This document shows, one piece after another, positions 1 through 64,000 of a DNA stretch of 64,000 nt; the stretch's first letter is position 1; every line of letters starts with the position of its first letter. The position numbers and the translations under genes were made by a program. The stretch is taken from the NCBI RefSeq assembly GCF_002750975.1, contig NZ_PEJS01000001.1:3472001-3536000 (forward strand), read 5' to 3'. The DNA comes from Stenotrophomonas indicatrix (lineage in GTDB: Bacteria; Pseudomonadota; Gammaproteobacteria; Xanthomonadales; Xanthomonadaceae). The notes under the pieces are model-generated. The model saw only the letters and a program-made list of their open reading frames with translations, did no database searches and was not told the DNA's origin.

Positions 1-375
1 GCGGTTTCATCCACGCATGGCGTGGATCTGCCGTAGAGCCAGGCCACGCCTGGCTGCCTTTGTTAGACGCCAACCTTGGTTGGCGCCGGGAAGATTCATC
101 CACGCATCGCGTGGATCTACCGTAGAGCCAGGCCATGCCTGGCTGCCTTTGGTAGACGCCAACCTTGGTTGGCGCCGGCGGTTTCATCCACGCATGGCGT
201 GGATCTGCCGTAGAGCCAGGCCACGCCTGGCTGCCTTTGGTAGACGCCAACCTTGGGTGCCGCCGGCGAGATTCATCCACGCATGGCGTGGATCTACTGG
301 GCATCTACGCGCATCTGAAAGTTTCAGCCACACGCGATGTGGATCCAGAGTAGAGCCAGGCCATGCCTGGCTGCC
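1..375. repeat. Tandem array of composite REP (SMAG-like) units
   Basis: No gene is present here. A unit of about 88-89 bp recurs: the CATCCACGCAT motif starts at 8, 97, 185 and 274. Each unit joins three small palindromes: a CCACGC/GCGTGG stem, a GTAGAGCCAGGC/GCCTGGCT stem, and a GCCAACC/GGTTGGC stem. The last copy (about 274-375) is degenerate and runs into the 3' end of the vanZ-like gene. GTAG-headed palindromes are the known SMAG REP family of S. maltophilia; calling these composite units SMAG is by motif only. Confidence 0.8.
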
Positions 376-768
376 TTACCCCCGCCAGCGCAGCAGCATG
401 TCGCGCAGCGGGGTCAATGCGGTAGCCATCCCCGCCAACACGCCAACGGTATTGGCCACCGCATCCATCGGATCGGCCATGCGGTTGCTGGTCAACGCGC
501 CCTGCGCGAACTCGATGCCGACGCCCATCAGCACTAGGCCAGCACCCACCCACAGCAGCGGGCGGCCACGCCGGAACAACTGCACCGCGCTGCCAGCCAG
601 GATGAAATAAGCCAGGAAATGCTCGCCCTTGTCGCTGTTTTCCGGCAGCGGGATCGGCGGCGGCGGAATCAGGCAGACCACGATCACCGTCAGCACCGCC
701 AACACCCACAACGCGGTCCACAGTCGTGGCCGCCGCAGCGGCTTGATCACCGGCAACGCTGCACTCAC
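376..768 (-). CDS. VanZ-like family membrane protein
   Basis: A 130-residue integral membrane protein with hydrophobic segments near residues 18-36, 50-65, 70-90 and 103-118. It carries the VanZ-family pattern: DKGEHF near 46-51, E86-x-x-Q89, and an R-x-x-D-x-x-DA-x-AN run at 96-105. The family is named for teicoplanin-resistance VanZ, but most chromosomal members have no known role and resistance should not be inferred. Its start overlaps the stop of the upstream methyltransferase gene by 4 bp, so the two are probably translationally coupled. Confidence 0.85.
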   Translation of the reverse strand: MSAALPVIKPLRRPRLWTALWVLAVLTVIVVCLIPPPPIPLPENSDKGEHFLAYFILAGSAVQLFRRGRPLLWVGAGLVLMGVGIEFAQGALTSNRMADPMDAVANTVGVLAGMATALTPLRDMLLRWRG

Positions 769-1949
769 AGGCGCCAGCTCAGGTCGCCCAGTTCGAAGGC
801 CGGTTCGAAATCGACGTCGCGCTGCAGGCCAATGGCCTGGAAACGCTCGCCCATCTCCGTTGGCAGGGTCAGCTTCTTCACCTGGTCGCGCAACTGGATG
901 CGGCCCACTTCATCGGTGCGCTCCTCGGCCAGGGTCAGTACCTGGTCCAGGCCGTTGCCGAGCAGGAAACTGGCCTGGCTGCAGTACCCAGCCAATTCAA
1001 ATCCGCCATGCAGGCCGGCCTCGGCCATGGCAGTGAAATCGACCGATGCGGTGATGTCCTGCAGGCCCGGCCAACGATGGATCTCGTTGTGCACGTGGTG
1101 ACGGTAGAACGCGCGCACGGTGCCGTCATCGCGTTCTTCCTGGTAGAACTCGCCACGGTTGTAGCCGTAGTCCACGAACAACATCGCGCCGCGCCGCAGG
1201 CCACCGGCCACCGCCTGCAGCCAGAACGGCAGCTGCGGCAGAACTTCGGAACGGTAGCCGTCGGCAAAGGGCTTTTCCAGGTAGCGCTCGAGATGACGCA
1301 CCGCGCCGTTGAGCAGCAGGTCGGCCGGCTGCGCGCCACGGATGAAGTTGCCTTGCCCGTCCAGTTCGACGGTTTCCTCGTATACCTCGCCGTCCTTGAT
1401 GAGGAAGCGCGGTGTCGGCAGCGCATCGATCACCTCGTTGGCGAACACCACGCCGTCCCAGTCGTCCTCGAACGGACGATCAAGCCATTCCACCCGGCCG
1501 GCCAGTTCGGGCGGCAGGTTCTGCTGCAGGCGCTCCTGCTGGCGCTGGCGCAGGTCCGCACTGGGCTCGAGGATCGCGTAGCGGGCCGGCAGCGCCTCCA
1601 GCTCGGCCAGGCGCAGCAGCACCGCCTCGGCGAAGGCGCCGGTACCGCCGCCCAGTTCCAGCATCCGTGCGTGCGCATCGAGCTGGCCGAACACCGGCGC
1701 CAGTGCATTGGCCACGCTGCCGGCGAACAGGCTGCCGAGTTCCGGTGCGGTGGTGAAATCGCCGCTGCCGCCGAATTTGCTGGCACCGGCGCTGTAGTAG
1801 CCCCAGCCCGGCGTGTACAGGCACAGCTCCATGAAGCGGGAGAACGGCATCGCCCCCCCCTGTGCGAGGATCTCGGCACGCAGGGCGGCGGCCAGTTGAT
1901 CGCTGTGGGCCAGGGCATCGGCTTCGGGCAGGGGGAAGGTAGGCTGCAT
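765..1949 (-). CDS. MidA/NDUFAF7-type SAM-dependent methyltransferase
   Basis: A 394-residue protein of the DUF185 (MidA) family. The SAM-binding LELGGGTG motif lies at about residues 97-104, preceded by the family-typical PGWGYYS and DFTTAPE segments (about 47-70). Mitochondrial NDUFAF7 methylates an arginine of complex I; the bacterial substrate is not known from sequence. It is the first gene of a pair with the vanZ-like gene and is divergent from the pteridine reductase gene, sharing a 59-bp intergenic region with it. Confidence 0.88.
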   Translation of the reverse strand: MQPTFPLPEADALAHSDQLAAALRAEILAQGGAMPFSRFMELCLYTPGWGYYSAGASKFGGSGDFTTAPELGSLFAGSVANALAPVFGQLDAHARMLELGGGTGAFAEAVLLRLAELEALPARYAILEPSADLRQRQQERLQQNLPPELAGRVEWLDRPFEDDWDGVVFANEVIDALPTPRFLIKDGEVYEETVELDGQGNFIRGAQPADLLLNGAVRHLERYLEKPFADGYRSEVLPQLPFWLQAVAGGLRRGAMLFVDYGYNRGEFYQEERDDGTVRAFYRHHVHNEIHRWPGLQDITASVDFTAMAEAGLHGGFELAGYCSQASFLLGNGLDQVLTLAEERTDEVGRIQLRDQVKKLTLPTEMGERFQAIGLQRDVDFEPAFELGDLSWRL

Positions 1950-2008
1950 GGCGTCTTCGAATGCGGTGACAATGGTGCACAGGATAGCCGAGCCTTGGAG
2001 GACCCTCG

Positions 2009-2746
2009 ATGAGTGACACCGCCCCCGTGGCCCTGATCACCGGCAGCGCACGCCGGATCGGCGCGGCCATCGCCCGCCAGTTCCACGCCTGTGGCTGGTC
2101 GGTGGTGCTGCACGCCCATACCTCCAGCGCCGAACTGCAGCAGGCCGCCTTCAACCTGGACAACGAGCGCCCCGGCAGCGTGCTGGCGTTGCAGGCCGAC
2201 CTGCGCGACGCCGATGCCCTGGCCGATCTGGTCGAGCAGGCGGTCACCCACTTCGGCCGCCTGGATGCGCTGGTCAACAACGCCTCCAATTTCTTCCCCA
2301 CCCCGCTCGGCCAGGTCACCGCCGAGGCGATGGACGAGCTGTACGCGGTCAACGCGCGCGCGCCGCTGCTGCTGGCCCAGGCCGCCGCGCCTTACCTGCG
2401 CCGCCAGCACGGCTGCATCGTCAACCTGACCGATCTGCACGGCACTGACCCGATGCGCGACCACATTGCCTACACGATGGCCAAGGCCGCGCTGGAAATG
2501 GCGACCCGCTCGCTGGCGCTGGAACTGGCGCCGAAGGTGCGGGTGAACGCGGTGGCACCCGGTGCGATCCTGTGGCCGGAACAGGGCAAGGACGATTTCG
2601 CCCGCGAGGCGCTGCTGGCGCGCACGCCGCTGGCGCGGATCGGCACCGTCGAAGAAATCGCCGAAGCGGTTTACTGGCTGGCGGCCGAGGCCAGCTTCGT
2701 CACCGGCCACACGTTGCGCGTGGATGGTGGGCGTACGGTCAGCTGA
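2009..2746 (+). CDS. Pteridine reductase (SDR family, PTR1/FolM-like)
   Basis: A 245-residue short-chain dehydrogenase expected to reduce dihydro-pteridines or folates with NADPH. The cofactor motif TGSARRIG (11-18) has the arginine pair of pteridine reductases instead of the usual TGxxxGxG. NNAS is at 90-93 and the catalytic Y-x3-K at Y155/K159. The usual SDR catalytic Ser is replaced by Asp142, 13 residues before the Tyr, the same spacing as the Asp/Tyr pair of trypanosomatid PTR1. The neighbouring folK supports a pterin role. The start has a purine-rich TTGGAGGACC upstream. Confidence 0.9.
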   Translation: MSDTAPVALITGSARRIGAAIARQFHACGWSVVLHAHTSSAELQQAAFNLDNERPGSVLALQADLRDADALADLVEQAVTHFGRLDALVNNASNFFPTPLGQVTAEAMDELYAVNARAPLLLAQAAAPYLRRQHGCIVNLTDLHGTDPMRDHIAYTMAKAALEMATRSLALELAPKVRVNAVAPGAILWPEQGKDDFAREALLARTPLARIGTVEEIAEAVYWLAAEASFVTGHTLRVDGGRTVS

Positions 2747-2751
2747 AATGT

Positions 2752-2799
2752 TGCCGGGCATGGCCCGGCACTACCGGTAGCGCCGGGCCATGCCCGGCG
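2752..2799. repeat. Inverted pair of GTAG REPs (GCCGGGC-x-GCCCGGC type)
   Basis: Two oppositely oriented REPs abut: TTGCCGGGCATGGCCCGGCA then GTAGCGCCGGGCCATGCCC. They lie between the convergent pteridine reductase and folK genes and could form a long hairpin that separates the two transcripts. Confidence 0.85.
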
Positions 2800-2822
2800 A
2801 GCGCAGCGGCAACAACAACCCA

Positions 2823-3308
2823 TCATTCCAGGTCCACGACCTCGAACGCTTCACCAAACTGCTTGTGCGCGCGCCACAGCGTGGCCAGGTCCAGGCCGCT
2901 GACCGGATCGACGAAGTCCGGGGCGATGTCAGCCAGCGGCTTCAGCACGAAGGCATGCTTCAGTTCCGGGCGCGGAATACGCAGATGGCCGGGGCCCTCC
3001 ACCACCAGGTCGCCATAGAACACCACATCGACGTCCAGGGTCCGGTCGGAGAAGCGCGGGCCGCTGCGGTCACGACCATGCGCATCTTCCAGCGCATGCA
3101 GCCAGTCATCCAGTTCCTGCAGCGGCAGGTCGGTCTCGAGGGCAACGCCGTTGTTGAGGAAGGCCGGGCCGTCGAAACCGACGGCAGCGGTGCGGTAGGC
3201 GGCAGACACCTGCAGCGCGCCAAAGCGCTCGCGCAGGGCCGCCACCGCAGCGTGGAGGTAGCGGCGGGGATGGACGTTGCTGCCCAGGCTCAGGAGCACG
3301 GTGGTCAT
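2823..3308 (-). CDS. folK: 6-hydroxymethyl-7,8-dihydropterin pyrophosphokinase
   Basis: A 161-residue HPPK, the normal family length. It transfers pyrophosphate from ATP to 6-hydroxymethyl-dihydropterin in folate synthesis. The N-terminal LLSLGSN strand-turn and the HPPK signature GPRFSDRTLDVDVV (about 83-96, with the two magnesium-binding Asp) are intact. The gene is convergent with the pteridine reductase gene and divergent from the Anbu-like gene, so it looks monocistronic. It is not next to folB or folP in this window. Confidence 0.95.
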   Translation of the reverse strand: MTTVLLSLGSNVHPRRYLHAAVAALRERFGALQVSAAYRTAAVGFDGPAFLNNGVALETDLPLQELDDWLHALEDAHGRDRSGPRFSDRTLDVDVVFYGDLVVEGPGHLRIPRPELKHAFVLKPLADIAPDFVDPVSGLDLATLWRAHKQFGEAFEVVDLE

Positions 3309-3401
3309 GCGGTTCCGGTGACGGCAATCAGGTGGAGCGCGGGCATGCCATCGTCACAACGGCCTGCCTACAATCCGGGACGCATATGATAGGGCACCGA
3401 C

Positions 3402-4145
3402 ATGACCTATTGCGTTGGAATCGAGGTGGACGAGGGCCTGGTCTTCGCCGCCGACACCCGCACCAATGCCGCGCTGGACGATGTCCGCGTGCACCGCAAA
3501 CTGCACGTGTTCGAATATCCCGGCCAGGCCGCCTATGTGGTGATGGCCGCTGGCAACCTGGCCACGACCCAGTTGCTGGTGTCGCGGCTGAAGCGCGATG
3601 CCGAGGAGCGGCGCACGCCGAACCTGCGCGACATGGCCCATCTGTTCGAGGCTGCGGCCTACGTCGGCTCCCTGCTGGTGGACAGCCAGGTACAGAGCCA
3701 GCACACCGAGCATGGCCACGACGGGGTGAACACCCAGGCGACGCTGATCTTCGGTGGACAGATTGCCGGTGAACAGCCTGGCCTGTACATGGTCTATCCG
3801 CTGGGCAACGCCATTGCCGCCTCGCCGGAGACGCCCTATCTGCAGATCGGTGAGTCCAAGTACGGCAAGCCGATCCTGGACCGCATCCTGACCCCGTCCA
3901 CGCGCCTGGAAGATGCCGCACGCACGGCGATCGTCTCGCTGGATTCGACCATCCGTTCCAACCTGTCGGTGGGCCTGCCGGTCGACCTGGCGCTGCTGCG
4001 CGCCGGCGAACTGCGGATCAGCCAGCAGCTGCGGCTGGGCGCCGATTCGCCGCTGTATGCCGACATCCACCAGAACTGGTCGCGACGGCTGGAACAGGCG
4101 GTGGAAAGCCTGCCGCGGTTCCCGTGGGAACCCCAGGACCGGTAG
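3402..4145 (+). CDS. Anbu-type proteasome homologue (N-terminal nucleophile peptidase)
   Basis: A 247-residue 20S-proteasome-beta-like protein. The chain begins Met-Thr, so Met removal would expose Thr1. Asp17 (in AADTRTNA) and Lys32 (in HRKLHVF) follow at near the usual Thr/Asp/Lys active-site spacing. Length and sequence fit the Anbu subfamily rather than HslV. Anbu genes elsewhere usually sit with an alpha-E protein, a circularly permuted ATP-grasp protein and a transglutaminase; none is adjacent here. A REP pair follows it, and it is convergent with the hybrid kinase gene. No physiological substrate is known. Confidence 0.88.
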   Translation: MTYCVGIEVDEGLVFAADTRTNAALDDVRVHRKLHVFEYPGQAAYVVMAAGNLATTQLLVSRLKRDAEERRTPNLRDMAHLFEAAAYVGSLLVDSQVQSQHTEHGHDGVNTQATLIFGGQIAGEQPGLYMVYPLGNAIAASPETPYLQIGESKYGKPILDRILTPSTRLEDAARTAIVSLDSTIRSNLSVGLPVDLALLRAGELRISQQLRLGADSPLYADIHQNWSRRLEQAVESLPRFPWEPQDR

Positions 4146-4213
4146 TGCCGGCCGCTGGCCGGCAACCGCAATGATCCGACCACACGCAGATGCCGGCCAG
4201 CGGCCGGCACTAC
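4142..4213. repeat. Inverted pair of GTAG REPs (GCCGGCC-x-GGCCGGC type)
   Basis: GTAGTGCCGGCCGCTGGCC and its inverse, ending GGCCGGCACTAC, are separated by about 26 bp. They lie directly between the convergent Anbu-like and hybrid kinase genes. Confidence 0.85.
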
Positions 4214-4220
4214 CCCTGTT

Positions 4221-5732
4221 TCAGCCCAGCGCGTCGGCCACCGCGCGGAAGACCTGCTGCATCTGCAGCGGCTTGCGCAGCAGGTGCACCTCGATGCCAG
4301 CGGGGAACACATCTTCGGGCATCTCCCCGGCAGCGTCTTCCAGCACCAGTGCCGGGCCGCGGTAGCCGAGCGTGGCCATTTCGCCCAGCAGTTGGCTGGC
4401 CGACAACAGCTTGGAGCCGGCATCGGCAATCACCAGCGCCGGCATCGCCTCCTGCTGCATCCAGCGCAGCGCAGCCGGGCCATCGGAGGCCAACTGCAGC
4501 TGATAGCCCTGGCTGGACAGTGCATTGCCCAACAGCGACAGGCGGGTGGCTTCCCCATCGACCACCAGGATCGACTGGCCACTGCCCAGTGCCACGAGCT
4601 GTTCGATCGGTTCGCCGCCCTCGGCGCTGGCATGCATCGGCAAGCGCAGCTCGAAGCAGGTGCCCCGCCCCAGCTGGCTGTCGACGTGGATGCTGCCACC
4701 GGCACCTTCAACGATGCGCTTGCAGGAAATCAGGCCCAGCCCGGTGCCATCGGCCTTGGTGGTGAAGAACGGGTTGAACAGGTGCGACAACGTGTCCGCA
4801 TCCATGCCGGTGCCTTCATCGACCACCGCGATGCGCAGCCAGTCCTCGCCATCGCGCTGGCCACCATGGCTGGCGGTCAGGCTCAGGTTGCCACCCTGGG
4901 GCATCGCCTGGATCGCGTTGAGCGCCAGGTTCAACAACACCTGCTGCAGCTCGGTGTAGTTGGCATCGACCACCAGCCCCTCATCCTCGACCACCAGGTC
5001 CAGGCGGACGCCATCGGGCACGTTGCTGCGCAACAGCAGCGCCACGGCCTGGAACAGGTCATCGATGTGGATGCGTTCGCTGGCCTTGCGCGAACCGCGC
5101 ACGAACGACAGCATCGATTCGGCCATCTCATGGCCACGGCGACCGCATTCGGCGATCACGTCGGCCAGGTGGTGCAGCTGCGGATCTTCGGTACGCGCCT
5201 TCAGCAGGTCCGGCATGATCAGCAGCGGCTGCAGGATGTTGCGCAGATCGTGGCTGAGCCCGGCGGCCAGCAACGACAGGCTTTCCAGCCGTTGCGCGCG
5301 CATCAGCTCGGTTTCCACCCGCGAGCGCTCGATGGCGCTGCGTGCCTCACGCACCGCGCGCGCCACGGCCGACGGCAGGCGCGCCGGCTGGTGCTTGATG
5401 ATGTAGTCGTTGGCTCCCTTCTGCAGGGCCGCCACCGCATTCTCCTCGCCCATGGTGCCGGAGACGAAGATGAAAGGTACCTCCGGCAACGCATCGCGCA
5501 CGATGCGCAGCGCGTCGTCGCCGGAGAAACCGGGCATGCTCAGGTCGGACAGCACGATGTCCGGCTGGAAGCGCGCCAGCGCATGGCGCAGGTCGTCCGC
5601 GCTCTCGACACGCTCGAAGGTGGCCTCAAGGCCTGCATCGAGCATCTGTTCGGACATCAGCTCGGCATCCTCCGGGGAATCTTCCACCAGCAGGATGCGC
5701 AATGCGCCGAGCGCGGGACCGGTCAGGGGCAT
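4221..5732 (-). CDS. Hybrid histidine kinase with N-terminal receiver and degenerate C-terminal receiver
   Basis: A 503-residue soluble protein with no membrane segment. Domains in order: receiver (about 11-130, phospho-acceptor Asp63 in VLSDLSMPG, Lys112); kinase core with phospho-His160 in GLSHDLRN; HATPase (about 225-370) with N box NLALNAIQ, G1 VVDEGTGMD and G2 GTGLGL; and a second receiver-like domain (about 385-500). In the last domain the acidic pair reads VVDGE instead of DD, although an Asp (ADAGS) and a Lys (RKPLQ) remain. Third gene of a tight three-gene signalling operon, 4 bp after the response regulator gene. Signal and output are unknown. Confidence 0.88.
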   Translation of the reverse strand: MPLTGPALGALRILLVEDSPEDAELMSEQMLDAGLEATFERVESADDLRHALARFQPDIVLSDLSMPGFSGDDALRIVRDALPEVPFIFVSGTMGEENAVAALQKGANDYIIKHQPARLPSAVARAVREARSAIERSRVETELMRAQRLESLSLLAAGLSHDLRNILQPLLIMPDLLKARTEDPQLHHLADVIAECGRRGHEMAESMLSFVRGSRKASERIHIDDLFQAVALLLRSNVPDGVRLDLVVEDEGLVVDANYTELQQVLLNLALNAIQAMPQGGNLSLTASHGGQRDGEDWLRIAVVDEGTGMDADTLSHLFNPFFTTKADGTGLGLISCKRIVEGAGGSIHVDSQLGRGTCFELRLPMHASAEGGEPIEQLVALGSGQSILVVDGEATRLSLLGNALSSQGYQLQLASDGPAALRWMQQEAMPALVIADAGSKLLSASQLLGEMATLGYRGPALVLEDAAGEMPEDVFPAGIEVHLLRKPLQMQQVFRAVADALG

Positions 5733-5736
5733 GGGC

Positions 5737-6177
5737 CTACTCGATCTCCGGAGCCTGGTTGATCAGTGCCCAGAACTTGCCCAAGGTCTGCACTGCGCCG
5801 AAGAACTGGTCCACGTCCACCGGCTTGACCACGTACGCGTTCACGCCCATGTCCCAGCTGCGGGCCAGGTCGCTTTCCTCGCGCGAGGAGGACAGGATCA
5901 CCACCGGCAACCGCTTCAGCTCATCGTGTTCGCGGATCTGCCGCAGCACTTCCAGGCCATCCATGCGCGGCATCTTGATATCCAGCAGCAGCACCGCCGG
6001 CAGGCCCTCTTCGCGGCTGGCGAAGGCGCCACGGCGCAGCAGGTAATCCATCACTTCCACGCCGTCTTCGACGTGCACGATGGGATTGGCCAGGCGCGCT
6101 TCCTGCAGCGCATCGATCGCCATTTCGGCGTCGGCCGGGCTGTCTTCGGCCAGGAGGATGGTGCGCAGCGTCGTCAT
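5737..6177 (-). CDS. Single-domain response regulator (Rcp1-like)
   Basis: A 146-residue stand-alone receiver. The acidic pocket is LAEDS (9-13), the phospho-acceptor is Asp66 in LLLDIKMPRMDG, and Lys118 lies in VVKPVD. The insert before the acceptor and the C-terminal FF-containing helix resemble Rcp1, the response regulator of cyanobacterial phytochromes. There is no DNA-binding domain, so it probably relays phosphate between the flanking kinases. Its start overlaps the kinase stop by 4 bp (ATGA type). Confidence 0.9.
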   Translation of the reverse strand: MTTLRTILLAEDSPADAEMAIDALQEARLANPIVHVEDGVEVMDYLLRRGAFASREEGLPAVLLLDIKMPRMDGLEVLRQIREHDELKRLPVVILSSSREESDLARSWDMGVNAYVVKPVDVDQFFGAVQTLGKFWALINQAPEIE

Positions 6178-7991
6178 GCGATGGGGCCCTGTTTGTCCGT
6201 GTCGAGCACGGGGGGAAGATAGAAGTGGAAGGTGGCGCCGGCATCCGGTGCGGCTTCGGCCCAGATGCGGCCGCCATGGCGGGTCAGCACCCTGCGAACG
6301 CTGGCCAGGCCGATACCGGTGCCGGGATAGTCGCTGGCCTTGTGCAGGCGCTGGAATACACCGAACAGCTTGCCGGCGTAGGCCATGTCAAAGCCTGCAC
6401 CATTGTCGCTGACCGTGAACTGATGACCGCCATCGGGCTGCTGCTGGTAGTCCACGCGGACCTTGGCCGGCTCGCGGTTGGCTGAATACTTCACCGCGTT
6501 GCCCAGCAGGTTCAGCCAGACCTGGCGCAGCATGTTTTCGTCGCCCACCACGATCGGCAGCGGCGCGATGCTCCACTCCACCTGATGGGCGTGGCCACTG
6601 CTCTCGGCTTCGCTCTGCACGTTCGCGTCGAGCATCGCGCGCGTATCGGCCACCAGCGACTGCATGTCCACGGTCTGCTGGCGCATCGCCACGCGGCCCA
6701 GGCGCGAATAGACCAGAAGGTCGTCGATCAACGTGGCCATGCGCCGCGCTGAACCGGAGATCACCCCCAGGTAGTGCTGGCTCTTCTCGTCGGCAGCCTC
6801 GCCCAGATGGCGAGACAGCTTGTCCGAGAAACCGGCGACATGGCGCAGCGGCGCGCGCAGGTCGTGCGACACCGAGTAGCTGAACGCTTCCAGTTCGCGG
6901 TTGACCTCCGAGACCTGGGCAACCTTGCCCTCCAGCTGCCGGTTCAGTTCTTCAACACGTGTCTGCACCGCACGCTGCACGGTCACATCGCTGACGGTCA
7001 GCAGCACCACTTCATCGTCGGTGTCAGGCAGCGGCATGCGCCGGGCGTTGAGCAGCATGTAACGGGACATGCCGTCGACGGTGCGTTGTTCGTGTTCGAA
7101 ATCCCACAGTTCGCGGCCGCGCAGCAACACATCGGCCAGACGCTGGCGCACCACCGGGTCACGCCACGCGCCCTCGCCTACGTCTTCCAGCAGCAGGCCG
7201 TCGGCGCGCTCATCCTGCAGCCCGTACAACTCGGAGAACGCGGGATTGTGCAGCTGCACGCGCAGCTCGCGATCCAGCAGCACGATCGGTTCGCGCACGG
7301 TCTGCAGCACCGACGCCGCGCGTGCCGCTGCGCGCTGCGACTGCCGCTCTGCCTGCAGGCGGCGGCCGATCTGCCGTTGCAGCAGCCACAGCACCAGGCC
7401 GAGCAGTGCCAGCTGCACCAGCAGCGAGCTCCACGACACGAAGTTGGTCTGCCGCTTCTGTCGCTCCGCCTGCGCGGTGCGCTGGGCCAGCAGCGCTTCC
7501 TCACTGGCCTGCAGCTCTTCCACCAGGCCGCGGATCGGGTAGCGCGTGCTCAGGTCCTGCACCAGCTCGCGCTGGTCGCTGTTCGGCTCGGACTTCGCCA
7601 GTTCACGCGCAACCCCCAGCCGGCCTTCCAGCATCGACTGGATGCGGCCGATGCGGATCAGCTGGTCGGGATTGTCGCGGGTCATCCGGCCCAGTTCGGC
7701 CAGACGCTCGGGGATGTCGTTGGCCTTGCCCATGCGCTCGCGCAGGCCCGGCGCGTCCACGCCCTTGGACAGCGTCAACGCAGCAGATTCGATGTCGCGC
7801 ACGTCGGTCTGCAGCTGCTGCAGGGCCACGGTCACCTGCTGGGTATGGGTCACCCAGCCCATGGCCAGTTCGTTGTCCTGCTGCAGTTTGCGCAGGGTCA
7901 ACCACGGGACCACGATGATGGCTGCCGCTGCCAGTGCCAAAGCAGGCAGTCGCCAGCGATCCCAGATGTCATCACTGAAAACCAGCGCCAT
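6174..7991 (-). CDS. Membrane sensor histidine kinase with periplasmic and PAS domains
   Basis: A 605-residue inner-membrane kinase. TM1 is at about 13-33 and TM2 at about 186-206, enclosing a roughly 150-residue helical periplasmic region of CHASE3-like character. A PAS domain (about 225-340), a coiled coil (about 340-370) and HisKA with phospho-His376 in SVSHDLRAPL follow. The HATPase has N box NLLGNAVKY, G1 DNGAGF and G2 GTGIGL. The HisKA/HATPase part is of the phytochrome-associated type, but there is no GAF or PHY domain, so it is not a photoreceptor by sequence. It is the first gene of the three-gene operon. Confidence 0.9.
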   Translation of the reverse strand: MALVFSDDIWDRWRLPALALAAAAIIVVPWLTLRKLQQDNELAMGWVTHTQQVTVALQQLQTDVRDIESAALTLSKGVDAPGLRERMGKANDIPERLAELGRMTRDNPDQLIRIGRIQSMLEGRLGVARELAKSEPNSDQRELVQDLSTRYPIRGLVEELQASEEALLAQRTAQAERQKRQTNFVSWSSLLVQLALLGLVLWLLQRQIGRRLQAERQSQRAAARAASVLQTVREPIVLLDRELRVQLHNPAFSELYGLQDERADGLLLEDVGEGAWRDPVVRQRLADVLLRGRELWDFEHEQRTVDGMSRYMLLNARRMPLPDTDDEVVLLTVSDVTVQRAVQTRVEELNRQLEGKVAQVSEVNRELEAFSYSVSHDLRAPLRHVAGFSDKLSRHLGEAADEKSQHYLGVISGSARRMATLIDDLLVYSRLGRVAMRQQTVDMQSLVADTRAMLDANVQSEAESSGHAHQVEWSIAPLPIVVGDENMLRQVWLNLLGNAVKYSANREPAKVRVDYQQQPDGGHQFTVSDNGAGFDMAYAGKLFGVFQRLHKASDYPGTGIGLASVRRVLTRHGGRIWAEAAPDAGATFHFYLPPVLDTDKQGPIA

Positions 7992-8143
7992 AGTTCCTCG
8001 TCAGCTCAGCCGGGGAGTGCGATCCGGGCAGGACCGGCCACGGCGGAACCGGCAATATAGCGCAGCCGGTCACATCTCTGGGGCAATGGGTCATTCGGCG
8101 GGGCGCCCACCAGCACGTATCGAGCAGGCGCCACAGCACAAAA

Positions 8144-8171
8144 CAGGGGCGCCCCCGTGGGAGCGCCCCTG
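8144..8171 (-). terminator. Rho-independent terminator of the BON gene
   Basis: A 9-bp stem (CAGGGGCGC / GCGCCCCTG) lies 20 bp past the BON stop. On the minus strand it is followed by TTTTG. Confidence 0.7.
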
Positions 8172-8191
8172 CCGATAACCTGCGGCGTCGA

Positions 8192-8575
8192 TCAACGCTT
8201 GGCGGCGCTGACCTTCAGTGCGGCGGCATCAACGCGGGTCACGCCCTTGATGCCCTTGGCGGTGGCGATGGCCTTGTCATGCTCGGCCTTGGTGGCAACG
8301 GTGCCACTCAGGCTGACCACGCCATTGACCGTCTCCACCTTTACTTCGGTACCCGGCACATTGCTGCTGGCGAGCAGATCGGCCTTGACCTTGGTGGTGA
8401 TCCAGCTGTCGGTGACCGGCTCGTTGGAATCATGGCGGTCTGCATGGGTCATCGCCGAATGATCGGTTTTCGGCGGGCTCTTCGCTGCGGCGTCCTGGGC
8501 GAATGCGGCCGAGGAGGACAGCGCCAGGCCCAGGGTGAGGGCGGAAGCCAACAGCGTACGGGTCGTGGTGCTCAT
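8192..8575 (-). CDS. Periplasmic BON-domain protein
   Basis: A 127-residue exported protein. A Sec signal peptide ends near AFA-Q (cleavage about 26/27), a charged linker follows, and one BON domain covers about 55-122 (VKVETVNGVVSLSGTV, then VTRVDAAALKV). BON domains of the OsmY type bind membranes or lipids and often protect under osmotic or envelope stress; that role here is inferred. The start is supported by AGGAGAA 8 bp upstream. The gene is monocistronic, with its own terminator. Confidence 0.88.
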   Translation of the reverse strand: MSTTTRTLLASALTLGLALSSSAAFAQDAAAKSPPKTDHSAMTHADRHDSNEPVTDSWITTKVKADLLASSNVPGTEVKVETVNGVVSLSGTVATKAEHDKAIATAKGIKGVTRVDAAALKVSAAKR

Positions 8576-8763
8576 CGTTTGGTTCTCCTACTGGTTGGTG
8601 CGCCCAGTGTCGCCAAGTGCTTGTAGTGCAGGCGTGGCGCTGCGGTCACGCTCACGTGAATGGGCGCACCCGCAGCGGGAATGGTTCAGCTTCCGGGCGC
8701 GTAGTCATCTCGTTTACCCTGAGGTTCCTGTCCTGCACTTCACGATCTGCGCGGAGTCCTCCT

Positions 8764-9807
8764 ATGCGCCCTGAACTGCAACTGGCCCTGATCGGCTACG
8801 GCCTTGCCGGCCGCGTCTTCCACGCCCCGCTGATCCAGCACACGCCGGGGCTGGCCCTGCACAGCGTGGTCAGTTCGCAGCGCGATACGCTGCTGCGCAC
8901 CTTCAGCGACGTCCACGTACGCGCTACCGCACAGGAGGTCTTCGATGACCCTGCAGTGGATGCGGTGGTCATCGCCACGCCGAACGAACAGCACGCACCG
9001 TTGGCCATCGCCGCGCTGGCCGCCGGCAAGCATGTGCTGGTGGACAAACCGTTCGCCGTGAGCGTGCGCGAAGCCGAACAGGTGCTGGCCGCAGCGCGCG
9101 ACGCTGGACGCATCGCCACCGTGTTCCAGAACCGGCGGTTCGATGCGGACTTCCTGACCCTGCAGGCGCTGCTTGCCGATGGCTCGCTCGGTGACATCGC
9201 CGAATGCCACGCACATTTCGACCGCTACCGTCCGCAGGTGCGCGAACGCTGGCGCGAGCAGGACGGACCGGGCAGCGGTCTGTGGTACGACCTGGGGCCG
9301 CACCTGCTGGACCAGATGCTGGTGCTGTTCGGCTGTCCGCAGGCGATCGATGCGGACCTTGCGGTGCAGCGCGAAGGCGGCAGCGGCGTCGACTATTTCC
9401 ACGCCGTACTGCATTACCCGCGCCATCGCGCGATCGTGCATGCCGGTTCACTGGTCGCTGCGCCTGCCCCCCGTTTTTCCGTGCATGGCACGCGGGCCAG
9501 TTGGATCAAGCATGGCCTGGACGTGCAGGAGGGGCAGCTGCGTCGCGGCATCGCGCCAGGTGCGCCGGGATGGGGTATCGATCCGCGCCACGGCGAGCTG
9601 CTGCACTGCGATGCGGAGGACAACGTCCTGCGCAGCACCGTGGACAACCTGCCGGGCGACTATCGGCGCCTGTATGCCGACTTCGCGGCGGCGATGCAGG
9701 GTGAGGGCGAGCCGACGGTCAGCGCGCAGCAGGCGCTGCAGGTGATGCGGCTGCTGCAGGCGGGGATGGATAGCGCGCGCGAAGGGCGGCGGGTGCAGGT
9801 GGGGTGA
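8764..9807 (+). CDS. Gfo/Idh/MocA-family oxidoreductase
   Basis: A 347-residue NAD(P)-dependent dehydrogenase. The Rossmann motif GYGLAG is at about 11-16 and the substrate-side VLVDKPFAV motif with its conserved Lys at about 94-102. The C-terminal alpha/beta domain has family-type GPGSGLWYDLGPHL and PRFSVHGTRASW segments. Length matches YvaA-like sugar or inositol dehydrogenases, but the substrate cannot be read from sequence. The reading frame is open for 147 bp further upstream; ATG 8764 is chosen because the protein there begins with the Rossmann strand and GGAGTCCTCCT precedes it. Confidence 0.88.
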   Translation: MRPELQLALIGYGLAGRVFHAPLIQHTPGLALHSVVSSQRDTLLRTFSDVHVRATAQEVFDDPAVDAVVIATPNEQHAPLAIAALAAGKHVLVDKPFAVSVREAEQVLAAARDAGRIATVFQNRRFDADFLTLQALLADGSLGDIAECHAHFDRYRPQVRERWREQDGPGSGLWYDLGPHLLDQMLVLFGCPQAIDADLAVQREGGSGVDYFHAVLHYPRHRAIVHAGSLVAAPAPRFSVHGTRASWIKHGLDVQEGQLRRGIAPGAPGWGIDPRHGELLHCDAEDNVLRSTVDNLPGDYRRLYADFAAAMQGEGEPTVSAQQALQVMRLLQAGMDSAREGRRVQVG

Positions 9808-10122
9808 TCGGCAGGGCTGCGCCCTGCACCTGCCGACGCCAAGGCAACGGCAACGGCAACGGCCGAAGCAACAGCGGGCATTCCGTGGGATGGCGGGGTG
9901 GGTCCGGTTGCGGGGGACGCCGTAAACCCATCCCTGGGGGCTTGGCCGCGGCATCCATGCCGCGGACACCCCCGCAACCGGACCCACCCCGCCTTCGACA
10001 GTTGTCCGCTGCTCTTGGGGGTGTCGACCTTGGTCGACACGGCATGGCCTGCTCTTGGTGGGTGTCGACCTTGGTCGACACAGTAGATCCACGCCATGCG
10101 TGGATCTACATAAAACCGGTGC
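9808..10122. other. Geneless interval holding hairpin repeat and GTCGAC REPs
   Basis: No coding sequence is supported. It contains hairpin repeat copy A (9892-9993), two GTGTCGACCTTGGTCGACAC palindromes (about 10020-10082) and a GTAGATCCACGC/GCGTGGATCTAC palindrome (about 10083-10111) next to the gnd stop. Confidence 0.8.
9892..9993. repeat. Covarying hairpin repeat, copy A
   Basis: The left arm 9892-9916 (25 nt) is the exact reverse complement of the right arm 9969-9993. The 52-nt core 9917-9968 starts ACGCCGTAAACCCATCCC and contains an inner palindrome CCGCGGCAT-CC-ATGCCGCGG (CCATCC side). The same core occurs at 23413, 23705 and 25905 with different arms. This copy lacks the longer outer flanks shared by the other three. 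Confidence 0.92.
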
Positions 10123-11028
10123 TTACGACTTCTTGATGGCGTGGCCGCCGAATTCATTGCGCATCGCTGACAGCAGGCGGTCGGTGAACGAATTGGATTC
10201 GCGCGAACGCAGGCGTTCGAGCAGCGACAGGGTGATCACCGGGGCCGGTACGTCCAGCGCGATCGCTTCGGCGACGGTCCAGCGGCCTTCACCGGAATCT
10301 TCCACGTACGGTGCGATGCCATCCAGCGCGGGATTGCGCTTGAGTGCTTCGGTGCTGAGGTCCAACAGCCACGAACGCACCACGCTGCCGTGGCGCCAGA
10401 CCTCGGCCACCTGCGCCAGGTCCAGTTCCATCTCCTGCTTGCGCTCCATCAACGCGAAGCCTTCGGCGTAGGCCTGCATCATTCCGTACTCGATGCCGTT
10501 GTGGACCATCTTGGTGAAGTGGCCTGCGCCGGAAGGGCCGACGCGCGCCCAGCCGCGGTCCTCGGCCGGTGCCAGCGTGCGCAGCAGCGGTGCGATCTGT
10601 TCGACCACCGCTGCATCGCCACCCACCATCAGGCTGTAGCCTTCCTGCAGGCCCCACACGCCGCCGCTGGTGCCGCAGTCCACGTAGCCCAGGTCATCTT
10701 CGGCCAGCGCCTTGGCGCGACGGATCGAGTCCTGGTAGTTGGAGTTGCCACCGTCGATGACGATGTCACCTTCGGCCAGGTGCGGGGTCAACTGGCCCAG
10801 CGTCTGGTCCACGGTCTCGCCGGCGGGCACCATCAGCCACACCACGCGCGGCACCGGCAGCGCGGCCACTGCTGCGGCCAGCGAATCAACCACCTCCAGG
10901 CCGGCCTCGGCGGCGCGCTGGCGGGCGCCCTCGCCCGGGTCGTAGCCGACAACGCGGTGGCCACCGCGGTGCAGGCGCTGGGCCATGTTGGCGCCCATCC
11001 GGCCGAGGCCGATCATTGCAATATCCAT
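10123..11028 (-). CDS. gnd: 6-phosphogluconate dehydrogenase, decarboxylating, short form
   Basis: A 301-residue enzyme of the short (about 300 aa) 6PGDH class. It oxidatively decarboxylates 6-phosphogluconate to ribulose 5-phosphate. The dinucleotide motif is GLGRMG (7-12), the substrate-binding IDGGNSNY segment is present, and the catalytic region reads GAGHFTKMVHNGIEYG. Short forms lack the C-terminal duplication of the E. coli enzyme and are often NAD-preferring; cofactor choice is not proven here. The next gene ends 10 bp upstream, so it may be the last gene of a unit with the two exported proteins. Confidence 0.92.
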   Translation of the reverse strand: MDIAMIGLGRMGANMAQRLHRGGHRVVGYDPGEGARQRAAEAGLEVVDSLAAAVAALPVPRVVWLMVPAGETVDQTLGQLTPHLAEGDIVIDGGNSNYQDSIRRAKALAEDDLGYVDCGTSGGVWGLQEGYSLMVGGDAAVVEQIAPLLRTLAPAEDRGWARVGPSGAGHFTKMVHNGIEYGMMQAYAEGFALMERKQEMELDLAQVAEVWRHGSVVRSWLLDLSTEALKRNPALDGIAPYVEDSGEGRWTVAEAIALDVPAPVITLSLLERLRSRESNSFTDRLLSAMRNEFGGHAIKKS

Positions 11029-11038
11029 TGTTTCACCT

Positions 11039-12292
11039 TCAGTTGGGGTCTAGGGTCAGGCTGCCTGGCCTGCCGGTGGCTGCGCAGTGGCGCAACTGCG
11101 CCTCGCGCCAACGCCGGTAGAGCGTGGTATGCAGATTGTGCAACGCCAGGTCGATGGAAAACGGCGTGCGCGGATTCCGGTCGAGCAGGCGGATGATGTG
11201 GTAGCCGACAGGACGTATACCGCGTGGGTGCGCGTAGATCACGAACTGCTGGTAGAACGGATCGTCCAGCAACTGGTCCATCTGCTGCACGACGTCACGA
11301 TAGCGCGGGGCCAGCTGCGCACGCAGCGCTGGATCGCGTTCGTACAGCAACCGCTCGAAATAGCGTTGGCCGACACGCGGAATGCCCTGCGCCAGCTGCC
11401 ACAGGGCACGGTTGCGCTGGTCATACCAGGCCAGGCCACCGTGCTCCGCCAGTGCCTGCGCCGCGCCTTCGCCCACCTCCACCACGACGAAGTTCTCCGC
11501 CTGGTTGCTCAGATCGTCCAAGGTGCCTTTGTCGAAGACGTGCTCGATGAAGGCCGGCAGCCCGACAAAGGCCTGCCGCCCCATCGCCGACGTGCGCACG
11601 GCCTTGCCGTCGGCCATGAACTGGCCGGCCTGCGCGCCCAGCAGGATGCTGTCGGTGTCGTGCAGGCCAAGGAACGTGCCGATGGACAGTTCGGCGGGCG
11701 CGAATTCCGCATCGAAGGCCGCATCGCCGTACAGCTCGCGCTGCGTGGCCAGCTGCGCGACCTGGCGGCCGACGCCGCACTCGGCGCGAACGTGGCCCGT
11801 ATAGAACGCATCCAGTGCGCGGCTGTTGCTGGCGGCAGGCACATAGCCACGACCGAAGCTGCGCACCCGCTGCCATCCCTGTGCCGGAGCACCGCGTGCG
11901 CCAAAGCCGATCCAGCCCAGCTGCACACCGGTGAAGCGGAAGGATTCATTGTCCTGCAGTGCCTGCGTAGCGCGTTGCACGGCAGCGCCCAGTTCAAAGG
12001 CGTAGGCGCAGACCGTGGCCGGGTCATCCAGCAACTGCTGCAACAGGGCCTGCCGGTCGGCCGCGGCCAGCGTTCCCGGCCAACGCACGCGCAGATCACC
12101 GGCCGCCTGCGCCTCGGCCAGCGAGGCACGCGTACACACCGGCCCACCCTGTACCTGTGGCGTGGTGATCGCTGCGGTTTCAAAGCGCCATCCCAGCCGC
12201 TGCAGCAGGCCTTGGCTGCACTCGGCCGTAGCGGCCAGCGTGCTCAGGGGCCAGCCCAACAGCAGGGCCCACGCCATCACCCTGCCGCGCAC
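11039..12292 (-). CDS. Exported protein of unknown function
   Basis: A 417-residue protein with an N-terminal signal peptide (hydrophobic run about 6-20, ending near TLAA-T) and no further membrane segment, so probably periplasmic. I do not recognise the family. It has several Cys (ECSQG, PVCTRA, TVCAYA, AECGVG, RHCAAT). The segment around AECGVGRQVAQLATQRELYG looks like a conserved core, and there is a tyrosine-rich C-terminal half. It ends 10 bp before gnd and begins 2 bp after the DUF2242 gene stop, so the three are probably cotranscribed. No catalytic assignment is offered. Confidence 0.75.
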   Translation of the reverse strand: MRGRVMAWALLLGWPLSTLAATAECSQGLLQRLGWRFETAAITTPQVQGGPVCTRASLAEAQAAGDLRVRWPGTLAAADRQALLQQLLDDPATVCAYAFELGAAVQRATQALQDNESFRFTGVQLGWIGFGARGAPAQGWQRVRSFGRGYVPAASNSRALDAFYTGHVRAECGVGRQVAQLATQRELYGDAAFDAEFAPAELSIGTFLGLHDTDSILLGAQAGQFMADGKAVRTSAMGRQAFVGLPAFIEHVFDKGTLDDLSNQAENFVVVEVGEGAAQALAEHGGLAWYDQRNRALWQLAQGIPRVGQRYFERLLYERDPALRAQLAPRYRDVVQQMDQLLDDPFYQQFVIYAHPRGIRPVGYHIIRLLDRNPRTPFSIDLALHNLHTTLYRRWREAQLRHCAATGRPGSLTLDPN

Positions 12293-12294
12293 GC

Positions 12295-12912
12295 TCAGCC
12301 CTGGTCCGTTGCTGCCGGCGCTGGTTCGGGCTCAGGCCCGGCAGGAGGCTGCGGCGACGCGGCCGGTTGCGGTTGCGGCTCTGGCTTCGCTGCCGCTGGC
12401 AGGTACTGCTGCAGGCGCTGGAAGAAGCGCCGATAGAACTCGGCATCGGTGATCGTGCTGCTGGCCACTTTCACCAGTGAGTCGTCATTGCTGCCGAACG
12501 GCAGCGACACCGAGCCCAGCGCGCCCACGCCCACACTGGCCGAGGTCGGGCTCTTCTTCAGTGCATAGCGGTCCTGCACGGCGCTGACGAACACCAACGC
12601 CTGACTGCCACGCGGCGCGCACGAGATACGCAGTACCAGCTGCTCATGGTCGTCCTCGCGCGGCTGGAAGTTCTTGTTGCCTTCCACCTGCGCATCGTCC
12701 GAGCGTGCGATCGCATAGCCCTGGCTGAGCAGCGTGCGCCGGGCTGCTTCGCAGGCTTCGGCCGGACGGCCATCGACGGTGCGCGAGAAGGTGTCGCCGG
12801 AGTCGAAGGACTCCCGCAACAGGCTGCTGTCGGCGGCACGGCCGCCACAGGCGGTCAATGCCAAGGCACTGGTGGCGGCCAGCAGGGAAGCAGAAAGAAG
12901 GGAGGCCCGCAT
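12295..12912 (-). CDS. DUF2242-family lipoprotein
   Basis: A 205-residue lipoprotein. Starting at 12912 gives a clean lipoprotein signal with lipobox LTAC (Cys about residue 22), preceded by GGAGT; the frame stays open to 12957, but that start would misplace the signal. The DUF2242 core (about 40-165) includes DTFSRTVDG, two Cys (EACEAAR and ISCAPRG) and FVSAVQDRYALKKS. A Pro/Gln/Ala-rich tail (about 172-205) follows. The function of DUF2242 is unknown. It is the first gene of a probable unit with the downstream exported protein and gnd. Confidence 0.82.
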   Translation of the reverse strand: MRASLLSASLLAATSALALTACGGRAADSSLLRESFDSGDTFSRTVDGRPAEACEAARRTLLSQGYAIARSDDAQVEGNKNFQPREDDHEQLVLRISCAPRGSQALVFVSAVQDRYALKKSPTSASVGVGALGSVSLPFGSNDDSLVKVASSTITDAEFYRRFFQRLQQYLPAAAKPEPQPQPAASPQPPAGPEPEPAPAATDQG

Positions 12913-13014
12913 GGGTACTCCTGCGAAGACGTTATCCCCGAGGGTAGCCCCCTGCACGTGTGCGCCGGGTCGAAAACACCGGGCCCGTCCGCCACCGTTG
13001 TACCCGGTTCATGC

Positions 13015-13079
13015 AAAAAGGGGACGGAAGGATCAAGTCGTTTGTGCCACTAACGACTTGATCCCTCCGTCCCCTTTTT
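13015..13079. repeat. Long palindrome (28-bp stem), also likely bidirectional terminator
   Basis: The left arm 13015-13042 and right arm 13052-13079 pair over 28 bp with one mismatch around a 9-nt loop. The ends are A5/T5, so each strand gives a GC stem followed by T5. The GGGGACGGA motif resembles palindromes scattered in many proteobacteria near RAYT-type transposases; that link is from memory. It lies 7 bp past the prc stop. Confidence 0.85.
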
Positions 13080-13086
13080 CAGTCAA

Positions 13087-15264
13087 TCAGTCGGCCCAGC
13101 GGCCTGCGGCGGTGGACTGCGGCAGCACCTGCGCCGACAGCGGACGGTCGGCCTCCAGCAGGTTCACCGCGTCGGCCAGGATCGAGGCCGATTCACGCAG
13201 CAACGGATCCGGACGCTTCTCGGCGGCCTTCTCGCGGGCGGCATCCTTGACGATGTCGCGCTCGTTGCCGGTCAGGCCGTCATCGCTGCTGTCATCGGCC
13301 AGCGGGTCCAGGGCCAGGCCCAGTTCCTTGCGCACGATCTGGCGCTGCTTGCGCTGGGTGTCCTGGCGCTCGCGCTCGGCACGTCGGGTCGCTTCATTCA
13401 GCGAGACGTACTTCTTCGCCGCTTCAGTACGGAACTGCTCCACGTCCTCGTTCCACCACTGGAATTCCTTGTCGGTGGCGATGCGCGCGTCGTGACGCGT
13501 TTCCAGCTTCGGCAGCAGCGGCGCGAAGTTGCCGTACTGGGTGTGCGGCACCGCGGCGATGCGGGTCCACGGCAGGGCATTGTCGTAGGTGCTCTCGCCG
13601 AACTCGGTGGCATCGACGCTGGCCGGGAACGCCAGGTCCGGCACCACACCCTTGTGCTGGGTGCTGCTGCCGCTGATGCGGAAGAACTGGGCGATGGTCA
13701 GCTTCACCTGGCCAAAGCGCTGGGCTTCGCCACTCGGCCAACGGTCCAGGTCAACGATGTTCTGCACCGTGCCCTTGCCGAAGCTGGTTTCACCGATGAC
13801 CAGGCCGCGGCCGTAGTCCTGGATGGCACCAGCAAAGATCTCCGACGCCGAGGCCGAACCACGGTTGATCAGCACGGCCAGCGGACCGTCCCATGCCACG
13901 CCCTGGTTGCGGTCGCTGTTGACGGTGACCCGGCCACCGGATTCGCGCACCTGCACCACCGGACCCTGCTCGATGAACAGACCGGTCAGCTCGATGGCCT
14001 CATCCAGCGAACCGCCACCGTTGTTGCGCAGGTCCAGCACCACGCCGTCCAGCTTGTCGGTCTTGAAACCGGCCAGCAGCTTGGCCACGTCGCGGGTGGC
14101 CGACGCGTAATCGGTGGCGTTGCGACGACGGCCTTCGAAGTCCTGGTAGAAGGTCGGCAGCTTGATCACGCCGACCTTGCGTGCCGGCTCGCCATTGACG
14201 GCCGGGATGGTCATGGTCTCGCCCTTGGCGGCCTGTTCGGCCAGGCGCACCTTCTGCCGGGTCAGCACCAGGGTGTGGTGCTTGCCGTCGACGCCCGCTT
14301 CGGCCGGAATGAACTCCAGCTTCACCTGGGTGTCCTTGGCGCCACGGATCTTGGCCACGACATCATCGATGCGCCAGCCGATCACATCTTCCACCAGCCC
14401 GGACTTGCCCTGGCCGACGCCGACGATGCGGTCACCCGGCTTCAGCGTGCCGTCCACGGCCGCCGGACCACCGGCGATGATCTCGCGGATCACCACCACG
14501 TCGTCCTGGCGCTGCAGCTGCGCGCCGATGCCTTCCAGCGACAGCGACATCGCCTGATTGAAGTTCTCGGCGGTGCGCGGGGTGAAGTAATCGGTGTGCG
14601 GATCAACCGCGCTGGTGTAGGCGTTCATGAAGAACTGGAAGGTGTCTTCGCCCTTCAGCTCGTTGACCGACTTTTCCAGGGTGGCGTAACGCTTGTCCAG
14701 CGTCTTGCGGATGTCATCGGACTTCTTGCCGGCCAGCTTCAGGCGCAGCCAGTCATTCTTCACCGACTTGCGCCACAGCTCGTCGAGCTCGGCGTTGGAC
14801 GCTGCCCACGGCACGTCCTTGCGGTCGTACTCGAAGCGCTCGTCGGTGGTGAAATCCGGTTCCTGCTTCAGCAGCTTGCGCGCATAGGCCACGCGCTCGC
14901 CGACGCGCTGCTTGTAGACCGCAAACACCTGGAAGGCCGGCTCCAGCTCGCCGCCGCGGATGGCATTGGCAATGCCGGCCTGGAACGGTGCGAAGCGGGT
15001 GATGTCGGCCTGGGTGAAGTACTGCTTGCCGCCGTCCAGTGTCTCCAGGTAGCGCTTGAACACATCCTTGGAGGTGGCTTCATCGAGCGCACGCGGGCGA
15101 TAGGCGTAGCGGCTGTCGGACAACAGGCCGTAGACCAGCTTGGAGGTGGTCACCTGATCGGCGGTAGCCGCCGCCGGCAACGCCGGCGAGTCGGCCTTGG
15201 CCGCCAGCGCCAACGGCGCAACCAGCGCCAGGGCCATCAGGAATGCGGGGGCTTTGAATTTCAT
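13087..15264 (-). CDS. prc: Tail-specific periplasmic protease Prc (S41)
   Basis: A 725-residue C-terminal processing protease. The signal peptide is about 1-22. An N-terminal helical domain is followed by a PDZ domain (about 235-330, with GIGAQLQRQDDVVVIREI and KPGDRIVGVGQG). The S41 core has the catalytic Ser in NRGSASASEIFAGA and Lys in ETSFGKGTVQ. A C-terminal helical region of the Prc type ends the protein. It trims periplasmic proteins, including peptidoglycan hydrolases in other species, which fits the murein genes downstream in this window. Its own transcript is bounded by the 13015 palindrome. Confidence 0.94.
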   Translation of the reverse strand: MKFKAPAFLMALALVAPLALAAKADSPALPAAATADQVTTSKLVYGLLSDSRYAYRPRALDEATSKDVFKRYLETLDGGKQYFTQADITRFAPFQAGIANAIRGGELEPAFQVFAVYKQRVGERVAYARKLLKQEPDFTTDERFEYDRKDVPWAASNAELDELWRKSVKNDWLRLKLAGKKSDDIRKTLDKRYATLEKSVNELKGEDTFQFFMNAYTSAVDPHTDYFTPRTAENFNQAMSLSLEGIGAQLQRQDDVVVIREIIAGGPAAVDGTLKPGDRIVGVGQGKSGLVEDVIGWRIDDVVAKIRGAKDTQVKLEFIPAEAGVDGKHHTLVLTRQKVRLAEQAAKGETMTIPAVNGEPARKVGVIKLPTFYQDFEGRRRNATDYASATRDVAKLLAGFKTDKLDGVVLDLRNNGGGSLDEAIELTGLFIEQGPVVQVRESGGRVTVNSDRNQGVAWDGPLAVLINRGSASASEIFAGAIQDYGRGLVIGETSFGKGTVQNIVDLDRWPSGEAQRFGQVKLTIAQFFRISGSSTQHKGVVPDLAFPASVDATEFGESTYDNALPWTRIAAVPHTQYGNFAPLLPKLETRHDARIATDKEFQWWNEDVEQFRTEAAKKYVSLNEATRRAERERQDTQRKQRQIVRKELGLALDPLADDSSDDGLTGNERDIVKDAAREKAAEKRPDPLLRESASILADAVNLLEADRPLSAQVLPQSTAAGRWAD

Positions 15265-15582
15265 TGACGTGCTCGAAGGCGCCTTGCCAAGGGGGAGACT
15301 GCAGGGTGTTCAGACACCACGACAGTGCCGAAAGTTGCCGGGTTTGTCACCCGTCCACTTCCAGTGGAAAACCAGCCTAGCGGGGCCGGTGTAGCAAATT
15401 GTGAATGGCTGAAGAGCGGCCCACCTTGCGGTGACGTCTATCAGGTTACGGAGGCCGTCGGGTTGCAAGCCCCCTGAGTCAGGGGGCGGCCGCGAAGCGG
15501 CGGGGGTGTGGGTGGTGGTAAGCCGGGGCCCACGGTGTGCGCAGCACACCGTGGGAAGCGGTAGCGCGCATCGCGCAACCGC
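15265..15582. other. Intergenic region with stacked hairpins between prc and lipA
   Basis: No gene is seen. Past the lipA stop there are GC-rich palindromes: CCCACGGTGTG / CACACCGTGGG (about 15529-15555), CCCCCTGA / TCAGGGGG (about 15470-15487) and a GCGGT...ACCGC repeat near 15558-15582. One or more may end the lipA transcript. The prc promoter must lie in about 15265-15430. Confidence 0.6.
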
Positions 15583-16593
15583 TTACTGGACGCCGGCGCC
15601 CTTGGCCTGTACGTCGGCGTGGTACGACGAGCGCACCATCGGGCCGGAGGCCACGTGGCTGAAGCCCAGCTCGTAACCGTAGACTTCCAGCGCCTTGTAG
15701 TCGTCCGGGGTCCAGTACTTCAGCACCGGGTGGTGGTGCGCGGTCGGCTGCAGGTACTGGCCGATGGTGATCATGTCCACATTGTGCGCACGCAGGTCGC
15801 GCATGGTGGCCTTGATCTGTTCGAAGTCTTCGCCCAGGCCCAGCATGATGCCCGACTTGGTCGGTACGTCAGGGTGCTGCGCCTTGAAGTTCTTCAGCAG
15901 GTTCAACGACCACTGGTAATCGGCACCCGGGCGCACGTTGCGGTACAGGTCCGGCACGGTTTCGATGTTGTGGTTGAACACGTCCGGCGGGTTCTGCGCG
16001 AGGATCTCCAGTGCGCGCTCCATGCGGCCCTTGCCGCGGAAATCCGGGGTCAGCACTTCGATGCGGGTGCCCGGCGACTTCTGGCGGATGGCGGTGATGC
16101 AGTCGACGAAGTGCTGGGCACCGCCGTCGCGCAGGTCATCGCGGTCGACGCTGGTCACCACCACGTACTTCAGGCCCATGTCGGCCACGGTCTGGCCCAG
16201 GCTGGCCGGCTCGTTGGCATCGGGCGGCTTCGGCCGGCCGTGTGCCACGTCGCAGAACGAGCAGCGGCGGGTGCAGACCTCGCCCAGGATCATGAAAGTG
16301 GCGGTGCCGTGGCCGAAGCATTCGTGGATGTTCGGGCAGCTGGCTTCCTCGCACACGGTCACCAGGCGGTTCTCGCGCAGCTTGGCTTTCAGGTTCTGCA
16401 CGGCATTGCCCGAAGGAATGCGCACGCGGATCCAGGAGGGCTTGCGCAGCACCGGCACGTCGGCGAACTGCACCGGCGAACGGTTGATCTTGTCCCCACC
16501 CATCTGCTTGACCCCGGCCTGCAACGGCGCGGTGGACGGAAGCTCGGCCTGCACGATCTGCAGGGGAATGGTGCGGGCAGTGGTTTCAGTCAT
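15583..16593 (-). CDS. lipA: Lipoyl synthase
   Basis: A 336-residue radical SAM enzyme that inserts two sulfurs into octanoyl-carrier domains. The auxiliary cluster motif is [12 protein letters not shown] and the radical SAM cluster motif is [10 protein letters not shown]. The conserved C-terminal RSSYHAD signature is present. It follows lipB by 17 bp in a ybeD-lipB-lipA operon, so octanoyl transfer and sulfur insertion are made together. Confidence 0.97.
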
Positions 16594-16610
16594 GGCGTTT
16601 CCGGGGGCGG

Positions 16611-17324
16611 TCAGGCGGCCGCAGAGAGATCAGGCAGTTCAGGCACGGGCTGCAGCAGCAGGCCGAACTGGCGGGCCAGGTGGTCCAGCAGCACCGGCTT
16701 GACGGCGTCCATCCCGGACGGACCGCCCAAGTCTAGCACCGTGGTCACCTGCAACCCCTCGTAACCACAGGGGTTGATGCGGTGGAAAGGATCGAGGTCC
16801 ATGGCCACGTTGAAGGCCAGGCCGTGGAAGGTGCAGCCGCGCCGCACGCGGATGCCGAGCGCGGCGATCTTGGCGCCGCCGACGTAGACGCCCGGGGCGC
16901 CATCGAGCCGTTCGGCACCGATGTTCCATTCCGCCAGGGTATCGATGATGGCCTGCTCGATGCGGCATACGTAGTCGCGCACGCCGATGCCCAGCCGCGG
17001 CAGCCGCAGCAGCGGATAGATCACGATCTGGCCGGGGCCGTGGTAGGTCACCTGGCCACCGCGATCGACGTGGACCACCGGGATCTCACCCGGCGCCAGC
17101 ACGTGTTCGACCTTGCCGGCCTGGCCCAGGGTGAACACCGGATCGTGCTCGACCACCCACAGCTCGTCCAGCGTGTCATCGTCGCGCTGGTCGGTGAAAC
17201 GCTGCATGGCGTGCCAGACCGGCTCGTAGGCCTGGCGCCCCAGGTCACGCACTACCGCCGGGCGCGGCGGGCGCGCCTCGGGGGCAGCCGCTTCGGCAGG
17301 ACAGCTGACGGCTACACCGTCCAC
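16611..17324 (-). CDS. lipB: Octanoyl-[ACP]-protein N-octanoyltransferase
   Basis: A 237-residue LipB that moves octanoate from ACP to lipoyl domains. [12 protein letters not shown], the catalytic Lys in [22 protein letters not shown] and the catalytic Cys in NPCGYEG are all present. The N-terminal 20 or so residues before [10 protein letters not shown] are an extension; the true start could be slightly internal. The start chosen overlaps the ybeD stop by 13 bp. Confidence 0.95.
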
Positions 17325-17590
17325 TTCACTTCCGGGTGGTCGCGCAGGGCCTGGTGGGCCACGTCGTACTGTTCACGGTTCTCGGCCCGGAAGACCAGGC
17401 GCACCGAGACGTACTTGCCGTTGGACGAATGCTTCCAGCTGATGCGCTCGTTCACCACGTCAACGCCAGCAGCCAGCAGCAGGCGGGGGAGTTCATGCTC
17501 CAGGCCGCGGTTGGCCGGGCCCATCGCGCTGAGCTCGAACTGACCGGGGAACTGGAAGCCGTGTTCGGGGTTGTCGGACTTGATTTCCAT
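17312..17590 (-). CDS. ybeD: DUF493 (YbeD) family protein
   Basis: A 92-residue protein with the ferredoxin-like YbeD fold pattern ([28 protein letters not shown]). The frame is open to 17686, but ATG 17590 gives the family length (E. coli YbeD is 87 aa) and an N-terminus beginning MEIKSDNP. The dacC / ybeD / lipB / lipA order matches E. coli. The family is thought to act in lipoate-related regulation; this is not established. Confidence 0.88.
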
Positions 17591-17870
17591 GCGCCCATTA
17601 TCGGGCCGCAGGGCAACAAACCCAAGAGTATTCATGTAAGCCGGCGGCACTGCGGGCGGGCCGCTGCGTTGCAGCTGAACATCCATTCAGGCTGGGACCC
17701 ACCTCCCAGGGCCCCTGCCCCATCGCTGCGGCTTCACCTGCGGTAACCGATTGTATCGATCAGACAATGTTGTTTTCGGAACAGACAAGTGATCCCAGCG
17801 CGCTCGTTCCATCACAGCGCCGGGAGTACCGTGTCGTTGCATAAAACGACAGACAAAAGCCCCCTTCCCG

Positions 17871-18944
17871 ATGATCATCCCATCCATGCGCTACCTCGCA
17901 TCCTTTGGATTGTCCGGCCTGCTGGCCACCGCCCTCCCCCTTTCCGCCTACGCAGCCGAGCAATGCGGCCCGGACGCGATGCGCGAGCATCCGCCGCAGG
18001 TCAATTTCCGCGTCGACAACGACCTGTTCGGCGGCCGCCACCAGGACCAGGGCTATACCAACGGCGCCCAGCTGACCCTGGTCTCGCCCAATCTGGTCGA
18101 TTACACCGACGACCCGTGCCTGCCGCGCCTGGCGCGCTGGGTGAACAGCCACCTGGAGGCACTGCACCCGGGCAGGTTCGAACAGCAGAACATGATCTTC
18201 AGCCTGGCCCAGGGCATCTTCACCCCCACCGATTTCACCCGGAAGGACCTGATCGAAGACGACCGCCCGTATGCGGGCGTGCTGGTGGCCAGCTTCGGCT
18301 ACAACGCACGCAGCGGCGACCACCTGCAGACCACCCAGCTGACCCTGGGCGTGGTGGGCCCGTGGGCGCAGGGCCGGCAGGTGCAGAACGCGGTGCACGA
18401 CGTGCTGGGTGATGAGAAATTCCAGGGCTGGGACAACCAGCTGCACAACGAACCGGTGTTCATGCTGACCCACGAGCGCATGCGCCGCTGGCCGGGCGAT
18501 GCCAGCATCAATGCCGACGGCTGGGGCTGGGATGCGATCAGCCATTACGGCGGCTCGATCGGCAACCTGGAAACCAAGGCCAACGTCGGCGGCGAAGTGC
18601 GTTTCGGCTGGAAGCTTCCCGACGATTTCGGCAGCACCCCGCTGCGCCCGGCCGGCGAGAACACCGCGCCGACCCGGGGTGGCAAGCCCAGTGGCTGGTC
18701 GTGGCACATGTTCGCCACCACCGATGCGGCGTGGGTGATCCGCGATATCACCCTGGACGGCAACACGTTCCGCAACAGCCACAGCGTGGACAAGCGCCAC
18801 GTGGTCGCCTACGGCGGTTACGGCGTGGCAGTGATGCGCGGCCGCTGGAAATTCGCGGTAGCCCGCTACCACAGCACCCGCGAGTTCAATGGCCAGCGCG
18901 AAGCCCCGGTGTTCGGCAGCTTCACCATCAGCCGCTCGCTGTAA
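17871..18944 (+). CDS. LpxR-like outer-membrane lipid A deacylase (DUF2219)
   Basis: A 357-residue outer-membrane beta-barrel. The signal peptide cleaves near AYA-AEQ; the start may be ATG 17886 (MRYLASFG), which gives a neater signal. The family core is seen in FRVDNDLFGG with GYTNGAQLTL (the Asn/Asp and Thr of the LpxR active site lie in this region) and DVLGD...W-x-x-QLHNEPV with downstream TH. LpxR of Salmonella removes the 3'-acyloxyacyl chain of lipid A with calcium; the same role here is inferred. It is a lone plus-strand gene inside the envelope block. It ends with an aromatic/hydrophobic strand typical of porin-like barrels. Confidence 0.82.
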   Translation: MIIPSMRYLASFGLSGLLATALPLSAYAAEQCGPDAMREHPPQVNFRVDNDLFGGRHQDQGYTNGAQLTLVSPNLVDYTDDPCLPRLARWVNSHLEALHPGRFEQQNMIFSLAQGIFTPTDFTRKDLIEDDRPYAGVLVASFGYNARSGDHLQTTQLTLGVVGPWAQGRQVQNAVHDVLGDEKFQGWDNQLHNEPVFMLTHERMRRWPGDASINADGWGWDAISHYGGSIGNLETKANVGGEVRFGWKLPDDFGSTPLRPAGENTAPTRGGKPSGWSWHMFATTDAAWVIRDITLDGNTFRNSHSVDKRHVVAYGGYGVAVMRGRWKFAVARYHSTREFNGQREAPVFGSFTISRSL

Positions 18945-18966
18945 GCGAGGGGCTGATGGTGAAGCG

Positions 18967-19088
18967 GGTAGGTGCCGACCGTTGGTCGGCACACCGGATT
19001 GAATCGCTCGCTGTAAGCGAGGGGCTGCGTCCGCCGGGCATGGCCCGGCGCTACCCGATCATCGGTAGCGCCGGGCCATGCCCGGCGG
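18967..19088. repeat. GTAG REP cluster after the LpxR-like gene
   Basis: One GTAGGTGCCGACCGTTGGTC palindrome (about 18969-18992) is followed by an inverted pair of GCCGGGC/GCCCGGC REPs (about 19030-19088). A 17-nt GCTCGCTGTAAGCGAGGGG stretch at the lpxR stop is duplicated just downstream (about 18935 and 19006). Confidence 0.8.
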
Positions 19089-19097
19089 AACCCTACG

Positions 19098-19124
19098 AAA
19101 AAGGCCGGCATTCGCCGGCCTTTT
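19098..19124. terminator. Bidirectional rho-independent terminator
   Basis: AAAAGGCCGGC / GCCGGCCTTTT around a 4-nt loop separates the convergent lpxR-like and dacC genes. Confidence 0.85.
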
Positions 19125-19148
19125 CCATTCACCGCAGCAGGCTGCGGA

Positions 19149-20366
19149 TCATTCCGATTCCCACCACATCCAGAAGCTGTCCCACAGGCGCTTGAAGAAG
19201 CCGGCCTGCTCGACGGCGGCCACAGCCACCAGCGGCGCTTCGGCCACCAGCTTGCCATCCAGGGTGACCTTGACGGTGCCGATCTGCTGGCCAGCGGTGA
19301 ACGGCGCTTCCAGGGTCTTGGGCACGTCGATGCTCGGCTTCAGGTCGTTGTAGCGACCGCGCGGCACGCTGACCAGCATCGGCTGCGCCACGCCCAGCTG
19401 CACCTTGTCAGTGGTGCCCTTCCATACCTTGTGCTCGGCCACGGCCTTGCCCGGCTCGTACAGGCGGTGGGTCTCGAAGAAGCGGAAGCCCCAGTTCAAC
19501 AGGGCCAGGCTGTCATCGGCGCGCTGCTTTTCCGACGCGCCGCCCAGCACCACCGCGACCAGGCGCTGGTCACCGCGCTGGGCCGAGCTCATCAGGCAGT
19601 AGCCGGCCTCGGAGGTGTGGCCGGTCTTGATGCCGTCCACGCTGCCATCGCGCCACAACAGCAGATTGCGGTTGGGCTGCTTGATGGTGCCGACCTGGAA
19701 TTCCTTGATCTTGTTGTACGCGTAGGTTTCCGGGTAGTCGCGCACCATCGCGCGGCCCAGCAGGGCCAGGTCGTAGGCGCTGCTGTGATGGCCCGGGGCG
19801 GTCAGGCCGTGGGCGTTCACGAAGTGCGAGTTCTTCATGCCGATCTTGGCGGCGTAGCTGTTCATCAGCGAAGCGAAGGCTTCTTCGCTGCCGGCCACGT
19901 GCTCGGCCAGGGCGATCGCGGCGTCATTGCCGGACTGGATCGCCATGCCCTTTTCCATGTCTTCCAGGCGCGCGGTCTGGTTGACCGGGAAGCCGCTGTA
20001 GCTGCCGTCGGTGCCGGCACCACCTTCGCGCCAGGCGCGTTCGCTCATCATCACCTGGTCATCGGGACGGACCTTGCCGTTCTTGACCTCGGCGGCGATC
20101 ACGTACGACGTCATCACCTTGGTGATGCTGGCCGGGGCCAGCTGTTCGTTGATGTTCTCGCCTGCCAGCACCTGGCCGGTGGCGTAGTCCATCAGCACCC
20201 AGGCCTTGGAAACGCTGGGTGCAGGCGCCGGCGGCGTGGCCACGGTGGCGGGGGCAGCAGCGGCGGCAGGCGCCGGGGTGGCCGGGGTCGGCAGCGGCGT
20301 CTGGGCGGAGGCCAGGCCCACCACCAGGGTGGCGGCCAGGGCAGTGGCGGCGGAACGGAAATTCAT
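19149..20366 (-). CDS. dacC: D-alanyl-D-alanine carboxypeptidase (PBP5/6 type)
   Basis: A 405-residue low-molecular-mass PBP that trims the terminal D-Ala of murein pentapeptides. ATG 20366 gives a signal peptide ending near ASA-Q; the longer frame to 20441 would bury it. A Pro/Ala-rich linker (about 23-52) precedes the catalytic domain with S80-x-x-K83, the SGN triad and KTGHT. The PBP5 C-terminal domain and an amphipathic anchor helix (FKRLWDSFWMWWESE) complete the family layout. It follows rlpA by about 100 bp, in the conserved mltB-rlpA-dac order. Confidence 0.93.
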   Translation of the reverse strand: MNFRSAATALAATLVVGLASAQTPLPTPATPAPAAAAAPATVATPPAPAPSVSKAWVLMDYATGQVLAGENINEQLAPASITKVMTSYVIAAEVKNGKVRPDDQVMMSERAWREGGAGTDGSYSGFPVNQTARLEDMEKGMAIQSGNDAAIALAEHVAGSEEAFASLMNSYAAKIGMKNSHFVNAHGLTAPGHHSSAYDLALLGRAMVRDYPETYAYNKIKEFQVGTIKQPNRNLLLWRDGSVDGIKTGHTSEAGYCLMSSAQRGDQRLVAVVLGGASEKQRADDSLALLNWGFRFFETHRLYEPGKAVAEHKVWKGTTDKVQLGVAQPMLVSVPRGRYNDLKPSIDVPKTLEAPFTAGQQIGTVKVTLDGKLVAEAPLVAVAAVEQAGFFKRLWDSFWMWWESE

Positions 20367-20468
20367 GGGACAGCAGGCTCCAGGGGACGGCCGGAAAATG
20401 AAGGATGGGGCGAGGTGGCCATTGTAAGGCCGAGGTGGCAAGGGCCGGCAGCACCGGCCCGGGCGGAA

Positions 20469-21713
20469 TCAGTCCTTGACGATCTGTGGCGAGCCAAAGC
20501 CCAGACCCGAGATGCGCCCGGCAAGTTCCGCCGCGCTGGCATGGTCGCTGGCGGGTACCCGCAGGCGCCACAGGGTACGACCACCGGCAGCGATGTCGCT
20601 GATGGTGGCACCGACGATGCCGGCAGCGTTGAGCTGGCCCATCGCCCGGTTGGCGTTGTCGCGGTTGGAGAAGCTGGCGACCTGCAGCATCACCGCGCCC
20701 ACCACCTTCTGCGACAGGCTGGGGCTGCTGGCCGGGGCCGGGCTGCGCGGCATGGCGGTGGCCACGACCGGCGCTGCCGGACGCGATGCGGGTGCGCTGG
20801 GCGGCAGGCTGCTGACCGCCACTTCCGGCATCGTGCTGACAGCGGCCTGGGTGGTAGCCGGCTGGCCGCGCTCGGGCGCGGCGTCGGCCGGCAGGCGCTT
20901 GACCAGTCGATCGATGTCGCTGTCGGCAACCGCACGTGCGGCGGGTGCGGGGCGTGCGCTGGCAACGGCAGCGGTAGCCGTAGCCGCTTCAGCAGCACGG
21001 CGTTCGCGGCGCGACGGCTTCTGCGCCATCAGGTTGGTTTCACCCGGCTGCACTGCGCGCACTTCCACGTTGCCGGTACCGCGCTGGGTGATGCCCAGGC
21101 GCACAGCGGCGGCGTAACTGAGATCGACCACGCGGCCATCGTGGAACGGGCCACGATCATTGACGCGCACGATCACCGATTCGCCGTTGTCCAGGTTGGT
21201 CACGCGGGCGAAGCTGGGCAGCGGCAGGGTCTTGTGCGCAGCGGTGAACTGGTACATGTCGTAGACCTCGCGGTTGGAGGTCAGGCGGCCATGGAACTTG
21301 GCGCCGTAGTACGAAGCGGTGCCGCGTTCAACGTAGTTGCGGGTGTCGTCGAGCACCTTGTACTGCTTGCCCAGCACCACGTAGGGCGACTTGTTGCCGA
21401 TCGCCGAGCGATCCTCATTGGTCACCACCGGCTCGGGAATACAGGCCACGTTGGGCACGTAACTGGGCGTGGTGTCTTTCACGCCGGGCTTGTACAGGCC
21501 ACCGGCGGTGTAGTTGCCACGGGTGGACAGGTCCTCGGTGGCCGCCGCGTACGGCGAGCCCTCCGGACAATGCGCCGGACGCCCGCCCTTGCCCTGCACA
21601 ACCGTGCCGGACGGCTTGCCACCGTGGCCGGCGGTCGCCGGCTTTTTCGGCGCGCTGCTGCAGGCGGCCAGCGCGAGGACGATCAATCCAGGGACCAGCC
21701 ATCTGATGTTCAT
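20469..21713 (-). CDS. rlpA: Septal ring lipoprotein / lytic transglycosylase RlpA
   Basis: A 414-residue lipoprotein (lipobox LAAC, Cys18). The double-psi beta-barrel of RlpA is central (GTASYYGAKFHGR, ... VRVNDRGPFHDGRVVDLS, with the catalytic Asp of the NDRGPF motif). A long Ala/Pro-rich linker and a C-terminal SPOR domain (about 335-410) that binds denuded glycan strands follow. In Pseudomonas, RlpA cleaves naked glycans at septa. The start overlaps the mltB stop by 4 bp. Confidence 0.93.
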   Translation of the reverse strand: MNIRWLVPGLIVLALAACSSAPKKPATAGHGGKPSGTVVQGKGGRPAHCPEGSPYAAATEDLSTRGNYTAGGLYKPGVKDTTPSYVPNVACIPEPVVTNEDRSAIGNKSPYVVLGKQYKVLDDTRNYVERGTASYYGAKFHGRLTSNREVYDMYQFTAAHKTLPLPSFARVTNLDNGESVIVRVNDRGPFHDGRVVDLSYAAAVRLGITQRGTGNVEVRAVQPGETNLMAQKPSRRERRAAEAATATAAVASARPAPAARAVADSDIDRLVKRLPADAAPERGQPATTQAAVSTMPEVAVSSLPPSAPASRPAAPVVATAMPRSPAPASSPSLSQKVVGAVMLQVASFSNRDNANRAMGQLNAAGIVGATISDIAAGGRTLWRLRVPASDHASAAELAGRISGLGFGSPQIVKD

Positions 21714-22858
21714 GCCGGGGGCAGCTCCTGTCCGGCAATGGCCTGCGACAACTGGAACACGGCCATCGCGTACATCTTCGAGAGGTTGTAGCGGGTGATT
21801 GCGTAGTAGTTCTGGAAGCCCAGCCAGTACTGCTTGCCGGTGCTGCCTTCAAGGGTGATCGGGGTAGCAGCGGCACCGGGCTGCACCGGCGCGCTGGGCT
21901 GGTAGCCGCGCTGGGCCAGGTCGGCCAGCGACCAGGTGGGCATCCACTCGGTCGGGTTGAACTCCTCGCGGCCGGCGGCGAGCGTGGCCGGCACGGCAAC
22001 CTGGCCGCCGCGCACCCAGCCGCCCTTCTTCACGAAGTAGTTGGCGATGGACGAGAACACGTCGTCGTAGCTGGTGAACAGGTCACGACGACCATCGCCA
22101 TTGCCGTCCACGGCGTAATCCAGGTAGCTGGAGGGCATGAACTGGCCCATGCCCATCGCACCGGCATAGCTGCCCTTGAGCGTGGTGATGTCCAGCTTTT
22201 CCTCGCGACCCAGCTCGAACAGCTTGGCCAGTTCATCGCGGAAGAACAGCTCGCGGCGCACTTCGCGCTCCAGCTTGGCCGGGTCGCCACTGCGCGGGTA
22301 ATAGAAGGCCAGGGTGTACAGCGCATCGAGCACGCGATGGCTGCCGGCATTCTTGCCGTAGCTGGTTTCCACGCCGATGATCGCCACGATCACTTCCGCC
22401 GGTACGCCGGTGCGCTGCTGCACACGGTCCAGTTCGGCGCGATGCTGGGCAAGAAACGCCTTGCCGCCATCGATGCGTGCCTTGCTGATGAACATCGGCC
22501 GGTATTCGTTCCACGGCTTGACCCGTTCGGCCGGCCGCGACATGGCGGCGATGATCGGCTGGCGCACCTGCGCCTGGTCGAGCACGTTGCGGATCTCGTC
22601 GGGCTTGAGGCCGTAGCGCTTGGCGGTGTCGGCAATGAATCTGGCGCGCGCGGTCTCGAAGGGCACCGGGGTGAGATCGACCGGTGCTGCCGTGGCCGCG
22701 GTCGCTTCCGGCGCGGCCTCGGCCGGGCCGTGGGGCTTGGCCGCCGGGTGGCGCGGCGTACTGCTGGCCTGTGGCGAAGTCGGTGGGGACGTCGGCTGGG
22801 TCGCGCAGGCGACCAGGCCGAGGGTGAGCATGCAGGCCAGAGAACGTCGAATCATCAC
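21710..22858 (-). CDS. mltB: Membrane-bound lytic murein transglycosylase B
   Basis: A 382-residue lipoprotein (lipobox LVAC, Cys18). The catalytic Glu is in IIGVETSYGKN, and the family motifs YAGAMGMGQFMPSSY and DGDGR-like YAVDGNGDGRRDL are present. It cuts murein glycans to 1,6-anhydro ends. It is probably the promoter-proximal gene of mltB-rlpA-dacC; about 1 kb without genes lies upstream. Confidence 0.94.
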   Translation of the reverse strand: MMIRRSLACMLTLGLVACATQPTSPPTSPQASSTPRHPAAKPHGPAEAAPEATAATAAPVDLTPVPFETARARFIADTAKRYGLKPDEIRNVLDQAQVRQPIIAAMSRPAERVKPWNEYRPMFISKARIDGGKAFLAQHRAELDRVQQRTGVPAEVIVAIIGVETSYGKNAGSHRVLDALYTLAFYYPRSGDPAKLEREVRRELFFRDELAKLFELGREEKLDITTLKGSYAGAMGMGQFMPSSYLDYAVDGNGDGRRDLFTSYDDVFSSIANYFVKKGGWVRGGQVAVPATLAAGREEFNPTEWMPTWSLADLAQRGYQPSAPVQPGAAATPITLEGSTGKQYWLGFQNYYAITRYNLSKMYAMAVFQLSQAIAGQELPPA

Positions 22859-22903
22859 CGCAGGTTAGCAGGTCATGGATGAATTAAAACCCCTAACACC
22901 ATG

Positions 22904-22970
22904 AATCACAACGATTTGCACGCGTTCAGCGCGAAATGTGAAGACGTTGTGATTGACCTGCCCCATTCAG
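22904..22970. promoter_or_regulatory. Inverted repeat upstream of mltB
   Basis: AATCACAACG and its exact complement CGTTGTGATT are separated by about 35 bp. The repeat could be a pair of operator half-sites or an RNA stem in the mltB leader. The minus strand between it and the ATG contains TTTTAATTC. Confidence 0.45.
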
Positions 22971-23188
22971 GCAGAGGTTGCCGGTTGCGTCCCCATCCCC
23001 GCAGACGCAACCGGCCGCCGGACCCGGTCGGTACCTGCGCGGCTGCCGCTCCCCAGTGGCAGTGCTCCGCGCTCCCTGTACCCGTTGGATCAGTACTGCT
23101 TTCCCATCCGACGCCCCTCGCGCTGCATCAAAGACGGCGCGCCATGCCGAACGGGCCGCCATTGTGCAGGCCGATTGCGACAAGTCCA

Positions 23189-23202
23189 TTGATCAGGATC
23201 AA
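23189..23202. promoter_or_regulatory. FNR/ANR-like box
   Basis: TTGATCAGGATCAA matches the FNR consensus TTGAT-N4-ATCAA exactly. On the minus strand a CACAAT hexamer (23161-23166) sits where the -10 of a class II FNR promoter would fall. Its target is unclear: mltB lies about 330 bp downstream in that direction. Confidence 0.5.
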
Positions 23203-23386
23203 CGCGGCGTCAAAATGTGAATTGGCGCCCACTTTTAATGGAACTTCGTCAGCGGCGATGCTGCTGTGCGGCGTTGTGGGAACGATTACAGAAATGCGCT
23301 TGCGCAGATTCATGCGCGCATCGGCGGCGAAGGTCGGCCAACGGCGCAGCCCCTCGTGGGTGGGCGCAAAGCGATTCATGAGGGTT

Positions 23387-23490
23387 GGCCGGGTAGATGG
23401 GCTGCGCAGGGGACGCCGTGAACCCATCCTTGGGGGCTTGTCCGCGGCATCCATGCCGCAGACACCCCTGCGCAGCCCATCTACCCGGCC
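23387..23490. repeat. Covarying hairpin repeat, copy B
   Basis: The left arm 23387-23412 and right arm 23465-23490 are exact 26-nt reverse complements. The 52-nt core 23413-23464 is in the same orientation as copy A, with three substitutions relative to the C/D consensus. Outer flanks shared with C and D (inverted) extend to about 23329 and 23522. Confidence 0.93.
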
Positions 23491-23679
23491 ACGGACAGGT
23501 TCCTGCAGCTTCCACCCACGCAAAGAGAAAAAAGAAGAGCGAAGAGCAACAGCGGGTCGCTTCGCTCTGAGCCGAGCGTGGGCTCGGCTCTACAGGAAGC
23601 GTGGGCAACCGGCCATGCTGCTTTTGCTTTTGATCTTTTTTTCTTCTTGCGTGGGTGGACGCTGCAGGAACCTGTCAGC

Positions 23680-23781
23680 GGCCGGGCGGGTGGATAGTGC
23701 GGGGTGTCCGCGGCATGGATGCCGCGGCCAAGCCCCCAAGGATGGGTTCACGGCGTCCCCGCACTATCCACCCGCCCGGCC
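23680..23781. repeat. Covarying hairpin repeat, copy C
   Basis: Arms 23680-23704 and 23757-23781 are exact 25-nt reverse complements. Core 23705-23756 is the 52-nt core in the opposite orientation to A and B. Flanks include GCGTGGGTGG (about 23649) and CCACCCACGAGGGGCTGCGC (about 23818), the latter reaching the rodA-like stop. Confidence 0.93.
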
Positions 23782-23853
23782 AGCCCTCAGCAATCCAGCT
23801 TTCCACGACCCACCCGCCCCCACCCACGAGGGGCTGCGCCGTTGGCTGGAAAC

Positions 23854-24930
23854 CTACGCGTGCACCGGCCGATGCCCCCGCACCGCCATCACCAGCCCGA
23901 TCCCCGCCAGCAACGACACCGCCGAGGTGCCGCCATAACTGATCAACGGCATCGGAATGCCCACCACCGGCAGCAATCCGGAAATCATCCCGCCGTTGAC
24001 CAGCACGTACACGAAGAACGCCAGGCCGAGGCTCCCAGCCAACAACCGCGCGTGCGTGTCGCGTGCCTGCACCGCGATCGACAGGCAACGCCCGACCACG
24101 AACAGATACAGCGCGAACACCACCACCACGCCAATCCAGCCGAATTCCTCGGCAAGCACCGAGAACGCGAAATCGGTGGTGTACTCGGGCAGGAAATCCA
24201 GCGTGGCCTGTGTGCCGTGGCCCCAGCCGCGCCCCTGCATGCCACCCGAGCCGATGGCGATGCGCGACTGCAGGATGTTCCAGCCGGTGCCCAACGGATC
24301 GGCAGCCGGATCCAGGAAGGTCAGCACGCGATTCTTCTGGTATTGCCGCAGCAGCCCGAACCAGGCCAACGGCGCAGCCACCGACACCGCGCCCAGTCCG
24401 GCCGCCACCCAGCGCCACTGCAGGCCCGCCAGCAGCAGGGCGAACACGCCGCTGGCGGTGACCAGGGTGGCAGTGCCGAGATTGGGCTGCATCAGGATCA
24501 GCAGCGCTGGCACCCCGATCAGTACTGCGGCCGTCAGCACCGTGCGCGGCGATGGCGGCAGCGGCTGGCGGTGCAGATACCAGGCCATCATCAACGGCAG
24601 GCTGAGCTTGAGCAGTTCCGAAGGCTGCAGGTAGAACACGCCGAGGTTGAGCCAGCGCTGCCCGTATTTGCCGGTGCCGATCACGTACACCGCCATCAGC
24701 GGCAGCATCGACAGTGCATAGATCGCCGGCGTCCACGCGCGCAGGCGCAGCAGCGAAACCCGCGACAGCAGCCACATCGCTGCCAGGCCACCGGCAAAGC
24801 GCATCGCCTGCCCGTGCACCGGCCCGTTCACGCTGTGCAGCACCGCCAGGCCTGCGCCCATCAGGATCAACAACGCGATCAGCAACGGCAGATCGATCGT
24901 GCGCAGCGCCTCACGGCAGCCACCAAGCAT
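23854..24930 (-). CDS. Second RodA-type SEDS glycosyltransferase (paralogue)
   Basis: A 358-residue polytopic SEDS protein, clearly homologous over its whole length to the RodA encoded at 26040-27152. The SEDS core QPNLGTA, FLPEYTTDFAFSVLAEEFG (with the catalytic Asp after TT) and PLISYGGTSAVSLLAG is intact. After GW it reads GHGTQ, closer to E. coli RodA (LHGTQ) than the other copy (GEGSQ). The start is uncertain: the frame stays open to 25053, adding a Lys/Ser-rich 41-residue leader; ATG 24930 aligns with the first copy. It is a likely active rod-wall polymerase, separated from mrdA by the inserted segment. Confidence 0.85.
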   Translation of the reverse strand: MLGGCREALRTIDLPLLIALLILMGAGLAVLHSVNGPVHGQAMRFAGGLAAMWLLSRVSLLRLRAWTPAIYALSMLPLMAVYVIGTGKYGQRWLNLGVFYLQPSELLKLSLPLMMAWYLHRQPLPPSPRTVLTAAVLIGVPALLILMQPNLGTATLVTASGVFALLLAGLQWRWVAAGLGAVSVAAPLAWFGLLRQYQKNRVLTFLDPAADPLGTGWNILQSRIAIGSGGMQGRGWGHGTQATLDFLPEYTTDFAFSVLAEEFGWIGVVVVFALYLFVVGRCLSIAVQARDTHARLLAGSLGLAFFVYVLVNGGMISGLLPVVGIPMPLISYGGTSAVSLLAGIGLVMAVRGHRPVHA

Positions 24931-25353
24931 TCGTTTCCATTTCACCCGCGGCACGGTAGCAACCGGCGCTTTCGCGAAGCTGTCAGCGCTGTTTGACGCT
25001 ATCGACTCCTTCGGCGACAACTGCCTTGGGCGCCCGGATTTTTCGGGTTTCAAACAATTCTGATTGGAGCCGCAAGGGCCCCGTGCACATCATGTGCGGC
25101 CACCGACAACGGGTGGCACGGGACTCCAATCCCGTTTGATAGATGCGTTGTTTACGCTTGCCAGCCGGCGTCGCTTTTTCCTTGTTGAGCGGCGTCGGCT
25201 GGCAATCCGTCCGTGCGTCTTTGGCGGGCGGTGCGTGGAGGGCCTCGTGCCCGCCGGCGTTCCAGCGTCTATCACCGGTATTGGAGCCACGCATCGCCTG
25301 CCACCCTCGCCTCCACGCGGGGTGGCCCTTGCCGACCGCACGAGGACCCCGCC
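24931..25353. other. Geneless leader region with compact RNA-like fold
   Basis: There is no gene apart from the possible rodA N-terminal extension (24931-25053, minus). From 25062 the sequence is densely self-complementary (see the structured element 25062-25326). A TTGACG hexamer at 24993 is a possible plus-strand -35, but the -10 is weak. Confidence 0.6.
25062..25326 (+). ncRNA. Candidate structured RNA leader (three-way junction plus three hairpins)
   Basis: GATTGGAG (25062-25069) pairs with CTCCAATC (25124-25131). Inside, CCCGT (25080-25084) pairs with ACGGG (25118-25122) and encloses two adjacent hairpins: GCACAT/ATGTGC (25085-25097) and GCCACC/GGTGGC (25099-25117). There follow a 17-bp stem (25158-25174 with 25189-25205), GGCGGGC/GCCCGCC (25223-25255) and GCCACCC/GGGTGGC (25300-25326). 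A second ATTGGAG at 25280-25286 could compete for CTCCAAT. The strand is inferred from the plus-strand gene 28 bp downstream. No known RNA family is recognised. Confidence 0.6.
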
Positions 25354-25764
25354 ATGTCCGCTTCCACCTACCCATACCTGTTCGCCACGCTGGGCGAGGC
25401 TGCTCACCAGCTGCCGCATGACATCGCCCGCGCGCTGGAAACCACGCTCACTGCAACGCAGGCCGCCAACGCGCCCGGCGGCCCTACCCTGCTGGACTGC
25501 CTGCAGCGCATCCGCCAGGTGGAAGCGGCAGATGGCCAGCCGTGGCCGAGCAAAGGGCGAACGCAAGCGCAGCGCATGGCGATGGCACGCATCGACCGCG
25601 CCAATGCCGGGCTGACCTTCCTGCTGGAACTGCTGCACGCCAGCGAACGCATGCGCGTGGACGGCGACGACACGCAGCATCTGCCCGACGACGCCCGCGA
25701 AGGCCTGCTGCTGGCCTGCCGAGGCCTGTCGGAATATGTGGATGTGCAGCTGCAGGCCGCGTGA
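25354..25764 (+). CDS. Small soluble protein of unknown function
   Basis: A 136-residue, probably all-helical cytosolic protein; no signal peptide or membrane segment and no family recognised. The start at 25354 has GAGG 8 bp upstream; the frame is open to 25213 but that part lies in the structured leader. Charged and Ala/Leu-rich helices (RALETTLTATQAA, RMAMARIDRANAGLTFLLEL) alternate with short loops, and there are two Cys. It lies alone on the plus strand between the two rodA paralogues and looks inserted into the rod-shape operon with its leader. Confidence 0.7.
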   Translation: MSASTYPYLFATLGEAAHQLPHDIARALETTLTATQAANAPGGPTLLDCLQRIRQVEAADGQPWPSKGRTQAQRMAMARIDRANAGLTFLLELLHASERMRVDGDDTQHLPDDAREGLLLACRGLSEYVDVQLQAA

Positions 25765-25782
25765 CGCGTGCATTCCTGAAGA

Positions 25783-25804
25783 GCCGAGCATGGCTCGGCA
25801 CTAC
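25783..25804. repeat. GTAG REP (GCCGAGC/GCTCGGC type)
   Basis: GAGCCGAGCATGGCTCGGCAC followed by TAC, just past the stop of the small gene. It begins the shared flank of hairpin repeat copy D. Confidence 0.7.
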
Positions 25805-25878
25805 AAAGAGCGAAGCGACCCGCTTCTGCTCTGCTTTATTTCTCTTTGCGTGGGTGGCCACCGCAGGAAACTGTCAGA

Positions 25879-25982
25879 GGCCGGGCGGGGTGGGTTCGCG
25901 GGGGTGTCCGCGGCATGGATGCCGCGGCCAAGCCCCCAGGGATGGGTTCACGGCGTCCCCCGCGAATCCACCCCGCCCGGCC
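25879..25982. repeat. Covarying hairpin repeat, copy D
   Basis: Arms 25879-25904 and 25957-25982 pair over 26 bp with a single G-T position, which would be a G-U wobble in RNA. Core 25905-25956 matches copy C except at one site. Shared flanks: GCGTGGGTGG near 25848 and CCACCCACGAGGGGCTGCGC near 26008, reaching the rodA stop at 26040. Confidence 0.93.
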
Positions 25983-26039
25983 AACCACGGCTGTTGCCTT
26001 CAGCAACCACCCACGAGGGGCTGCGCCGATGGCTGGAAA

Positions 26040-27152
26040 CTACCCGTAACCGCCATGCACCGGATTGTGACGACGCACCGCCATCACCAACCCGAACCCC
26101 GCCAGCAGCGACACCGCCGACGTACCGCCGTAACTGATCAACGGCATCGGCACACCCACCACCGGCAGCAGGCCGGAAATCATCCCGCCGTTCACCAGCA
26201 CATAGACGAAGAACGCCAGACCCGTGGCACCGGCCAGCAGGCGCGAGTACGAATCGCGCGACTGGCTGGCGATCCACAGGCAGCGCCCGATCACCACCAG
26301 GTACAACGTCAGCACCAGCGCCACGCCGATCCAGCCGAACTCCTCGCTCAGCACCGAGAACGCGAAGTCGGTGGTCTGCTCGGGAATGAAATTCAGGTGC
26401 GACTGCGAGCCTTCGCCCCAGCCCTTGCCGTCGAAACCGCCGGAACCAATGGCGATCTTCGACTGGATGATGTTCCAGCCCGCGCCCAGCGCATCCATTT
26501 CCGGGTCGAGGAACATCATGATGCGGTCCTTCTGGTACGGCCGCAGCAACCAGAACCAGGCGACCGGCGCCACCGCTGCCACACCGCCCACGCCCAGCCC
26601 CACCCACCACCACGGCAGGCCCGCCAGCAGCAGCACGAACACACCACTGGCGGCGATCAGCACGCCGGTGCCGAAGTCCGGCTGCAGCATCACCAGCCCG
26701 GTCGGCACACCGATGATCACCATCGCCACCAGCACCGTGTTGAAGCGCGGCGGCAGCGGCATCTTGTGCAGGTACCAGGCCACCATCATCGGCAGGCTGA
26801 CCTTGAGCAGTTCGGCCGGCTGCAGGTAGAAGAACTTGAGGTCCAGCCACTGCCGGCCGTATTTTCCCGTTCCCAGCGCGAACACCGCCAGCAACGGGAT
26901 CATCGAGATGGCGTAGATCAGTGGCGTGGCCGAGCGGATGCGCAGGATCGGCGCCCGCGAAATGCCCCACATCGCCGCCAGACCCACGGCAAAACGCACG
27001 CCCTGCGCCATCACCAGGCCATCGCCGCCAGCACTCTTCAACGTCGCCAGGCCGATCACCATCAGCGCGCCCAGAGCCAGGCACAGCAACCAGTCGAGGC
27101 TGCTGAAGAACCGCTGCAGCATTTCCCCGGCCCAGCGCAGGAAGGCGCTCAT
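26040..27152 (-). CDS. rodA: Rod shape-determining SEDS glycosyltransferase RodA
   Basis: A 370-residue, ten-helix SEDS peptidoglycan polymerase that works with PBP2. QPDFGTG, the catalytic Asp in PEQTTDFAFSVLSEEFG, and PLISYGGTSAVSLLAG are present. The start overlaps the mrdA stop by 4 bp, as expected for the mreBCD-mrdA-rodA operon, so this copy is the orthologue by position. Compared with the paralogue at 23854 it has GEGSQSHL after GKGW. Confidence 0.93.
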   Translation of the reverse strand: MSAFLRWAGEMLQRFFSSLDWLLCLALGALMVIGLATLKSAGGDGLVMAQGVRFAVGLAAMWGISRAPILRIRSATPLIYAISMIPLLAVFALGTGKYGRQWLDLKFFYLQPAELLKVSLPMMVAWYLHKMPLPPRFNTVLVAMVIIGVPTGLVMLQPDFGTGVLIAASGVFVLLLAGLPWWWVGLGVGGVAAVAPVAWFWLLRPYQKDRIMMFLDPEMDALGAGWNIIQSKIAIGSGGFDGKGWGEGSQSHLNFIPEQTTDFAFSVLSEEFGWIGVALVLTLYLVVIGRCLWIASQSRDSYSRLLAGATGLAFFVYVLVNGGMISGLLPVVGVPMPLISYGGTSAVSLLAGFGLVMAVRRHNPVHGGYG

Positions 27153-29221
27153 CGGCTGGCCTCCGCCGCGACGGTCGGGCGAGGACCGACGGGCACCGCC
27201 GCAGCAGATGGCGAACCCGGAACCGGTGCCGGCGCCGGTGCGGGCATGCCGATCAGCACCGGGTGCTCGCCCAGCTCGGCGGCGGCGGCGTCGCCGGCCG
27301 GACGCGCGTTCACGTCCTCATTGTCGAAGGCGGTGATGCCGATGGCGGTGGTGCCGCGTTCGCTGTCCAGCGGCTGCATGCCTTCAGGCATCTTGCCCAG
27401 CAGCCAGGCATCGAAGATCTTGCGCGCGATCGGTGCGGCCGCCGCGCCGCCGTAACCGCCGCCTTCCACGGCGATGGCCAGCGCGATTACCGGCTGCTCG
27501 GCCGGCGCGAAGCCGACGAACAGCGCACGGTGGCGCAGGTGCATCGGCAGGCTTCTGGGATTGACCGCGGCCGTGCCCTTGCGGCTGACGACCTGTGCCG
27601 TGCCTGTCTTGCCCGCCATCGTGTACGGCGCGCCGGCCGCCATGCGTGCGGCGCTGCCGCCGGGAAGCATGGTGGCCATCATGCCTTCGCGCACGGCCTG
27701 AAGATTGTTCGGGTTGGGGCTGACCGGCTTGCTCGGGCCGGGCTCCGCCGCCATCCAGTCGCTGTCGAAACCAGCACGCTGCTGCATCACCAGATGCGGC
27801 GTGCGCAGCTGGCCATTGGCCAGGCCGCTGACACCACGGGCCAGCTGCAGCGGGGTGACCTTCCAGTCGCCCTGGCCGATGCTGATGTTCACCGTGTCGC
27901 CGGGATACCAGGCTTCCTTGCGGCTTTTCCGCTTGTAGGCCGGCGACGGCAGGATGCCGGAGATCTCGCCGGTCAGATCGATGCCGGTCGGCTGGCCGAA
28001 GCCGTAGTACTCCATGTAATGGTCGAACCGCTCGATGCCCAGGTCCAATGCCAGCCGGTAGTAGTACGTATTGACCGACTGCGCGATGGACTTGCGCAGA
28101 TCGGTCCAGCCGTGACCGCCACGATGCGAATCACCCCAGCCACGCGAGGTGCCCGGCAGGTAGAACATGCCGGTCGACAGCACCTTGTCCTCCGGACGGC
28201 GAACGCCCGAATCGAGGCCGGCCAGGCCGATCAGCGGCTTCAGGGTCGAACCGGGGGCAACGCCGCCGAGTACCAGGCGATTGAACTGCGGGCGCGACGG
28301 GTTGTCGTTCAGCGCCTTGAAATCAGCATGCGAGATGCCGTTGACGAACAGGTTCGGGTCGTAGGACGGCAGGCTGACCATCGCCAGCACTTCACCGGTA
28401 CGCGGGTCCATCGCCACGGCCGAGCCTTCCTGATCACCGAAGGCAGCCACCATCGCCCGCTGCAGGTCGGCGTCGATCGACAGCCGCAGGTCGGCGCCGG
28501 ATTGCGCAGCGACACGGCCGATGGTGCGGATCGCGCGGCCCTGCACGTTGGTCTCGACCTGCTCGTAGCCGACCTTGCCGCGCAGTTCCTGCTCGTAATA
28601 ACGCTCCAGGCCGGACTTGCCGATGTGGGTCAGCGCGGCATTGCCCTCGCCGAGGATCTCCAGGTCCTTGTCGTCGACCCGGCCGACGTAGCCGATGATG
28701 TGCGCGAACAGGTCGCCATAGGGATAGCGACGGGTCAGGTACGGTTCCAGCTCGACGCCGGGAAAGCGCCAGCGGTCCACCGCGAAGCGCGCCATTTCCT
28801 CATCGCTCATGCGCAGCTTCAGCGTGACCGGCAGGAACTTGCGGCGCGCCTTGCGCGACTTGTTGAACGCTTCCAGCTCTTCCGGACTGATCTGGATGAT
28901 CTTCGCCAGTCCTTCCAGGGTGGCGTCCATGTCCTTGACCTTGTCCGGGGTCACATCCAGGCGGAACGCCGGCACGTTCTCGGCCAGCAACCGACCATTG
29001 CGGTCATAGATCATGCCGCGCCCGGGCACCACCGGCCGCGGCTTGATGCGGTTGGCTTCGGATCGGGTGGCGTAGATGTCGTGGTCCAGCACCTGCAGCT
29101 TGAAGTACCAGCCGCCCAGGCCCAGCAGGCAGACCAGCACGCCGAAGAAGCCCAACGCCGCACGGCGCCGGAACTGTTCGGCTTCGGCGTGCGGATTCTT
29201 GACCTGGCGGCGCGGCAGCAT
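27149..29221 (-). CDS. mrdA: Penicillin-binding protein 2 (elongasome transpeptidase)
   Basis: A 690-residue class B PBP. A single N-terminal TM (about 22-42), the pedestal with GRGMIYDRNGRLLA (about 67-80), and a transpeptidase domain with S325-x-x-K328, S382-V-N384 and KTGTAQ near residue 540. A tail of about 60 residues rich in Ala/Pro follows the fold, longer than in E. coli. It is the beta-lactam target paired with RodA; the stop overlaps rodA and the start follows mreD by 3 bp. Confidence 0.95.
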   Translation of the reverse strand: MLPRRQVKNPHAEAEQFRRRAALGFFGVLVCLLGLGGWYFKLQVLDHDIYATRSEANRIKPRPVVPGRGMIYDRNGRLLAENVPAFRLDVTPDKVKDMDATLEGLAKIIQISPEELEAFNKSRKARRKFLPVTLKLRMSDEEMARFAVDRWRFPGVELEPYLTRRYPYGDLFAHIIGYVGRVDDKDLEILGEGNAALTHIGKSGLERYYEQELRGKVGYEQVETNVQGRAIRTIGRVAAQSGADLRLSIDADLQRAMVAAFGDQEGSAVAMDPRTGEVLAMVSLPSYDPNLFVNGISHADFKALNDNPSRPQFNRLVLGGVAPGSTLKPLIGLAGLDSGVRRPEDKVLSTGMFYLPGTSRGWGDSHRGGHGWTDLRKSIAQSVNTYYYRLALDLGIERFDHYMEYYGFGQPTGIDLTGEISGILPSPAYKRKSRKEAWYPGDTVNISIGQGDWKVTPLQLARGVSGLANGQLRTPHLVMQQRAGFDSDWMAAEPGPSKPVSPNPNNLQAVREGMMATMLPGGSAARMAAGAPYTMAGKTGTAQVVSRKGTAAVNPRSLPMHLRHRALFVGFAPAEQPVIALAIAVEGGGYGGAAAAPIARKIFDAWLLGKMPEGMQPLDSERGTTAIGITAFDNEDVNARPAGDAAAAELGEHPVLIGMPAPAPAPVPGSPSAAAVPVGPRPTVAAEASR

Positions 29222-29224
29222 GGC

Positions 29225-29710
29225 TCAGCGCCCGCGCTTGCCGAAGCGCACCGCGTCCAGCAGTACGAACACCAGCGGCCACAGGCCCATGCCCAGCAAC
29301 GGTGCCCACCAGTACGACCACGGCAGGGTCGGCTCGCCCACCAGGATATGGACCAGCGCGCTGACGATGCGATCGTTGAACAGCAGGCCGCCGATGGCCA
29401 GCATCTGCTGCGACATCGGGAAGAAGCGGATGCGCGCGCGGAAGCGCTGCAGGATGAAGGCCAGCATCACCAAGCGCAGCGCCTGCTCGCCCAGCACCCC
29501 GCCATACAGCAGGTCGGCGACGACGCCGCTGGCGAAGGCGATGCCGAGGCCGACGCGCTCGGGCGCTTCGATGACCCAGTAGGCCAGCACCAGTGCGAGC
29601 CAATATGGACGCAGCGGCTGCAGCAGCGCGGGCAACGGCAGCAGGCCCAGCAGCAGGGCCACCACCAAGCTGGCCGGCAGCACCCAGCGGTTGTCGCGAA
29701 GGCGGCTCAT
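29225..29710 (-). CDS. mreD: Rod shape-determining membrane protein MreD
   Basis: A 161-residue inner-membrane protein with five or six hydrophobic segments and the MreD-like PYWLALVLAYWVIEAPERVG stretch. It joins MreC to the elongasome. Its start overlaps the mreC stop by 4 bp. Confidence 0.9.
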   Translation of the reverse strand: MSRLRDNRWVLPASLVVALLLGLLPLPALLQPLRPYWLALVLAYWVIEAPERVGLGIAFASGVVADLLYGGVLGEQALRLVMLAFILQRFRARIRFFPMSQQMLAIGGLLFNDRIVSALVHILVGEPTLPWSYWWAPLLGMGLWPLVFVLLDAVRFGKRGR

Positions 29711-30912
29711 CGCTGCGCCTCCGGCTGCGGTTGGGTGGACTGCGGTTGAGTGGGCTGCGGTTGGGTGGACTGCGGTTGGGTGGGCTGCGGTTGAGTTTGC
29801 TGCGGTTGCCGGCCAGCGGCCGGCACTACCGTGGACCCAGCGGGTGGAGAGCCCCCTTGTTGTTCAAGGGGGCGCGCCGAAGGCGCAGGGTTAAGGGAGG
29901 ATGCGCGGGCAGCCGGGCTCGTCGCAGACGAGGACGGCTGCCGGCCAGCGGCCGGCACTACCGGGGTAGCCTGCGTTGCTGCAGGCGCGGGGCCGGTCGG
30001 CAGCGCCGGGGCATCGGCCGGGCCACCGGGAGCGGCCTGTTCCATCTGCAGGCGCAGGTTCGGCGGAATGCGGATCGCAGCGCCAGGGCGCAGCAGCAGC
30101 ACGTCGCGGCCGCGATCAAGCTGGGCGGCCGGTTTCAGTTCGCCCACCAGGAAGGCATGGGTATCGTCCGGGCGCAGCCCGGTGATGGTGCCGACCGGGA
30201 ATCCGGCCGGGAAGCGGCCACCGAGACCGGACGTGACGATCTCATCGCCCACTTCCACGCCGGCGCTGAGCGGGATGTCGCGCAGTTCCAGCTTGTCACC
30301 GCGGCCGTAGACGATCAGGCGCACGCCATTGCGGGCCACGGTCACCGGCACCGCGTGGTCGGGGTCGGTCAGCAACAGCACGGTGGAGCTGCCCGCGGTC
30401 ACGCTGATCACCTGGCCCATCAGGCCGCCGGAATCGATCACCGCCTGGCCGACGTGCACGCCTTCGCGGCTGCCGGCGTCCAGCACCAGGCGCTGTTTGA
30501 CCGGGTCCAGGTCGATGTCCAGGATCGGCGCCAGCTGCACGTCCAGGCCACTGCGCTCGGCCACGTTCAGCAGTTCGCGCAGCTGCGCGTTGTCCAGTGC
30601 GGCGGTCTGCAGGCGGGTCAGGCGGGCGTTGGCCAGCAGCAGCTGGTTGCGCAGCTCGCGGTTCTCGGTCACCAGCTGGCCGTGGCTGGCGGCGGTGTCG
30701 CGCACCTGGCCGCCGAGCTTGCCGGGCAGGCCGGCCAGGGCCCACACCGGCTGCACCAGGCTGTTGGCCTGCTCGCGCAGACGCGCCAGCCAGCCAGCCT
30801 GGTCGTCGAGGACGATCAAGGTGATTGCCAGTGCGAGATAGGCCAGCAGCCGCAGCGGGCTGGCGGCATCACCGGATCGGGAAGCGACGGGAGGTCCGGC
30901 GTAGGGCGGCAC
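29707..30912 (-). CDS. mreC: MreC with a repeat-derived C-terminal tail
   Basis: A 401-residue elongasome scaffold. TM about 21-38, a coiled coil about 65-110, then the MreC beta domains (LDNAQLRELLNVAE, GVHVGQAVIDSGGLMGQV, LLTDPDHAVPV, TSGLGGRFPAGFPVGTI). The conserved fold ends near residue 290. The last 110 or so residues are low complexity: two in-frame REP palindromes (29805-29829 and 29937-29961, each read as PAAGRQP) flank a 49-bp repeat (29842-29890) that also occurs outside genes at 33329. A run of QPQPT/QPQST pentapeptides then reaches the stop. The tail should be periplasmic and disordered. Confidence 0.92.
   Translation of the reverse strand: MPPYAGPPVASRSGDAASPLRLLAYLALAITLIVLDDQAGWLARLREQANSLVQPVWALAGLPGKLGGQVRDTAASHGQLVTENRELRNQLLLANARLTRLQTAALDNAQLRELLNVAERSGLDVQLAPILDIDLDPVKQRLVLDAGSREGVHVGQAVIDSGGLMGQVISVTAGSSTVLLLTDPDHAVPVTVARNGVRLIVYGRGDKLELRDIPLSAGVEVGDEIVTSGLGGRFPAGFPVGTITGLRPDDTHAFLVGELKPAAQLDRGRDVLLLRPGAAIRIPPNLRLQMEQAAPGGPADAPALPTGPAPAATQATPVVPAAGRQPSSSATSPAARASSLNPAPSARPLEQQGGSPPAGSTVVPAAGRQPQQTQPQPTQPQSTQPQPTQPQSTQPQPEAQR
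29722..29800. repeat. 15-bp tandem repeats in the mreC 3' end
   Basis: Units of the CTGCGGTTGGGTGGA / CTGCGGTTGAGTGGG kind repeat about six times in register with the reading frame, giving alternating QPQPT and QPQST. Copy number is likely to vary between strains. Confidence 0.85.
29805..29961. repeat. REP palindromes and 49-bp repeat inside mreC
   Basis: GCCGGCC-x-GGCCGGC REPs at 29805-29829 and 29937-29961 bracket a 49-bp segment (29842-29890) almost identical, inverted, to 33329-33377. The mreC frame stays open through all of it. Confidence 0.9.
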
Positions 30913-31033
30913 GGCAGCGATTCAACTGGCAGAAGGCGGAAGGGAAACACGCGGGCGCCCCGCCGGTGCCGACCCGCCGATGTGGCGGGCCGCACCCCGG
31001 AGGGGCGCTGCGGGCGCAGGCAGCCGGGACGGC

Positions 31034-32341
<1,308 letters not shown>

Positions 32342-32362
32342 TCACCGCATAGGCTTACATCG

Positions 32363-33301
32363 ATGTCCGCTCTGATCTGTGGTTCTCTTGCCTTCGACAC
32401 CATCATGGTGTTCCCGGACCAGTTCAAGAATCACATCCTGCCGGACAAGGTGCACATCCTGAACGTGTCCTTCCTGGTGCCGCGCATGCGCCGCGAGTTC
32501 GGCGGCTGCGCCGGCAACATCGCCTACAACCTGCACCTGCTCGGTGGCGATCCGATCCCGATGGGCACGGTGGGTTCGGACTTCGGCCCGTACCGCGAGC
32601 ACTTCGATGCCCTGGGCATCGACCTCACCCGCGTGCGCGTGATCGATGAGCTGTTCACCCCGCAGGCGTTCATCACCACCGACCACGACAACAACCAGAT
32701 CACCGCCTTCCACCCGGGCGCGATGATGCGTTCCTACGAAAACCACGTGCGCGACGTGCCGGGCGTCAGCCTGGGCCTGGTCGGCCCGGACGGCCGCGAA
32801 GGCATGATCCAGAACGCGCTGGAATTCCACGAAGACGGCGTGCCGTTCATCTTCGACCCGGGCCAGGCCATGCCGCTGTTCAACGGCCCGGAACTGCGCG
32901 AGTTCATCGAGCAGGCCGATTACGTGGTGGTCAACGACTATGAGTCGAACCTGCTGCAGGAACGCACCGGCTGGAACGAAAAGGAGATCGTCAGCCGGGT
33001 CAAGGCCTACATCACCACCCGCGGCCCGAAGGGCGCAGTGATCCACACCCCGGAAAAGAGCTACGACATCCCGCCGGCGCACGAGCGCCGCGTGGTCGAT
33101 CCGACCGGCTGTGGCGACGCGTTCCGCGCCGGCCTGATCTACGGCATCCAGAAGGGCTTCGACTGGCTGACCATCGGCCGCATGGGCAACCTGATGGGCG
33201 CGCTGAAGGTCGAGCACCCGGGCACCCAGAACCAGCGCTTCACCTTCGATGAGTTCAACGAGCAGTTCAAGCAGCAGTTCGGTTACGCGTTGAACGCGTA
33301 A
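32363..33301 (+). CDS. PfkB-family kinase, probably adenosine kinase
   Basis: A 312-residue ribokinase-fold kinase. The substrate-side GGCAGNIAYNLHLLGG motif is at about 51-66 and the anion-hole/catalytic DPTGCGDAFRAGL with its base Asp at about 249-261. NAxGHxG-like AFHPGAMM is also present. Closest remembered relatives are bacterial adenosine or nucleoside kinases of this length, so AMP salvage is likely, but sugar specificity cannot be excluded. Divergent from mreB. Confidence 0.82.
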   Translation: MSALICGSLAFDTIMVFPDQFKNHILPDKVHILNVSFLVPRMRREFGGCAGNIAYNLHLLGGDPIPMGTVGSDFGPYREHFDALGIDLTRVRVIDELFTPQAFITTDHDNNQITAFHPGAMMRSYENHVRDVPGVSLGLVGPDGREGMIQNALEFHEDGVPFIFDPGQAMPLFNGPELREFIEQADYVVVNDYESNLLQERTGWNEKEIVSRVKAYITTRGPKGAVIHTPEKSYDIPPAHERRVVDPTGCGDAFRAGLIYGIQKGFDWLTIGRMGNLMGALKVEHPGTQNQRFTFDEFNEQFKQQFGYALNA

Positions 33302-33328
33302 ACGAACTGCCCGCGCATTTCTCCTTAT

Positions 33329-33377
33329 CCCCGCGCCTTCGGCGCGCCCCCTTGAACAACAAGGGGGCTCTCCACCC
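33329..33377. repeat. 49-bp dispersed repeat
   Basis: It contains GGCGCGCC flanked by GCGCCTTC and the CCCCCTTG-AACAA-CAAGGGGG hairpin. The same sequence, inverted and with one difference, is embedded in mreC at 29842-29890. Confidence 0.88.
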
Positions 33378-33417
33378 GAGGCGCTATCGGGAATGCTTCT
33401 GGCGGGAATGCCTCTGG

Positions 33418-33465
33418 TAGGTGTCGACCTTGGTCGGCACTGCCGGCCAACGGCCGGCACCGCAT
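33418..33465. repeat. GTAG REP pair
   Basis: GTAGGTGTCGACCTTGGTCG is followed directly by GCCGGCCAACGGCCGGC, between the convergent kinase and transferase genes. Confidence 0.75.
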
Positions 33466-33485
33466 CGCCGCCCCGCCCTTCCGGC

Positions 33486-35459
33486 TCAGGGCCTGGCCTT
33501 CTCCGGCAAGCGGTACAGCTCTTTCTCGTAGGCCAGCGTGCCCCACATCGCGTAGGCATGTGCGCGCCGTGCCAGTTCCGGCCGCAGCGGCTGCGGCTGC
33601 AGCTGGTCGCTGGCCGGGTCGTAGCGGAAGCCCTGCGCTGGCTTGTCCGGCTGCAGGATGGCCACGTCGTTGCCCTCCATCCACGCCAGATTGCGGTCGT
33701 ACTGCATCAGCGCGCGTCCGGGCTGCAGCCGCTGCAGGTCGGTCAGGTCCTGGCCAACGGTGGGGGTGGCATCGGCAATGCCCAGCAATGACAACAGCGT
33801 CGGCGGCAGATCGATCTGGCTGACGATGCGGGCATCGCGGCGCGCCTCGATGCCGCCGCCAAGGATCAACCCGGGAATATGGAAGTTGCCGATCGGCACC
33901 ATGTTCTTGCCGAACACCCGCGAATCATGGTCGGCCACCACCAGGAACACGGTGTCCTGCCAGTACGGTGAGGCCATCGCCTTGCGGAAGAACTCGCCCA
34001 GCGCGTAGTCGGCGTACTTGGCGGCGTTGTCGCGGGTCTGCTTCGGTTGCTCGTACAGGTCGATTCGGCCGTCGGGGAACTCGAAGGGATCGTGGTTGCT
34101 GGAGGTGAACACCAGGCCGAAGAACGGCGTGCCCTGCGCTTTCAGCTGCCGGAACTGCTGGTCGGCGCGAGCGAACAGATCCTCGTCCGACGCGCCCCAG
34201 GAGCCGACGAAGGCCGGCTTGCGGTAATCCTTGCGGTCCACGATGCGGGTGAAGCCATTGGCGAGGAAGAACTCGCGCATGTTGTCGAAGTGGCTTTCAC
34301 CGCCGTAGTAGAAGCCGGTGTCGTAGCCATGCCGCCCCAGCACATCGGCCAGGGTGAAAAAGCGCTGGCGGCTGGCAGGCAGCTTCACCACCGATTCGGC
34401 CGGGGTCGGCGGGAACCCGGTCAGGACCGCCTCGATGCCGCGGACCGAACGCGTACCGGTGGCATACAGCCGCTCGAACGCCCAGCCCTGCCTGCTCAGG
34501 CGGTCGTAGTTGGGCGACAACGGTCGTCCGCCGAGACTGCCGATGAACTGCGCGCCCAGGCTTTCTTCCAGCACGATCACCAGATTGCGCGGCTTGCCCT
34601 GGTACTGCGGCGGACGCAGCGCCAGGCTCGGCAACGCATCGGAGACGTACGCCGATGCCGGCAGGCCGCTGCTGGCGCGCACTTCGCTGGTCACCTCGGC
34701 AAGCGGCAGGTCACCGTAGACGCGAGAGGTTTCGCTGCGGGTCGCCAGTTGCCGCGCGGCATAGCCGACGGTGTACAGCGAATTCAGCGGCAAGGCGTTG
34801 ATGGTGGGGTCGGTGGAGAATGCCACCAGCGCCGGATTCAAGGGCCGATGACCCAGGCTGGAACGCACGCCCAGCGCCACCAGCAGCAGCACCAGCAACG
34901 CCAATGGCAGCCGCCACAGCCATCCGGCTTCGACTGCGAGCGCCGGGCTGTTGCCGACCCAGCGCTGCGACCCGCGAAGCAATGCCCAGAACAGCACGAT
35001 CACAGCGGCAACTTCGATCACCACGGCCAGCAGATGGCCGCGCAGCAGCGTCATCCCGACTTCTTCGGGATAGATCAGGTATTCCAGGAACAGCCGATTG
35101 GGGCGCAGGCCGTACTCGGCCATGAAGCTCGGCGTGGCCAGTTCCATGAACACCAGCAGCACGCTTGCCAGGATCAGCCACCACCGCAACAGATGGCGCC
35201 ACGCGCGGCCCACGCGTCCCTCCAGCGGCAACAGCAGCGCCAGCACCGCAGGGATGCCGTACAGCAGGCACAGGGTCGACACATCCACCCGCAGCCCCTG
35301 CAGCAACACCGTGGACCAGCCGTCGGCAGCACTCACCCGCGCGGCATGCCACAGCGACAGCCCCAGCCGGGACAACGACAGGGCGACCAGGCCAAACAGG
35401 AAGAAGGCGGCAATCGGACACAGACGCCGGTACAGCGACACCCACGCAGCTCGGAGCAT
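33486..35459 (-). CDS. LTA synthase/sulfatase-family membrane transferase
   Basis: A 657-residue inner-membrane enzyme with about five N-terminal TM helices (to about residue 180) and a large periplasmic alkaline-phosphatase-fold domain (about 285-560). Metal and catalytic features: VIVLEESLG, the nucleophile Thr in YATGTRSVRG, and ADHDSR. The family includes LTA synthase, OpgB-like phosphoglycerol and phosphoethanolamine transferases. In a Gram-negative, decoration of glucans or lipid A is likelier than teichoic acid, but the acceptor is unknown. ATG 35459 is preferred over the longer frame (to 35501) because it begins right before the first TM. Confidence 0.85.
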   Translation of the reverse strand: MLRAAWVSLYRRLCPIAAFFLFGLVALSLSRLGLSLWHAARVSAADGWSTVLLQGLRVDVSTLCLLYGIPAVLALLLPLEGRVGRAWRHLLRWWLILASVLLVFMELATPSFMAEYGLRPNRLFLEYLIYPEEVGMTLLRGHLLAVVIEVAAVIVLFWALLRGSQRWVGNSPALAVEAGWLWRLPLALLVLLLVALGVRSSLGHRPLNPALVAFSTDPTINALPLNSLYTVGYAARQLATRSETSRVYGDLPLAEVTSEVRASSGLPASAYVSDALPSLALRPPQYQGKPRNLVIVLEESLGAQFIGSLGGRPLSPNYDRLSRQGWAFERLYATGTRSVRGIEAVLTGFPPTPAESVVKLPASRQRFFTLADVLGRHGYDTGFYYGGESHFDNMREFFLANGFTRIVDRKDYRKPAFVGSWGASDEDLFARADQQFRQLKAQGTPFFGLVFTSSNHDPFEFPDGRIDLYEQPKQTRDNAAKYADYALGEFFRKAMASPYWQDTVFLVVADHDSRVFGKNMVPIGNFHIPGLILGGGIEARRDARIVSQIDLPPTLLSLLGIADATPTVGQDLTDLQRLQPGRALMQYDRNLAWMEGNDVAILQPDKPAQGFRYDPASDQLQPQPLRPELARRAHAYAMWGTLAYEKELYRLPEKARP

Positions 35460-35769
35460 GAAAGGAATCCAGAAATGGAGCAAAGGACACCCATGCCCCA
35501 TCCTTGGCAGCGGGCCACACCGGACAACGTGTTACCCGACACCACCGCCAGCGCAGCGGAACTTCCCGCCGGCACCTTCAGCATCCACCTCAGCTTCAAT
35601 CGGGCTGCGGCAGTGAGCGGCGGTGGTTCCGCAACCGCTTCCGCTTCAGCCCCGGAGGGTCATTCGAAGAACGTCCCGCCGACCGCGCACAATACACTGT
35701 GATGACAGTCGGCAGTTGACTGCAGGTGCGGCCCCTGGCTGCCTGCCAGCGCGCGCACAGAGCGCCGCG
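35460..35769. other. Intergenic region with no recognised element
   Basis: About 310 bp between the transferase start and the HAD gene stop. No REP, terminator or gene was recognised; it should contain the transferase promoter. Confidence 0.6.
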
Positions 35770-36399
35770 CTAGCCTCCCCAGCGCTCCAGCACCGCCGCG
35801 CAATCGGCCAGGTGCCAACAGGCCATGCCCGGCCACGGGTTGTCCGGAGCGTTGACCAGCAGCGTGCGGCTGCCCGCCGCCCGGCCGCATTCCAGATCGA
35901 AGCGATAGTCGCCTACCATCACCACCTGCGAAGGTTCCACCTGCCAACGCCGCAGGAAGTACTGCAGCCCGGCCGGTGAGGGTTTCGGCTCGGCCTCGTC
36001 GCGGCCGATGATGTCGTCTTCGGCAAAGACGTCGCCCAGCCCGATCGCCTGCAGGGTGACCTGCGCCAGGCTGCGCACGTTGCGGGTCAGGATGCCCAGC
36101 CGACAGCCGGCGCCCTGCAGCGCGCGTACCAGCGCCACCGCTCCCGTTGCCGGCTGGGAAGCAGCGGCCAGCGCACGCTCGTGCGCCAGCAGCCAGGCGT
36201 GCTTGGCGCTGGCCTCTGCGGCCGGCAACCCGGCCAGGTGGGTGAGGATGTCATCCTCCTGCGGAATCGCCAGTTCGCGCTTGATCCGCGCGAAATCATG
36301 CACCGCCACGGTCAGCGTGCCATCCATGTCGAACACCCAGTGGCGGATCGCCGACAACGACGACGCAGCCGCCGGTGCCTGCACGGTCAACGCCACCAC
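35770..36399 (-). CDS. HAD-superfamily phosphatase
   Basis: A 209-residue HAD hydrolase if started at GTG 36399. Motif I is VFDMDGTLT (nucleophile Asp and acid Asp), motif II is ILTRN, and motifs III/IV are KPSPAGL and MVGDYRFDLECG. The helical cap is small. Substrate unknown (phosphoglycolate-like by similarity of layout). The start is the weak point: no ATG fits before motif I unless a 38-codon extension into the upstream gene is used, so a GTG overlapping the lipoprotein gene stop is chosen, implying translational coupling. Confidence 0.75.
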   Translation of the reverse strand: MVALTVQAPAAASSLSAIRHWVFDMDGTLTVAVHDFARIKRELAIPQEDDILTHLAGLPAAEASAKHAWLLAHERALAAASQPATGAVALVRALQGAGCRLGILTRNVRSLAQVTLQAIGLGDVFAEDDIIGRDEAEPKPSPAGLQYFLRRWQVEPSQVVMVGDYRFDLECGRAAGSRTLLVNAPDNPWPGMACWHLADCAAVLERWGG

Positions 36400-37118
36400 G
36401 CCGGCATGCGGCTGGCGTCCACGCCACCGGTCTCGAACACGGCCGTGCGCGTGCCACCGGCCTTGACCGGGAATTGGATGCTGATCGACTTGCCCTTGGC
36501 CGCCAGCTTCCACAGCGCTTTCTGGTCGGTGATGAACATCGCGATGGCTTCATCGGTCTTCGGCCGCCAGGCCGCCATGGAGATCGGCTTGCCGTCATCC
36601 ACGGTGACCTTCACCGTGCACTGCGGGCAACGGAAATCGCCGGCCTGCAGCACCAGGTAGGCATGACGCTTCCATTCGGGGTGGTCGCGGAACACCAGCT
36701 GCACCGGCTTGGCGCCGCTGCCATCCACATCCACCCGCTCCTTGCTGAAGATCTGCGCCGACACCTGGTTGCCCTTGCTGCCGACCGGAATCTGGTTGTA
36801 CTGCCACAGCGCCTGCATGCGGCGCAGATCGCGCGCGGCATCGCCCTTGGCCTTGACCTCGTCGAAGCCGGCGGCGATGCGCTCGGCGGCGGCCGTGTCC
36901 TTGTACTGGTCGAGCAGCGAGGCACCGTGCAGGCGCGCGCGCTCCCAATCCTGCGCGGCCACCGCCATGTCGTACTGCTTGGCCACGTCCTCGGCCTTGG
37001 CTTCCTTCTGCGCCTGCACGGCGGCCACAGCGGCCTCCTGCGCCTTGCGTTCTTCCTCGGGGTTGCTGCAGGCGGCCAGGGCCAGGGTGCAGGCGGTGAG
37101 CAGGATCAGTCGTTTCAT
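36387..37118 (-). CDS. Lipoprotein of unknown function
   Basis: A 243-residue lipoprotein (lipobox LAAC, Cys17). The N-terminal third is a helical, Lys/Glu/Ala-rich segment (about 20-95) with TPR-like spacing. The C-terminal domain (about 105-240) contains a Cys pair FRCPQCTV and ends near VFETGGVD. No family is recognised. It overlaps the HAD gene. Confidence 0.78.
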   Translation of the reverse strand: MKRLILLTACTLALAACSNPEEERKAQEAAVAAVQAQKEAKAEDVAKQYDMAVAAQDWERARLHGASLLDQYKDTAAAERIAAGFDEVKAKGDAARDLRRMQALWQYNQIPVGSKGNQVSAQIFSKERVDVDGSGAKPVQLVFRDHPEWKRHAYLVLQAGDFRCPQCTVKVTVDDGKPISMAAWRPKTDEAIAMFITDQKALWKLAAKGKSISIQFPVKAGGTRTAVFETGGVDASRMPAWWR

Positions 37119-37172
37119 GGCGGAGTCCTTTACGGGTGCATCCCGATTCTATCGGCAGCGAAAAGCGGATAC

Positions 37173-37200
37173 AGCAACGGCGGGTTTCCCCGCCGTTGCT
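37173..37200 (-). terminator. Stem-loop after the M1 aminopeptidase gene
   Basis: AGCAACGGCGGG / CCCGCCGTTGCT around a 4-nt loop, 45 bp past the aminopeptidase stop. The T tract on the minus strand is poor, so termination strength is uncertain. A GCCGGCC REP sits at 37217-37241. Confidence 0.55.
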
Positions 37201-37244
37201 GGTAAAGCAGCATCAGGTTGCCGGCCAGCGGCCGGCACTACCGT

Positions 37245-39173
37245 TTATTTGGCTTCAGCCTTGGCCAGCATGTCCTGCACCGAGGCGGTGGTGATCGGGT
37301 GGTAGCCCGGCTTGGCCTTCTCGAACGCCTGCTTGGCCAGCTCCAGCCCCTTCGGGGTCTTCACCAGTTCAGCGTAGATCGGCAGGATCAGCTTGCGACG
37401 GCCGACACGCTCGATGAACGCAGCAGCCGCTTCATTGGCCTGCTCGTAGCCGCTGCGGATGGTCAGCGGGTACCAGCGCATGGCGATCTCGCCATTCGGG
37501 GTGCCAGTGAAGTGGAACGCCTTGTCCAGCGTGGCCAGCTTGTCCAGCGGCTGGGTAGCACCCAGGCCGTCGATGAAGCGGACCCACTCCTGGGTGCTCC
37601 ACTCGGCAATCACCTGGCTGCTCGGCACGGTGCCGGCGCTGGCGAAGGCGATGCGCGCGGTATCGACGCTGCTGAAATTGCGCGACTGCGCCTTGGCTGC
37701 GAACGCCGGAATGCCCGGCTCGTCCAGCCACGCCTTCAGTTCGGCCTCGGTCACCGCCGACGGATTCTTCGGCAGCAGGTTCTTCTTCAGGTACTCGACG
37801 AACTGGTCGGTGTTGGCGCTCTGGAAGGCGTGGTCATCGAACCAGCCGCGCAGGAACGGGTCGAAGGTTTCGCGGCCGAAGCGCTGTTCCAGGAACTCCA
37901 GGAACCACGAACCCTTGACGTAGGCCACCTGGCTCAGGGCTTCGTCCGGGTCACGTTCGTTCAGCGGCGGCAGCGCCAACGCCTGGTCGGCCGGGCTCAT
38001 GTCCTTCACTTCGGCCAGCAGATCGGTCTGGTCGATCTGCTTTTCCATTTCGGCCATCTCCTTGCCATACAGGGCTTCGGTGATGCGGCCCTGGACATAG
38101 GTGGTGAAGCCTTCGTTGAGCCAGATGTCCTTCCAGCTGGCGTTGGTCACCAGGTTGCCCGACCAGCTGTGCGCCAGTTCATGGGCGACCAGCGAGACCA
38201 GCGACTTGTCGCCGACGATCACGGTCGGCGTGGCGAAGGTCAGGCGCGGGTTTTCCATGCCGCCGAACGGGAACGACGGCGGCAGCACCAGCATGTCGTA
38301 GCGGCCCCAGCGGTATTCGCCGTACAGCTTTTCGGCGGCACCGATCATCTTCTCGGTGTCTTCGAATTCCTTGGCGGCCTTGTTGACCATGGTCGGCTCG
38401 GCCCAGACGCCGGAGCGACCGGAGATCGGCTCGAACACCAGGTCGCCGGCGGCGATGGCCAGCAGGTAGGACGGAATCGGCTGCGGCATCTTGAAGGTGT
38501 AGTCGCCGTCACGCGCGGCCTTGGGATCGTTGTCGGCGCTCATCAGCACCATCACGTCCGGGCGCGAGACCACGTGCGCGCTGTAGGTGAAGCGCACGCT
38601 CGGGGTGTCCTGCAACGGTACCCAGGAACGGGCGTGGATCGCCTGCGACTGGCTGAACATGAAGGGCAGCTTCTTGCCCTCGGTCATCGACGGCGCCAGC
38701 CACTGCAGGCCCGAAGCCGTCGGTGCGGTGTGGTAGGTCACCTCGACCTTGGCCGGCTGTTCCGGGGTTTCGATGGTCAGCTTGCTGCCGAACACCTTGT
38801 CGGCCGGGGCCAGCACGAACTGCAGCGGGCTGCGCGCGCCGTCGGCGGCGATCGCTTCGACCTTGGCGATGCTCAGCTCGCGGGTGTCCAGCACCAGCTG
38901 CCTGGCGTCCTTCTGCTTCCATTCCAGGGTGTAGGTGGCGGTGCCGCCGATCTGCTTCTGGTCGAAGTCCAGCTTCAGGTCCAGCGCGATGTCCTTGACG
39001 ACGACCTTGTCCGGCTCGGCGTACGAGCTTTCATCGTGGCTGCGGTTTTCGGCGTTCACGGGGGCGGCGGGAGCCTTCTGGGCAGTCGGGGCGGCGGCGG
39101 GTGCGGCCGCCTCCTGGGAGCAGCCGGCGGCCAGGGCCACGGCCAGCGGAAGGAGCATCAGCGGATTGCGCAT
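37245..39173 (-). CDS. M1-family aminopeptidase lipoprotein (LTA4-hydrolase type)
   Basis: A 642-residue lipoprotein (lipobox AAGC, Cys18). The aminopeptidase exopeptidase motif is GGMENPRL, and the zinc site HELAHS (about residue 325) with the distal Glu in NEGFTTY is in canonical spacing. The C-terminal helical domain resembles that of leukotriene A4 hydrolase/cold-active aminopeptidases (FLEQRFGRE, FLRGWFDDHAF). It is expected to release N-terminal residues from peptides at the outer or inner membrane. Confidence 0.92.
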   Translation of the reverse strand: MRNPLMLLPLAVALAAGCSQEAAAPAAAPTAQKAPAAPVNAENRSHDESSYAEPDKVVVKDIALDLKLDFDQKQIGGTATYTLEWKQKDARQLVLDTRELSIAKVEAIAADGARSPLQFVLAPADKVFGSKLTIETPEQPAKVEVTYHTAPTASGLQWLAPSMTEGKKLPFMFSQSQAIHARSWVPLQDTPSVRFTYSAHVVSRPDVMVLMSADNDPKAARDGDYTFKMPQPIPSYLLAIAAGDLVFEPISGRSGVWAEPTMVNKAAKEFEDTEKMIGAAEKLYGEYRWGRYDMLVLPPSFPFGGMENPRLTFATPTVIVGDKSLVSLVAHELAHSWSGNLVTNASWKDIWLNEGFTTYVQGRITEALYGKEMAEMEKQIDQTDLLAEVKDMSPADQALALPPLNERDPDEALSQVAYVKGSWFLEFLEQRFGRETFDPFLRGWFDDHAFQSANTDQFVEYLKKNLLPKNPSAVTEAELKAWLDEPGIPAFAAKAQSRNFSSVDTARIAFASAGTVPSSQVIAEWSTQEWVRFIDGLGATQPLDKLATLDKAFHFTGTPNGEIAMRWYPLTIRSGYEQANEAAAAFIERVGRRKLILPIYAELVKTPKGLELAKQAFEKAKPGYHPITTASVQDMLAKAEAK

Positions 39174-39475
39174 GAATCGGGACCGTTACGGGGAACAAAC
39201 CCCAATGGTACCTCTCCCCCGGCCGGGAAGCGTTGCGCGGTGCGGGGTAATGGCCGGCCCCGCGATGGCCCGGCAGGTGCCAACCTTGGTTGGCACGGAT
39301 CCATCATCGCTCGCGCCACGTGCCGACCTTGCTGCTTCTGGCAGGTGCCAACCTTGGTTGGCACGGACCTGTCAGCGCTCGCGGACGGGCGTGTGCCAAC
39401 CAAGGTTGGCACCTACCAGGACCGTGCCGGGACGTTGCGTGGTAGCGCCGGGCCATGCCCGGCGACCGTCAAGGC
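39174..39475. repeat. REP cluster between the aminopeptidase gene and ubiE
   Basis: No gene. Three GTGCCAACCTTGGTTGGCAC palindromes (about 39276-39296, 39342-39363 and 39392-39412, the last inverted) and one GTAGCGCCGGGCCATGCCC REP (about 39441-39465). The aminopeptidase promoter must lie in 39174-39260. Confidence 0.8.
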
Positions 39476-40237
39476 TTACAGCTTGTAGCCGGAGTGGATC
39501 GAGACGATGCCGCCGGTCAGGTTCTTGTAGTGGCAGCGCTCGAAGCCGGCCTGCCCCATCATCGCCTTCAGCTCTTCCTGCGGCGGATGCTTGCGGATGC
39601 TCTCGGCCAGGTACTGGTAACTGTCCGAATCGTTGGCGAACAGCTTGCCCAGCTTCGGCAGGATCTTGAACGAGTGGAAGTCGTAGATCGGCTTGAACCA
39701 GTCGGCGGTGACTTCGGAGAACTCCAGCACGCGGGCCTGGCCACCCACCTTCAGCACGCGGTACATCTCGCGCAGGCCGGCGTCCTTGTCGGTCACGTTG
39801 CGCAGACCAAAGGCGATGGTCACCAGGTCGAAGCTGTTGTCCGGGAACGGCAGGGCCTCGGCGTTGCACTGCACGTAGTCCAGGCCCAGCACCAGGCCGC
39901 GGTTGGTCAGGCGGTCACGGCCGACCGACAGCATGCCGGCGTTGATGTCGCCCAGCACCACCGAACCCTCGGCACCGACGCGCTCCTTCAGCAGCGCGGC
40001 GATATCGCCGGTGCCACCGGCCAGGTCGAGCACGCGGTCACCCGGCTTCACCTGCGCGGTGGCGACGTAGTAGCGCTTCCATGCCCGGTGCACGCCCATG
40101 CTCATCAGGTCGTTCATCAGGTCGTAGTTGCGCGCGACCGACGTGAACACCTGGCCGACCAGCTTCTGCTTGTCCTTGGCGTCAACGTCGCGGAACCCGA
40201 AATGGGTGGTACCGGATTTGTAGGGGGATTCGCTCAT
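39476..40237 (-). CDS. ubiE: Ubiquinone/menaquinone C-methyltransferase UbiE
   Basis: A 253-residue class I methyltransferase. SAM motif LDLAGGTGDIA (about 69-79), the UbiE signature YDLMNDLMSMGVHRAWK and the C-terminal GGIVSIHSGYKL ending are present. It methylates 2-polyprenyl-6-methoxy-1,4-benzoquinol in ubiquinone synthesis. Divergent from the cytosine deaminase gene. Confidence 0.96.
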   Translation of the reverse strand: MSESPYKSGTTHFGFRDVDAKDKQKLVGQVFTSVARNYDLMNDLMSMGVHRAWKRYYVATAQVKPGDRVLDLAGGTGDIAALLKERVGAEGSVVLGDINAGMLSVGRDRLTNRGLVLGLDYVQCNAEALPFPDNSFDLVTIAFGLRNVTDKDAGLREMYRVLKVGGQARVLEFSEVTADWFKPIYDFHSFKILPKLGKLFANDSDSYQYLAESIRKHPPQEELKAMMGQAGFERCHYKNLTGGIVSIHSGYKL

Positions 40238-40317
40238 GCCCCCGATTATCGCACCGCCGGGCCCCTGCGGGGAACGCTGGCCGTATCATGGCGCCCCACG
40301 ACCTACCGGAGCCCCGC

Positions 40318-40770
40318 ATGATCACCACGCCCGACTACCAGGCCCTGCTGCAGACCGCCATTGCCGAAGCCCGCCAGGGGCTGGCCGAAGGCGGCGTGCC
40401 GATCGGCGCGGCGCTGTACCACAACGACGGCCGCCTGCTCGGCTGCGGCCACAACCGCCGCGTGCAGGAAGGTGACCCGTCCGTGCATGGCGAGACCGAT
40501 GCCTTCCGCAAGGCCGGCCGCCAGCGCCGCTACCAGGACACCATCATGGTTACGACCCTGGCCCCCTGCTGGTACTGCTCGGGCCTGGTGCGGCAATTCA
40601 ACATCGGCACGGTGGTGGTCGGCGAATCGCGCACTTTCCAGGGCGGCATCGACTGGCTGCGGGAAAACGGCGTCAACGTGATCGACCTGGACAGCCAGGA
40701 ATGCGTGGACCTGCTTGGCGGTTTCATTGCGCAACATCCGGAAATCTGGAACGAAGACATCGGCGAATGA
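40318..40770 (+). CDS. Cytosine deaminase of the yeast Fcy1 type
   Basis: A 150-residue zinc deaminase. HGETDAF (His ligand and catalytic Glu) and APCWYCSGL (PCxxC ligands) are in place. Length, the VVGESRTFQGG segment and the C-terminus WNEDIGE resemble Saccharomyces Fcy1 more than guanine deaminase or TadA, so cytosine (and perhaps 5-fluorocytosine) deamination is the best guess. ATG 40318 is chosen because the family begins a few residues before the first helix; the frame is open to 40288. Confidence 0.85.
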   Translation: MITTPDYQALLQTAIAEARQGLAEGGVPIGAALYHNDGRLLGCGHNRRVQEGDPSVHGETDAFRKAGRQRRYQDTIMVTTLAPCWYCSGLVRQFNIGTVVVGESRTFQGGIDWLRENGVNVIDLDSQECVDLLGGFIAQHPEIWNEDIGE

Positions 40771-40969
40771 GCATCCGCCACGGCTGATGAGCCCGCCTTG
40801 ATGAACGCTTCAGTGCCGGCACAGCCTTGTGCCGGCAGCGTCTGCACGCTTCAACGTGAACTGCTGCGCAGTCAGCTGCGTGCGGTCAACACGCGCCACT
40901 AACATCCTGCTGCGCAGCGACGTCTAGGGTGGAATGCAACCGGGCCCCCGCCCCGGATTGGAGCCGACC

Positions 40970-41230
40970 ATGCAAGCGCATGCCGTACGTCCTCTCAGTG
41001 ACCCGGCCCTGGCCGCGATCTGGAGCCGACTGCAGCAGCAATACGCACTGCACCAGCGCAGTGCCCCGTTCTGGAGCGCCTACCAGGACATGCAGCAGGA
41101 TCTGCTGCACGACCATCCCCGCGACCTGGTGCGCCTGTGCAATGCGATGGCCGCCATGGCCGAACGCCTGGGTGCGGTTGAACACGCACAGCTGCTGCGC
41201 CATCGCCACGCTGGCTGCACATCACGCTGA
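40970..41230 (+). CDS. Small protein of unknown function
   Basis: An 86-residue predicted helical protein with an aromatic-rich centre (QQYALHQRSAPFWSAYQDM). GGAG lies 7 bp upstream of the start. No family recognised. It is the first of three small plus-strand genes in a row. Confidence 0.6.
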   Translation: MQAHAVRPLSDPALAAIWSRLQQQYALHQRSAPFWSAYQDMQQDLLHDHPRDLVRLCNAMAAMAERLGAVEHAQLLRHRHAGCTSR

Positions 41231-41304
41231 CACGGCATGCACCGCCGCCCGGGCCACACTGTAATGGGCCCCCACTCCCTTCACCTCCAACCGATTGGAT
41301 CGTC

Positions 41305-41631
41305 ATGCACGCTGAAGTTCCCGCCATTCCCCCTGTCATCAATGTCGATGCGGAGCTGGATTACTGGCGCCGCCAGCACGCCGATGGCGCACTCGCGCAC
41401 ACCTCGTTCGGCACCTATGTCCCGTGGATCAAGTTCGCCTGTGATTCGCTGATCACCCAGCCACGCGCCAGCAACGCCCAGCGCGATGAGCTGTTCCAGA
41501 CCCAGTACGCCCTGCAGATCATGCCGCGCCTGAGTGAAGCGCAGGCCCGCGAATTCGTCGAACGCTGCTGGCAGCACGTCTACCTGGCCAGCCCGGTGCG
41601 CAGCCAGGAAGCACCGCGCCTGCGCGCCTGA
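41305..41631 (+). CDS. Small protein of unknown function
   Basis: A 108-residue protein containing ELDYWRRQHADG near 17-28, a pattern seen in small acidic hypothetical proteins of Xanthomonadaceae, then a helical remainder. No signal peptide or membrane segment. Function unknown. Confidence 0.68.
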   Translation: MHAEVPAIPPVINVDAELDYWRRQHADGALAHTSFGTYVPWIKFACDSLITQPRASNAQRDELFQTQYALQIMPRLSEAQAREFVERCWQHVYLASPVRSQEAPRLRA

Positions 41632-41697
41632 GTCCACGCCTGCTGCACGGCACCTGCACGGCCATGTGCCGATGATCGTCGCCATTCCCGTGGAACG

Positions 41698-42126
41698 ATG
41701 ACGATGAGCGCAAGGAACCTGTTCAATACGATCGCCAAGAAGGCCGCGGCCGCCACCGGCTCGCCGTGGACCTTCCTGGCCGCAGTGTCGATCGTCGTGC
41801 TGTGGGGCATCAGCGGCCCCATATTCAAGTTCAACGACACCTGGCAGCTGGTGATCAACACCGGCACCACCATCATCACCTTCCTGATGGTGTTCCTGAT
41901 CCAGCACACGCAGAACTCTGACACCGCGGCGATGCAGATCAAGCTGGATGAACTGATCCGCGCCACCGCCGAGGCCAACAACGAGCTGCTGGACCTGGAA
42001 GAGCTGGACGAAGAGCGCCTGGAAGAGATCCGCGCCGAGTACGAAAGGATGGCGCGCGAAGCCGGCGACGCATTGACGCGGGTACGCGCCTGCCGCACCG
42101 AGCGGCGCGACGACGAAGCGGTGTGA
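41698..42126 (+). CDS. Low-affinity iron permease family membrane protein
   Basis: A 142-residue protein of the bacterial Fet4-like (Iron_permease) family. Two TM helices (about 26-43 and 54-70) are followed by MVFLIQHTQN(S)D, the family hallmark, and a highly charged coiled coil (about 80-125). Bacterial members are about half the length of the fungal transporter and their transport role is unproven. A start at codon 3 (MSARN) is possible. Confidence 0.85.
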   Translation: MTMSARNLFNTIAKKAAAATGSPWTFLAAVSIVVLWGISGPIFKFNDTWQLVINTGTTIITFLMVFLIQHTQNSDTAAMQIKLDELIRATAEANNELLDLEELDEERLEEIRAEYERMAREAGDALTRVRACRTERRDDEAV

Positions 42127-42145
42127 CGGCAGCAACGCTCGCCGG

Positions 42146-42270
42146 GCATGACCCGGCGCGACCGGGAATTCCCCCTCTGGTAGCGCCGGGCCATGCCCGG
42201 CGAGCGCGCAGCGCGGAACGAAGCAGACACCGTGAACACCCGACGGGAAAGCCGCCGGGCATGGCCCGGC
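42146..42270. repeat. GTAG REPs upstream of the RAYT gene
   Basis: GCCGGGC-type REPs in alternating orientation at about 42146-42160, 42180-42203 and 42250-42275. The interval contains GAACACCCGACGGGAAAGCC, part of the 93-bp unit found downstream of the RAYT gene. Confidence 0.8.
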
Positions 42271-42388
42271 GCTACCGCAGTGTGCACATACGGATGGCGC
42301 TCAACCAGCGCGCAGGCTGGAGGATCCCCACAAGAATCAGTGGCGATTGCCGATGCCAGCAGACACGCTGTTCCAACAGACTGGCTTC

Positions 42389-42841
42389 ATGTCCAGTCGT
42401 CATCTTGCTCGTGGCCGCGATTCCCGGGTCGATAGCTGCTATGTGCTCACCACTGTCGTACGCCAGCGGCGTCGGGTTTTCGAAGACCCCGACCATGCCG
42501 CATGCCTGCTGGAAGCGCTGCGGTTCGTGGAACGTGCAGGCATGAGCCACTCGTTTGCCTGGGTCATCATGCCCGATCATCTCCATTGGCTGGTGCAACT
42601 GCGCAGTGGAACACTTGCCCGACTGATGGGAACGGTGAAGTCACGCAGCAGCAGACACTTGGGGCAACAGTTCGGAGTGGATACACCGCTTTGGCAGCCC
42701 AGCTACTTTGACCATGCGGTGCGTCATGAGGAAGCCTTGAGGCGTCACGCTCTCTACATCCTGGGCAATCCCATTCGGGCGGGACTCACCAGCCAATTGA
42801 ATGAGTATCCCTTTGCGTGGTGCCGCTGGTCGATGCGGTAG
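42389..42841 (+). CDS. REP-associated tyrosine transposase (RAYT)
   Basis: A 150-residue TnpA-REP/Y1 HUH endonuclease. The HUH motif is in MPDHLHWLVQL and the candidate nucleophile Tyr is in QPSYFDHAVR or HALYILGNP. YVLTTVVRQRRRVF and NPIRAGLT are family features. The frame is open to 42347, but ATG 42389 begins at the family N-terminus. It is embedded between GCCGGGC-type REPs, its presumed substrates. It is domesticated in the sense that no terminal repeats define a mobile unit. Confidence 0.92.
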   Translation: MSSRHLARGRDSRVDSCYVLTTVVRQRRRVFEDPDHAACLLEALRFVERAGMSHSFAWVIMPDHLHWLVQLRSGTLARLMGTVKSRSSRHLGQQFGVDTPLWQPSYFDHAVRHEEALRRHALYILGNPIRAGLTSQLNEYPFAWCRWSMR

Positions 42842-43122
42842 CGCCGGGCCATGCCCGGCGAGCGCGAAGCGCGGAACACAGCAGACACCGTGAACACCGA
42901 ACGGGAAAGCCGCCGGGCATGGCCCGGCGCTACCGGAATCAGAGCGGCTTAGCCGCAAGCGCGGAACGCATCAGACACCGTGAACACCGAACGGGAAAGC
43001 CGCCGGGCATGGCCCGGCGCTACCGGAATCGGAGCGGCTTAGCCGCAAGTGCGGAACGCATCAGACACTGTGAACACCGAACAGGAAAGCCGCCGGGCAT
43101 GGCCCGGCGCTACCGGAATCAG
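42838..43122. repeat. Three tandem 93-bp REP units after the RAYT gene
   Basis: Units contain GCGGAAC, a GACACCGTGAACACCGAACG stretch, GGAAAGCC, the REP GCCGGGCATGGCCCGGC with GCTACC, and AATC(A/G)GAGCGGCTTA. Three near-identical copies end at about 42935, 43028 and 43121; a fourth diverged copy precedes the RAYT gene at about 42203-42275. Confidence 0.9.
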
Positions 43123-43128
43123 AGCGGC

Positions 43129-44514
43129 TTACCCGCGCTCGTGCCAGCCGCCGCCCAGCACCTTGTACAGCGTGATGCGGTTGGCCTGCTGCGCCAGCTG
43201 TGTCTGCAGCTGGCTCTGCTGCGCGTTGTAGGCCGTACGACGTGCATCCAGCAGGGTGACGAAGCTGTCCAGGCCCGCGTCATAGCGCGCCTGCGACAGG
43301 CGGTTGGCCTGCTCGGCCGCTTCCACCAGGCGCTGCTGCGAGGCCGCCTGTTCATCCAGGCTGACATTCAATGCCAGCGCATCGGCGGTTTCGCGGAAAC
43401 CACTCTGGATCGACTTTTCGTACTGCGCCAGCGCGATATCGCGGTCGGCGTTGGCCACGGCCAGGTTCGCGCGCAGCTTGCCGCCCTGGAAGATCGGCAA
43501 GGTAAGCTTCGGCAGGAAGCTCCACACCCGCGTACCGCTGTCGAACAGGCCGGACAATTCACCCGAGCCACTGCCGATGCTGCCGGTCAGCGAGATGCTG
43601 GGGAAGAAGGCAGCGCGTGCGGCACCGATGTTGGCATTGGCTGCCAACAGCTGATGCTCCGCCGCCATGATGTCCGGGCGCTGCAGCAGCACGTCGCTGG
43701 GCAGGCCAGCCGGCGGTGGTGCCAACGCAAGCACCTGCGGCGCGATGCTGTCCGGCAACAGCGCCGGATCCAGCTGGCCACCGGCCAGCAGCGCCAGCGC
43801 GTTGCGGTCCTGGGCCAGCTGTCCACGCAGGCGTGCGGCATCGGTACGCGCGGTTTCCACCAGGGTGCGGGTCTGGGTCAGTTCCAACCCTGAACTGCCA
43901 CCGCGCTCATGGCGCGCTTCGGCCAGGCGCAGCGAATCCTCATAGGTCTTCACCGTGGCTTCGGCGATTTTCAACTGTTGCGCGTCGGCACCGTAGGTCA
44001 ACCACGCGGTGGCGGTCTCGGCCACCAGGCTCAGCTGCGCGTTGCGGCGGTTGGCGGCTACAGCGAAGTACTGCTGCAGCGCGGCTTCGCTCAGGTTGCG
44101 CACGCGGCCGAACAGGTCCAGTTCGAACTCGGCCACGCCGACGCCCGCGCTGAACTGCTCGGTGACCGGCACGTCGCCACCGCGGCGGTCCATCTGCCCG
44201 GTCACGGCCACGGCCGGCACCCGGTCTGCGCGCTGCACGCGATACTGGCCACGCGCCTTTTCGACGTTGAGCACGGCCACGCGCAGGTCGCGGTTGTTGT
44301 CCAGCGCCTGGCCGATCACCTGCTGCAGGCGCTCGTCGGTGAAGAAGTCACGCCAGCCGACCGCGGCCGCATCGGCCACTTCGCCCTGCGCGGCTTCAGC
44401 CGGCCACTGCGACGGAATGGCCGGGGCCACTGCGGTGTCCTTCGGCGCCAGGGTGCCGCAGCCGGCAAGCGCCAGTGCCGCAGCGATGGAGAGGAACAGA
44501 GATGCACTTTTCAT
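43129..44514 (-). CDS. smeF: SmeF outer-membrane factor
   Basis: A 461-residue TolC/OprM-family channel lipoprotein (lipobox LAGC, Cys19 from the MKSASLF start). If translation began at ATG 44529 it would be 466 residues; 44514 is chosen because GGAAG sits 8 bp upstream and the signal peptide fits. Two OEP repeats with NLSLAQQQ-like helices are visible. It is the third gene of smeDEF, separated from smeE by 125 bp that carry REPs. SmeDEF exports quinolones, tetracycline, chloramphenicol, macrolides and triclosan in S. maltophilia. Confidence 0.95.
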   Translation of the reverse strand: MKSASLFLSIAAALALAGCGTLAPKDTAVAPAIPSQWPAEAAQGEVADAAAVGWRDFFTDERLQQVIGQALDNNRDLRVAVLNVEKARGQYRVQRADRVPAVAVTGQMDRRGGDVPVTEQFSAGVGVAEFELDLFGRVRNLSEAALQQYFAVAANRRNAQLSLVAETATAWLTYGADAQQLKIAEATVKTYEDSLRLAEARHERGGSSGLELTQTRTLVETARTDAARLRGQLAQDRNALALLAGGQLDPALLPDSIAPQVLALAPPPAGLPSDVLLQRPDIMAAEHQLLAANANIGAARAAFFPSISLTGSIGSGSGELSGLFDSGTRVWSFLPKLTLPIFQGGKLRANLAVANADRDIALAQYEKSIQSGFRETADALALNVSLDEQAASQQRLVEAAEQANRLSQARYDAGLDSFVTLLDARRTAYNAQQSQLQTQLAQQANRITLYKVLGGGWHERG

Positions 44515-44551
44515 TGGAATGACTTCCATCGGTACTGCCGGATGGCAGGAG

Positions 44552-44634
44552 GTAGTGCCGGCCGCTGGCCGGCAACCTCATTGGATTCACATCAAGCGAG
44601 CAGCAGCTGCCGGCCAGCGGCCGGCACTACCGTT
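44552..44634. repeat. Inverted REP pair inside the smeE-smeF gap
   Basis: GTAGTGCCGGCCGCTGGCC and the inverse GGCCAGCGGCCGGCACTAC form a large potential hairpin within the operon. It could stabilise upstream mRNA or reduce smeF expression relative to smeDE. Confidence 0.85.
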
Positions 44635-44639
44635 TCGAA

Positions 44640-47600
44640 TCAGCTGGTGGCGTTGCGCTTCTTGAACACGCGCTGCACCACGACGAAGAACAGCGGCACG
44701 AAGAACACGCCGAGTACGGTGCCGACCACCATGCCACCGAGCACGCCGGTGCCGATCGCCTGCTTGGCGCCGGAGCCGGCACCGCTGGAGATCGCCAGCG
44801 GCAGCACGCCCATGCCGAAGGCCAGCGAGGTCATGATGATCGGGCGCAGACGGTCGCGGACCGCGTGCATCGTCGCTTCGATCAGCCCCGCGCCCTTCTC
44901 CAGATGCTCCTTGGCGAACTCGACGATCAGGATCGCGTTCTTGCTGGTCAGGCCCACCGTGGTCAGCATCGCCACCTGGAAATAGATGTCGCGCTCCATG
45001 CCACGGAAGGTGTTGGCCAGCACCGCACCGAGAATACCCAGCGGCGCCACCAGCAGCACCGAGGTCGGCACGCTCCAGCTTTCATACAACGCGGCAAGGC
45101 ACAGGAACACGATCATCAGCGACAGGGTGTACAGCAGCGGCGTCTGCGAGCCCGCCTGGCGCTCCTGGTAGGACATCGCCGTCCACTCGACGCCGAAGCC
45201 CGCCGGCAACTGCTTGGCCAGCTGTTCGATCTCGGCCATGGCATCACCGGACGCCACGCCCGGGGCCGGCTCGCCCTGGATTTCGGTAGCCGACACGCCG
45301 TTGTAGCGTTCCAGGCGCGGCGAGCCGTAGTCCCAATGCTTGCTGGCGAAGGCGCTGAACGGAACCATCTCGCCCTTGTCGTTCTTCACCGACCAGAGAT
45401 CGAAGTCCTCCGGCACCATGCGGAACGGCTGGTCAGCCTGCACGAACACGCGCTTGACGCGGCCGCGATCGATGAAGTCATCGATGTACGAGCTGCCCCA
45501 CGCGGTGGCCAGGGTGGTGTTGACCTGGTCGATCGACAGGCCCAGCGAGCTGGCCTTGGCCACATCGATATCGATGCGGAACTGCGGCGTGTCTTCCTGG
45601 CCGTTCGGTCGCACGTTGGCCAGCTTCTTGCTGCCGGCCGCCAAGCCGAGCAGCTGGTTGCGGGCCGCCAGCAATGCCTCGTGACCCTGGCCGCTGTTGT
45701 CCTTCAGGAAGAAGGTGTAGCCGGAAGCCGTACCCAGTTCCGGAATGGCCGGCGGCGGGAAGGCAAAGATGAAGGCATCCTTTATCTGCCCCAGCGCGGC
45801 CATCGCACGTCCGGTGATCGGCATCACACCGTTGTCGGCGTCACGATCCTTCCAGTCCTTCAACTTGACGAAGGCCATGCCCGCGTTCTGGCCCATGCCG
45901 GCGAAGCTGAAGCCCTGCACCGAGAACACCGATTCGACGGCACCCTTCTCGTTTTCCATGAAGTGCTTTTCGAGCGCGGCGATCGATTCCAGCGTGCGCT
46001 CCTGGGTTGCGCCTACCGGTGCCTGCACCAGCGCCATCAGCACACCCTGGTCTTCGTTGGGCAGGAACGAGCTGGGCAGGCGCACGAACAGCACGCCCAT
46101 CAGCAGGAACAGCGCGGCCACGATGCCCATGAACCGCCACGGGCGATGCAGGATGCCGCGCACGCCGCGCTGGTAGCTCTCGCTGGTGCGGTCGAAGCCA
46201 CGGTTGAAACCGTTGAAGAAGCGACCGGCGAACCCGCGGTGGGCGACATGGTGCTCACCCTTCTTCAGCGGCTTGAGCATGGTGGCGCACAGCGCCGGGG
46301 TAAGCACGATCGCGACCAGCACCGACAACGCCATCGCCGAGACGATCGTCGCCGAGAACTGCCGGTAGATCACGCCGGTGGAGCCGCTCATGAAGGCCAT
46401 CGGCACGAACACCGCCGACAGCACCAGGCCGATGCCCACCAGCGCGCCGGTGATCTGGCTCATCGACTTGCGGGTGGCTTCCAGCGGCGACAGGCCCTCT
46501 TCGGACATGATGCGCTCGACGTTCTCCACCACCACGATGGCATCGTCCACCAGCAGGCCGATGGCCAGCACCATCGCGAACATGGTCAGCATGTTCACCG
46601 AGAAGCCCAGCACCGACAGCACGCCGAAGGTACCCAGCAACACCACCGGCACGGCGATGGTCGGGATCAGGGTGGCGCGGAAGTTCTGCAGGAACAGGTA
46701 CATCACCACGAACACCAGCACGATCGCTTCGAGCAGGGTCTGCACCACGCCCTTGATCGACACGCGCACGAACGGGGTGGTGTCGTACGGGATCTCGGCC
46801 TTCAGGCCGGCCGGGAAGAAGCCTTCCAGTTCCTTCAGCGTTTCATCAACACCGGCAGCGGTATCCAGCGCGTTGGCGCCGGTGGCCAGGGTGACCGCCA
46901 GGCCGCTGGCCGGCTGCCCGTTGTAGCGGGTGACGAAGTCGTACGACTCGGCGCCCAGCTCGACGCGGGCTACATCGCCCAGGCGCAGTTCGGCACCGTC
47001 CTGCGCACCGCGCACGATGATGTTGCGGAACTGTTCCGGGGTCTGCAGGCGCGACTGCGCGTTGATGGTGGCGTTGAGCTGCTGGCCCTTCACCGACGGC
47101 GCACCACCCAGCTGGCCGATGGCCACCTGCGCGTTCTGTGCCTTCACCGCAGCGACCACTTCCGGCACCGACATGCCGTAGGTGTGCAGCTTGTTCGGGT
47201 CCAGCCAGATGCGCATGGCGTACTTGCCACCGAACACCTGGATGTTGCCCACGCCCGGAACGCGGCTGAGACGGTCCACGACGTTGGAACCAACGTAGTC
47301 GGCGATGTCGTTGGCATCCATGCTGCCGTCTTCGGACACGAACGCGATGACGTTCAGGAAGCCCGAGCTGGACTTGGCCACGTTGATGCCCTGCCGCTGC
47401 ACTTCCTGCGGCAGCAGCGGCATCGCCAGCTGCAGCTTGTTCTGCACCTGCACCTGGGCGATGTCGGGGTTGGTCCCGCTCTCGAAGGTCAGGGTGATGG
47501 TGGCCTGGCCATTGGACGAACTGTTGGAGGAGAAATAGATCAGGCCATCAAGGCCCTTCATGTTCTGCTCGATGATCTGCGTCACCGAGTCTTCGACCAC

Positions 47601-47765
47601 CTTGGCCGAAGCACCCGGGTAGCTGGCGCTGATTTCCACCGCCGGCGGTGCGACGTTGGGGTACATCGAGATCGGCAGCTTGAACAGGGCCAGGCCGCCG
47701 GCGAGCATGATGATGATCGCGATGACCCACGCGAAGATGGGTCGATCGATGAAGAAACGTGCCAT
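44640..47765 (-). CDS. smeE: SmeE RND multidrug pump
   Basis: A 1041-residue HAE1-type RND transporter of the AcrB class. N-terminal [17 protein letters not shown], twelve TM helices, the proton-relay Asp pair in [12 protein letters not shown] (TM4), and [17 protein letters not shown] in the porter domain are present. It starts 12 bp after smeD ends. Confidence 0.96.
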
Positions 47766-47777
47766 GGAGTTCTCCGC

Positions 47778-48959
47778 TTACTTCGCGCCTGCGGCCGCAG
47801 CTGCAGGTTGGGCGGCGGCCGGCTTGGCCGGGGCGGCGCCCTGTTCGGTGGCATTCACGGGCATGCCCGGGCCGATCTTCTGCAGGCCTTCGACGATGAC
47901 CTTGTCGCCGGCCTTCAGGCCGTCCTCGACCAGCCACTTGTCGCCGACGGTGCGGCTGACCTTGACCGGGCGCACTTCGACCTTGTTGTCCTTGCCGACC
48001 ACCATTGCACTGGTATCGCCCTTCGGATCGCGGGCGATGCCCTGCATCGGCACCAGCACCGCATCGCTGCGCACACCGCCGCCGATCACCGCGCGCACGT
48101 ACATGCCCGGCATCAGCAGGCCATCGGGGTTGTCGACCCTGACCCGCAGCGCGAAGCTGCCGGTGGCCGGATCGACGCTGACTTCGGAGAACTCCAGCGT
48201 GCCCTTGTGTTCGAAGGTGCTGCCGTCTTCCATCAGGATGCTGACCGGCGTCTGCTGGTTGTCCTGCAGGCGGCCGGCGGCCAGCTCGCGGCGCAGCTGC
48301 AGCAGCTCGGCCGAGGACTGGGTCAGGTCGACGTAGATCGGGTCCAGCTGCTGCACGGTTGCCAGCGCCGTGGCCTGGCCGGCGCTGACCAGCGCGCCCT
48401 GGGTGACGGTGGACTTGCCGATGCGGCCGCTGATCGGCGCGGTGATGCGCGCATAGCCGAGGGTCACGTTGGCGGCATCCAGTGAGGCCTTGGCGGCGCC
48501 GACATCGGCCTCTGCCTGCTTCTGCGCAGCCACGGCGTTTTCCAGATCCTGCTGGCTGACCGCGTCGACCTTGGCCAGCTCGGTGATGCGCTTGGCGCTC
48601 AGCCGCGCCGCATTGGCGGTGGCTTCGGCGCGGGCCAGCTGTGCACGCGCACTGTTGGCCTGGGCGCGATAGCTGGCGTCCTCGATCTGGTACAGCGGCT
48701 CGCCGGCCTTGACCATCCCACCCTCGGTGAACAGGCGCTTGGCGACGATGCCGTTGACCTGCGGGCGCACTTCGGCCACCAGGAAGGCGTTGGTGCGGCC
48801 CGGCAGCTCACGGGTCAGCCCGACGGTCTCGGACTTCAGCGTGACCACGCTGACCTGGCCCGGCCCCTGTTCGGGTGCCTGGGGTTGGCCGCCGCAGGCA
48901 GCGACGGTGGCAGCGATGGCCAGCGACAACGCGAAGGGTCGGATTCGGCTCAGCAACAT
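47778..48959 (-). CDS. smeD: SmeD membrane-fusion adaptor lipoprotein
   Basis: A 393-residue HlyD/AcrA-type adaptor, lipobox VAAC (Cys22). Lipoyl halves (VRPQVNGIVAKRLFTEGG and YARITAPISGRIGKS), a coiled hairpin (about 95-160) and the beta-barrel follow. The frame is open to 49091, but ATG 48959 gives the lipoprotein signal. It is the first gene of smeDEF, controlled from the smeT-smeD interval. Confidence 0.95.
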   Translation of the reverse strand: MLLSRIRPFALSLAIAATVAACGGQPQAPEQGPGQVSVVTLKSETVGLTRELPGRTNAFLVAEVRPQVNGIVAKRLFTEGGMVKAGEPLYQIEDASYRAQANSARAQLARAEATANAARLSAKRITELAKVDAVSQQDLENAVAAQKQAEADVGAAKASLDAANVTLGYARITAPISGRIGKSTVTQGALVSAGQATALATVQQLDPIYVDLTQSSAELLQLRRELAAGRLQDNQQTPVSILMEDGSTFEHKGTLEFSEVSVDPATGSFALRVRVDNPDGLLMPGMYVRAVIGGGVRSDAVLVPMQGIARDPKGDTSAMVVGKDNKVEVRPVKVSRTVGDKWLVEDGLKAGDKVIVEGLQKIGPGMPVNATEQGAAPAKPAAAQPAAAAAGAK

Positions 48960-49113
48960 GATGGGAATGGCTCTTGAAGGGAGGGATCTCAGCAGGTGCT
49001 GATACGACGGCCCCTCCCCTTGCAGGAGTGAAGACCGCGCGGACAGCGCCCACCCGCGTGAAGTGGGAGCCAGGACAGGCCTGCCACGCACACGACGGGA
49101 ATGATGGGAGGGA

Positions 49114-49143
49114 AATATACATACATGCGTGTTTGTTTGTAAA
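49114..49143. promoter_or_regulatory. smeDEF promoter with SmeT operator
   Basis: On the minus strand a -35 TTTACA (49138-49143) and a -10 TATATT (49114-49119) are 18 bp apart. The pseudo-palindrome TACATACATGCG...GTTTGTTTGTA (49118-49141) fills the spacer, so bound repressor would block RNA polymerase directly. Published work places SmeT on a 28-bp pseudo-palindrome in this interval; the exact match is my reading. A plus-strand TACAAT (49148-49153) could serve smeT. Confidence 0.8.
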
Positions 49144-49186
49144 GCGGTACAATTCAGCCACGTTTCACCCGCACTCGTACCCGCTC

Positions 49187-49846
49187 ATGGCCCGCAAAAC
49201 CAAAGAGGACACCCAGGCAACCCGCGAAGGCATCCTGGATGCCGCCGAAGCCTGTTTCCACGAACACGGCGTGGCCCGGACCACGCTGGAGATGATCGGT
49301 GCCCGCGCCGGCTACACCCGCGGCGCCGTGTACTGGCATTTCAAGAACAAGGGCGAGGTGCTGACCGCGATCGTCGAACGGGTGCACCTGCCCTTCATGC
49401 AGGAGCTGGAGCGCACCTCCACCGACCAGCGCGACACGCCGGTGCATGACCTGCGCGCGGTGATGATCCACTCGTTCATCGAGCTGTCCGAGGACGAGCG
49501 CCTGCGCAAGACCATGGAGATCATGCTGCGCAGCGATGCCTCGGCCGACACCAGGGTGCTGACCGAACTGCAGCAGAGCGGTTTCCGCGATGCCCTGGAC
49601 CGGATGGAACGCGCCCTGCGCCGTGCCCAGGACCTGGGCCAGCTGCGCGACGGCGCCGACCCGAAGATCGCCGCGCGCATGCTGCACGCCACCGTGCTCG
49701 GCGTGCTGCACGGGGCGATGGTCGAACCGGACCTGATGGACCTCAAGCGCGACGGCATGCTGGCGCTGGACATGACCCTGGCCGCCTACGTGAAGGAAGG
49801 CGTGTTCGTACCGGGTTCGGTACCCGAGCCGCTGCCGGAGGCGTGA
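49187..49846 (+). CDS. smeT: SmeT, TetR-family repressor of smeDEF
   Basis: A 219-residue TetR regulator, the published SmeT length. The HTH (about 10-56) reads ILDAAEACFHEHGVARTTLE then GARAGYTRGAVYWHFKNKGE. The C-terminal ligand domain is of the TtgR/AcrR type. It is divergent from smeDEF across 227 bp and no disruption is visible, so the repressor looks intact and the pump need not be derepressed. Confidence 0.96.
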   Translation: MARKTKEDTQATREGILDAAEACFHEHGVARTTLEMIGARAGYTRGAVYWHFKNKGEVLTAIVERVHLPFMQELERTSTDQRDTPVHDLRAVMIHSFIELSEDERLRKTMEIMLRSDASADTRVLTELQQSGFRDALDRMERALRRAQDLGQLRDGADPKIAARMLHATVLGVLHGAMVEPDLMDLKRDGMLALDMTLAAYVKEGVFVPGSVPEPLPEA

Positions 49847-49852
49847 CGGCGC

Positions 49853-49917
49853 CGCCGGGCATGGCCCGGCGTTACCGCAGATTCGGCCACAAATGTAGCG
49901 CCGGGCCATGCCCGGCG
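49853..49917. repeat. Inverted pair of GTAG REPs
   Basis: GCCGGGCATGGCCCGGCGTTAC and GTAGCGCCGGGCCATGCCC face each other just past the smeT stop. Confidence 0.85.
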
Positions 49918-49972
49918 AGTACGTAACGGGTCGGAGCCCTCGCCATGGCGAGGGAGCCGACCCTGCATAACG

Positions 49973-49999
49973 AAAAAGGCCGCCTTTCGGCGGCCTTTT
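49973..49999. terminator. Bidirectional terminator between smeT and hslU
   Basis: AAAAGGCCGCC / GGCGGCCTTTT with a short loop separates the convergent genes. Confidence 0.88.
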
Positions 50000-50010
50000 C
50001 GCATTCCCGG

Positions 50011-51387
50011 TTACAGGATGTAACGGCTCAGGTCCGGGTCCTGCACCAGTTCACCCAGGTGCGCATCGACATAGGCACTGTCGATAGCCAGGGTTTCACC
50101 ATCGCGGTCCGGTGCTTCGTAGCTGAGCGAATCCAGCAGGCGCTCCAGCACGGTATGCAGGCGGCGCGCACCGATGTTCTCCTGGCGCTCGTTCACCTGG
50201 AAGGCGATCTCGGCCAGGCGGTCGATGGCATCGGTGGTGAAGCTGACCTTGACGCCTTCGGTGGCCAGCAGCGCTTCGTACTGCTTGGTCAGCGCAGCCT
50301 TCGGCTCGGTCAGGATGCGCACGAAATCAGCCTTGCTCAGCGCACCCAGCTCCACGCGGATCGGGAAGCGACCCTGCAGTTCCGGGATCAGGTCACTGGG
50401 CTTGGCCAGGTGGAACGCACCCGATGCGATGAACAGGATGTGGTCGGTCTTGATCGTGCCGTACTTGGTGGACACGTTGGAACCTTCCACCAGCGGCAGC
50501 AGATCGCGCTGCACGCCTTCGCGCGAGACATCGCCACCGCCCACGTTGTCACCCCGCTTGGCGACCTTGTCGATCTCGTCGATGAACACGATGCCGTGCT
50601 GCTCGCAGGCCTCGATCGCGGCAGTGCGGATGTCGTCCTCGTTGACCAGCTTGCCAGCCTCTTCCTCCTGCAGCAGCGGACGCGCGGCCTTGATGGTCAG
50701 CGTGCGCTTGTGGGCCTTGGCGCCACCACCGAGGTTGGCGAACATCGACTTCAGCTGCTGGCCCATTTCCTCCATGCCCGGCGGGGTCATGATGTCCATG
50801 CTGACGTTGGCGGTCAGGTCGAGCTCGATCTCGCGATCGTCCAGCTCGCCGTTGCGCAGCATCTTGCGGAACTTGATGCGGGTCTCGTTGTCCTGCGCCG
50901 ACGGTTCGTTGCGCGCAGCCTCCGGGTCGAAGCCGATGCCACCGCTGCGGCGCGGCAGCAGCGCATCGAGGATGCGGTCTTCGGCGCGCTCTTCGGCCTG
51001 CGTGCGCACGCGCACCTTGGCCTGCTCGCGGTACAGCTTGACCGCGGTATCGGCCAGGTCACGGATGATCTGCTCGACATCCTTGCCGACATAGCCGACT
51101 TCGGTGAAGCGGGTCGCTTCGACCTTGACGAACGGCGCGTTGGCCAGCGTGGCCAGGCGGCGCGCGATCTCGGTCTTGCCGACGCCGGTCGGGCCGATCA
51201 TCAGGATGTTCTTGGGCATGACCTCGTTGCGCAGCTCGGGCTGCAGCTGCATGCGGCGCCAGCGGTTGCGCAGGGCGATGGCGACCGCGCGCTTGGCGTC
51301 GTGCTGGCCGACGATGTGCCGGTCCAGCTCCTGCACGATCTCGCGCGGGGTCATGGTGGCGGAGGAAACTTCGATCTTGTGCGGCAT
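50011..51387 (-). CDS. hslU: HslU ATPase of the HslVU protease
   Basis: A 458-residue AAA+ unfoldase. Walker [10 protein letters not shown], Walker B FIDEID, the GYVGKDVE pore motif and the C-terminal YIL-like DLSRYIL that docks into HslV are present. The start at 51387 (MPHKIEVSS) matches relatives; MTPREIV at 51354 is the alternative. The gap to hslV is 76 bp with a REP inside. Confidence 0.96.
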
Positions 51388-51410
51388 GGGTGTGCTCACG
51401 AATGCGTTGT

Positions 51411-51435
51411 CGGTAGCGCCGGGCCATGCCCGGCG
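51411..51435. repeat. GTAG REP between hslV and hslU
   Basis: GTAGCGCCGGGCCATGCCC plus GGCGG lies inside the hslVU operon, just upstream of the hslU start. Confidence 0.8.
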
Positions 51436-51463
51436 GATCAGGAATGCGTGTGACGGTTCCCCG

Positions 51464-52015
51464 TCACAACTCCTCGACCACCACGTTGCGGTTGGTGTAG
51501 ATGCAGATGTCACCGGCGATGTTGATCGCTTCGCTGGCGATGGTGCGTGCATCCAGTTCGGTGTGCGCCATCAGCGCGCGTGCAGCGGACAGCGCATACG
51601 AACCACCGGAACCGATGGCGATGATGCCGTCCTCCGGCTCGATGACGTCGCCGGTGCCGCTGATGATCAGCGAGGTTTCCTTGTCGGCCACCGCCAGCAG
51701 GGCTTCGAGCTTGCCGAGGCGGCGCTCGGTGCGCCAATCCTTGGCCAGTTCCACCGCGGCACGCTGCAGCTGGCCATGCTTTTCCAGCTTGGCTTCGAAC
51801 AGCTCGAACAGGGTGAAGGCATCGGCGGCGGCACCGGCAAAGCCGGCCAGCACCTGGCCATCGCGGCCAAGGCGGCGGACCTTGCGTGCGTTGCCCTTCA
51901 TCACCGTGTGGCCGAGGGTGACCTGGCCGTCGCCGGCAATGGCCACGTGCTCGCCGCGACGAACGCAGACGATGGTGGTGGCGTGGAAAACGGTGGGATT
52001 CTGACTGGGGTCCAT
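51464..52015 (-). CDS. hslV: HslV proteasome-like peptidase
   Basis: A 183-residue HslV. The first catalytic Thr is Thr13 (ATTIVCVRR), so a 12-residue propeptide must be removed, longer than in E. coli but usual for Xanthomonadaceae. Conserved [14 protein letters not shown] and the C-terminal GDICIYTN are present. First gene of hslVU. The Anbu-type homologue is at 3402. Confidence 0.96.
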
Positions 52016-52089
52016 GCGGCCTCCGATAGCTGTTCACGGGACATGGGGACAGCCGCCGAAGCGATCAAGCCTGCGCCGATAGCTGCCGT

Positions 52090-52290
52090 TCAGCGCTTGG
52101 CATGCGATGGCCGGTCCGGATTGGGTTCAATGCCCCATGCCACGTACCAGTCCTCACCCTGCGTCTCGATCGGGTGCTGGGTGCGGCCCGAGCCGTTGCC
52201 ACAGGCCAGTGCGTCGGCAGCGCAGTAACGGTCGCAGCCCCAGCAGATGCGCTCGGGGTGATTGGGACGCAGCGGAATGGGCTTTGCCAT
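52090..52290 (-). CDS. DUF3079 family small protein
   Basis: A 66-residue protein with the DUF3079 pattern HPERICWGCDRYC...LACGNG...RTQHPIE and DWY near the end. Four Cys (CxxCxxxC plus CG) suggest metal binding, but this is not shown. ATG 52299 (MPTMAK) is an alternative start. Function unknown. Confidence 0.8.
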   Translation of the reverse strand: MAKPIPLRPNHPERICWGCDRYCAADALACGNGSGRTQHPIETQGEDWYVAWGIEPNPDRPSHAKR

Positions 52291-52376
52291 GGTCGGCATC
52301 TCGTCGTGGCCTGCGGCCACGATGCACCGGCGACCACTGCCCCCGCCCTGATCCAGATCAAGCGGCGGCCGTTCCG

Positions 52377-52472
52377 GTAGCGCCGGGCCATGCCCGGCGA
52401 GCGCGCAGCGCGGGCGGCGGCGCATACACGCCACATGGATCGCACAGCCGCCGGGCATGGCCCGGCGCTACC
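52377..52472. repeat. Inverted pair of GTAG REPs
   Basis: GTAGCGCCGGGCCATGCCC at 52378 and GCCGGGCATGGCCCGGCGCTAC ending at 52471, downstream of xerC. Confidence 0.85.
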
Positions 52473-53361
52473 CCCCCGTGTCGGGCGGGTCTTTGCGACG
52501 TTTCGCGCGCGGATGCGCAGCATCGTAGACCTTGGCCAGATGCTGGAAATCCAGGTGGGTGTAGATCTGCGTGGTGGCGATGTCGGCATGGCCGAGCAGT
52601 TCCTGCACACCGCGCAGGTCACCGGAGGATTCCAGGATGTGGCTGGCGAAACTGTGCCGCAGCATGTGCGGGTGCACGTGCTTGAACAGGCCCTGGCGCT
52701 GCGCCAGCTGGCGGATGCGGATCTGCACCGCGCGCTGGCTGATCGGCCCGTTGCGGCCGGGAAAAACCGGTGTGGCGCCACCACCGCCACTTTCGCTGCG
52801 CCAGGTCAGCAGCGCTTCGCGTGCCGGCTTTCCGAAGGGGACGCGACGTTGCCGGTTGCCCTTGCCCATCACGTTGACCAGGCCGCTGGCGAAATCCAGA
52901 TCGCGCCAGGTCAGCGCACAGACTTCGCTCAAGCGCAGGCCGGAGGAATAGAACAGTTCCAGCAGCGCGCGGTCACGACGACCCAGCTCGCCTTCCGGTT
53001 CCAGTTCAACCAGCTGCACGGCTTCATCGGCGTCGAGCACCTGCGGCAGCCGTCGCGGCGCACGCGGCGCCTTCAGTGTCGCTGCCGGGCTGGCCTCGAT
53101 GCGGCCATGCTTGAGCAGCCAGGCATAGAAGCTGCGGCAGGCCGACAGCCGGCGTTGCAGGCTCTTGGCCGACAGGCCACGGCGGTGTTCATCGGCAACG
53201 AACTGGCGCACCGCATCGGTATCCAGCGCCTCCACGGCCACCCCGCGGGGTTCGGCCCACACCGACAACGCATCCAGGTCGCGGCGGTAGGCGTCGAGCG
53301 TATGCGCCGACATCCGCCGCTCCACCTGCAGGTGCTGCAGGAACGCCTGCACCGCGCTCAT
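52468..53361 (-). CDS. xerC: Tyrosine recombinase XerC
   Basis: A 297-residue recombinase resolving chromosome dimers at dif with XerD. Catalytic Arg in [14 protein letters not shown], Lys in [12 protein letters not shown]-x-x-R in [10 protein letters not shown], His in LLGHADI and nucleophile Tyr in IYTHLDF are all present. Last gene of lptM-dapF-DUF484-xerC, the same order as in E. coli. Confidence 0.95.
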
Positions 53362-53377
53362 CGTCGTCGTTTCCCGC

Positions 53378-54052
53378 TCAATCCGCGAAGCGCTTGAGCC
53401 CGGTCACCAGGGCCTCGCCCATCATCCGCAGGAACAGCGTGCCCATGCCGGGATAGAAGCGGTTCGGATCATGGCTGCCCACCGCGATCAGGCCAACACC
53501 CGGCAGCGGCAGCAGCGCGGTGGTCTGCACCTCCTCGCTGCGCGCGCCGTACAGCACCGCGTTCTTGTCGCTGTGCAGGCGGCCGCAGATCGGCTCACCA
53601 TCCTTAAGGCAGTCGCGGAACGGGCCCAGCTGCGCATCATCGGCAGCCAGCACCTGCAGCCACTCGGCCTGCTCCAGCCCGGCCACCGGCGCATGCACGA
53701 CCAGCCGCACCAGATCGCCGGCGAAATCTTCCTGCAGTGACGCCGCCATCGCGCGCAGCGTGTCGGCGGCGTTGTCCTGCTTCATCAGGGCCAGGGTGAG
53801 CTGATGCGTGCGCACCGCCAACCGCTCGTTGACCTGCGCGGTCGCGCCCAGGTCGGCCAACCGTCGCGCCAGCTCGCGGTTCTTCTCGCGCAGCACTTCC
53901 AGCTGGTAGCTGGCCAGCGATGCGGTCGGGCCGTCATCGCGTGGCACCACCAGGGTCAGCGCCAGGTCCGGGAACTGCTTGAGGAAACCCGGATGGCGCC
54001 GCAACCAGGCGGCGACTTCATGGGCACCGAGCTTGTCGACGGTCTCAGTCAT
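53378..54052 (-). CDS. DUF484 family protein
   Basis: A 224-residue GAF-like cytosolic protein. An N-terminal helix pair ([18 protein letters not shown]), a coiled coil (about 50-90) and a GAF-like domain ending in [20 protein letters not shown] are typical of DUF484. It overlaps dapF by 4 bp. The conserved position before xerC has never yielded a firm function. Confidence 0.88.
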
Positions 54053-54900
54053 GCGATCCACTCCCCTTCGAAGACGAATGCGGTCGGGCCCGCCATCACC
54101 ACCGGCTGGCCATCGCCCGGCCACTGGATGCGCAGGTCGCCACCAGGCAGGCTGATGCGCGCATCGCGCTGCAGGCGGCCGCGATGCATCAGGGTCACTG
54201 CCGCCGCGCAGGCGCCACTGCCGCAGGCCAGGGTTTCACCCGCGCCGCGCTCGAACACGCGCAGGCGCACATGTTCCGGGCCCATTACCTGGGCGAAGCC
54301 CACGTTCACCGACTTCGGGAACGAGGCATGCTGCTGCAGCAGTCCGCCCACGCGCTCGACCGGTGCGGCATCGACCAGGCCCACTTCGATCACCGCGTGC
54401 GGATTGCCCATCGACACCGCCGCGAAGCGCACGGTCTCACCCTGCAGTGGCAGCAGGTACTCCTCACGCGGGTGGGCGAAGCCGATCAGCGGCACCTGCG
54501 CCGGATCGAACAGCGGCACGCCCATCGCCACCGCGTACTGGCCATCGCCGAGGACATCCACGGCGTGGCTGGCCAGCGGGCTGTCGATGACGAAGCGGTC
54601 GCCCTGCGCACTGCCCTCGCGCACCAGCCAGGCAGCGATGCAGCGCGCGCCGTTGCCGCACTGCTCTGAATTGGAACCATCGGCGTTCCAGATGCGGTAA
54701 GAGGCGACGGAGCCTTCGGCGCGCGGCGGCTCGATGGTCAGGATCTGGTCGCAGCCGACGCCGGTATGGCGGTCGGCCAGGCGCGCGGCCAGTTCCGGGG
54801 TGGGCGGCGGCGTGCCGTCGCGCAGGTCGATCACTACGAAATCGTTGCCCGCGCCGTGCATCTTGCTGAAGCGCAGGCCGTTGGTACCGGCCTTACTCAT
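54049..54900 (-). CDS. dapF: Diaminopimelate epimerase
   Basis: A 283-residue cofactor-free epimerase making meso-DAP for lysine and murein. The two catalytic Cys are in [11 protein letters not shown] and [25 protein letters not shown] opens the protein. ATG 54900 overlaps the lptM stop by 8 bp. Confidence 0.97.
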
Positions 54901-55132
54901 TCCCGTCGTCCACCTTCTTGGCCGGATCAGGAGTGACGGACGGACTGCCGTCGCGCGGGGCCTGGGTGGCAGCAGGCGTGGCGTCGGCATCAGCGGCCGG
55001 TTCGACGGCTTCTTCCACCGGCACCGGCTTCTGCGGCAGCACCAGCGGGCCCTTGTTGCCGCATGCGGCGAGGAACAGCAGCGAGGCCGCTGCCAGCGGA
55101 ATCAGGATGACATTGCGATGGGGGATGTTCAT
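54893..55132 (-). CDS. lptM: LPS-assembly lipoprotein LptM (YifL)
   Basis: A 79-residue lipoprotein. Lipobox LAAC followed by the LptM signature [10 protein letters not shown]; the rest is an acidic Pro/Ala tail. In E. coli LptM helps LptD form correct disulfides. Its place upstream of dapF is conserved. Confidence 0.9.
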
Positions 55133-55189
55133 GCCCCGAGTATAGCCATTGGCGGCTGAGCGGTTGGTGCAGGGCGCCGCGCCACGCAT

Positions 55190-55254
55190 CCGCCGGGCAT
55201 GGCCCGGCGCTGCCGCAACCCGGCACCGTGGCAACGCAGGGCCATGCCCGGCGG
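55190..55254. repeat. Inverted GTAG-type REPs
   Basis: GCCGGGCATGGCCCGGCGCT and GCAGGGCCATGCCCGGCGG; the second has lost the GTAG head. Confidence 0.75.
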
Positions 55255-55260
55255 GAGAGA

Positions 55261-55683
55261 TCAATCGGCCGGCGGCAGCGGCCGGGTCCACAGCCAGATC
55301 GCCACCAAGGTCATGCTGCCGATCGAGAACCACTTCACCCAGGCCACCGGCACGCACCACAACATGATGCCGGCGCACACCGCCATGGTGATCGTGGCCA
55401 TCCATTTGCCGTAGCGGCTCACCGCACCATGTGCCTGCCAGTTGGCGATGGCCGGGCCGAAGCGCGGGTGCTGCAGCAGCCAGCCGTGCAGGCGCTCGGA
55501 GCCGCGCGAGGCGGCCCAGGCCGAGATCAGGATGAATACGGTGGTAGGCAGCCCCGGCACGAAGATGCCGACGATGCCGGTGCCCAGGCTGGCATAGGCC
55601 AGCAGCCACCACGCCCAACGGAACCGCACCGGCCGGGCGGGCGTTGGCAGGTCCTTGGTGGTGGGCGGTTCGGGCGGGCGCAT
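55261..55683 (-). CDS. YbaN (DUF454) family inner-membrane protein
   Basis: A 140-residue protein with three or four TM helices. The DUF454 pattern LGIVGIFVPGLPTTVF (here GTGIVGIFVPGLPTTVFIL), followed by ASRGSERLHGWLLQHPRFGP, is clear. Function unknown; related genes sit near membrane-stress genes. ATG 55683 is preferred to the longer frame. Confidence 0.85.
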   Translation of the reverse strand: MRPPEPPTTKDLPTPARPVRFRWAWWLLAYASLGTGIVGIFVPGLPTTVFILISAWAASRGSERLHGWLLQHPRFGPAIANWQAHGAVSRYGKWMATITMAVCAGIMLWCVPVAWVKWFSIGSMTLVAIWLWTRPLPPAD

Positions 55684-55739
55684 CGCGCAAGGATACCGAG
55701 CGCAGGTGGCGGCGGCGATATCACCGCCGCCACGTTGCG

Positions 55740-57872
55740 TCATTCCGTCGCAGCACCGGCCGCGGGCGTTTCGATGCCCAGCTGCTGCAGCACGAATGCA
55801 TACGACTCGGACAGTTCGCGGTAACGCTGGAAGCGCCCGGACTTGCCGCCGTGGCCGGCTTCCATGTTGGTGCGGAACAGGATCGGGAAGGTGCTGGTGT
55901 TGTCATCACGCAGCTTGGCCACCCACTTGGCCGGTTCCCAGTACTGCACCTGCGAATCCCACAGGCCGGTACCCACGAACAGCGACGGATAGGCCTGCTT
56001 TTTCACGTTGTCGTAGGGCGAGTAGGACAGCATGTACTCGTAGTACGGCTTCTGCTCGGGGTTGCCCCACTCGTCGTACTCGTTGGTGGTCAGCGGGATG
56101 GTCGGGTCGAGCATGGTGGTGACCACGTCCACGAACGGCACCTGCGCCACCAGCACGCGGTAGTCCTGCGGCGCCTGGTTGGCGATGGCGCCCATCAGCA
56201 GGCCACCGGCGCTGCCACCGGACGCGGCGACACGGTCCTTCGCCGCCCAGCCCTGTGCCACCAGGCCACGGGTGACGTCGATGAAGTCGTTGAAGGTGTT
56301 CTGCTTGTGCAGCAGCTTGCCGTTCTCGTACCAGTCGCGACCCATTTCCTGGCCACCGCGGATGTGGGCGATGGCGTACACCACACCACGGTCGAGCAGG
56401 CTCACCGCCGTCTGGTTGAAGTAGGGGTCCATCGACATGCCGTAGCTGCCGTAGGCGTACTGGAACAGCGCGCCGGTGCCATCCTTCCTGTAGCCCTTGC
56501 GATAGACCAGCGACACCGGCACCTTCACCCCGTCGCGCGCGGTGATCCACACCCGGTCGGTCTCGTACTTCGAGGCGTCATAGCCGATCACCGGCTGCTG
56601 CTTGAGCTGGCGACGCTCGCCGGTGGCGGTGTTCAGTTCGTACACCGTGGTCGGCGTGGTCATCGAGGTGTACACGTAGCGCAGCCACGTGGTGTCAGCC
56701 TCGGTGTTGTCGCCCAGGCCCATCGAATAGGCCGGTTCGTCGGCCTTTACGTAGTCGTTGCGACCGTCCTTGAACAGCAGGCGGATGCGCTCCAGGCCTT
56801 CGGAACGTTCGGCGATGGCGGTGTAGGTATCGAACAGTTCGAAGCCTTCGATGAACACCGCATCGTCATGGGCGATCCAATCCTTCCACTGCGCACGCGA
56901 GGTGGCGTCGGTCGGTGCGGTCACCAGCTTGAAGTTCTTCGCGCCATCGTTGGTGCGGATCACCCAGCGGCCGTCATAGTGGTCGGCGTCGTACTCCACG
57001 TCGCGCTGGCGCGGGGCGAGCACGGTGAACGTGGTCGGGTCGCTGGCCGGCGCGTAGCGCTCTTCGGAGGACACGGTGCTGTGCACGCCGATGGTGATGA
57101 AGCGATCGTCGCGGGTGCGGCCGATGCCCATGTAGAAGCTGTCGTCCTTCTCTTCGTAGACGACGGTGTCGGCGCTGGCCGGGGTGCCCAGCACGTGCTT
57201 CTTCACCCGCACGGTCAGCAGGGTTTCCGGATCGTTCTCGACATACAGCACGGTGCGGTTGTCGTCGGCCCAGACCAGGTCGCCGGAGGTGCCGGTGATC
57301 GTATCCGGCAGCACCGCGCCGGTGCGCAGGTCCTTGAAGCGGATGACGTACTGGCGGCGGCCCACGTCATCGTCGGCCCAGGCCAGCAGCTGGTTGTCCT
57401 GGCTGACCTCCATCGAGCCGACGCTGAAATAGCCCTTGCCAGCAGCCATCGTGTTGACGTTGAGCAGGACCTCTTCCGGCGCGTCCATGCTGGCCTTGCG
57501 GCGCGCATGGATGGGATAGTCCTGGCCGGTCTCGTAGCGGCTGTAGTACCAGTAGCCGCGCTCGCGCGCCGGCACGCTGGCATCGTCCTGCTTGATGCGG
57601 CCGACGATCTCGCCGTACAGCGCATCCTCCAGCGGCTTCAGCGGTGCCAGCAGCTGGTCGGCGTAGGCGTTCTCGGCCTGCAGGTAGGCCAGCATGGCCT
57701 TGTCCTCGCGCTTGTCGTCGCGCAGCCAGTAATAGTCATCGTTGCGGGTCGCGCCGAACGGCGCCTTGACCACGTGCGGACGCTTCTCAACATCCGGCGG
57801 AACGGGCGGGGTGGCGGCGGTAGCGGTGCTGGTCATCAGGCTCGCAAGCAACAGGCAGAGAGTGGATTTCAT
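55740..57872 (-). CDS. ptrB: Exported oligopeptidase B (S9A)
   Basis: A 710-residue serine oligopeptidase. A signal peptide (ATG 57872, ending near ATA-A), a seven-bladed propeller (about 80-420), and the hydrolase domain with the catalytic Ser in ASGGSAGGLL, then Asp and His in the NMEAGHGGKSGR region. It cleaves short peptides after Arg/Lys. The signal peptide is unusual against cytosolic E. coli PtrB but common in Xanthomonadaceae. Confidence 0.9.
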   Translation of the reverse strand: MKSTLCLLLASLMTSTATAATPPVPPDVEKRPHVVKAPFGATRNDDYYWLRDDKREDKAMLAYLQAENAYADQLLAPLKPLEDALYGEIVGRIKQDDASVPARERGYWYYSRYETGQDYPIHARRKASMDAPEEVLLNVNTMAAGKGYFSVGSMEVSQDNQLLAWADDDVGRRQYVIRFKDLRTGAVLPDTITGTSGDLVWADDNRTVLYVENDPETLLTVRVKKHVLGTPASADTVVYEEKDDSFYMGIGRTRDDRFITIGVHSTVSSEERYAPASDPTTFTVLAPRQRDVEYDADHYDGRWVIRTNDGAKNFKLVTAPTDATSRAQWKDWIAHDDAVFIEGFELFDTYTAIAERSEGLERIRLLFKDGRNDYVKADEPAYSMGLGDNTEADTTWLRYVYTSMTTPTTVYELNTATGERRQLKQQPVIGYDASKYETDRVWITARDGVKVPVSLVYRKGYRKDGTGALFQYAYGSYGMSMDPYFNQTAVSLLDRGVVYAIAHIRGGQEMGRDWYENGKLLHKQNTFNDFIDVTRGLVAQGWAAKDRVAASGGSAGGLLMGAIANQAPQDYRVLVAQVPFVDVVTTMLDPTIPLTTNEYDEWGNPEQKPYYEYMLSYSPYDNVKKQAYPSLFVGTGLWDSQVQYWEPAKWVAKLRDDNTSTFPILFRTNMEAGHGGKSGRFQRYRELSESYAFVLQQLGIETPAAGAATE

Positions 57873-57975
57873 GAAATAAGGCTCCTTGATCGGCAATGCA
57901 ATGGCGTCCTTGTGCCTGAGTCTGGGTGGCAGGGGGGCTGCGGGCAACCCTGCGGATCGTCATGGACGCGCGGAG

Positions 57976-58049
57976 GTAGTGCCGGCCGCTGGCCGGCAAC
58001 GGCAGCAGACTGTTCATCCCGAGGTTGCCGGCCAGCGGCCGGCACTACC
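57976..58049. repeat. Inverted pair of GTAG REPs
   Basis: GTAGTGCCGGCCGCTGGCC and its inverse between the divergent oligopeptidase and aminotransferase genes, so REPs here lie in a shared promoter region. Confidence 0.85.
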
Positions 58050-58075
58050 GGGACACCCGGCGTACCATGTGGGGC

Positions 58076-59260
58076 ATGAGTACCCTGCCCCACACGCCGG
58101 GCTACAGCCGGCGCAGCCACGAAATCGCTCCCTTCCACGTGATGTCCCTGCTGGCCCGCGCACAGGCGCTGGAACAGGCCGGTCACGATGTGATCCATCT
58201 GGAGATCGGCGAACCGGACTTCACCACCGCCGAGCCGGTCGTGCGTGCCGGCCAGGCGGCGTTGGCCGCCGGCCACACCCGCTACACCGCCGCACGCGGC
58301 CTGCCCGCCCTGCGCCAGGCGATCAGCGGTTTCTATCGCAGTCATTACGGCCTGGATATCGACCCCGAACGCATCCTGGTCACGCCGGGCGGCTCCGGCG
58401 CGCTGCTGCTGGCCAGCAGCCTGCTGGTCGACCCCGGCCGCCACTGGCTGCTGGCCGATCCCGGTTATCCGTGCAACCGCCACTTCCTGCGGCTGGTGGA
58501 AGGCGGCGCGCAGCTGGTCCCGGTCGGCCCCGAAACGGCCTACCAGTTGACCCCTTCGCTGGTGCAGCAGCACTGGAACGCCGACAGCGTCGGCGCGCTG
58601 GTGGCGTCGCCGGCCAATCCCACCGGCACCGTGCTGTCAGCCGATGAACTGGCGGCCCTCTCGGCTTCACTGCATGCGCGCGGCGGCCACCTGGTGGTCG
58701 ACGAGATCTATCACGGCCTGACCTACGGCCTGGATGCAGCGAGCGTGCTGCAGGTCGATGACAGCGCGTTCGTGCTGAACAGTTTCTCCAAGTACTTCGG
58801 CATGACCGGCTGGCGACTGGGCTGGCTGGTGGCGCCACCGGCGGCGGTAACCGACCTGGAGAAGCTGGCGCAGAACCTGTACATCAGCGCTTCGAGCATC
58901 GCCCAGCACGCGGCCCTTGCCTGTTTCAGCGACGAGGCGATGGCGATCTTCGAGCAGCGCTGCCAGGCCTTCCAGCAGCGCCGCGACTTCCTGCTGCCAG
59001 CCCTGCGCGAGCTTGGCTTCCGCATCGAAGTGGAGCCGCAGGGGGCGTTCTACCTGTACGCCGACGTCAGTGCGTTCACCGATGACGCGCAGGCGTTCTG
59101 CGCGCACTTCCTGGAGACCGAGCATGTGGCGTTCACCCCGGGCCTGGATTTCGGCTTCCATCGATCGAACCAGCACGTACGCCTGGCCTATACCCAGGAA
59201 GTGCCGCGGCTGCAGGAAGCGGTGGAGCGTATCGCGCGCGGATTGAAACGATTCCGGTAG
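58076..59260 (+). CDS. Class I/II PLP-dependent aminotransferase
   Basis: A 394-residue fold-type I aminotransferase. GEPDFTT, TPGGSGAL, DPGYPCN, ASPANPTGT, VVDEIYHGL and the PLP Lys in NSFSKYFGMTGWRLG are all found. It resembles AlaA/AspC-like enzymes of broad substrate range; the amino acid is not determinable. ATG 58067 (MWG) is an alternative start. Confidence 0.9.
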   Translation: MSTLPHTPGYSRRSHEIAPFHVMSLLARAQALEQAGHDVIHLEIGEPDFTTAEPVVRAGQAALAAGHTRYTAARGLPALRQAISGFYRSHYGLDIDPERILVTPGGSGALLLASSLLVDPGRHWLLADPGYPCNRHFLRLVEGGAQLVPVGPETAYQLTPSLVQQHWNADSVGALVASPANPTGTVLSADELAALSASLHARGGHLVVDEIYHGLTYGLDAASVLQVDDSAFVLNSFSKYFGMTGWRLGWLVAPPAAVTDLEKLAQNLYISASSIAQHAALACFSDEAMAIFEQRCQAFQQRRDFLLPALRELGFRIEVEPQGAFYLYADVSAFTDDAQAFCAHFLETEHVAFTPGLDFGFHRSNQHVRLAYTQEVPRLQEAVERIARGLKRFR

Positions 59261-59331
59261 CGCCGGGCCGTGCCCGGCGGATTTTTGCCGCGCGACGCGG
59301 CAAAGGAGCCGCCGGGCATGGCCCGGCGCTA
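59257..59331. repeat. Inverted pair of GTAG REPs
   Basis: GTAGCGCCGGGCCGTGCCCG and GCCGGGCATGGCCCGGCGCTA, just past the aminotransferase stop. Confidence 0.85.
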
Positions 59332-59351
59332 TCGTTCAACGAATACCCAAC

Positions 59352-59381
59352 GAAAAACGCCGCCCGAGGGCGGCGTTTTTC
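59352..59381. terminator. Bidirectional terminator
   Basis: AAAAACGCCGCCC / GGGCGGCGTTTTT with a 2-nt loop, between the convergent aminotransferase and prolyl oligopeptidase genes. Confidence 0.9.
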
Positions 59382-59387
59382 ATTTCA

Positions 59388-61484
59388 TCATTTACCGCCC
59401 AACCGCTCCCACAGGAAGCTGTAGGCCAGTGCGGACATGTGCGCGGCCTGCGCGTTGTTGGCTGCACCGCCATGACCACCTTCGATGTTCTCGTAGTAGG
59501 TCACGTCCTTGCCGGCATCGATCATCTTCGCGGCCATCTTGCGGGCGTGGCCCGGATGCACGCGGTCATCGCGGGTGGAGGTGGTGAACAGCACCGGCGG
59601 GTAGCTCTTCTTCGCGTCGAACAGGTGGTACGGCGAGAAGGTCTTGATGAACTCCCAGTCGCTGGTGTCCGGGTTGCCGTACTCGGCCATCCACGAGGCG
59701 CCGGCCAGCAGGTGGCTGTAACGCTTCATGTCCAGCAGCGGAACCTGCACCACCACCGCACCGAACAGCTCCGGGTACTGGGTCAGCATGTTGCCGGTGA
59801 GCAGGCCACCGTTGCTGCCGCCCTGCACGCCCAGGTGCTTGGCAGAAGTGATCTTGCGGGTGACCAGGTCCCGGGCAACCGCGGCCATGTCTTCATAGGC
59901 CTTGTGACGGTTCTGCTTCAGCGCCGCCTGGTGCCAGCGCGGGCCGTACTCGCCACCACCACGGATGTTGGCGACCACGTACACGCCGCCCTTCTCCAGC
60001 CAGGCGCGGCCCATGCCGCCCGAGTACGACGGGGTCAGCGAAATCTCGAAACCACCGTAGCCGTACAGCAGGGTCGGGTTGGAACCGTCGAGCTTCATCG
60101 CCTTGTCGTGCACCACGAAGTACGGCACGCGGGTACCGTCCTTGCTGGTGGCGAAATGCTGCTCGATCACCTTGCCGTCGGCATCGAAGAACGCCGGCAT
60201 GGTCTTGAGCACTTCCGGTGCCTTGCCGATGTCGGCGATCGCCAGGGTGGTCGGGGTCAGGTAATCGGTGGCGGTCAGCCACACTGCATCACTGTCATTG
60301 CTGTCGACCGCACTGACGCCCAGAGTGCCGAAGGCCGGCGCGCCGACGAAATCGCTCTTCTGCCAGCCCTTGGCGGTCGGAGTCAGCACCGACAGGCGGT
60401 TCTTGACGTCGTCCAGCACGTTCAGCACCAGGTGGTTCTTGGTCCACGAGGCACTGGCCAGCGAGGTGGTCGCGGTCGGGGTGAACAGCACCTCGAAGTC
60501 ACGCTTGCCGGCCAGGAAATCATCCAGCTTGGTCACCAGCAGTGCGCCGGAGGCGTAGGTCTTGCCACCCACGGTCCACGGGTCGCGCAGTTCCAGGGTC
60601 AGCCACTGCTTGTGCAGGCCCTTCTCGGCCGAGTTCGGCGCATCGATCCTGGTCAGCTTGCCATCGTCGCCGCGCAGGTAGATCTCGTTGTTGTAGAAGG
60701 CCAGCGTACGGCTGACCAGGTTGCGCTCGAAGCCCGGGGTGTCATCGTGCATCGCCGCGATGTACATGTCTTCCGGCTTGCCTTCGTAGACCAGGCTGGC
60801 GGCGGACATCGGCGTGCCACGCTTCCACAGCTTGGCCACGCGCGGGTAACCGGAGGTGGTCATCGAGCCGCTGCCGAAATCGGTGTAGACGAACACGGTG
60901 TCGCGGTCGATCCAGCTCAGGCCGCCCTTCGATTCGGGACGGAAGAAGCCGTCCTTGATCCAGCTCTTGCTGGCCAGGTCGAACTCGCGGGTGACATCGG
61001 CGTCGGCACCGCCGCGCGACAGCGCGATCAGGCAGCGGCTGTAATCCGGACGCAGGCAGTCGGCGCCGTGCCAGACCCAGTTCTCGTTCTCGGCCTTGTT
61101 CAGCGCATCCAGGTCGAGCACGGTTTCCCAGGTCGGCGAGGCCTTGCGGTACTCGGCCAGGGTGGTGCGACGCCACAGGCCGCGCTCGTGCTGCTTGTCC
61201 TTCCAGAAGTTGTAGTAGTAATCGCCGATCTTCTGCACGCCGGGAATCTTGGCGTCCGAGTCGAGCACCTCGCGGATGCTGCTCTCCATCTGCTTGAAGG
61301 CCGGGGTCTGCGCCAGGCGCGCCTCGGACTTGGCGTTCTGTTCCTTGACCCAGGACAACGGCTTGTCGCCGGTGACGTCCTCCAGCCAGGCGTAACGGTC
61401 GGTGTCTTCAGCGGCCACGGCGGTACCCACCGAGGCAGCGGTCATCATGCCGGCCAGCAGGCAGGCGGAAGCGAATCGTGACAT
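59388..61484 (-). CDS. Exported prolyl oligopeptidase (S9A)
   Basis: A 698-residue secreted S9A peptidase. Signal peptide ending near AVA-AED; propeller about 75-420; hydrolase domain with the catalytic Ser in VQGGSNGGLL, Asp in TSTRDDRVHP and His in ENIEGGHGGA. It cleaves peptides after Pro. Second S9 peptidase within 6 kb. Confidence 0.92.
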   Translation of the reverse strand: MSRFASACLLAGMMTAASVGTAVAAEDTDRYAWLEDVTGDKPLSWVKEQNAKSEARLAQTPAFKQMESSIREVLDSDAKIPGVQKIGDYYYNFWKDKQHERGLWRRTTLAEYRKASPTWETVLDLDALNKAENENWVWHGADCLRPDYSRCLIALSRGGADADVTREFDLASKSWIKDGFFRPESKGGLSWIDRDTVFVYTDFGSGSMTTSGYPRVAKLWKRGTPMSAASLVYEGKPEDMYIAAMHDDTPGFERNLVSRTLAFYNNEIYLRGDDGKLTRIDAPNSAEKGLHKQWLTLELRDPWTVGGKTYASGALLVTKLDDFLAGKRDFEVLFTPTATTSLASASWTKNHLVLNVLDDVKNRLSVLTPTAKGWQKSDFVGAPAFGTLGVSAVDSNDSDAVWLTATDYLTPTTLAIADIGKAPEVLKTMPAFFDADGKVIEQHFATSKDGTRVPYFVVHDKAMKLDGSNPTLLYGYGGFEISLTPSYSGGMGRAWLEKGGVYVVANIRGGGEYGPRWHQAALKQNRHKAYEDMAAVARDLVTRKITSAKHLGVQGGSNGGLLTGNMLTQYPELFGAVVVQVPLLDMKRYSHLLAGASWMAEYGNPDTSDWEFIKTFSPYHLFDAKKSYPPVLFTTSTRDDRVHPGHARKMAAKMIDAGKDVTYYENIEGGHGGAANNAQAAHMSALAYSFLWERLGGK

Positions 61485-61553
61485 TGCAGCTCCAGGCAGT
61501 CATTAGCCGTGGAACGCTAGCATGGATCACCGGGGCCGCCCCCGTGTCGAAGG

Positions 61554-61871
61554 TCAGGCCGTGGCGGTGTGCGCCTTGCGCGTACGTGTGGGGGAGCGCC
61601 GCCGGGCCTGCCCATGGTCGCGTCGCAGCGCGCGGAGCGCGGCCAGCGTCGGCAACGGGCAGCGCAGCAGTGCCCACCAGGCCGCCAACGGCATGCCGAC
61701 CAGCCACAGCGGCAACCAGCCCAGCCAGGCACTGCTGCCGCGCGCGGCCGGCCACACCAGCACCACGGCCAGGCCAGCGAGGGCGAGCTGCGGCACCACC
61801 CGCAACAGGCGCGGATCGGCGCGTTCGCTGACGCGTTCAGTTGGCGGGCGGTGGCGGGGACGTGTGCGCAT
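61554..61871 (-). CDS. Small membrane protein of unknown function
   Basis: A 105-residue protein with an Arg-rich N-terminus, two TM helices (about 28-44 and 50-66) and an Arg-rich C-terminus. GGAGAA lies 5 bp upstream. Its ATG overlaps, on opposite strands, the ATG of the lipoprotein gene at 61870. No family recognised. Confidence 0.6.
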   Translation of the reverse strand: MRTRPRHRPPTERVSERADPRLLRVVPQLALAGLAVVLVWPAARGSSAWLGWLPLWLVGMPLAAWWALLRCPLPTLAALRALRRDHGQARRRSPTRTRKAHTATA

Positions 61872-62001
61872 GCGGATTCTCCGGTGGTCGATGGCGGTCA
61901 GCTTGGCTGCGGGGCTTCTCACCGGCTGCGACACCATTGACGGATGGCGTGCACACAGTGACCATGCGCGGGCAAGCCCACTGGAGCCCGCTCCCGCATG
62001 A
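61870..62001 (+). CDS. Very short lipoprotein upstream of the lipocalin gene
   Basis: A 43-residue protein with lipobox LLTGC (Cys20 from ATG 61870) and a short mature part. Its stop overlaps the lipocalin start as ATGA, suggesting translational coupling. ATG 61891 is an alternative start but removes the Arg residues of the signal. The ribosome site is weak, and the start lies over the start of the minus-strand gene, so the call is tentative. Confidence 0.5.
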   Translation: MRILRWSMAVSLAAGLLTGCDTIDGWRAHSDHARASPLEPAPA

Positions 62002-62597
62002 CCTCGATCCGCCCGCTCTGCGCTGTGTTGCTGGCCCTGTCCCTGGGCGGTCCGGCAGTGGCTGCCAATTCTCCACCGTCGTCCCGCAACAGCGCCGCGG
62101 AAGCCTCTGCAGATGGGGCGATCGACCTGCAGCGCTTCATGGGGACCTGGTACGTGATCGGCCGCGTGCCGAACTTCATCGAGCGCGGCCACGTCGCCAG
62201 CGTCAACCAGTACGAGCTGCGCGAGGACCACAAGGTCGCCATCACCTATCGCTACCGCGATGGTTTCGGTGAACCGCTGCAGGAAATCCGTGCGCGCGCC
62301 AGCGTCGATCCCGACAGTGGCAACCACGGCTGGCGCACCTGGTTCTACCGGGTCGTGCCGACCCATTCGCGGGTACTGGAAGTAGCGCCGGACTATTCCT
62401 GGGCGCTGATCGGCTACCCGGGCCGCGAGATGGCCTGGATCTTCGCCCGCACGCCTGACATGGACAAGGCCCTGTACAAGGACCTGGCCGAACGCCTGCG
62501 CGACGAGTACGGGGTCAACACCGACAAGCTCAAGCGCGTGCCGCAGCACGCCGAGCAGGTGGGCAAGCTGGGCTACGAAGTACCGAACGTGCGTTGA
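61998..62597 (+). CDS. Lipocalin family protein (Blc-like)
   Basis: A 199-residue exported lipocalin. Signal peptide ending near AVA-AN; lipocalin signature GTWYVIGRVPNF (about 49-60) and the third conserved motif VLEVAPDYSWALIG region. It lacks a lipobox, unlike E. coli Blc, so it would be soluble in the periplasm. Role likely in lipid or hydrophobic-molecule binding. Confidence 0.88.
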   Translation: MTSIRPLCAVLLALSLGGPAVAANSPPSSRNSAAEASADGAIDLQRFMGTWYVIGRVPNFIERGHVASVNQYELREDHKVAITYRYRDGFGEPLQEIRARASVDPDSGNHGWRTWFYRVVPTHSRVLEVAPDYSWALIGYPGREMAWIFARTPDMDKALYKDLAERLRDEYGVNTDKLKRVPQHAEQVGKLGYEVPNVR

Positions 62598-62605
62598 CTG
62601 CACAC

Positions 62606-62787
62606 GGTGGTAGTGCCGGCCGCTGGCCGGCAACTGCAGGGTGCTTCCCGCGTTCATGAAGTTGCCGGCCAGCGGCCGGCACTACCAGACATGAAGTTGC
62701 CGGCCAGCGGCCGGCACTACCAGGCATGAAGTTGCCGGCCAGCGGCCGGCACTACCCTGAACGATGCCGGGCACCGCCCGGCATTCT
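62606..62787. repeat. REP array after the lipocalin gene
   Basis: Four GCCGGCC-type REPs; three in direct array spaced about 36 bp (ATGAAGTTGCCGGCC...), plus a shorter GCCGGGCACCGCCCGGC hairpin next to the metI stop. Confidence 0.88.
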
Positions 62788-62788
62788 G

Positions 62789-63478
62789 TTATCTGCGGCT
62801 GTAATGCGCGACCAGGCGGTCACCCAGCATCTGCAGCAGCTGCACCAGCACCAGCAAAAGGACCACCGTGACCAGCGCCACGTCGGTGTGCGAGCGCTGG
62901 TAGCCGTCGCGGAAGGCCAGGTCGCCCAAGCCACCGGAACCGATCGCACCGCCCATCGCGGTGAAGCCGATCAGGGCCACGGTGGTCACCGTGGCACCGG
63001 CAATCAGGCCCGGCCGTGCTTCGGGCAGCAGCACGCGGGTGACCAGCTGCCAGGTGGTAGCACCCATTGCCTGGGTCGCCTCGATAACCCCGCGGTCCAC
63101 TTCACGCAGCGCGGTTTCCACCAGCCGCGCATAGAACGGCGCAGCGCCGATGACCAGCGGCACGATCGCGCCACCTACGCCCAGCGAGGTGCCCATCATG
63201 AACAGGGTCACCGGGATCAGCACGATCATCAGGATGATGAAGGGCACCGAGCGCAGCAGGTTCACCACCAGCGCCAGCACGCCGTAGGCAACCGGCCGGC
63301 GTTTCAGCTGTGGCGCACCGAACAGGTACAGCAGCACGCCCAGAGGCAGGCCGATGGCCAGGGTCAGCGGCAGCGAACCGGCCAGCATCAGCAGGGTGTC
63401 GATGGTGGCCTGACCGATGTCGGCCCACTTGCCTGCATCCAGGTGACGGAAGAAGCCGCCGGCGGTGGCGATGATCAT
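62789..63478 (-). CDS. metI: D-methionine ABC transporter permease MetI
   Basis: A 229-residue permease with five TM helices and the EAA loop [25 protein letters not shown]. It overlaps metN by 4 bp. No metQ follows on this strand. Confidence 0.94.
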
Positions 63479-64000
63479 CGACGCAGTTCCTCAACATGCA
63501 CGCCGGCAGCCACGAATGCGGCCTGCGCGGCGGACTGGTCACCGCCCACCAGGGCGACGATCAGCTGGCCATACGGGGTGTCCTTGATCCGGTCGATACG
63601 CCCGGACAGGATGTTGTAGTCGACCCCGGTCTGCCGCGCGACGCTGCCGAGCAGGGGTTCGTAGGTGTCGGCGCCAAGGAAGGTCAGGCGCACGACACGG
63701 CCACCGACCGCGTCGAAATCGCGGTGCAGGGTGCCCTCGTCCACCTGCTCCGATTCGCTGACGAAACGGCGGGTGGTCGGGTGCTGCGGGTGCAGGAACA
63801 CCTTCGTTACCGGGCCGGTCTCGACCAGCTGGCCGGCATCAAGCACGGCCACGCGGTCGCAGACGCGACGGATCACGTCCATCTCGTGGGTGATCAGCAC
63901 GATGGTCAGGCCCAGTTCGCGGTTGATCTTCGACAGCAGCGCCAGCACCGACGCGGTGGTCTGCGGATCGAGCGCGCTGGTAGCCTCATCGCACAGCAGG
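63475..64000 (-). CDS. metN: D-methionine ABC transporter ATPase MetN (partial)
   Basis: Only the C-terminal 175 or so codons lie in the window; the gene runs past 64000. Visible: Walker [13 protein letters not shown], the H-loop ITHEMDV and the C-terminal NIL regulatory domain ([28 protein letters not shown]). The N-terminal Walker A is outside. Confidence 0.92.

Follow-up and report, generated by a model that had tools for sequence, protein, structure and literature searches.

A dispersed repeat of Stenotrophomonas related to YPAL/RU-2, with two hairpin loops resembling CsrA/RsmA sites

Described relatives of the repeat

The closest described relatives of the repeat considered here are the YPAL or RU-2 elements, palindromic sequences of Yersinia (De Gregorio 2006, as cited in PMC2229807, PMC2267715 and PMC2759123) that one of these accounts describes as mobile, with target-site duplications, for which a span of 3-26 bp is given, and both empty and filled sites (PMC2229807), and Ysr224 (Rfam RF02770), an expressed Yersinia small RNA. 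Four copies of the repeat lie in the window, a 64-kb stretch of a Stenotrophomonas genome, which is the home genome in all counts below. On the evidence of core and fold the repeat is a member of the YPAL/RU-2/Ysr224 family, and the preliminary description's view that it fitted no described family must be withdrawn. Its likeness to these elements extends to the core, both loops, and a dispersed, intergenic distribution, and the RU-2 sequence as printed in PMC2759123, compared by eye, shares the core, both loops on the same strand and the junctions; the Stenotrophomonas copies differ in having other arms and in often forming divergent pairs. Rfam models Ysr224 on the strand opposite to that on which the loops read GGA (the GGA strand), which suggests that the database may hold the family on its less informative strand. 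Thus the third window copy matches the Ysr224 model opposite to its GGA strand (36.7 bits, E 1.9e-7, model positions 1-107), and this score, being below the gathering score of 70 bits, makes it a relative in the wider family and not Ysr224 in Rfam's sense; no gathering-level match to Ysr224 was found anywhere in the window, or in locus L012. A Yersinia proxima copy (L229) is matched by Ysr224 at 100.9 bits and by our model R1 at 62.1 bits, at the same place and on opposite strands, and a Sodalis copy (L231) is likewise matched by both at one place. Matches to microRNA-like Rfam families were set aside as long-hairpin matches below those families' own gathering scores. The repeat was found in 57 of 271 sampled genera of Gammaproteobacteria, with the best 12 matches scored per genome in this class survey, and the best 48 and best 11 in two others.

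Other palindromic repeats are less close. The GTAG and CGTC REPs, as surveyed in PMC3733652, are also dispersed palindromes in which head-to-head dimers predominate, with stems of 5-13 bp. Identity with a GTAG REP was rejected, as it had been in the preliminary description, since no conserved GTAG stands beside a short stem in alignment A1 or in further copies. ERIC/RU-1, like the repeat, is an intergenic imperfect palindrome of Gammaproteobacteria, and we take the resemblance to be a short one.

The second point of comparison is a protein, the global regulator CsrA/RsmA, which acts on metabolism, motility and virulence. CsrB, RsmY and RsmZ, the small RNAs that sequester it, are dedicated ones, single or few in number. 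The consensus selected by CsrA in SELEX is RUACARGGAUGU, mostly presented in hairpin loops, and the dimer is described as bridging sites 10-63 nt apart with an optimum above 18 (PMC7652899), while the CLIP motif AUGGA is placed in apical loops (PMC5652223). For the related genus Xanthomonas, homologues of the known sequestering small RNAs are reported absent from any sequenced genome, in an account that calls RsmU novel and derives it from a 3' UTR (PMC7694677). The repeat resembles CsrB, RsmY, RsmZ and RsmU in being built of hairpins with GGA in the loop; unlike the first three it is dispersed and carries its two sites atop a long stem. Nor does it look like a dedicated small RNA gene of their kind: at window copies 2 and 3, the one pair scanned against a consensus, there was no sigma-70-like promoter, and the Rfam model found no CsrB in the home genome, which does have csrA. 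The family itself is already known from Yersinia, and in the literature found that names YPAL or Ysr224 there was no link to CsrA.

Copies, fold and informative strand

All four copies were located where the preliminary description had placed them, each enclosing a core of 52 nt, and the core occurs in both orientations as it had noted. Copy 1 (9892-9993) has its GGA strand on the minus strand, with P1 arms at 9892-9916 and 9969-9993, exact over 25 nt inside a 28-nt pairing at 96%, the P3 loop at 9952-9959, the P2 loop at 9929-9936, and an R1 match at 9899-9986 (minus, 108.4 bits); what we take to be GTAG-type REPs adjoin it at 10021 and 10062. Copies 2 (left) and 3 (right) form a divergent pair within a cassette at 23337-23846 whose ends are 31-nt inverted repeats (23337-23367 and 23816-23846, 97% complementary). 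Copy 2 (23386-23491, minus) has exact 27-nt arms at 23386-23412 and 23465-23491, with P3 and P2 loops at 23448-23455 and 23425-23432 (R1 at 23395-23482, minus, 104.4 bits), and copy 3 (23680-23781, plus) has exact 25-nt arms at 23680-23704 and 23757-23781, with loops at 23714-23721 and 23737-23744 (R1 at 23687-23774, plus, 106.1 bits). Copy 4 (25879-25982, plus) has 26-nt arms at 25879-25904 and 25957-25982, with the P3 loop at 25914-25921 and the P2 loop at 25937-25944 (R1 at 25887-25974, plus, 106.3 bits). The arms are indeed copy-specific and complementary, exactly so in three copies and with a single G-T (G-U in RNA) in the fourth.

The home genome holds at least 143 strong covariance-model matches (67.7-109 bits, the next score after a gap being 37.1), a lower bound in that the best 150 of 5544 first-look candidates were scored. 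The genome-wide core search proposed at the outset, made with a 31-base pattern allowing up to three mismatches, gave 89 matches, far above chance, against none for the pattern read backwards. No copy among these 89 overlaps a gene called by our own gene caller by more than 40 bp, so that the repeat is both dispersed and intergenic in the manner of YPAL/RU-2/Ysr224; a search for it on plasmids gave no match. Its orientation relative to genes is not fixed: of the 88 home-genome copies with a called gene 5' of the GGA strand, 52 have that gene running in the same direction, and the public genome set gave 26 sense and 38 antisense among the matches listed, weak counts because the crude gene caller used there puts 34 of 133 copies inside a called ORF.

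The core is unbroken in 84 of the 89 copies; the other five, with an expanded P3, were excluded from the 84-copy counts. Each of 25 arm positions forms a Watson-Crick pair in 73-84 of the 84, and the general lack of complementary arms that the preliminary description thought might appear in further copies is not seen. Its other concern, that arms might be nearly identical across copies, applies in part: there are 64 distinct arm pairs in the home genome, but a large subgroup has nearly identical arms, and arms are not independent in all copies.

On the GGA strand the sequence folds into a stem of about 25 bp, P1, topped by two small hairpins, P3 and then P2, of which P3 is the inner palindrome that had been seen in the core. 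In the ungapped alignment A2, comprising the 41 of the 84 copies with less than 90% core identity, pairing holds in 95.7% of stem cells (shuffles give 69.5 +/- 0.9%), and changes on both sides are seen at 23 of 32 stem pairs; P2 and P3 covary, as do the arms of P1. (Alignment A1, whose gapped arms are out of register, served for inspection by eye only.) The proposal that covarying arms reflect selection for a long stem around a fixed loop is thus partly supported: selection for a long stem is borne out, but the single 52-nt loop gives way to two further hairpins. The informative strand is also the reverse complement of the one first described: on this GGA strand the positions at which the arms fail to match are chiefly G.U and seldom A.C. 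Counted there over distinct arms as G.U to A.C, the leftover wobbles stand at 34:2 in the home genome, 35:10 in the genus, 6:3 in the class and, among the matches listed, 136:10 in the public genome set (p about 1e-37 for the pooled sets). The pattern used for these counts required CA and YG in the loops and not GGA; the public set (80 of 119 loci with names among the matches listed) demanded both GGA loops, and so is used solely to assess arm asymmetry and distribution.

In minimum-energy folds, 70 of the 84 copies present GGA in two apical loops, five in one and nine in none, whereas on the opposite strand no copy of the 84 presents two. For the four copies whose energies were compared, the drawn fold is less stable than the predicted minimum by 3.6-8.3 kcal/mol, and one of these copies prefers a fold without P3 and P2. 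An insertion sequence in the P3 loop of the five expanded copies was considered and rejected, since what is inserted is a short module of three hairpins, after which the core resumes; by eye, this extra module adds two hairpins with GGA-holding loops on the GGA strand.

Loop conservation and the CsrA/RsmA consensus

Stem sequence is free, and the loop positions are nearly constant apart from N and Y of CANGGAYG, which corresponds, as a sequence, to the published CsrA/RsmA consensus. A recount over all model matches covered 72 home-genome loci (105 copies) and 28 loci of other families and orders (40 copies); loci L002 and L003 are absent from it, and window copies 2 and 3 hence lie outside the 105. 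In the home genome CANGGAYG occupies P3 in 104 and P2 in 103 of the 105 copies, the exceptions being CATGGATA in P3 and, in P2, CAAAGACG and one loop with a long insert. Elsewhere it occupies P3 in 36 and P2 in 37 of the 40, with GGA itself in 39 and 40 respectively; here P3 shows CAGGGAAG, CATGAATG, CAGGGAGG and CAGGAAG, and P2 shows CAGGGAGG, CAGGGAAG and CAGGAATA. N is three or four different bases in each hairpin of the other-family set and in P2 at home. This conservation is not fully independent, because loops of this kind went into the model and raise its scores, and that of P2 in the 84 copies arises partly by selection, since the defining pattern includes most of its loop.

The GGAs of P3 and P2 are 20 nt apart in alignment A2, so that, as the cited accounts characterise a CsrA/RsmA-binding RNA, the repeat offers in sequence both ANGGA in apical loops and two sites at bridging distance. 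It departs from the SELEX ligands in its stems, which in those ligands were mostly of four pairs or fewer, very stable stems being thought unfavourable, whereas P3 has seven (PMC7652899).

Among good-quality genomes of the class, CsrA was found in 55 of 56 with the repeat and 225 of 258 without (p 0.015, confounded by phylogeny), and across all 65 repeat-bearing genomes in 60 (p 0.085); one nearly complete genome (G309) shows no CsrA, though two others of its family do.

Possible roles of the repeat

The best explanation, and one that we hold to be somewhat probable, is a mobile repeat that, once transcribed, presents CsrA/RsmA with a ligand of two sites. On the GGA strand P1 would carry P3 and P2, each presenting CANGGAYG apically, as a bivalent ligand for the dimer; all that P1 requires is pairing, which leaves its sequence to drift between copies through compensated changes, whereas the loops are held constant. 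The repeat would most likely spread as a MITE or REP does and be transcribed within intergenic RNAs or 3' UTRs. We infer from sequence that the GGA strand is transcribed in Stenotrophomonas and binds RsmA, and that many copies together would buffer RsmA or tether it to the mRNAs in which they lie. Against this reading, like copies paired on one transcript could anneal and so hide their loops. The modelling of the expressed Ysr224 on the other strand, the lack of a sigma-70-like promoter at the scanned pair, the seven-pair P3 stem, the computed fold energies, the variable orientation to genes and the CsrA figures for all 65 repeat-bearing genomes and for G309 weigh on the same side. So does the fact that individual copies are expendable, a strong copy being kept at the copy-1 site in 12 of 30 loci. 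If correct, this would assign a role to repeats described in 2006-2007, and regulator-binding RNA would come from an unexpected and mobile source, a dispersed repeat that displays two consensus sites. A broader and distinctly tentative extension is that in many Gammaproteobacteria such transposable-like hairpins form a genome-wide CsrA/RsmA buffer, replacing or supplementing sponge small RNAs and tying free regulator, or local mRNA fate, to chromosome-wide transcription.

The main rival account starts from REP hairpins, which are recognition sites for TnpA-REP: the loops of the repeat might similarly be recognised for its own mobilisation as folded single-stranded DNA, their match to CsrA sites being coincidental. 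The dispersal of the family, its reported mobility in Yersinia and the 143 or more strong copies all fit this, and exchange among copies at the DNA level is visible. At the site of copies 2 and 3 the two copy types stand in swapped positions in other species, and same-site copies carry different cores between species. By eye, the P2 loop at this site reads GAA in L277 and GGAG in L300, and L284 and L296 have no visible copy, though a clean empty site could not be made out. The wobble asymmetry does not separate RNA from single-stranded DNA, because G.T outlasts A.C in DNA hairpins too. We nevertheless think mobilisation alone unlikely to account for the loops, given that the positions held constant and those left to vary match the CsrA site, N being unconstrained in either loop across families, and that expanded copies have extra GGA-looped hairpins.

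Rather less probable is a structural element that stabilises or processes neighbouring transcripts through its long intergenic hairpin, the loops being of minor importance. The avoidance of called genes suits such an element, and mRNA-stability roles have been proposed for YPAL and ERIC (PMC2229807), but it leaves unexplained why loops are near-invariant save at N and Y when stem sequence is free. We consider it improbable, too, that divergent pairs act as giant hairpins or as a block to transcription between genes. There are 41 close pairs, with GGA strands outward in 40 and a median spacing of 284 bp, where about 3.2 close neighbours are expected by chance; yet 61 of the 143 copies are single, the sole terminator-like site at the window pair (23598-23619) lies off P1, and such a device needs no loop consensus. 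Strongly disfavoured is the suggestion in the preliminary description that palindrome-templated copying made the arms complementary with no selected fold: although deletion-like remnants and core swaps in the palindromes attest DNA-level processes, strand-symmetric copying predicts equal G.T and A.C leftovers in place of the ratios found in the public set and the home genome, P2 and P3 covary as well, and such copying is not needed for the arms.

A separate observation concerns the flanks of the 84 copies. GGA hairpin loops are not enriched on the 3' side (1 of 84, against a shuffled mean of 4.9 and 7 on the other strand) and are enriched on the 5' side, where they occur in 24 of 84 copies, against a shuffled mean of 6.4 and 6 on the other strand.

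A covarying fold and its informative strand

All four copies in the window lie at the positions, and carry the arms, claimed in the preliminary description. By the strand found informative here, copies 1 (9892..9993) and 2 (23386..23491) are on the minus strand, and copies 3 (23680..23781) and 4 (25879..25982) on the plus strand. The accompanying interpretation was partly right: the covarying fold is real, but the informative strand is the opposite one, here called the GGA strand; the supposedly fixed 52-nt loop contains two inner hairpins, P3 and then P2; and there is a known relative in Yersinia. On the GGA strand the fold spans 88 aligned columns with short junctions, 18 modelled pairs (about 25 real) in the long arm stem P1, 7 in P3, and 3 + 4 in P2 around a conserved UUYAC bulge. 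In an ungapped alignment of 41 diverse copies from the genome containing the window (4.56 Mb, 9 contigs), 95.7% of stem cells are paired, far above shuffles (69.5 +/- 0.9%), and 23 of 32 pairs show changes on both sides. Sliding the partner by 1-3 columns lowers pairing to 39-45%, a control biased toward the drawn structure because that structure was drawn from the same sequences. Among four copies folded computationally, P1 formed in all and P3 in three, one copy having neither P3 nor P2; P2 mostly pairs otherwise than drawn, and the drawn fold lies 3.6-8.3 kcal/mol above the computed minimum. At the base of P3, copies with GTGAGC...GCGACC (e.g., loci L062 and L073) have facing GA/GA in place of two Watson-Crick pairs, which is compatible with tandem sheared G.A pairs.

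A Watson-Crick palindrome is the same on both strands; a one-arm change that reads as G.U on either strand reads as A.C on its complement. Across 25 arm positions in 84 pattern-defined copies of this genome (89 core matches minus five with an expanded P3), 42 pairs read as G.U when taken on the GGA strand, against 7 on the strand originally described. When only distinct arms are counted, G.U outnumbers A.C on the GGA strand by 34 to 2 in this genome (64 arm pairs), 35 to 10 in the genus (75), 6 to 3 in the class (12) and 136 to 10 in the public genome set (132), and the pooled asymmetry has p about 1e-37. A strand-blind DNA process predicts a ratio of approximately 1:1, unlike the excess observed. 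The asymmetry identifies the strand and says nothing on the molecule, for selection on RNA, selection on ssDNA and transcription-linked mutation of the GGA strand would all be expected to produce the same G.U bias.

Two loops of the CsrA/RsmA type

In the 84 copies the P3 loop is CATGGATG, the sole change being one final-base G-to-A, and the P2 loop is invariably CANGGAYG (N is T in 42, G in 27, A in 13 and C in 2; Y is T in 47 and C in 37); the pattern defining these copies spans most of P2 and none of P3. Among covariance-model matches with any loop, CANGGAYG occupies P3 in 104 and P2 in 103 of 105 from this genome, and P3 in 36 and P2 in 37 of 40 from other families (GGA in 39 and 40), where N varies in both hairpins; these counts are partly biased, as the model rewards CANGGAYG loops. 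PMC7652899 gives the CsrA/RsmA SELEX consensus as RUACARGGAUGU, chiefly in hairpin loops and with ACA and GGA fully conserved, and PMC5652223 gives a CLIP motif, AUGGA, in apical loops. The match of both element loops to this site was noticed post hoc and is suggestive. Their GGA-to-GGA spacing of 20 bases in the 41-copy alignment fits the CsrA bridging range of 10-63 nt, optimum above 18 (PMC7652899), whereas most SELEX hairpins described there have four or fewer pairs and P3 has seven.

We propose that GGA-strand transcripts would display a predicted two-site RsmA ligand, such that copies in bulk may act as an RsmA buffer and individual copies as a local tether. The genome has csrA; CsrB was not found with the Rfam CsrB model, the one applied genome-wide among those for CsrB, RsmY and RsmZ, for which an E. 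coli control was positive. CsrA was detected in 313 of 369 class-sample genomes, including 60 of 65 bearing the element (p 0.085, all genomes compared); the five others are G309 (98% complete) and G122, G183, G214 and G455 (67-88%). Among good-quality genomes CsrA is present in 55 of 56 element-bearing versus 225 of 258 element-free (p 0.015), a co-occurrence that common descent alone could explain. Neighbouring genes, given as 5' then 3' gene relative to the GGA strand, are (same, anti) at 28 copies, (anti, anti) at 25, (same, same) at 23 and (anti, same) at 11, with two incomplete, divergent gene starts being the rarest arrangement; mixed orientation, here and at public loci, counts against a simple 3'-UTR model. 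The main rival to the RsmA proposal is a putative mobilising enzyme that would recognise the loops on ssDNA, to which the strand bias would be equally congenial.

Five copies in the genome (L062, L066, L084, L086 and L099) have an approximately 80-bp three-hairpin module in place of the P3 loop, in which two hairpins have, by eye, GGA-strand loops AGGAC and AGGACA (AGGATA in L086). The module holds its own covarying palindrome (GAGGCATGCCTC, GGCGCATGCGCC, GTCGCATGCGAC), and one further copy (L006, 1142-1303) has an insert of about 74 nt in its P2 loop. GGA-strand hairpin loops with GGA occur in the 5' flanks of 24 of the 84 copies versus about 6 after shuffling (e.g., GACAGAT-CGCGGAA-ATCTGTC), and are not enriched over shuffles in the 3' flanks of the same copies.

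Distribution and the Yersinia relative

The core pattern has 89 matches in the genome at up to 3 mismatches, the reversed pattern none, and the covariance model finds at least 143 strong copies, below which scores fall from 67.7 to 37.1 bits. Model-positive genomes number 75 of 91 in Stenotrophomonas, 65 of 369 in the class (57 of 271 genera) and 33 of 398 in a phylum sample, all 33 from the same class or closer, the number sampled outside the class not being given. A public scan returned at least 119 stretches; the 80 titles listed are all Gammaproteobacteria or MAGs labelled only Proteobacteria, and genera among the matches listed include Stenotrophomonas, Xanthomonas, Arenimonas, Marinobacter, Microbulbifer, Alteromonas, Shewanella, Vibrio, Idiomarina, Rheinheimera, Alcanivorax, Methylocucumis, Ectothiorhodospira, Yersinia (Y. 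proxima), Sodalis and others.

The preliminary description knew of no described family with this layout, but the Yersinia member is known as RU-2/YPAL and as Rfam Ysr224. The RU-2/YPAL sequence printed in PMC2759123 has both loops and the junctions. Ysr224 and our model coincide in place on opposite strands in copies from Yersinia proxima (100.9 vs 62.1 bits) and Sodalis (82.9 vs 62.8 bits); on copy 3 Ysr224 scores a sub-threshold 36.7 bits. YPAL is described in reviews as mobile, with 3-26-bp target duplications, located near dyad-symmetric targets, and perhaps influencing mRNA stability (PMC2229807); Ysr224 is listed as temperature-responsive (PMC9029176) and several copies differ in expression in Y. 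ruckeri biofilm (PMC12112432). Of the literature naming YPAL or Ysr224, the original 2006 description not being covered, PMC2229807, PMC2267715, PMC2759123, PMC3733652 and PMC12112432 do not mention CsrA, and its four occurrences in PMC9029176 are one Bacillus sentence plus references; broader searches found no further literature with either name among the matches listed. As far as could be searched, three points are new: how widely the element extends across the class, the evidence on its strand, and the pair of CsrA/RsmA-type loops.

Pairing and turnover of copies

None of the 89 copies overlaps a gene by more than 40 bp (our own gene caller). There are 41 close pairs, comprising 82 of the 143 strong copies counted, whereas chance placement predicts about 3.2 close neighbours; GGA strands point outward in 40 of the 41, and spacing is 211-513 bp (median 284). 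Unlike these divergent pairs, six same-strand copies recur every ~227 bp as a tandem array at locus L341 of genome G655. Like-for-like copies of a pair share 60 nt at 97% complementarity, and their annealing, which would hide the loops, is a possible candidate switch. A consensus scan of the copy 2/3 site showed no sigma-70-like promoter.

Copies 2 and 3 occupy a cassette (23337..23846) bounded by 31-nt inverted repeats, with a transglycosylase gene on one side and a second FtsW/RodA gene on the other. At least one match occurs at this site in 26 of 30 loci (own included); by eye, L293 has an expanded copy with a shortened module and L297 a degraded one, and in L284 and L296 no copy is visible to model or eye. 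Because the arm type gggtagatgggctgcgca appears on the left in seven loci (two with one changed base) and on the right in seven, the simplest reading is that the cassette inverts between its outer repeats. At the copy-1 site, strong matches occur in 12 of 30 loci (own included), with a weak match in L318; the contig of L323 is short. By eye, several loci keep the arms and hold a different core, L311 has an expanded copy, and L308, L309, L316 and L325 retain short remnants that look like palindrome-driven deletions between arms. Copies thus behave as a mobile repeat would: any single one can be lost, and sequence passes between them. In one copy of the genome (L021), core and arms are reversed relative to the flanks.

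Hexanucleotide runs (CAACGG/CAACAG/CAACGT), differing in number among species, occupy the left flanks of many copies in this genome, immediately next to one element subclass (e.g., 9840-9880 in the window). Copy 1 is adjoined at 10021-10081 by what we take to be GTAG-type REPs (GTGTCGACCTTGGTCGACAC), and at the same site in L303 the REP unit is present in many tandem repeats. A C4 antisense RNA match (RF01695, Rfam, 48.3 bits) lies at 25217-25308 on the plus strand, between FtsW/RodA/SpoVE-matching genes at 23854-24930 and 26040-27152, both minus.
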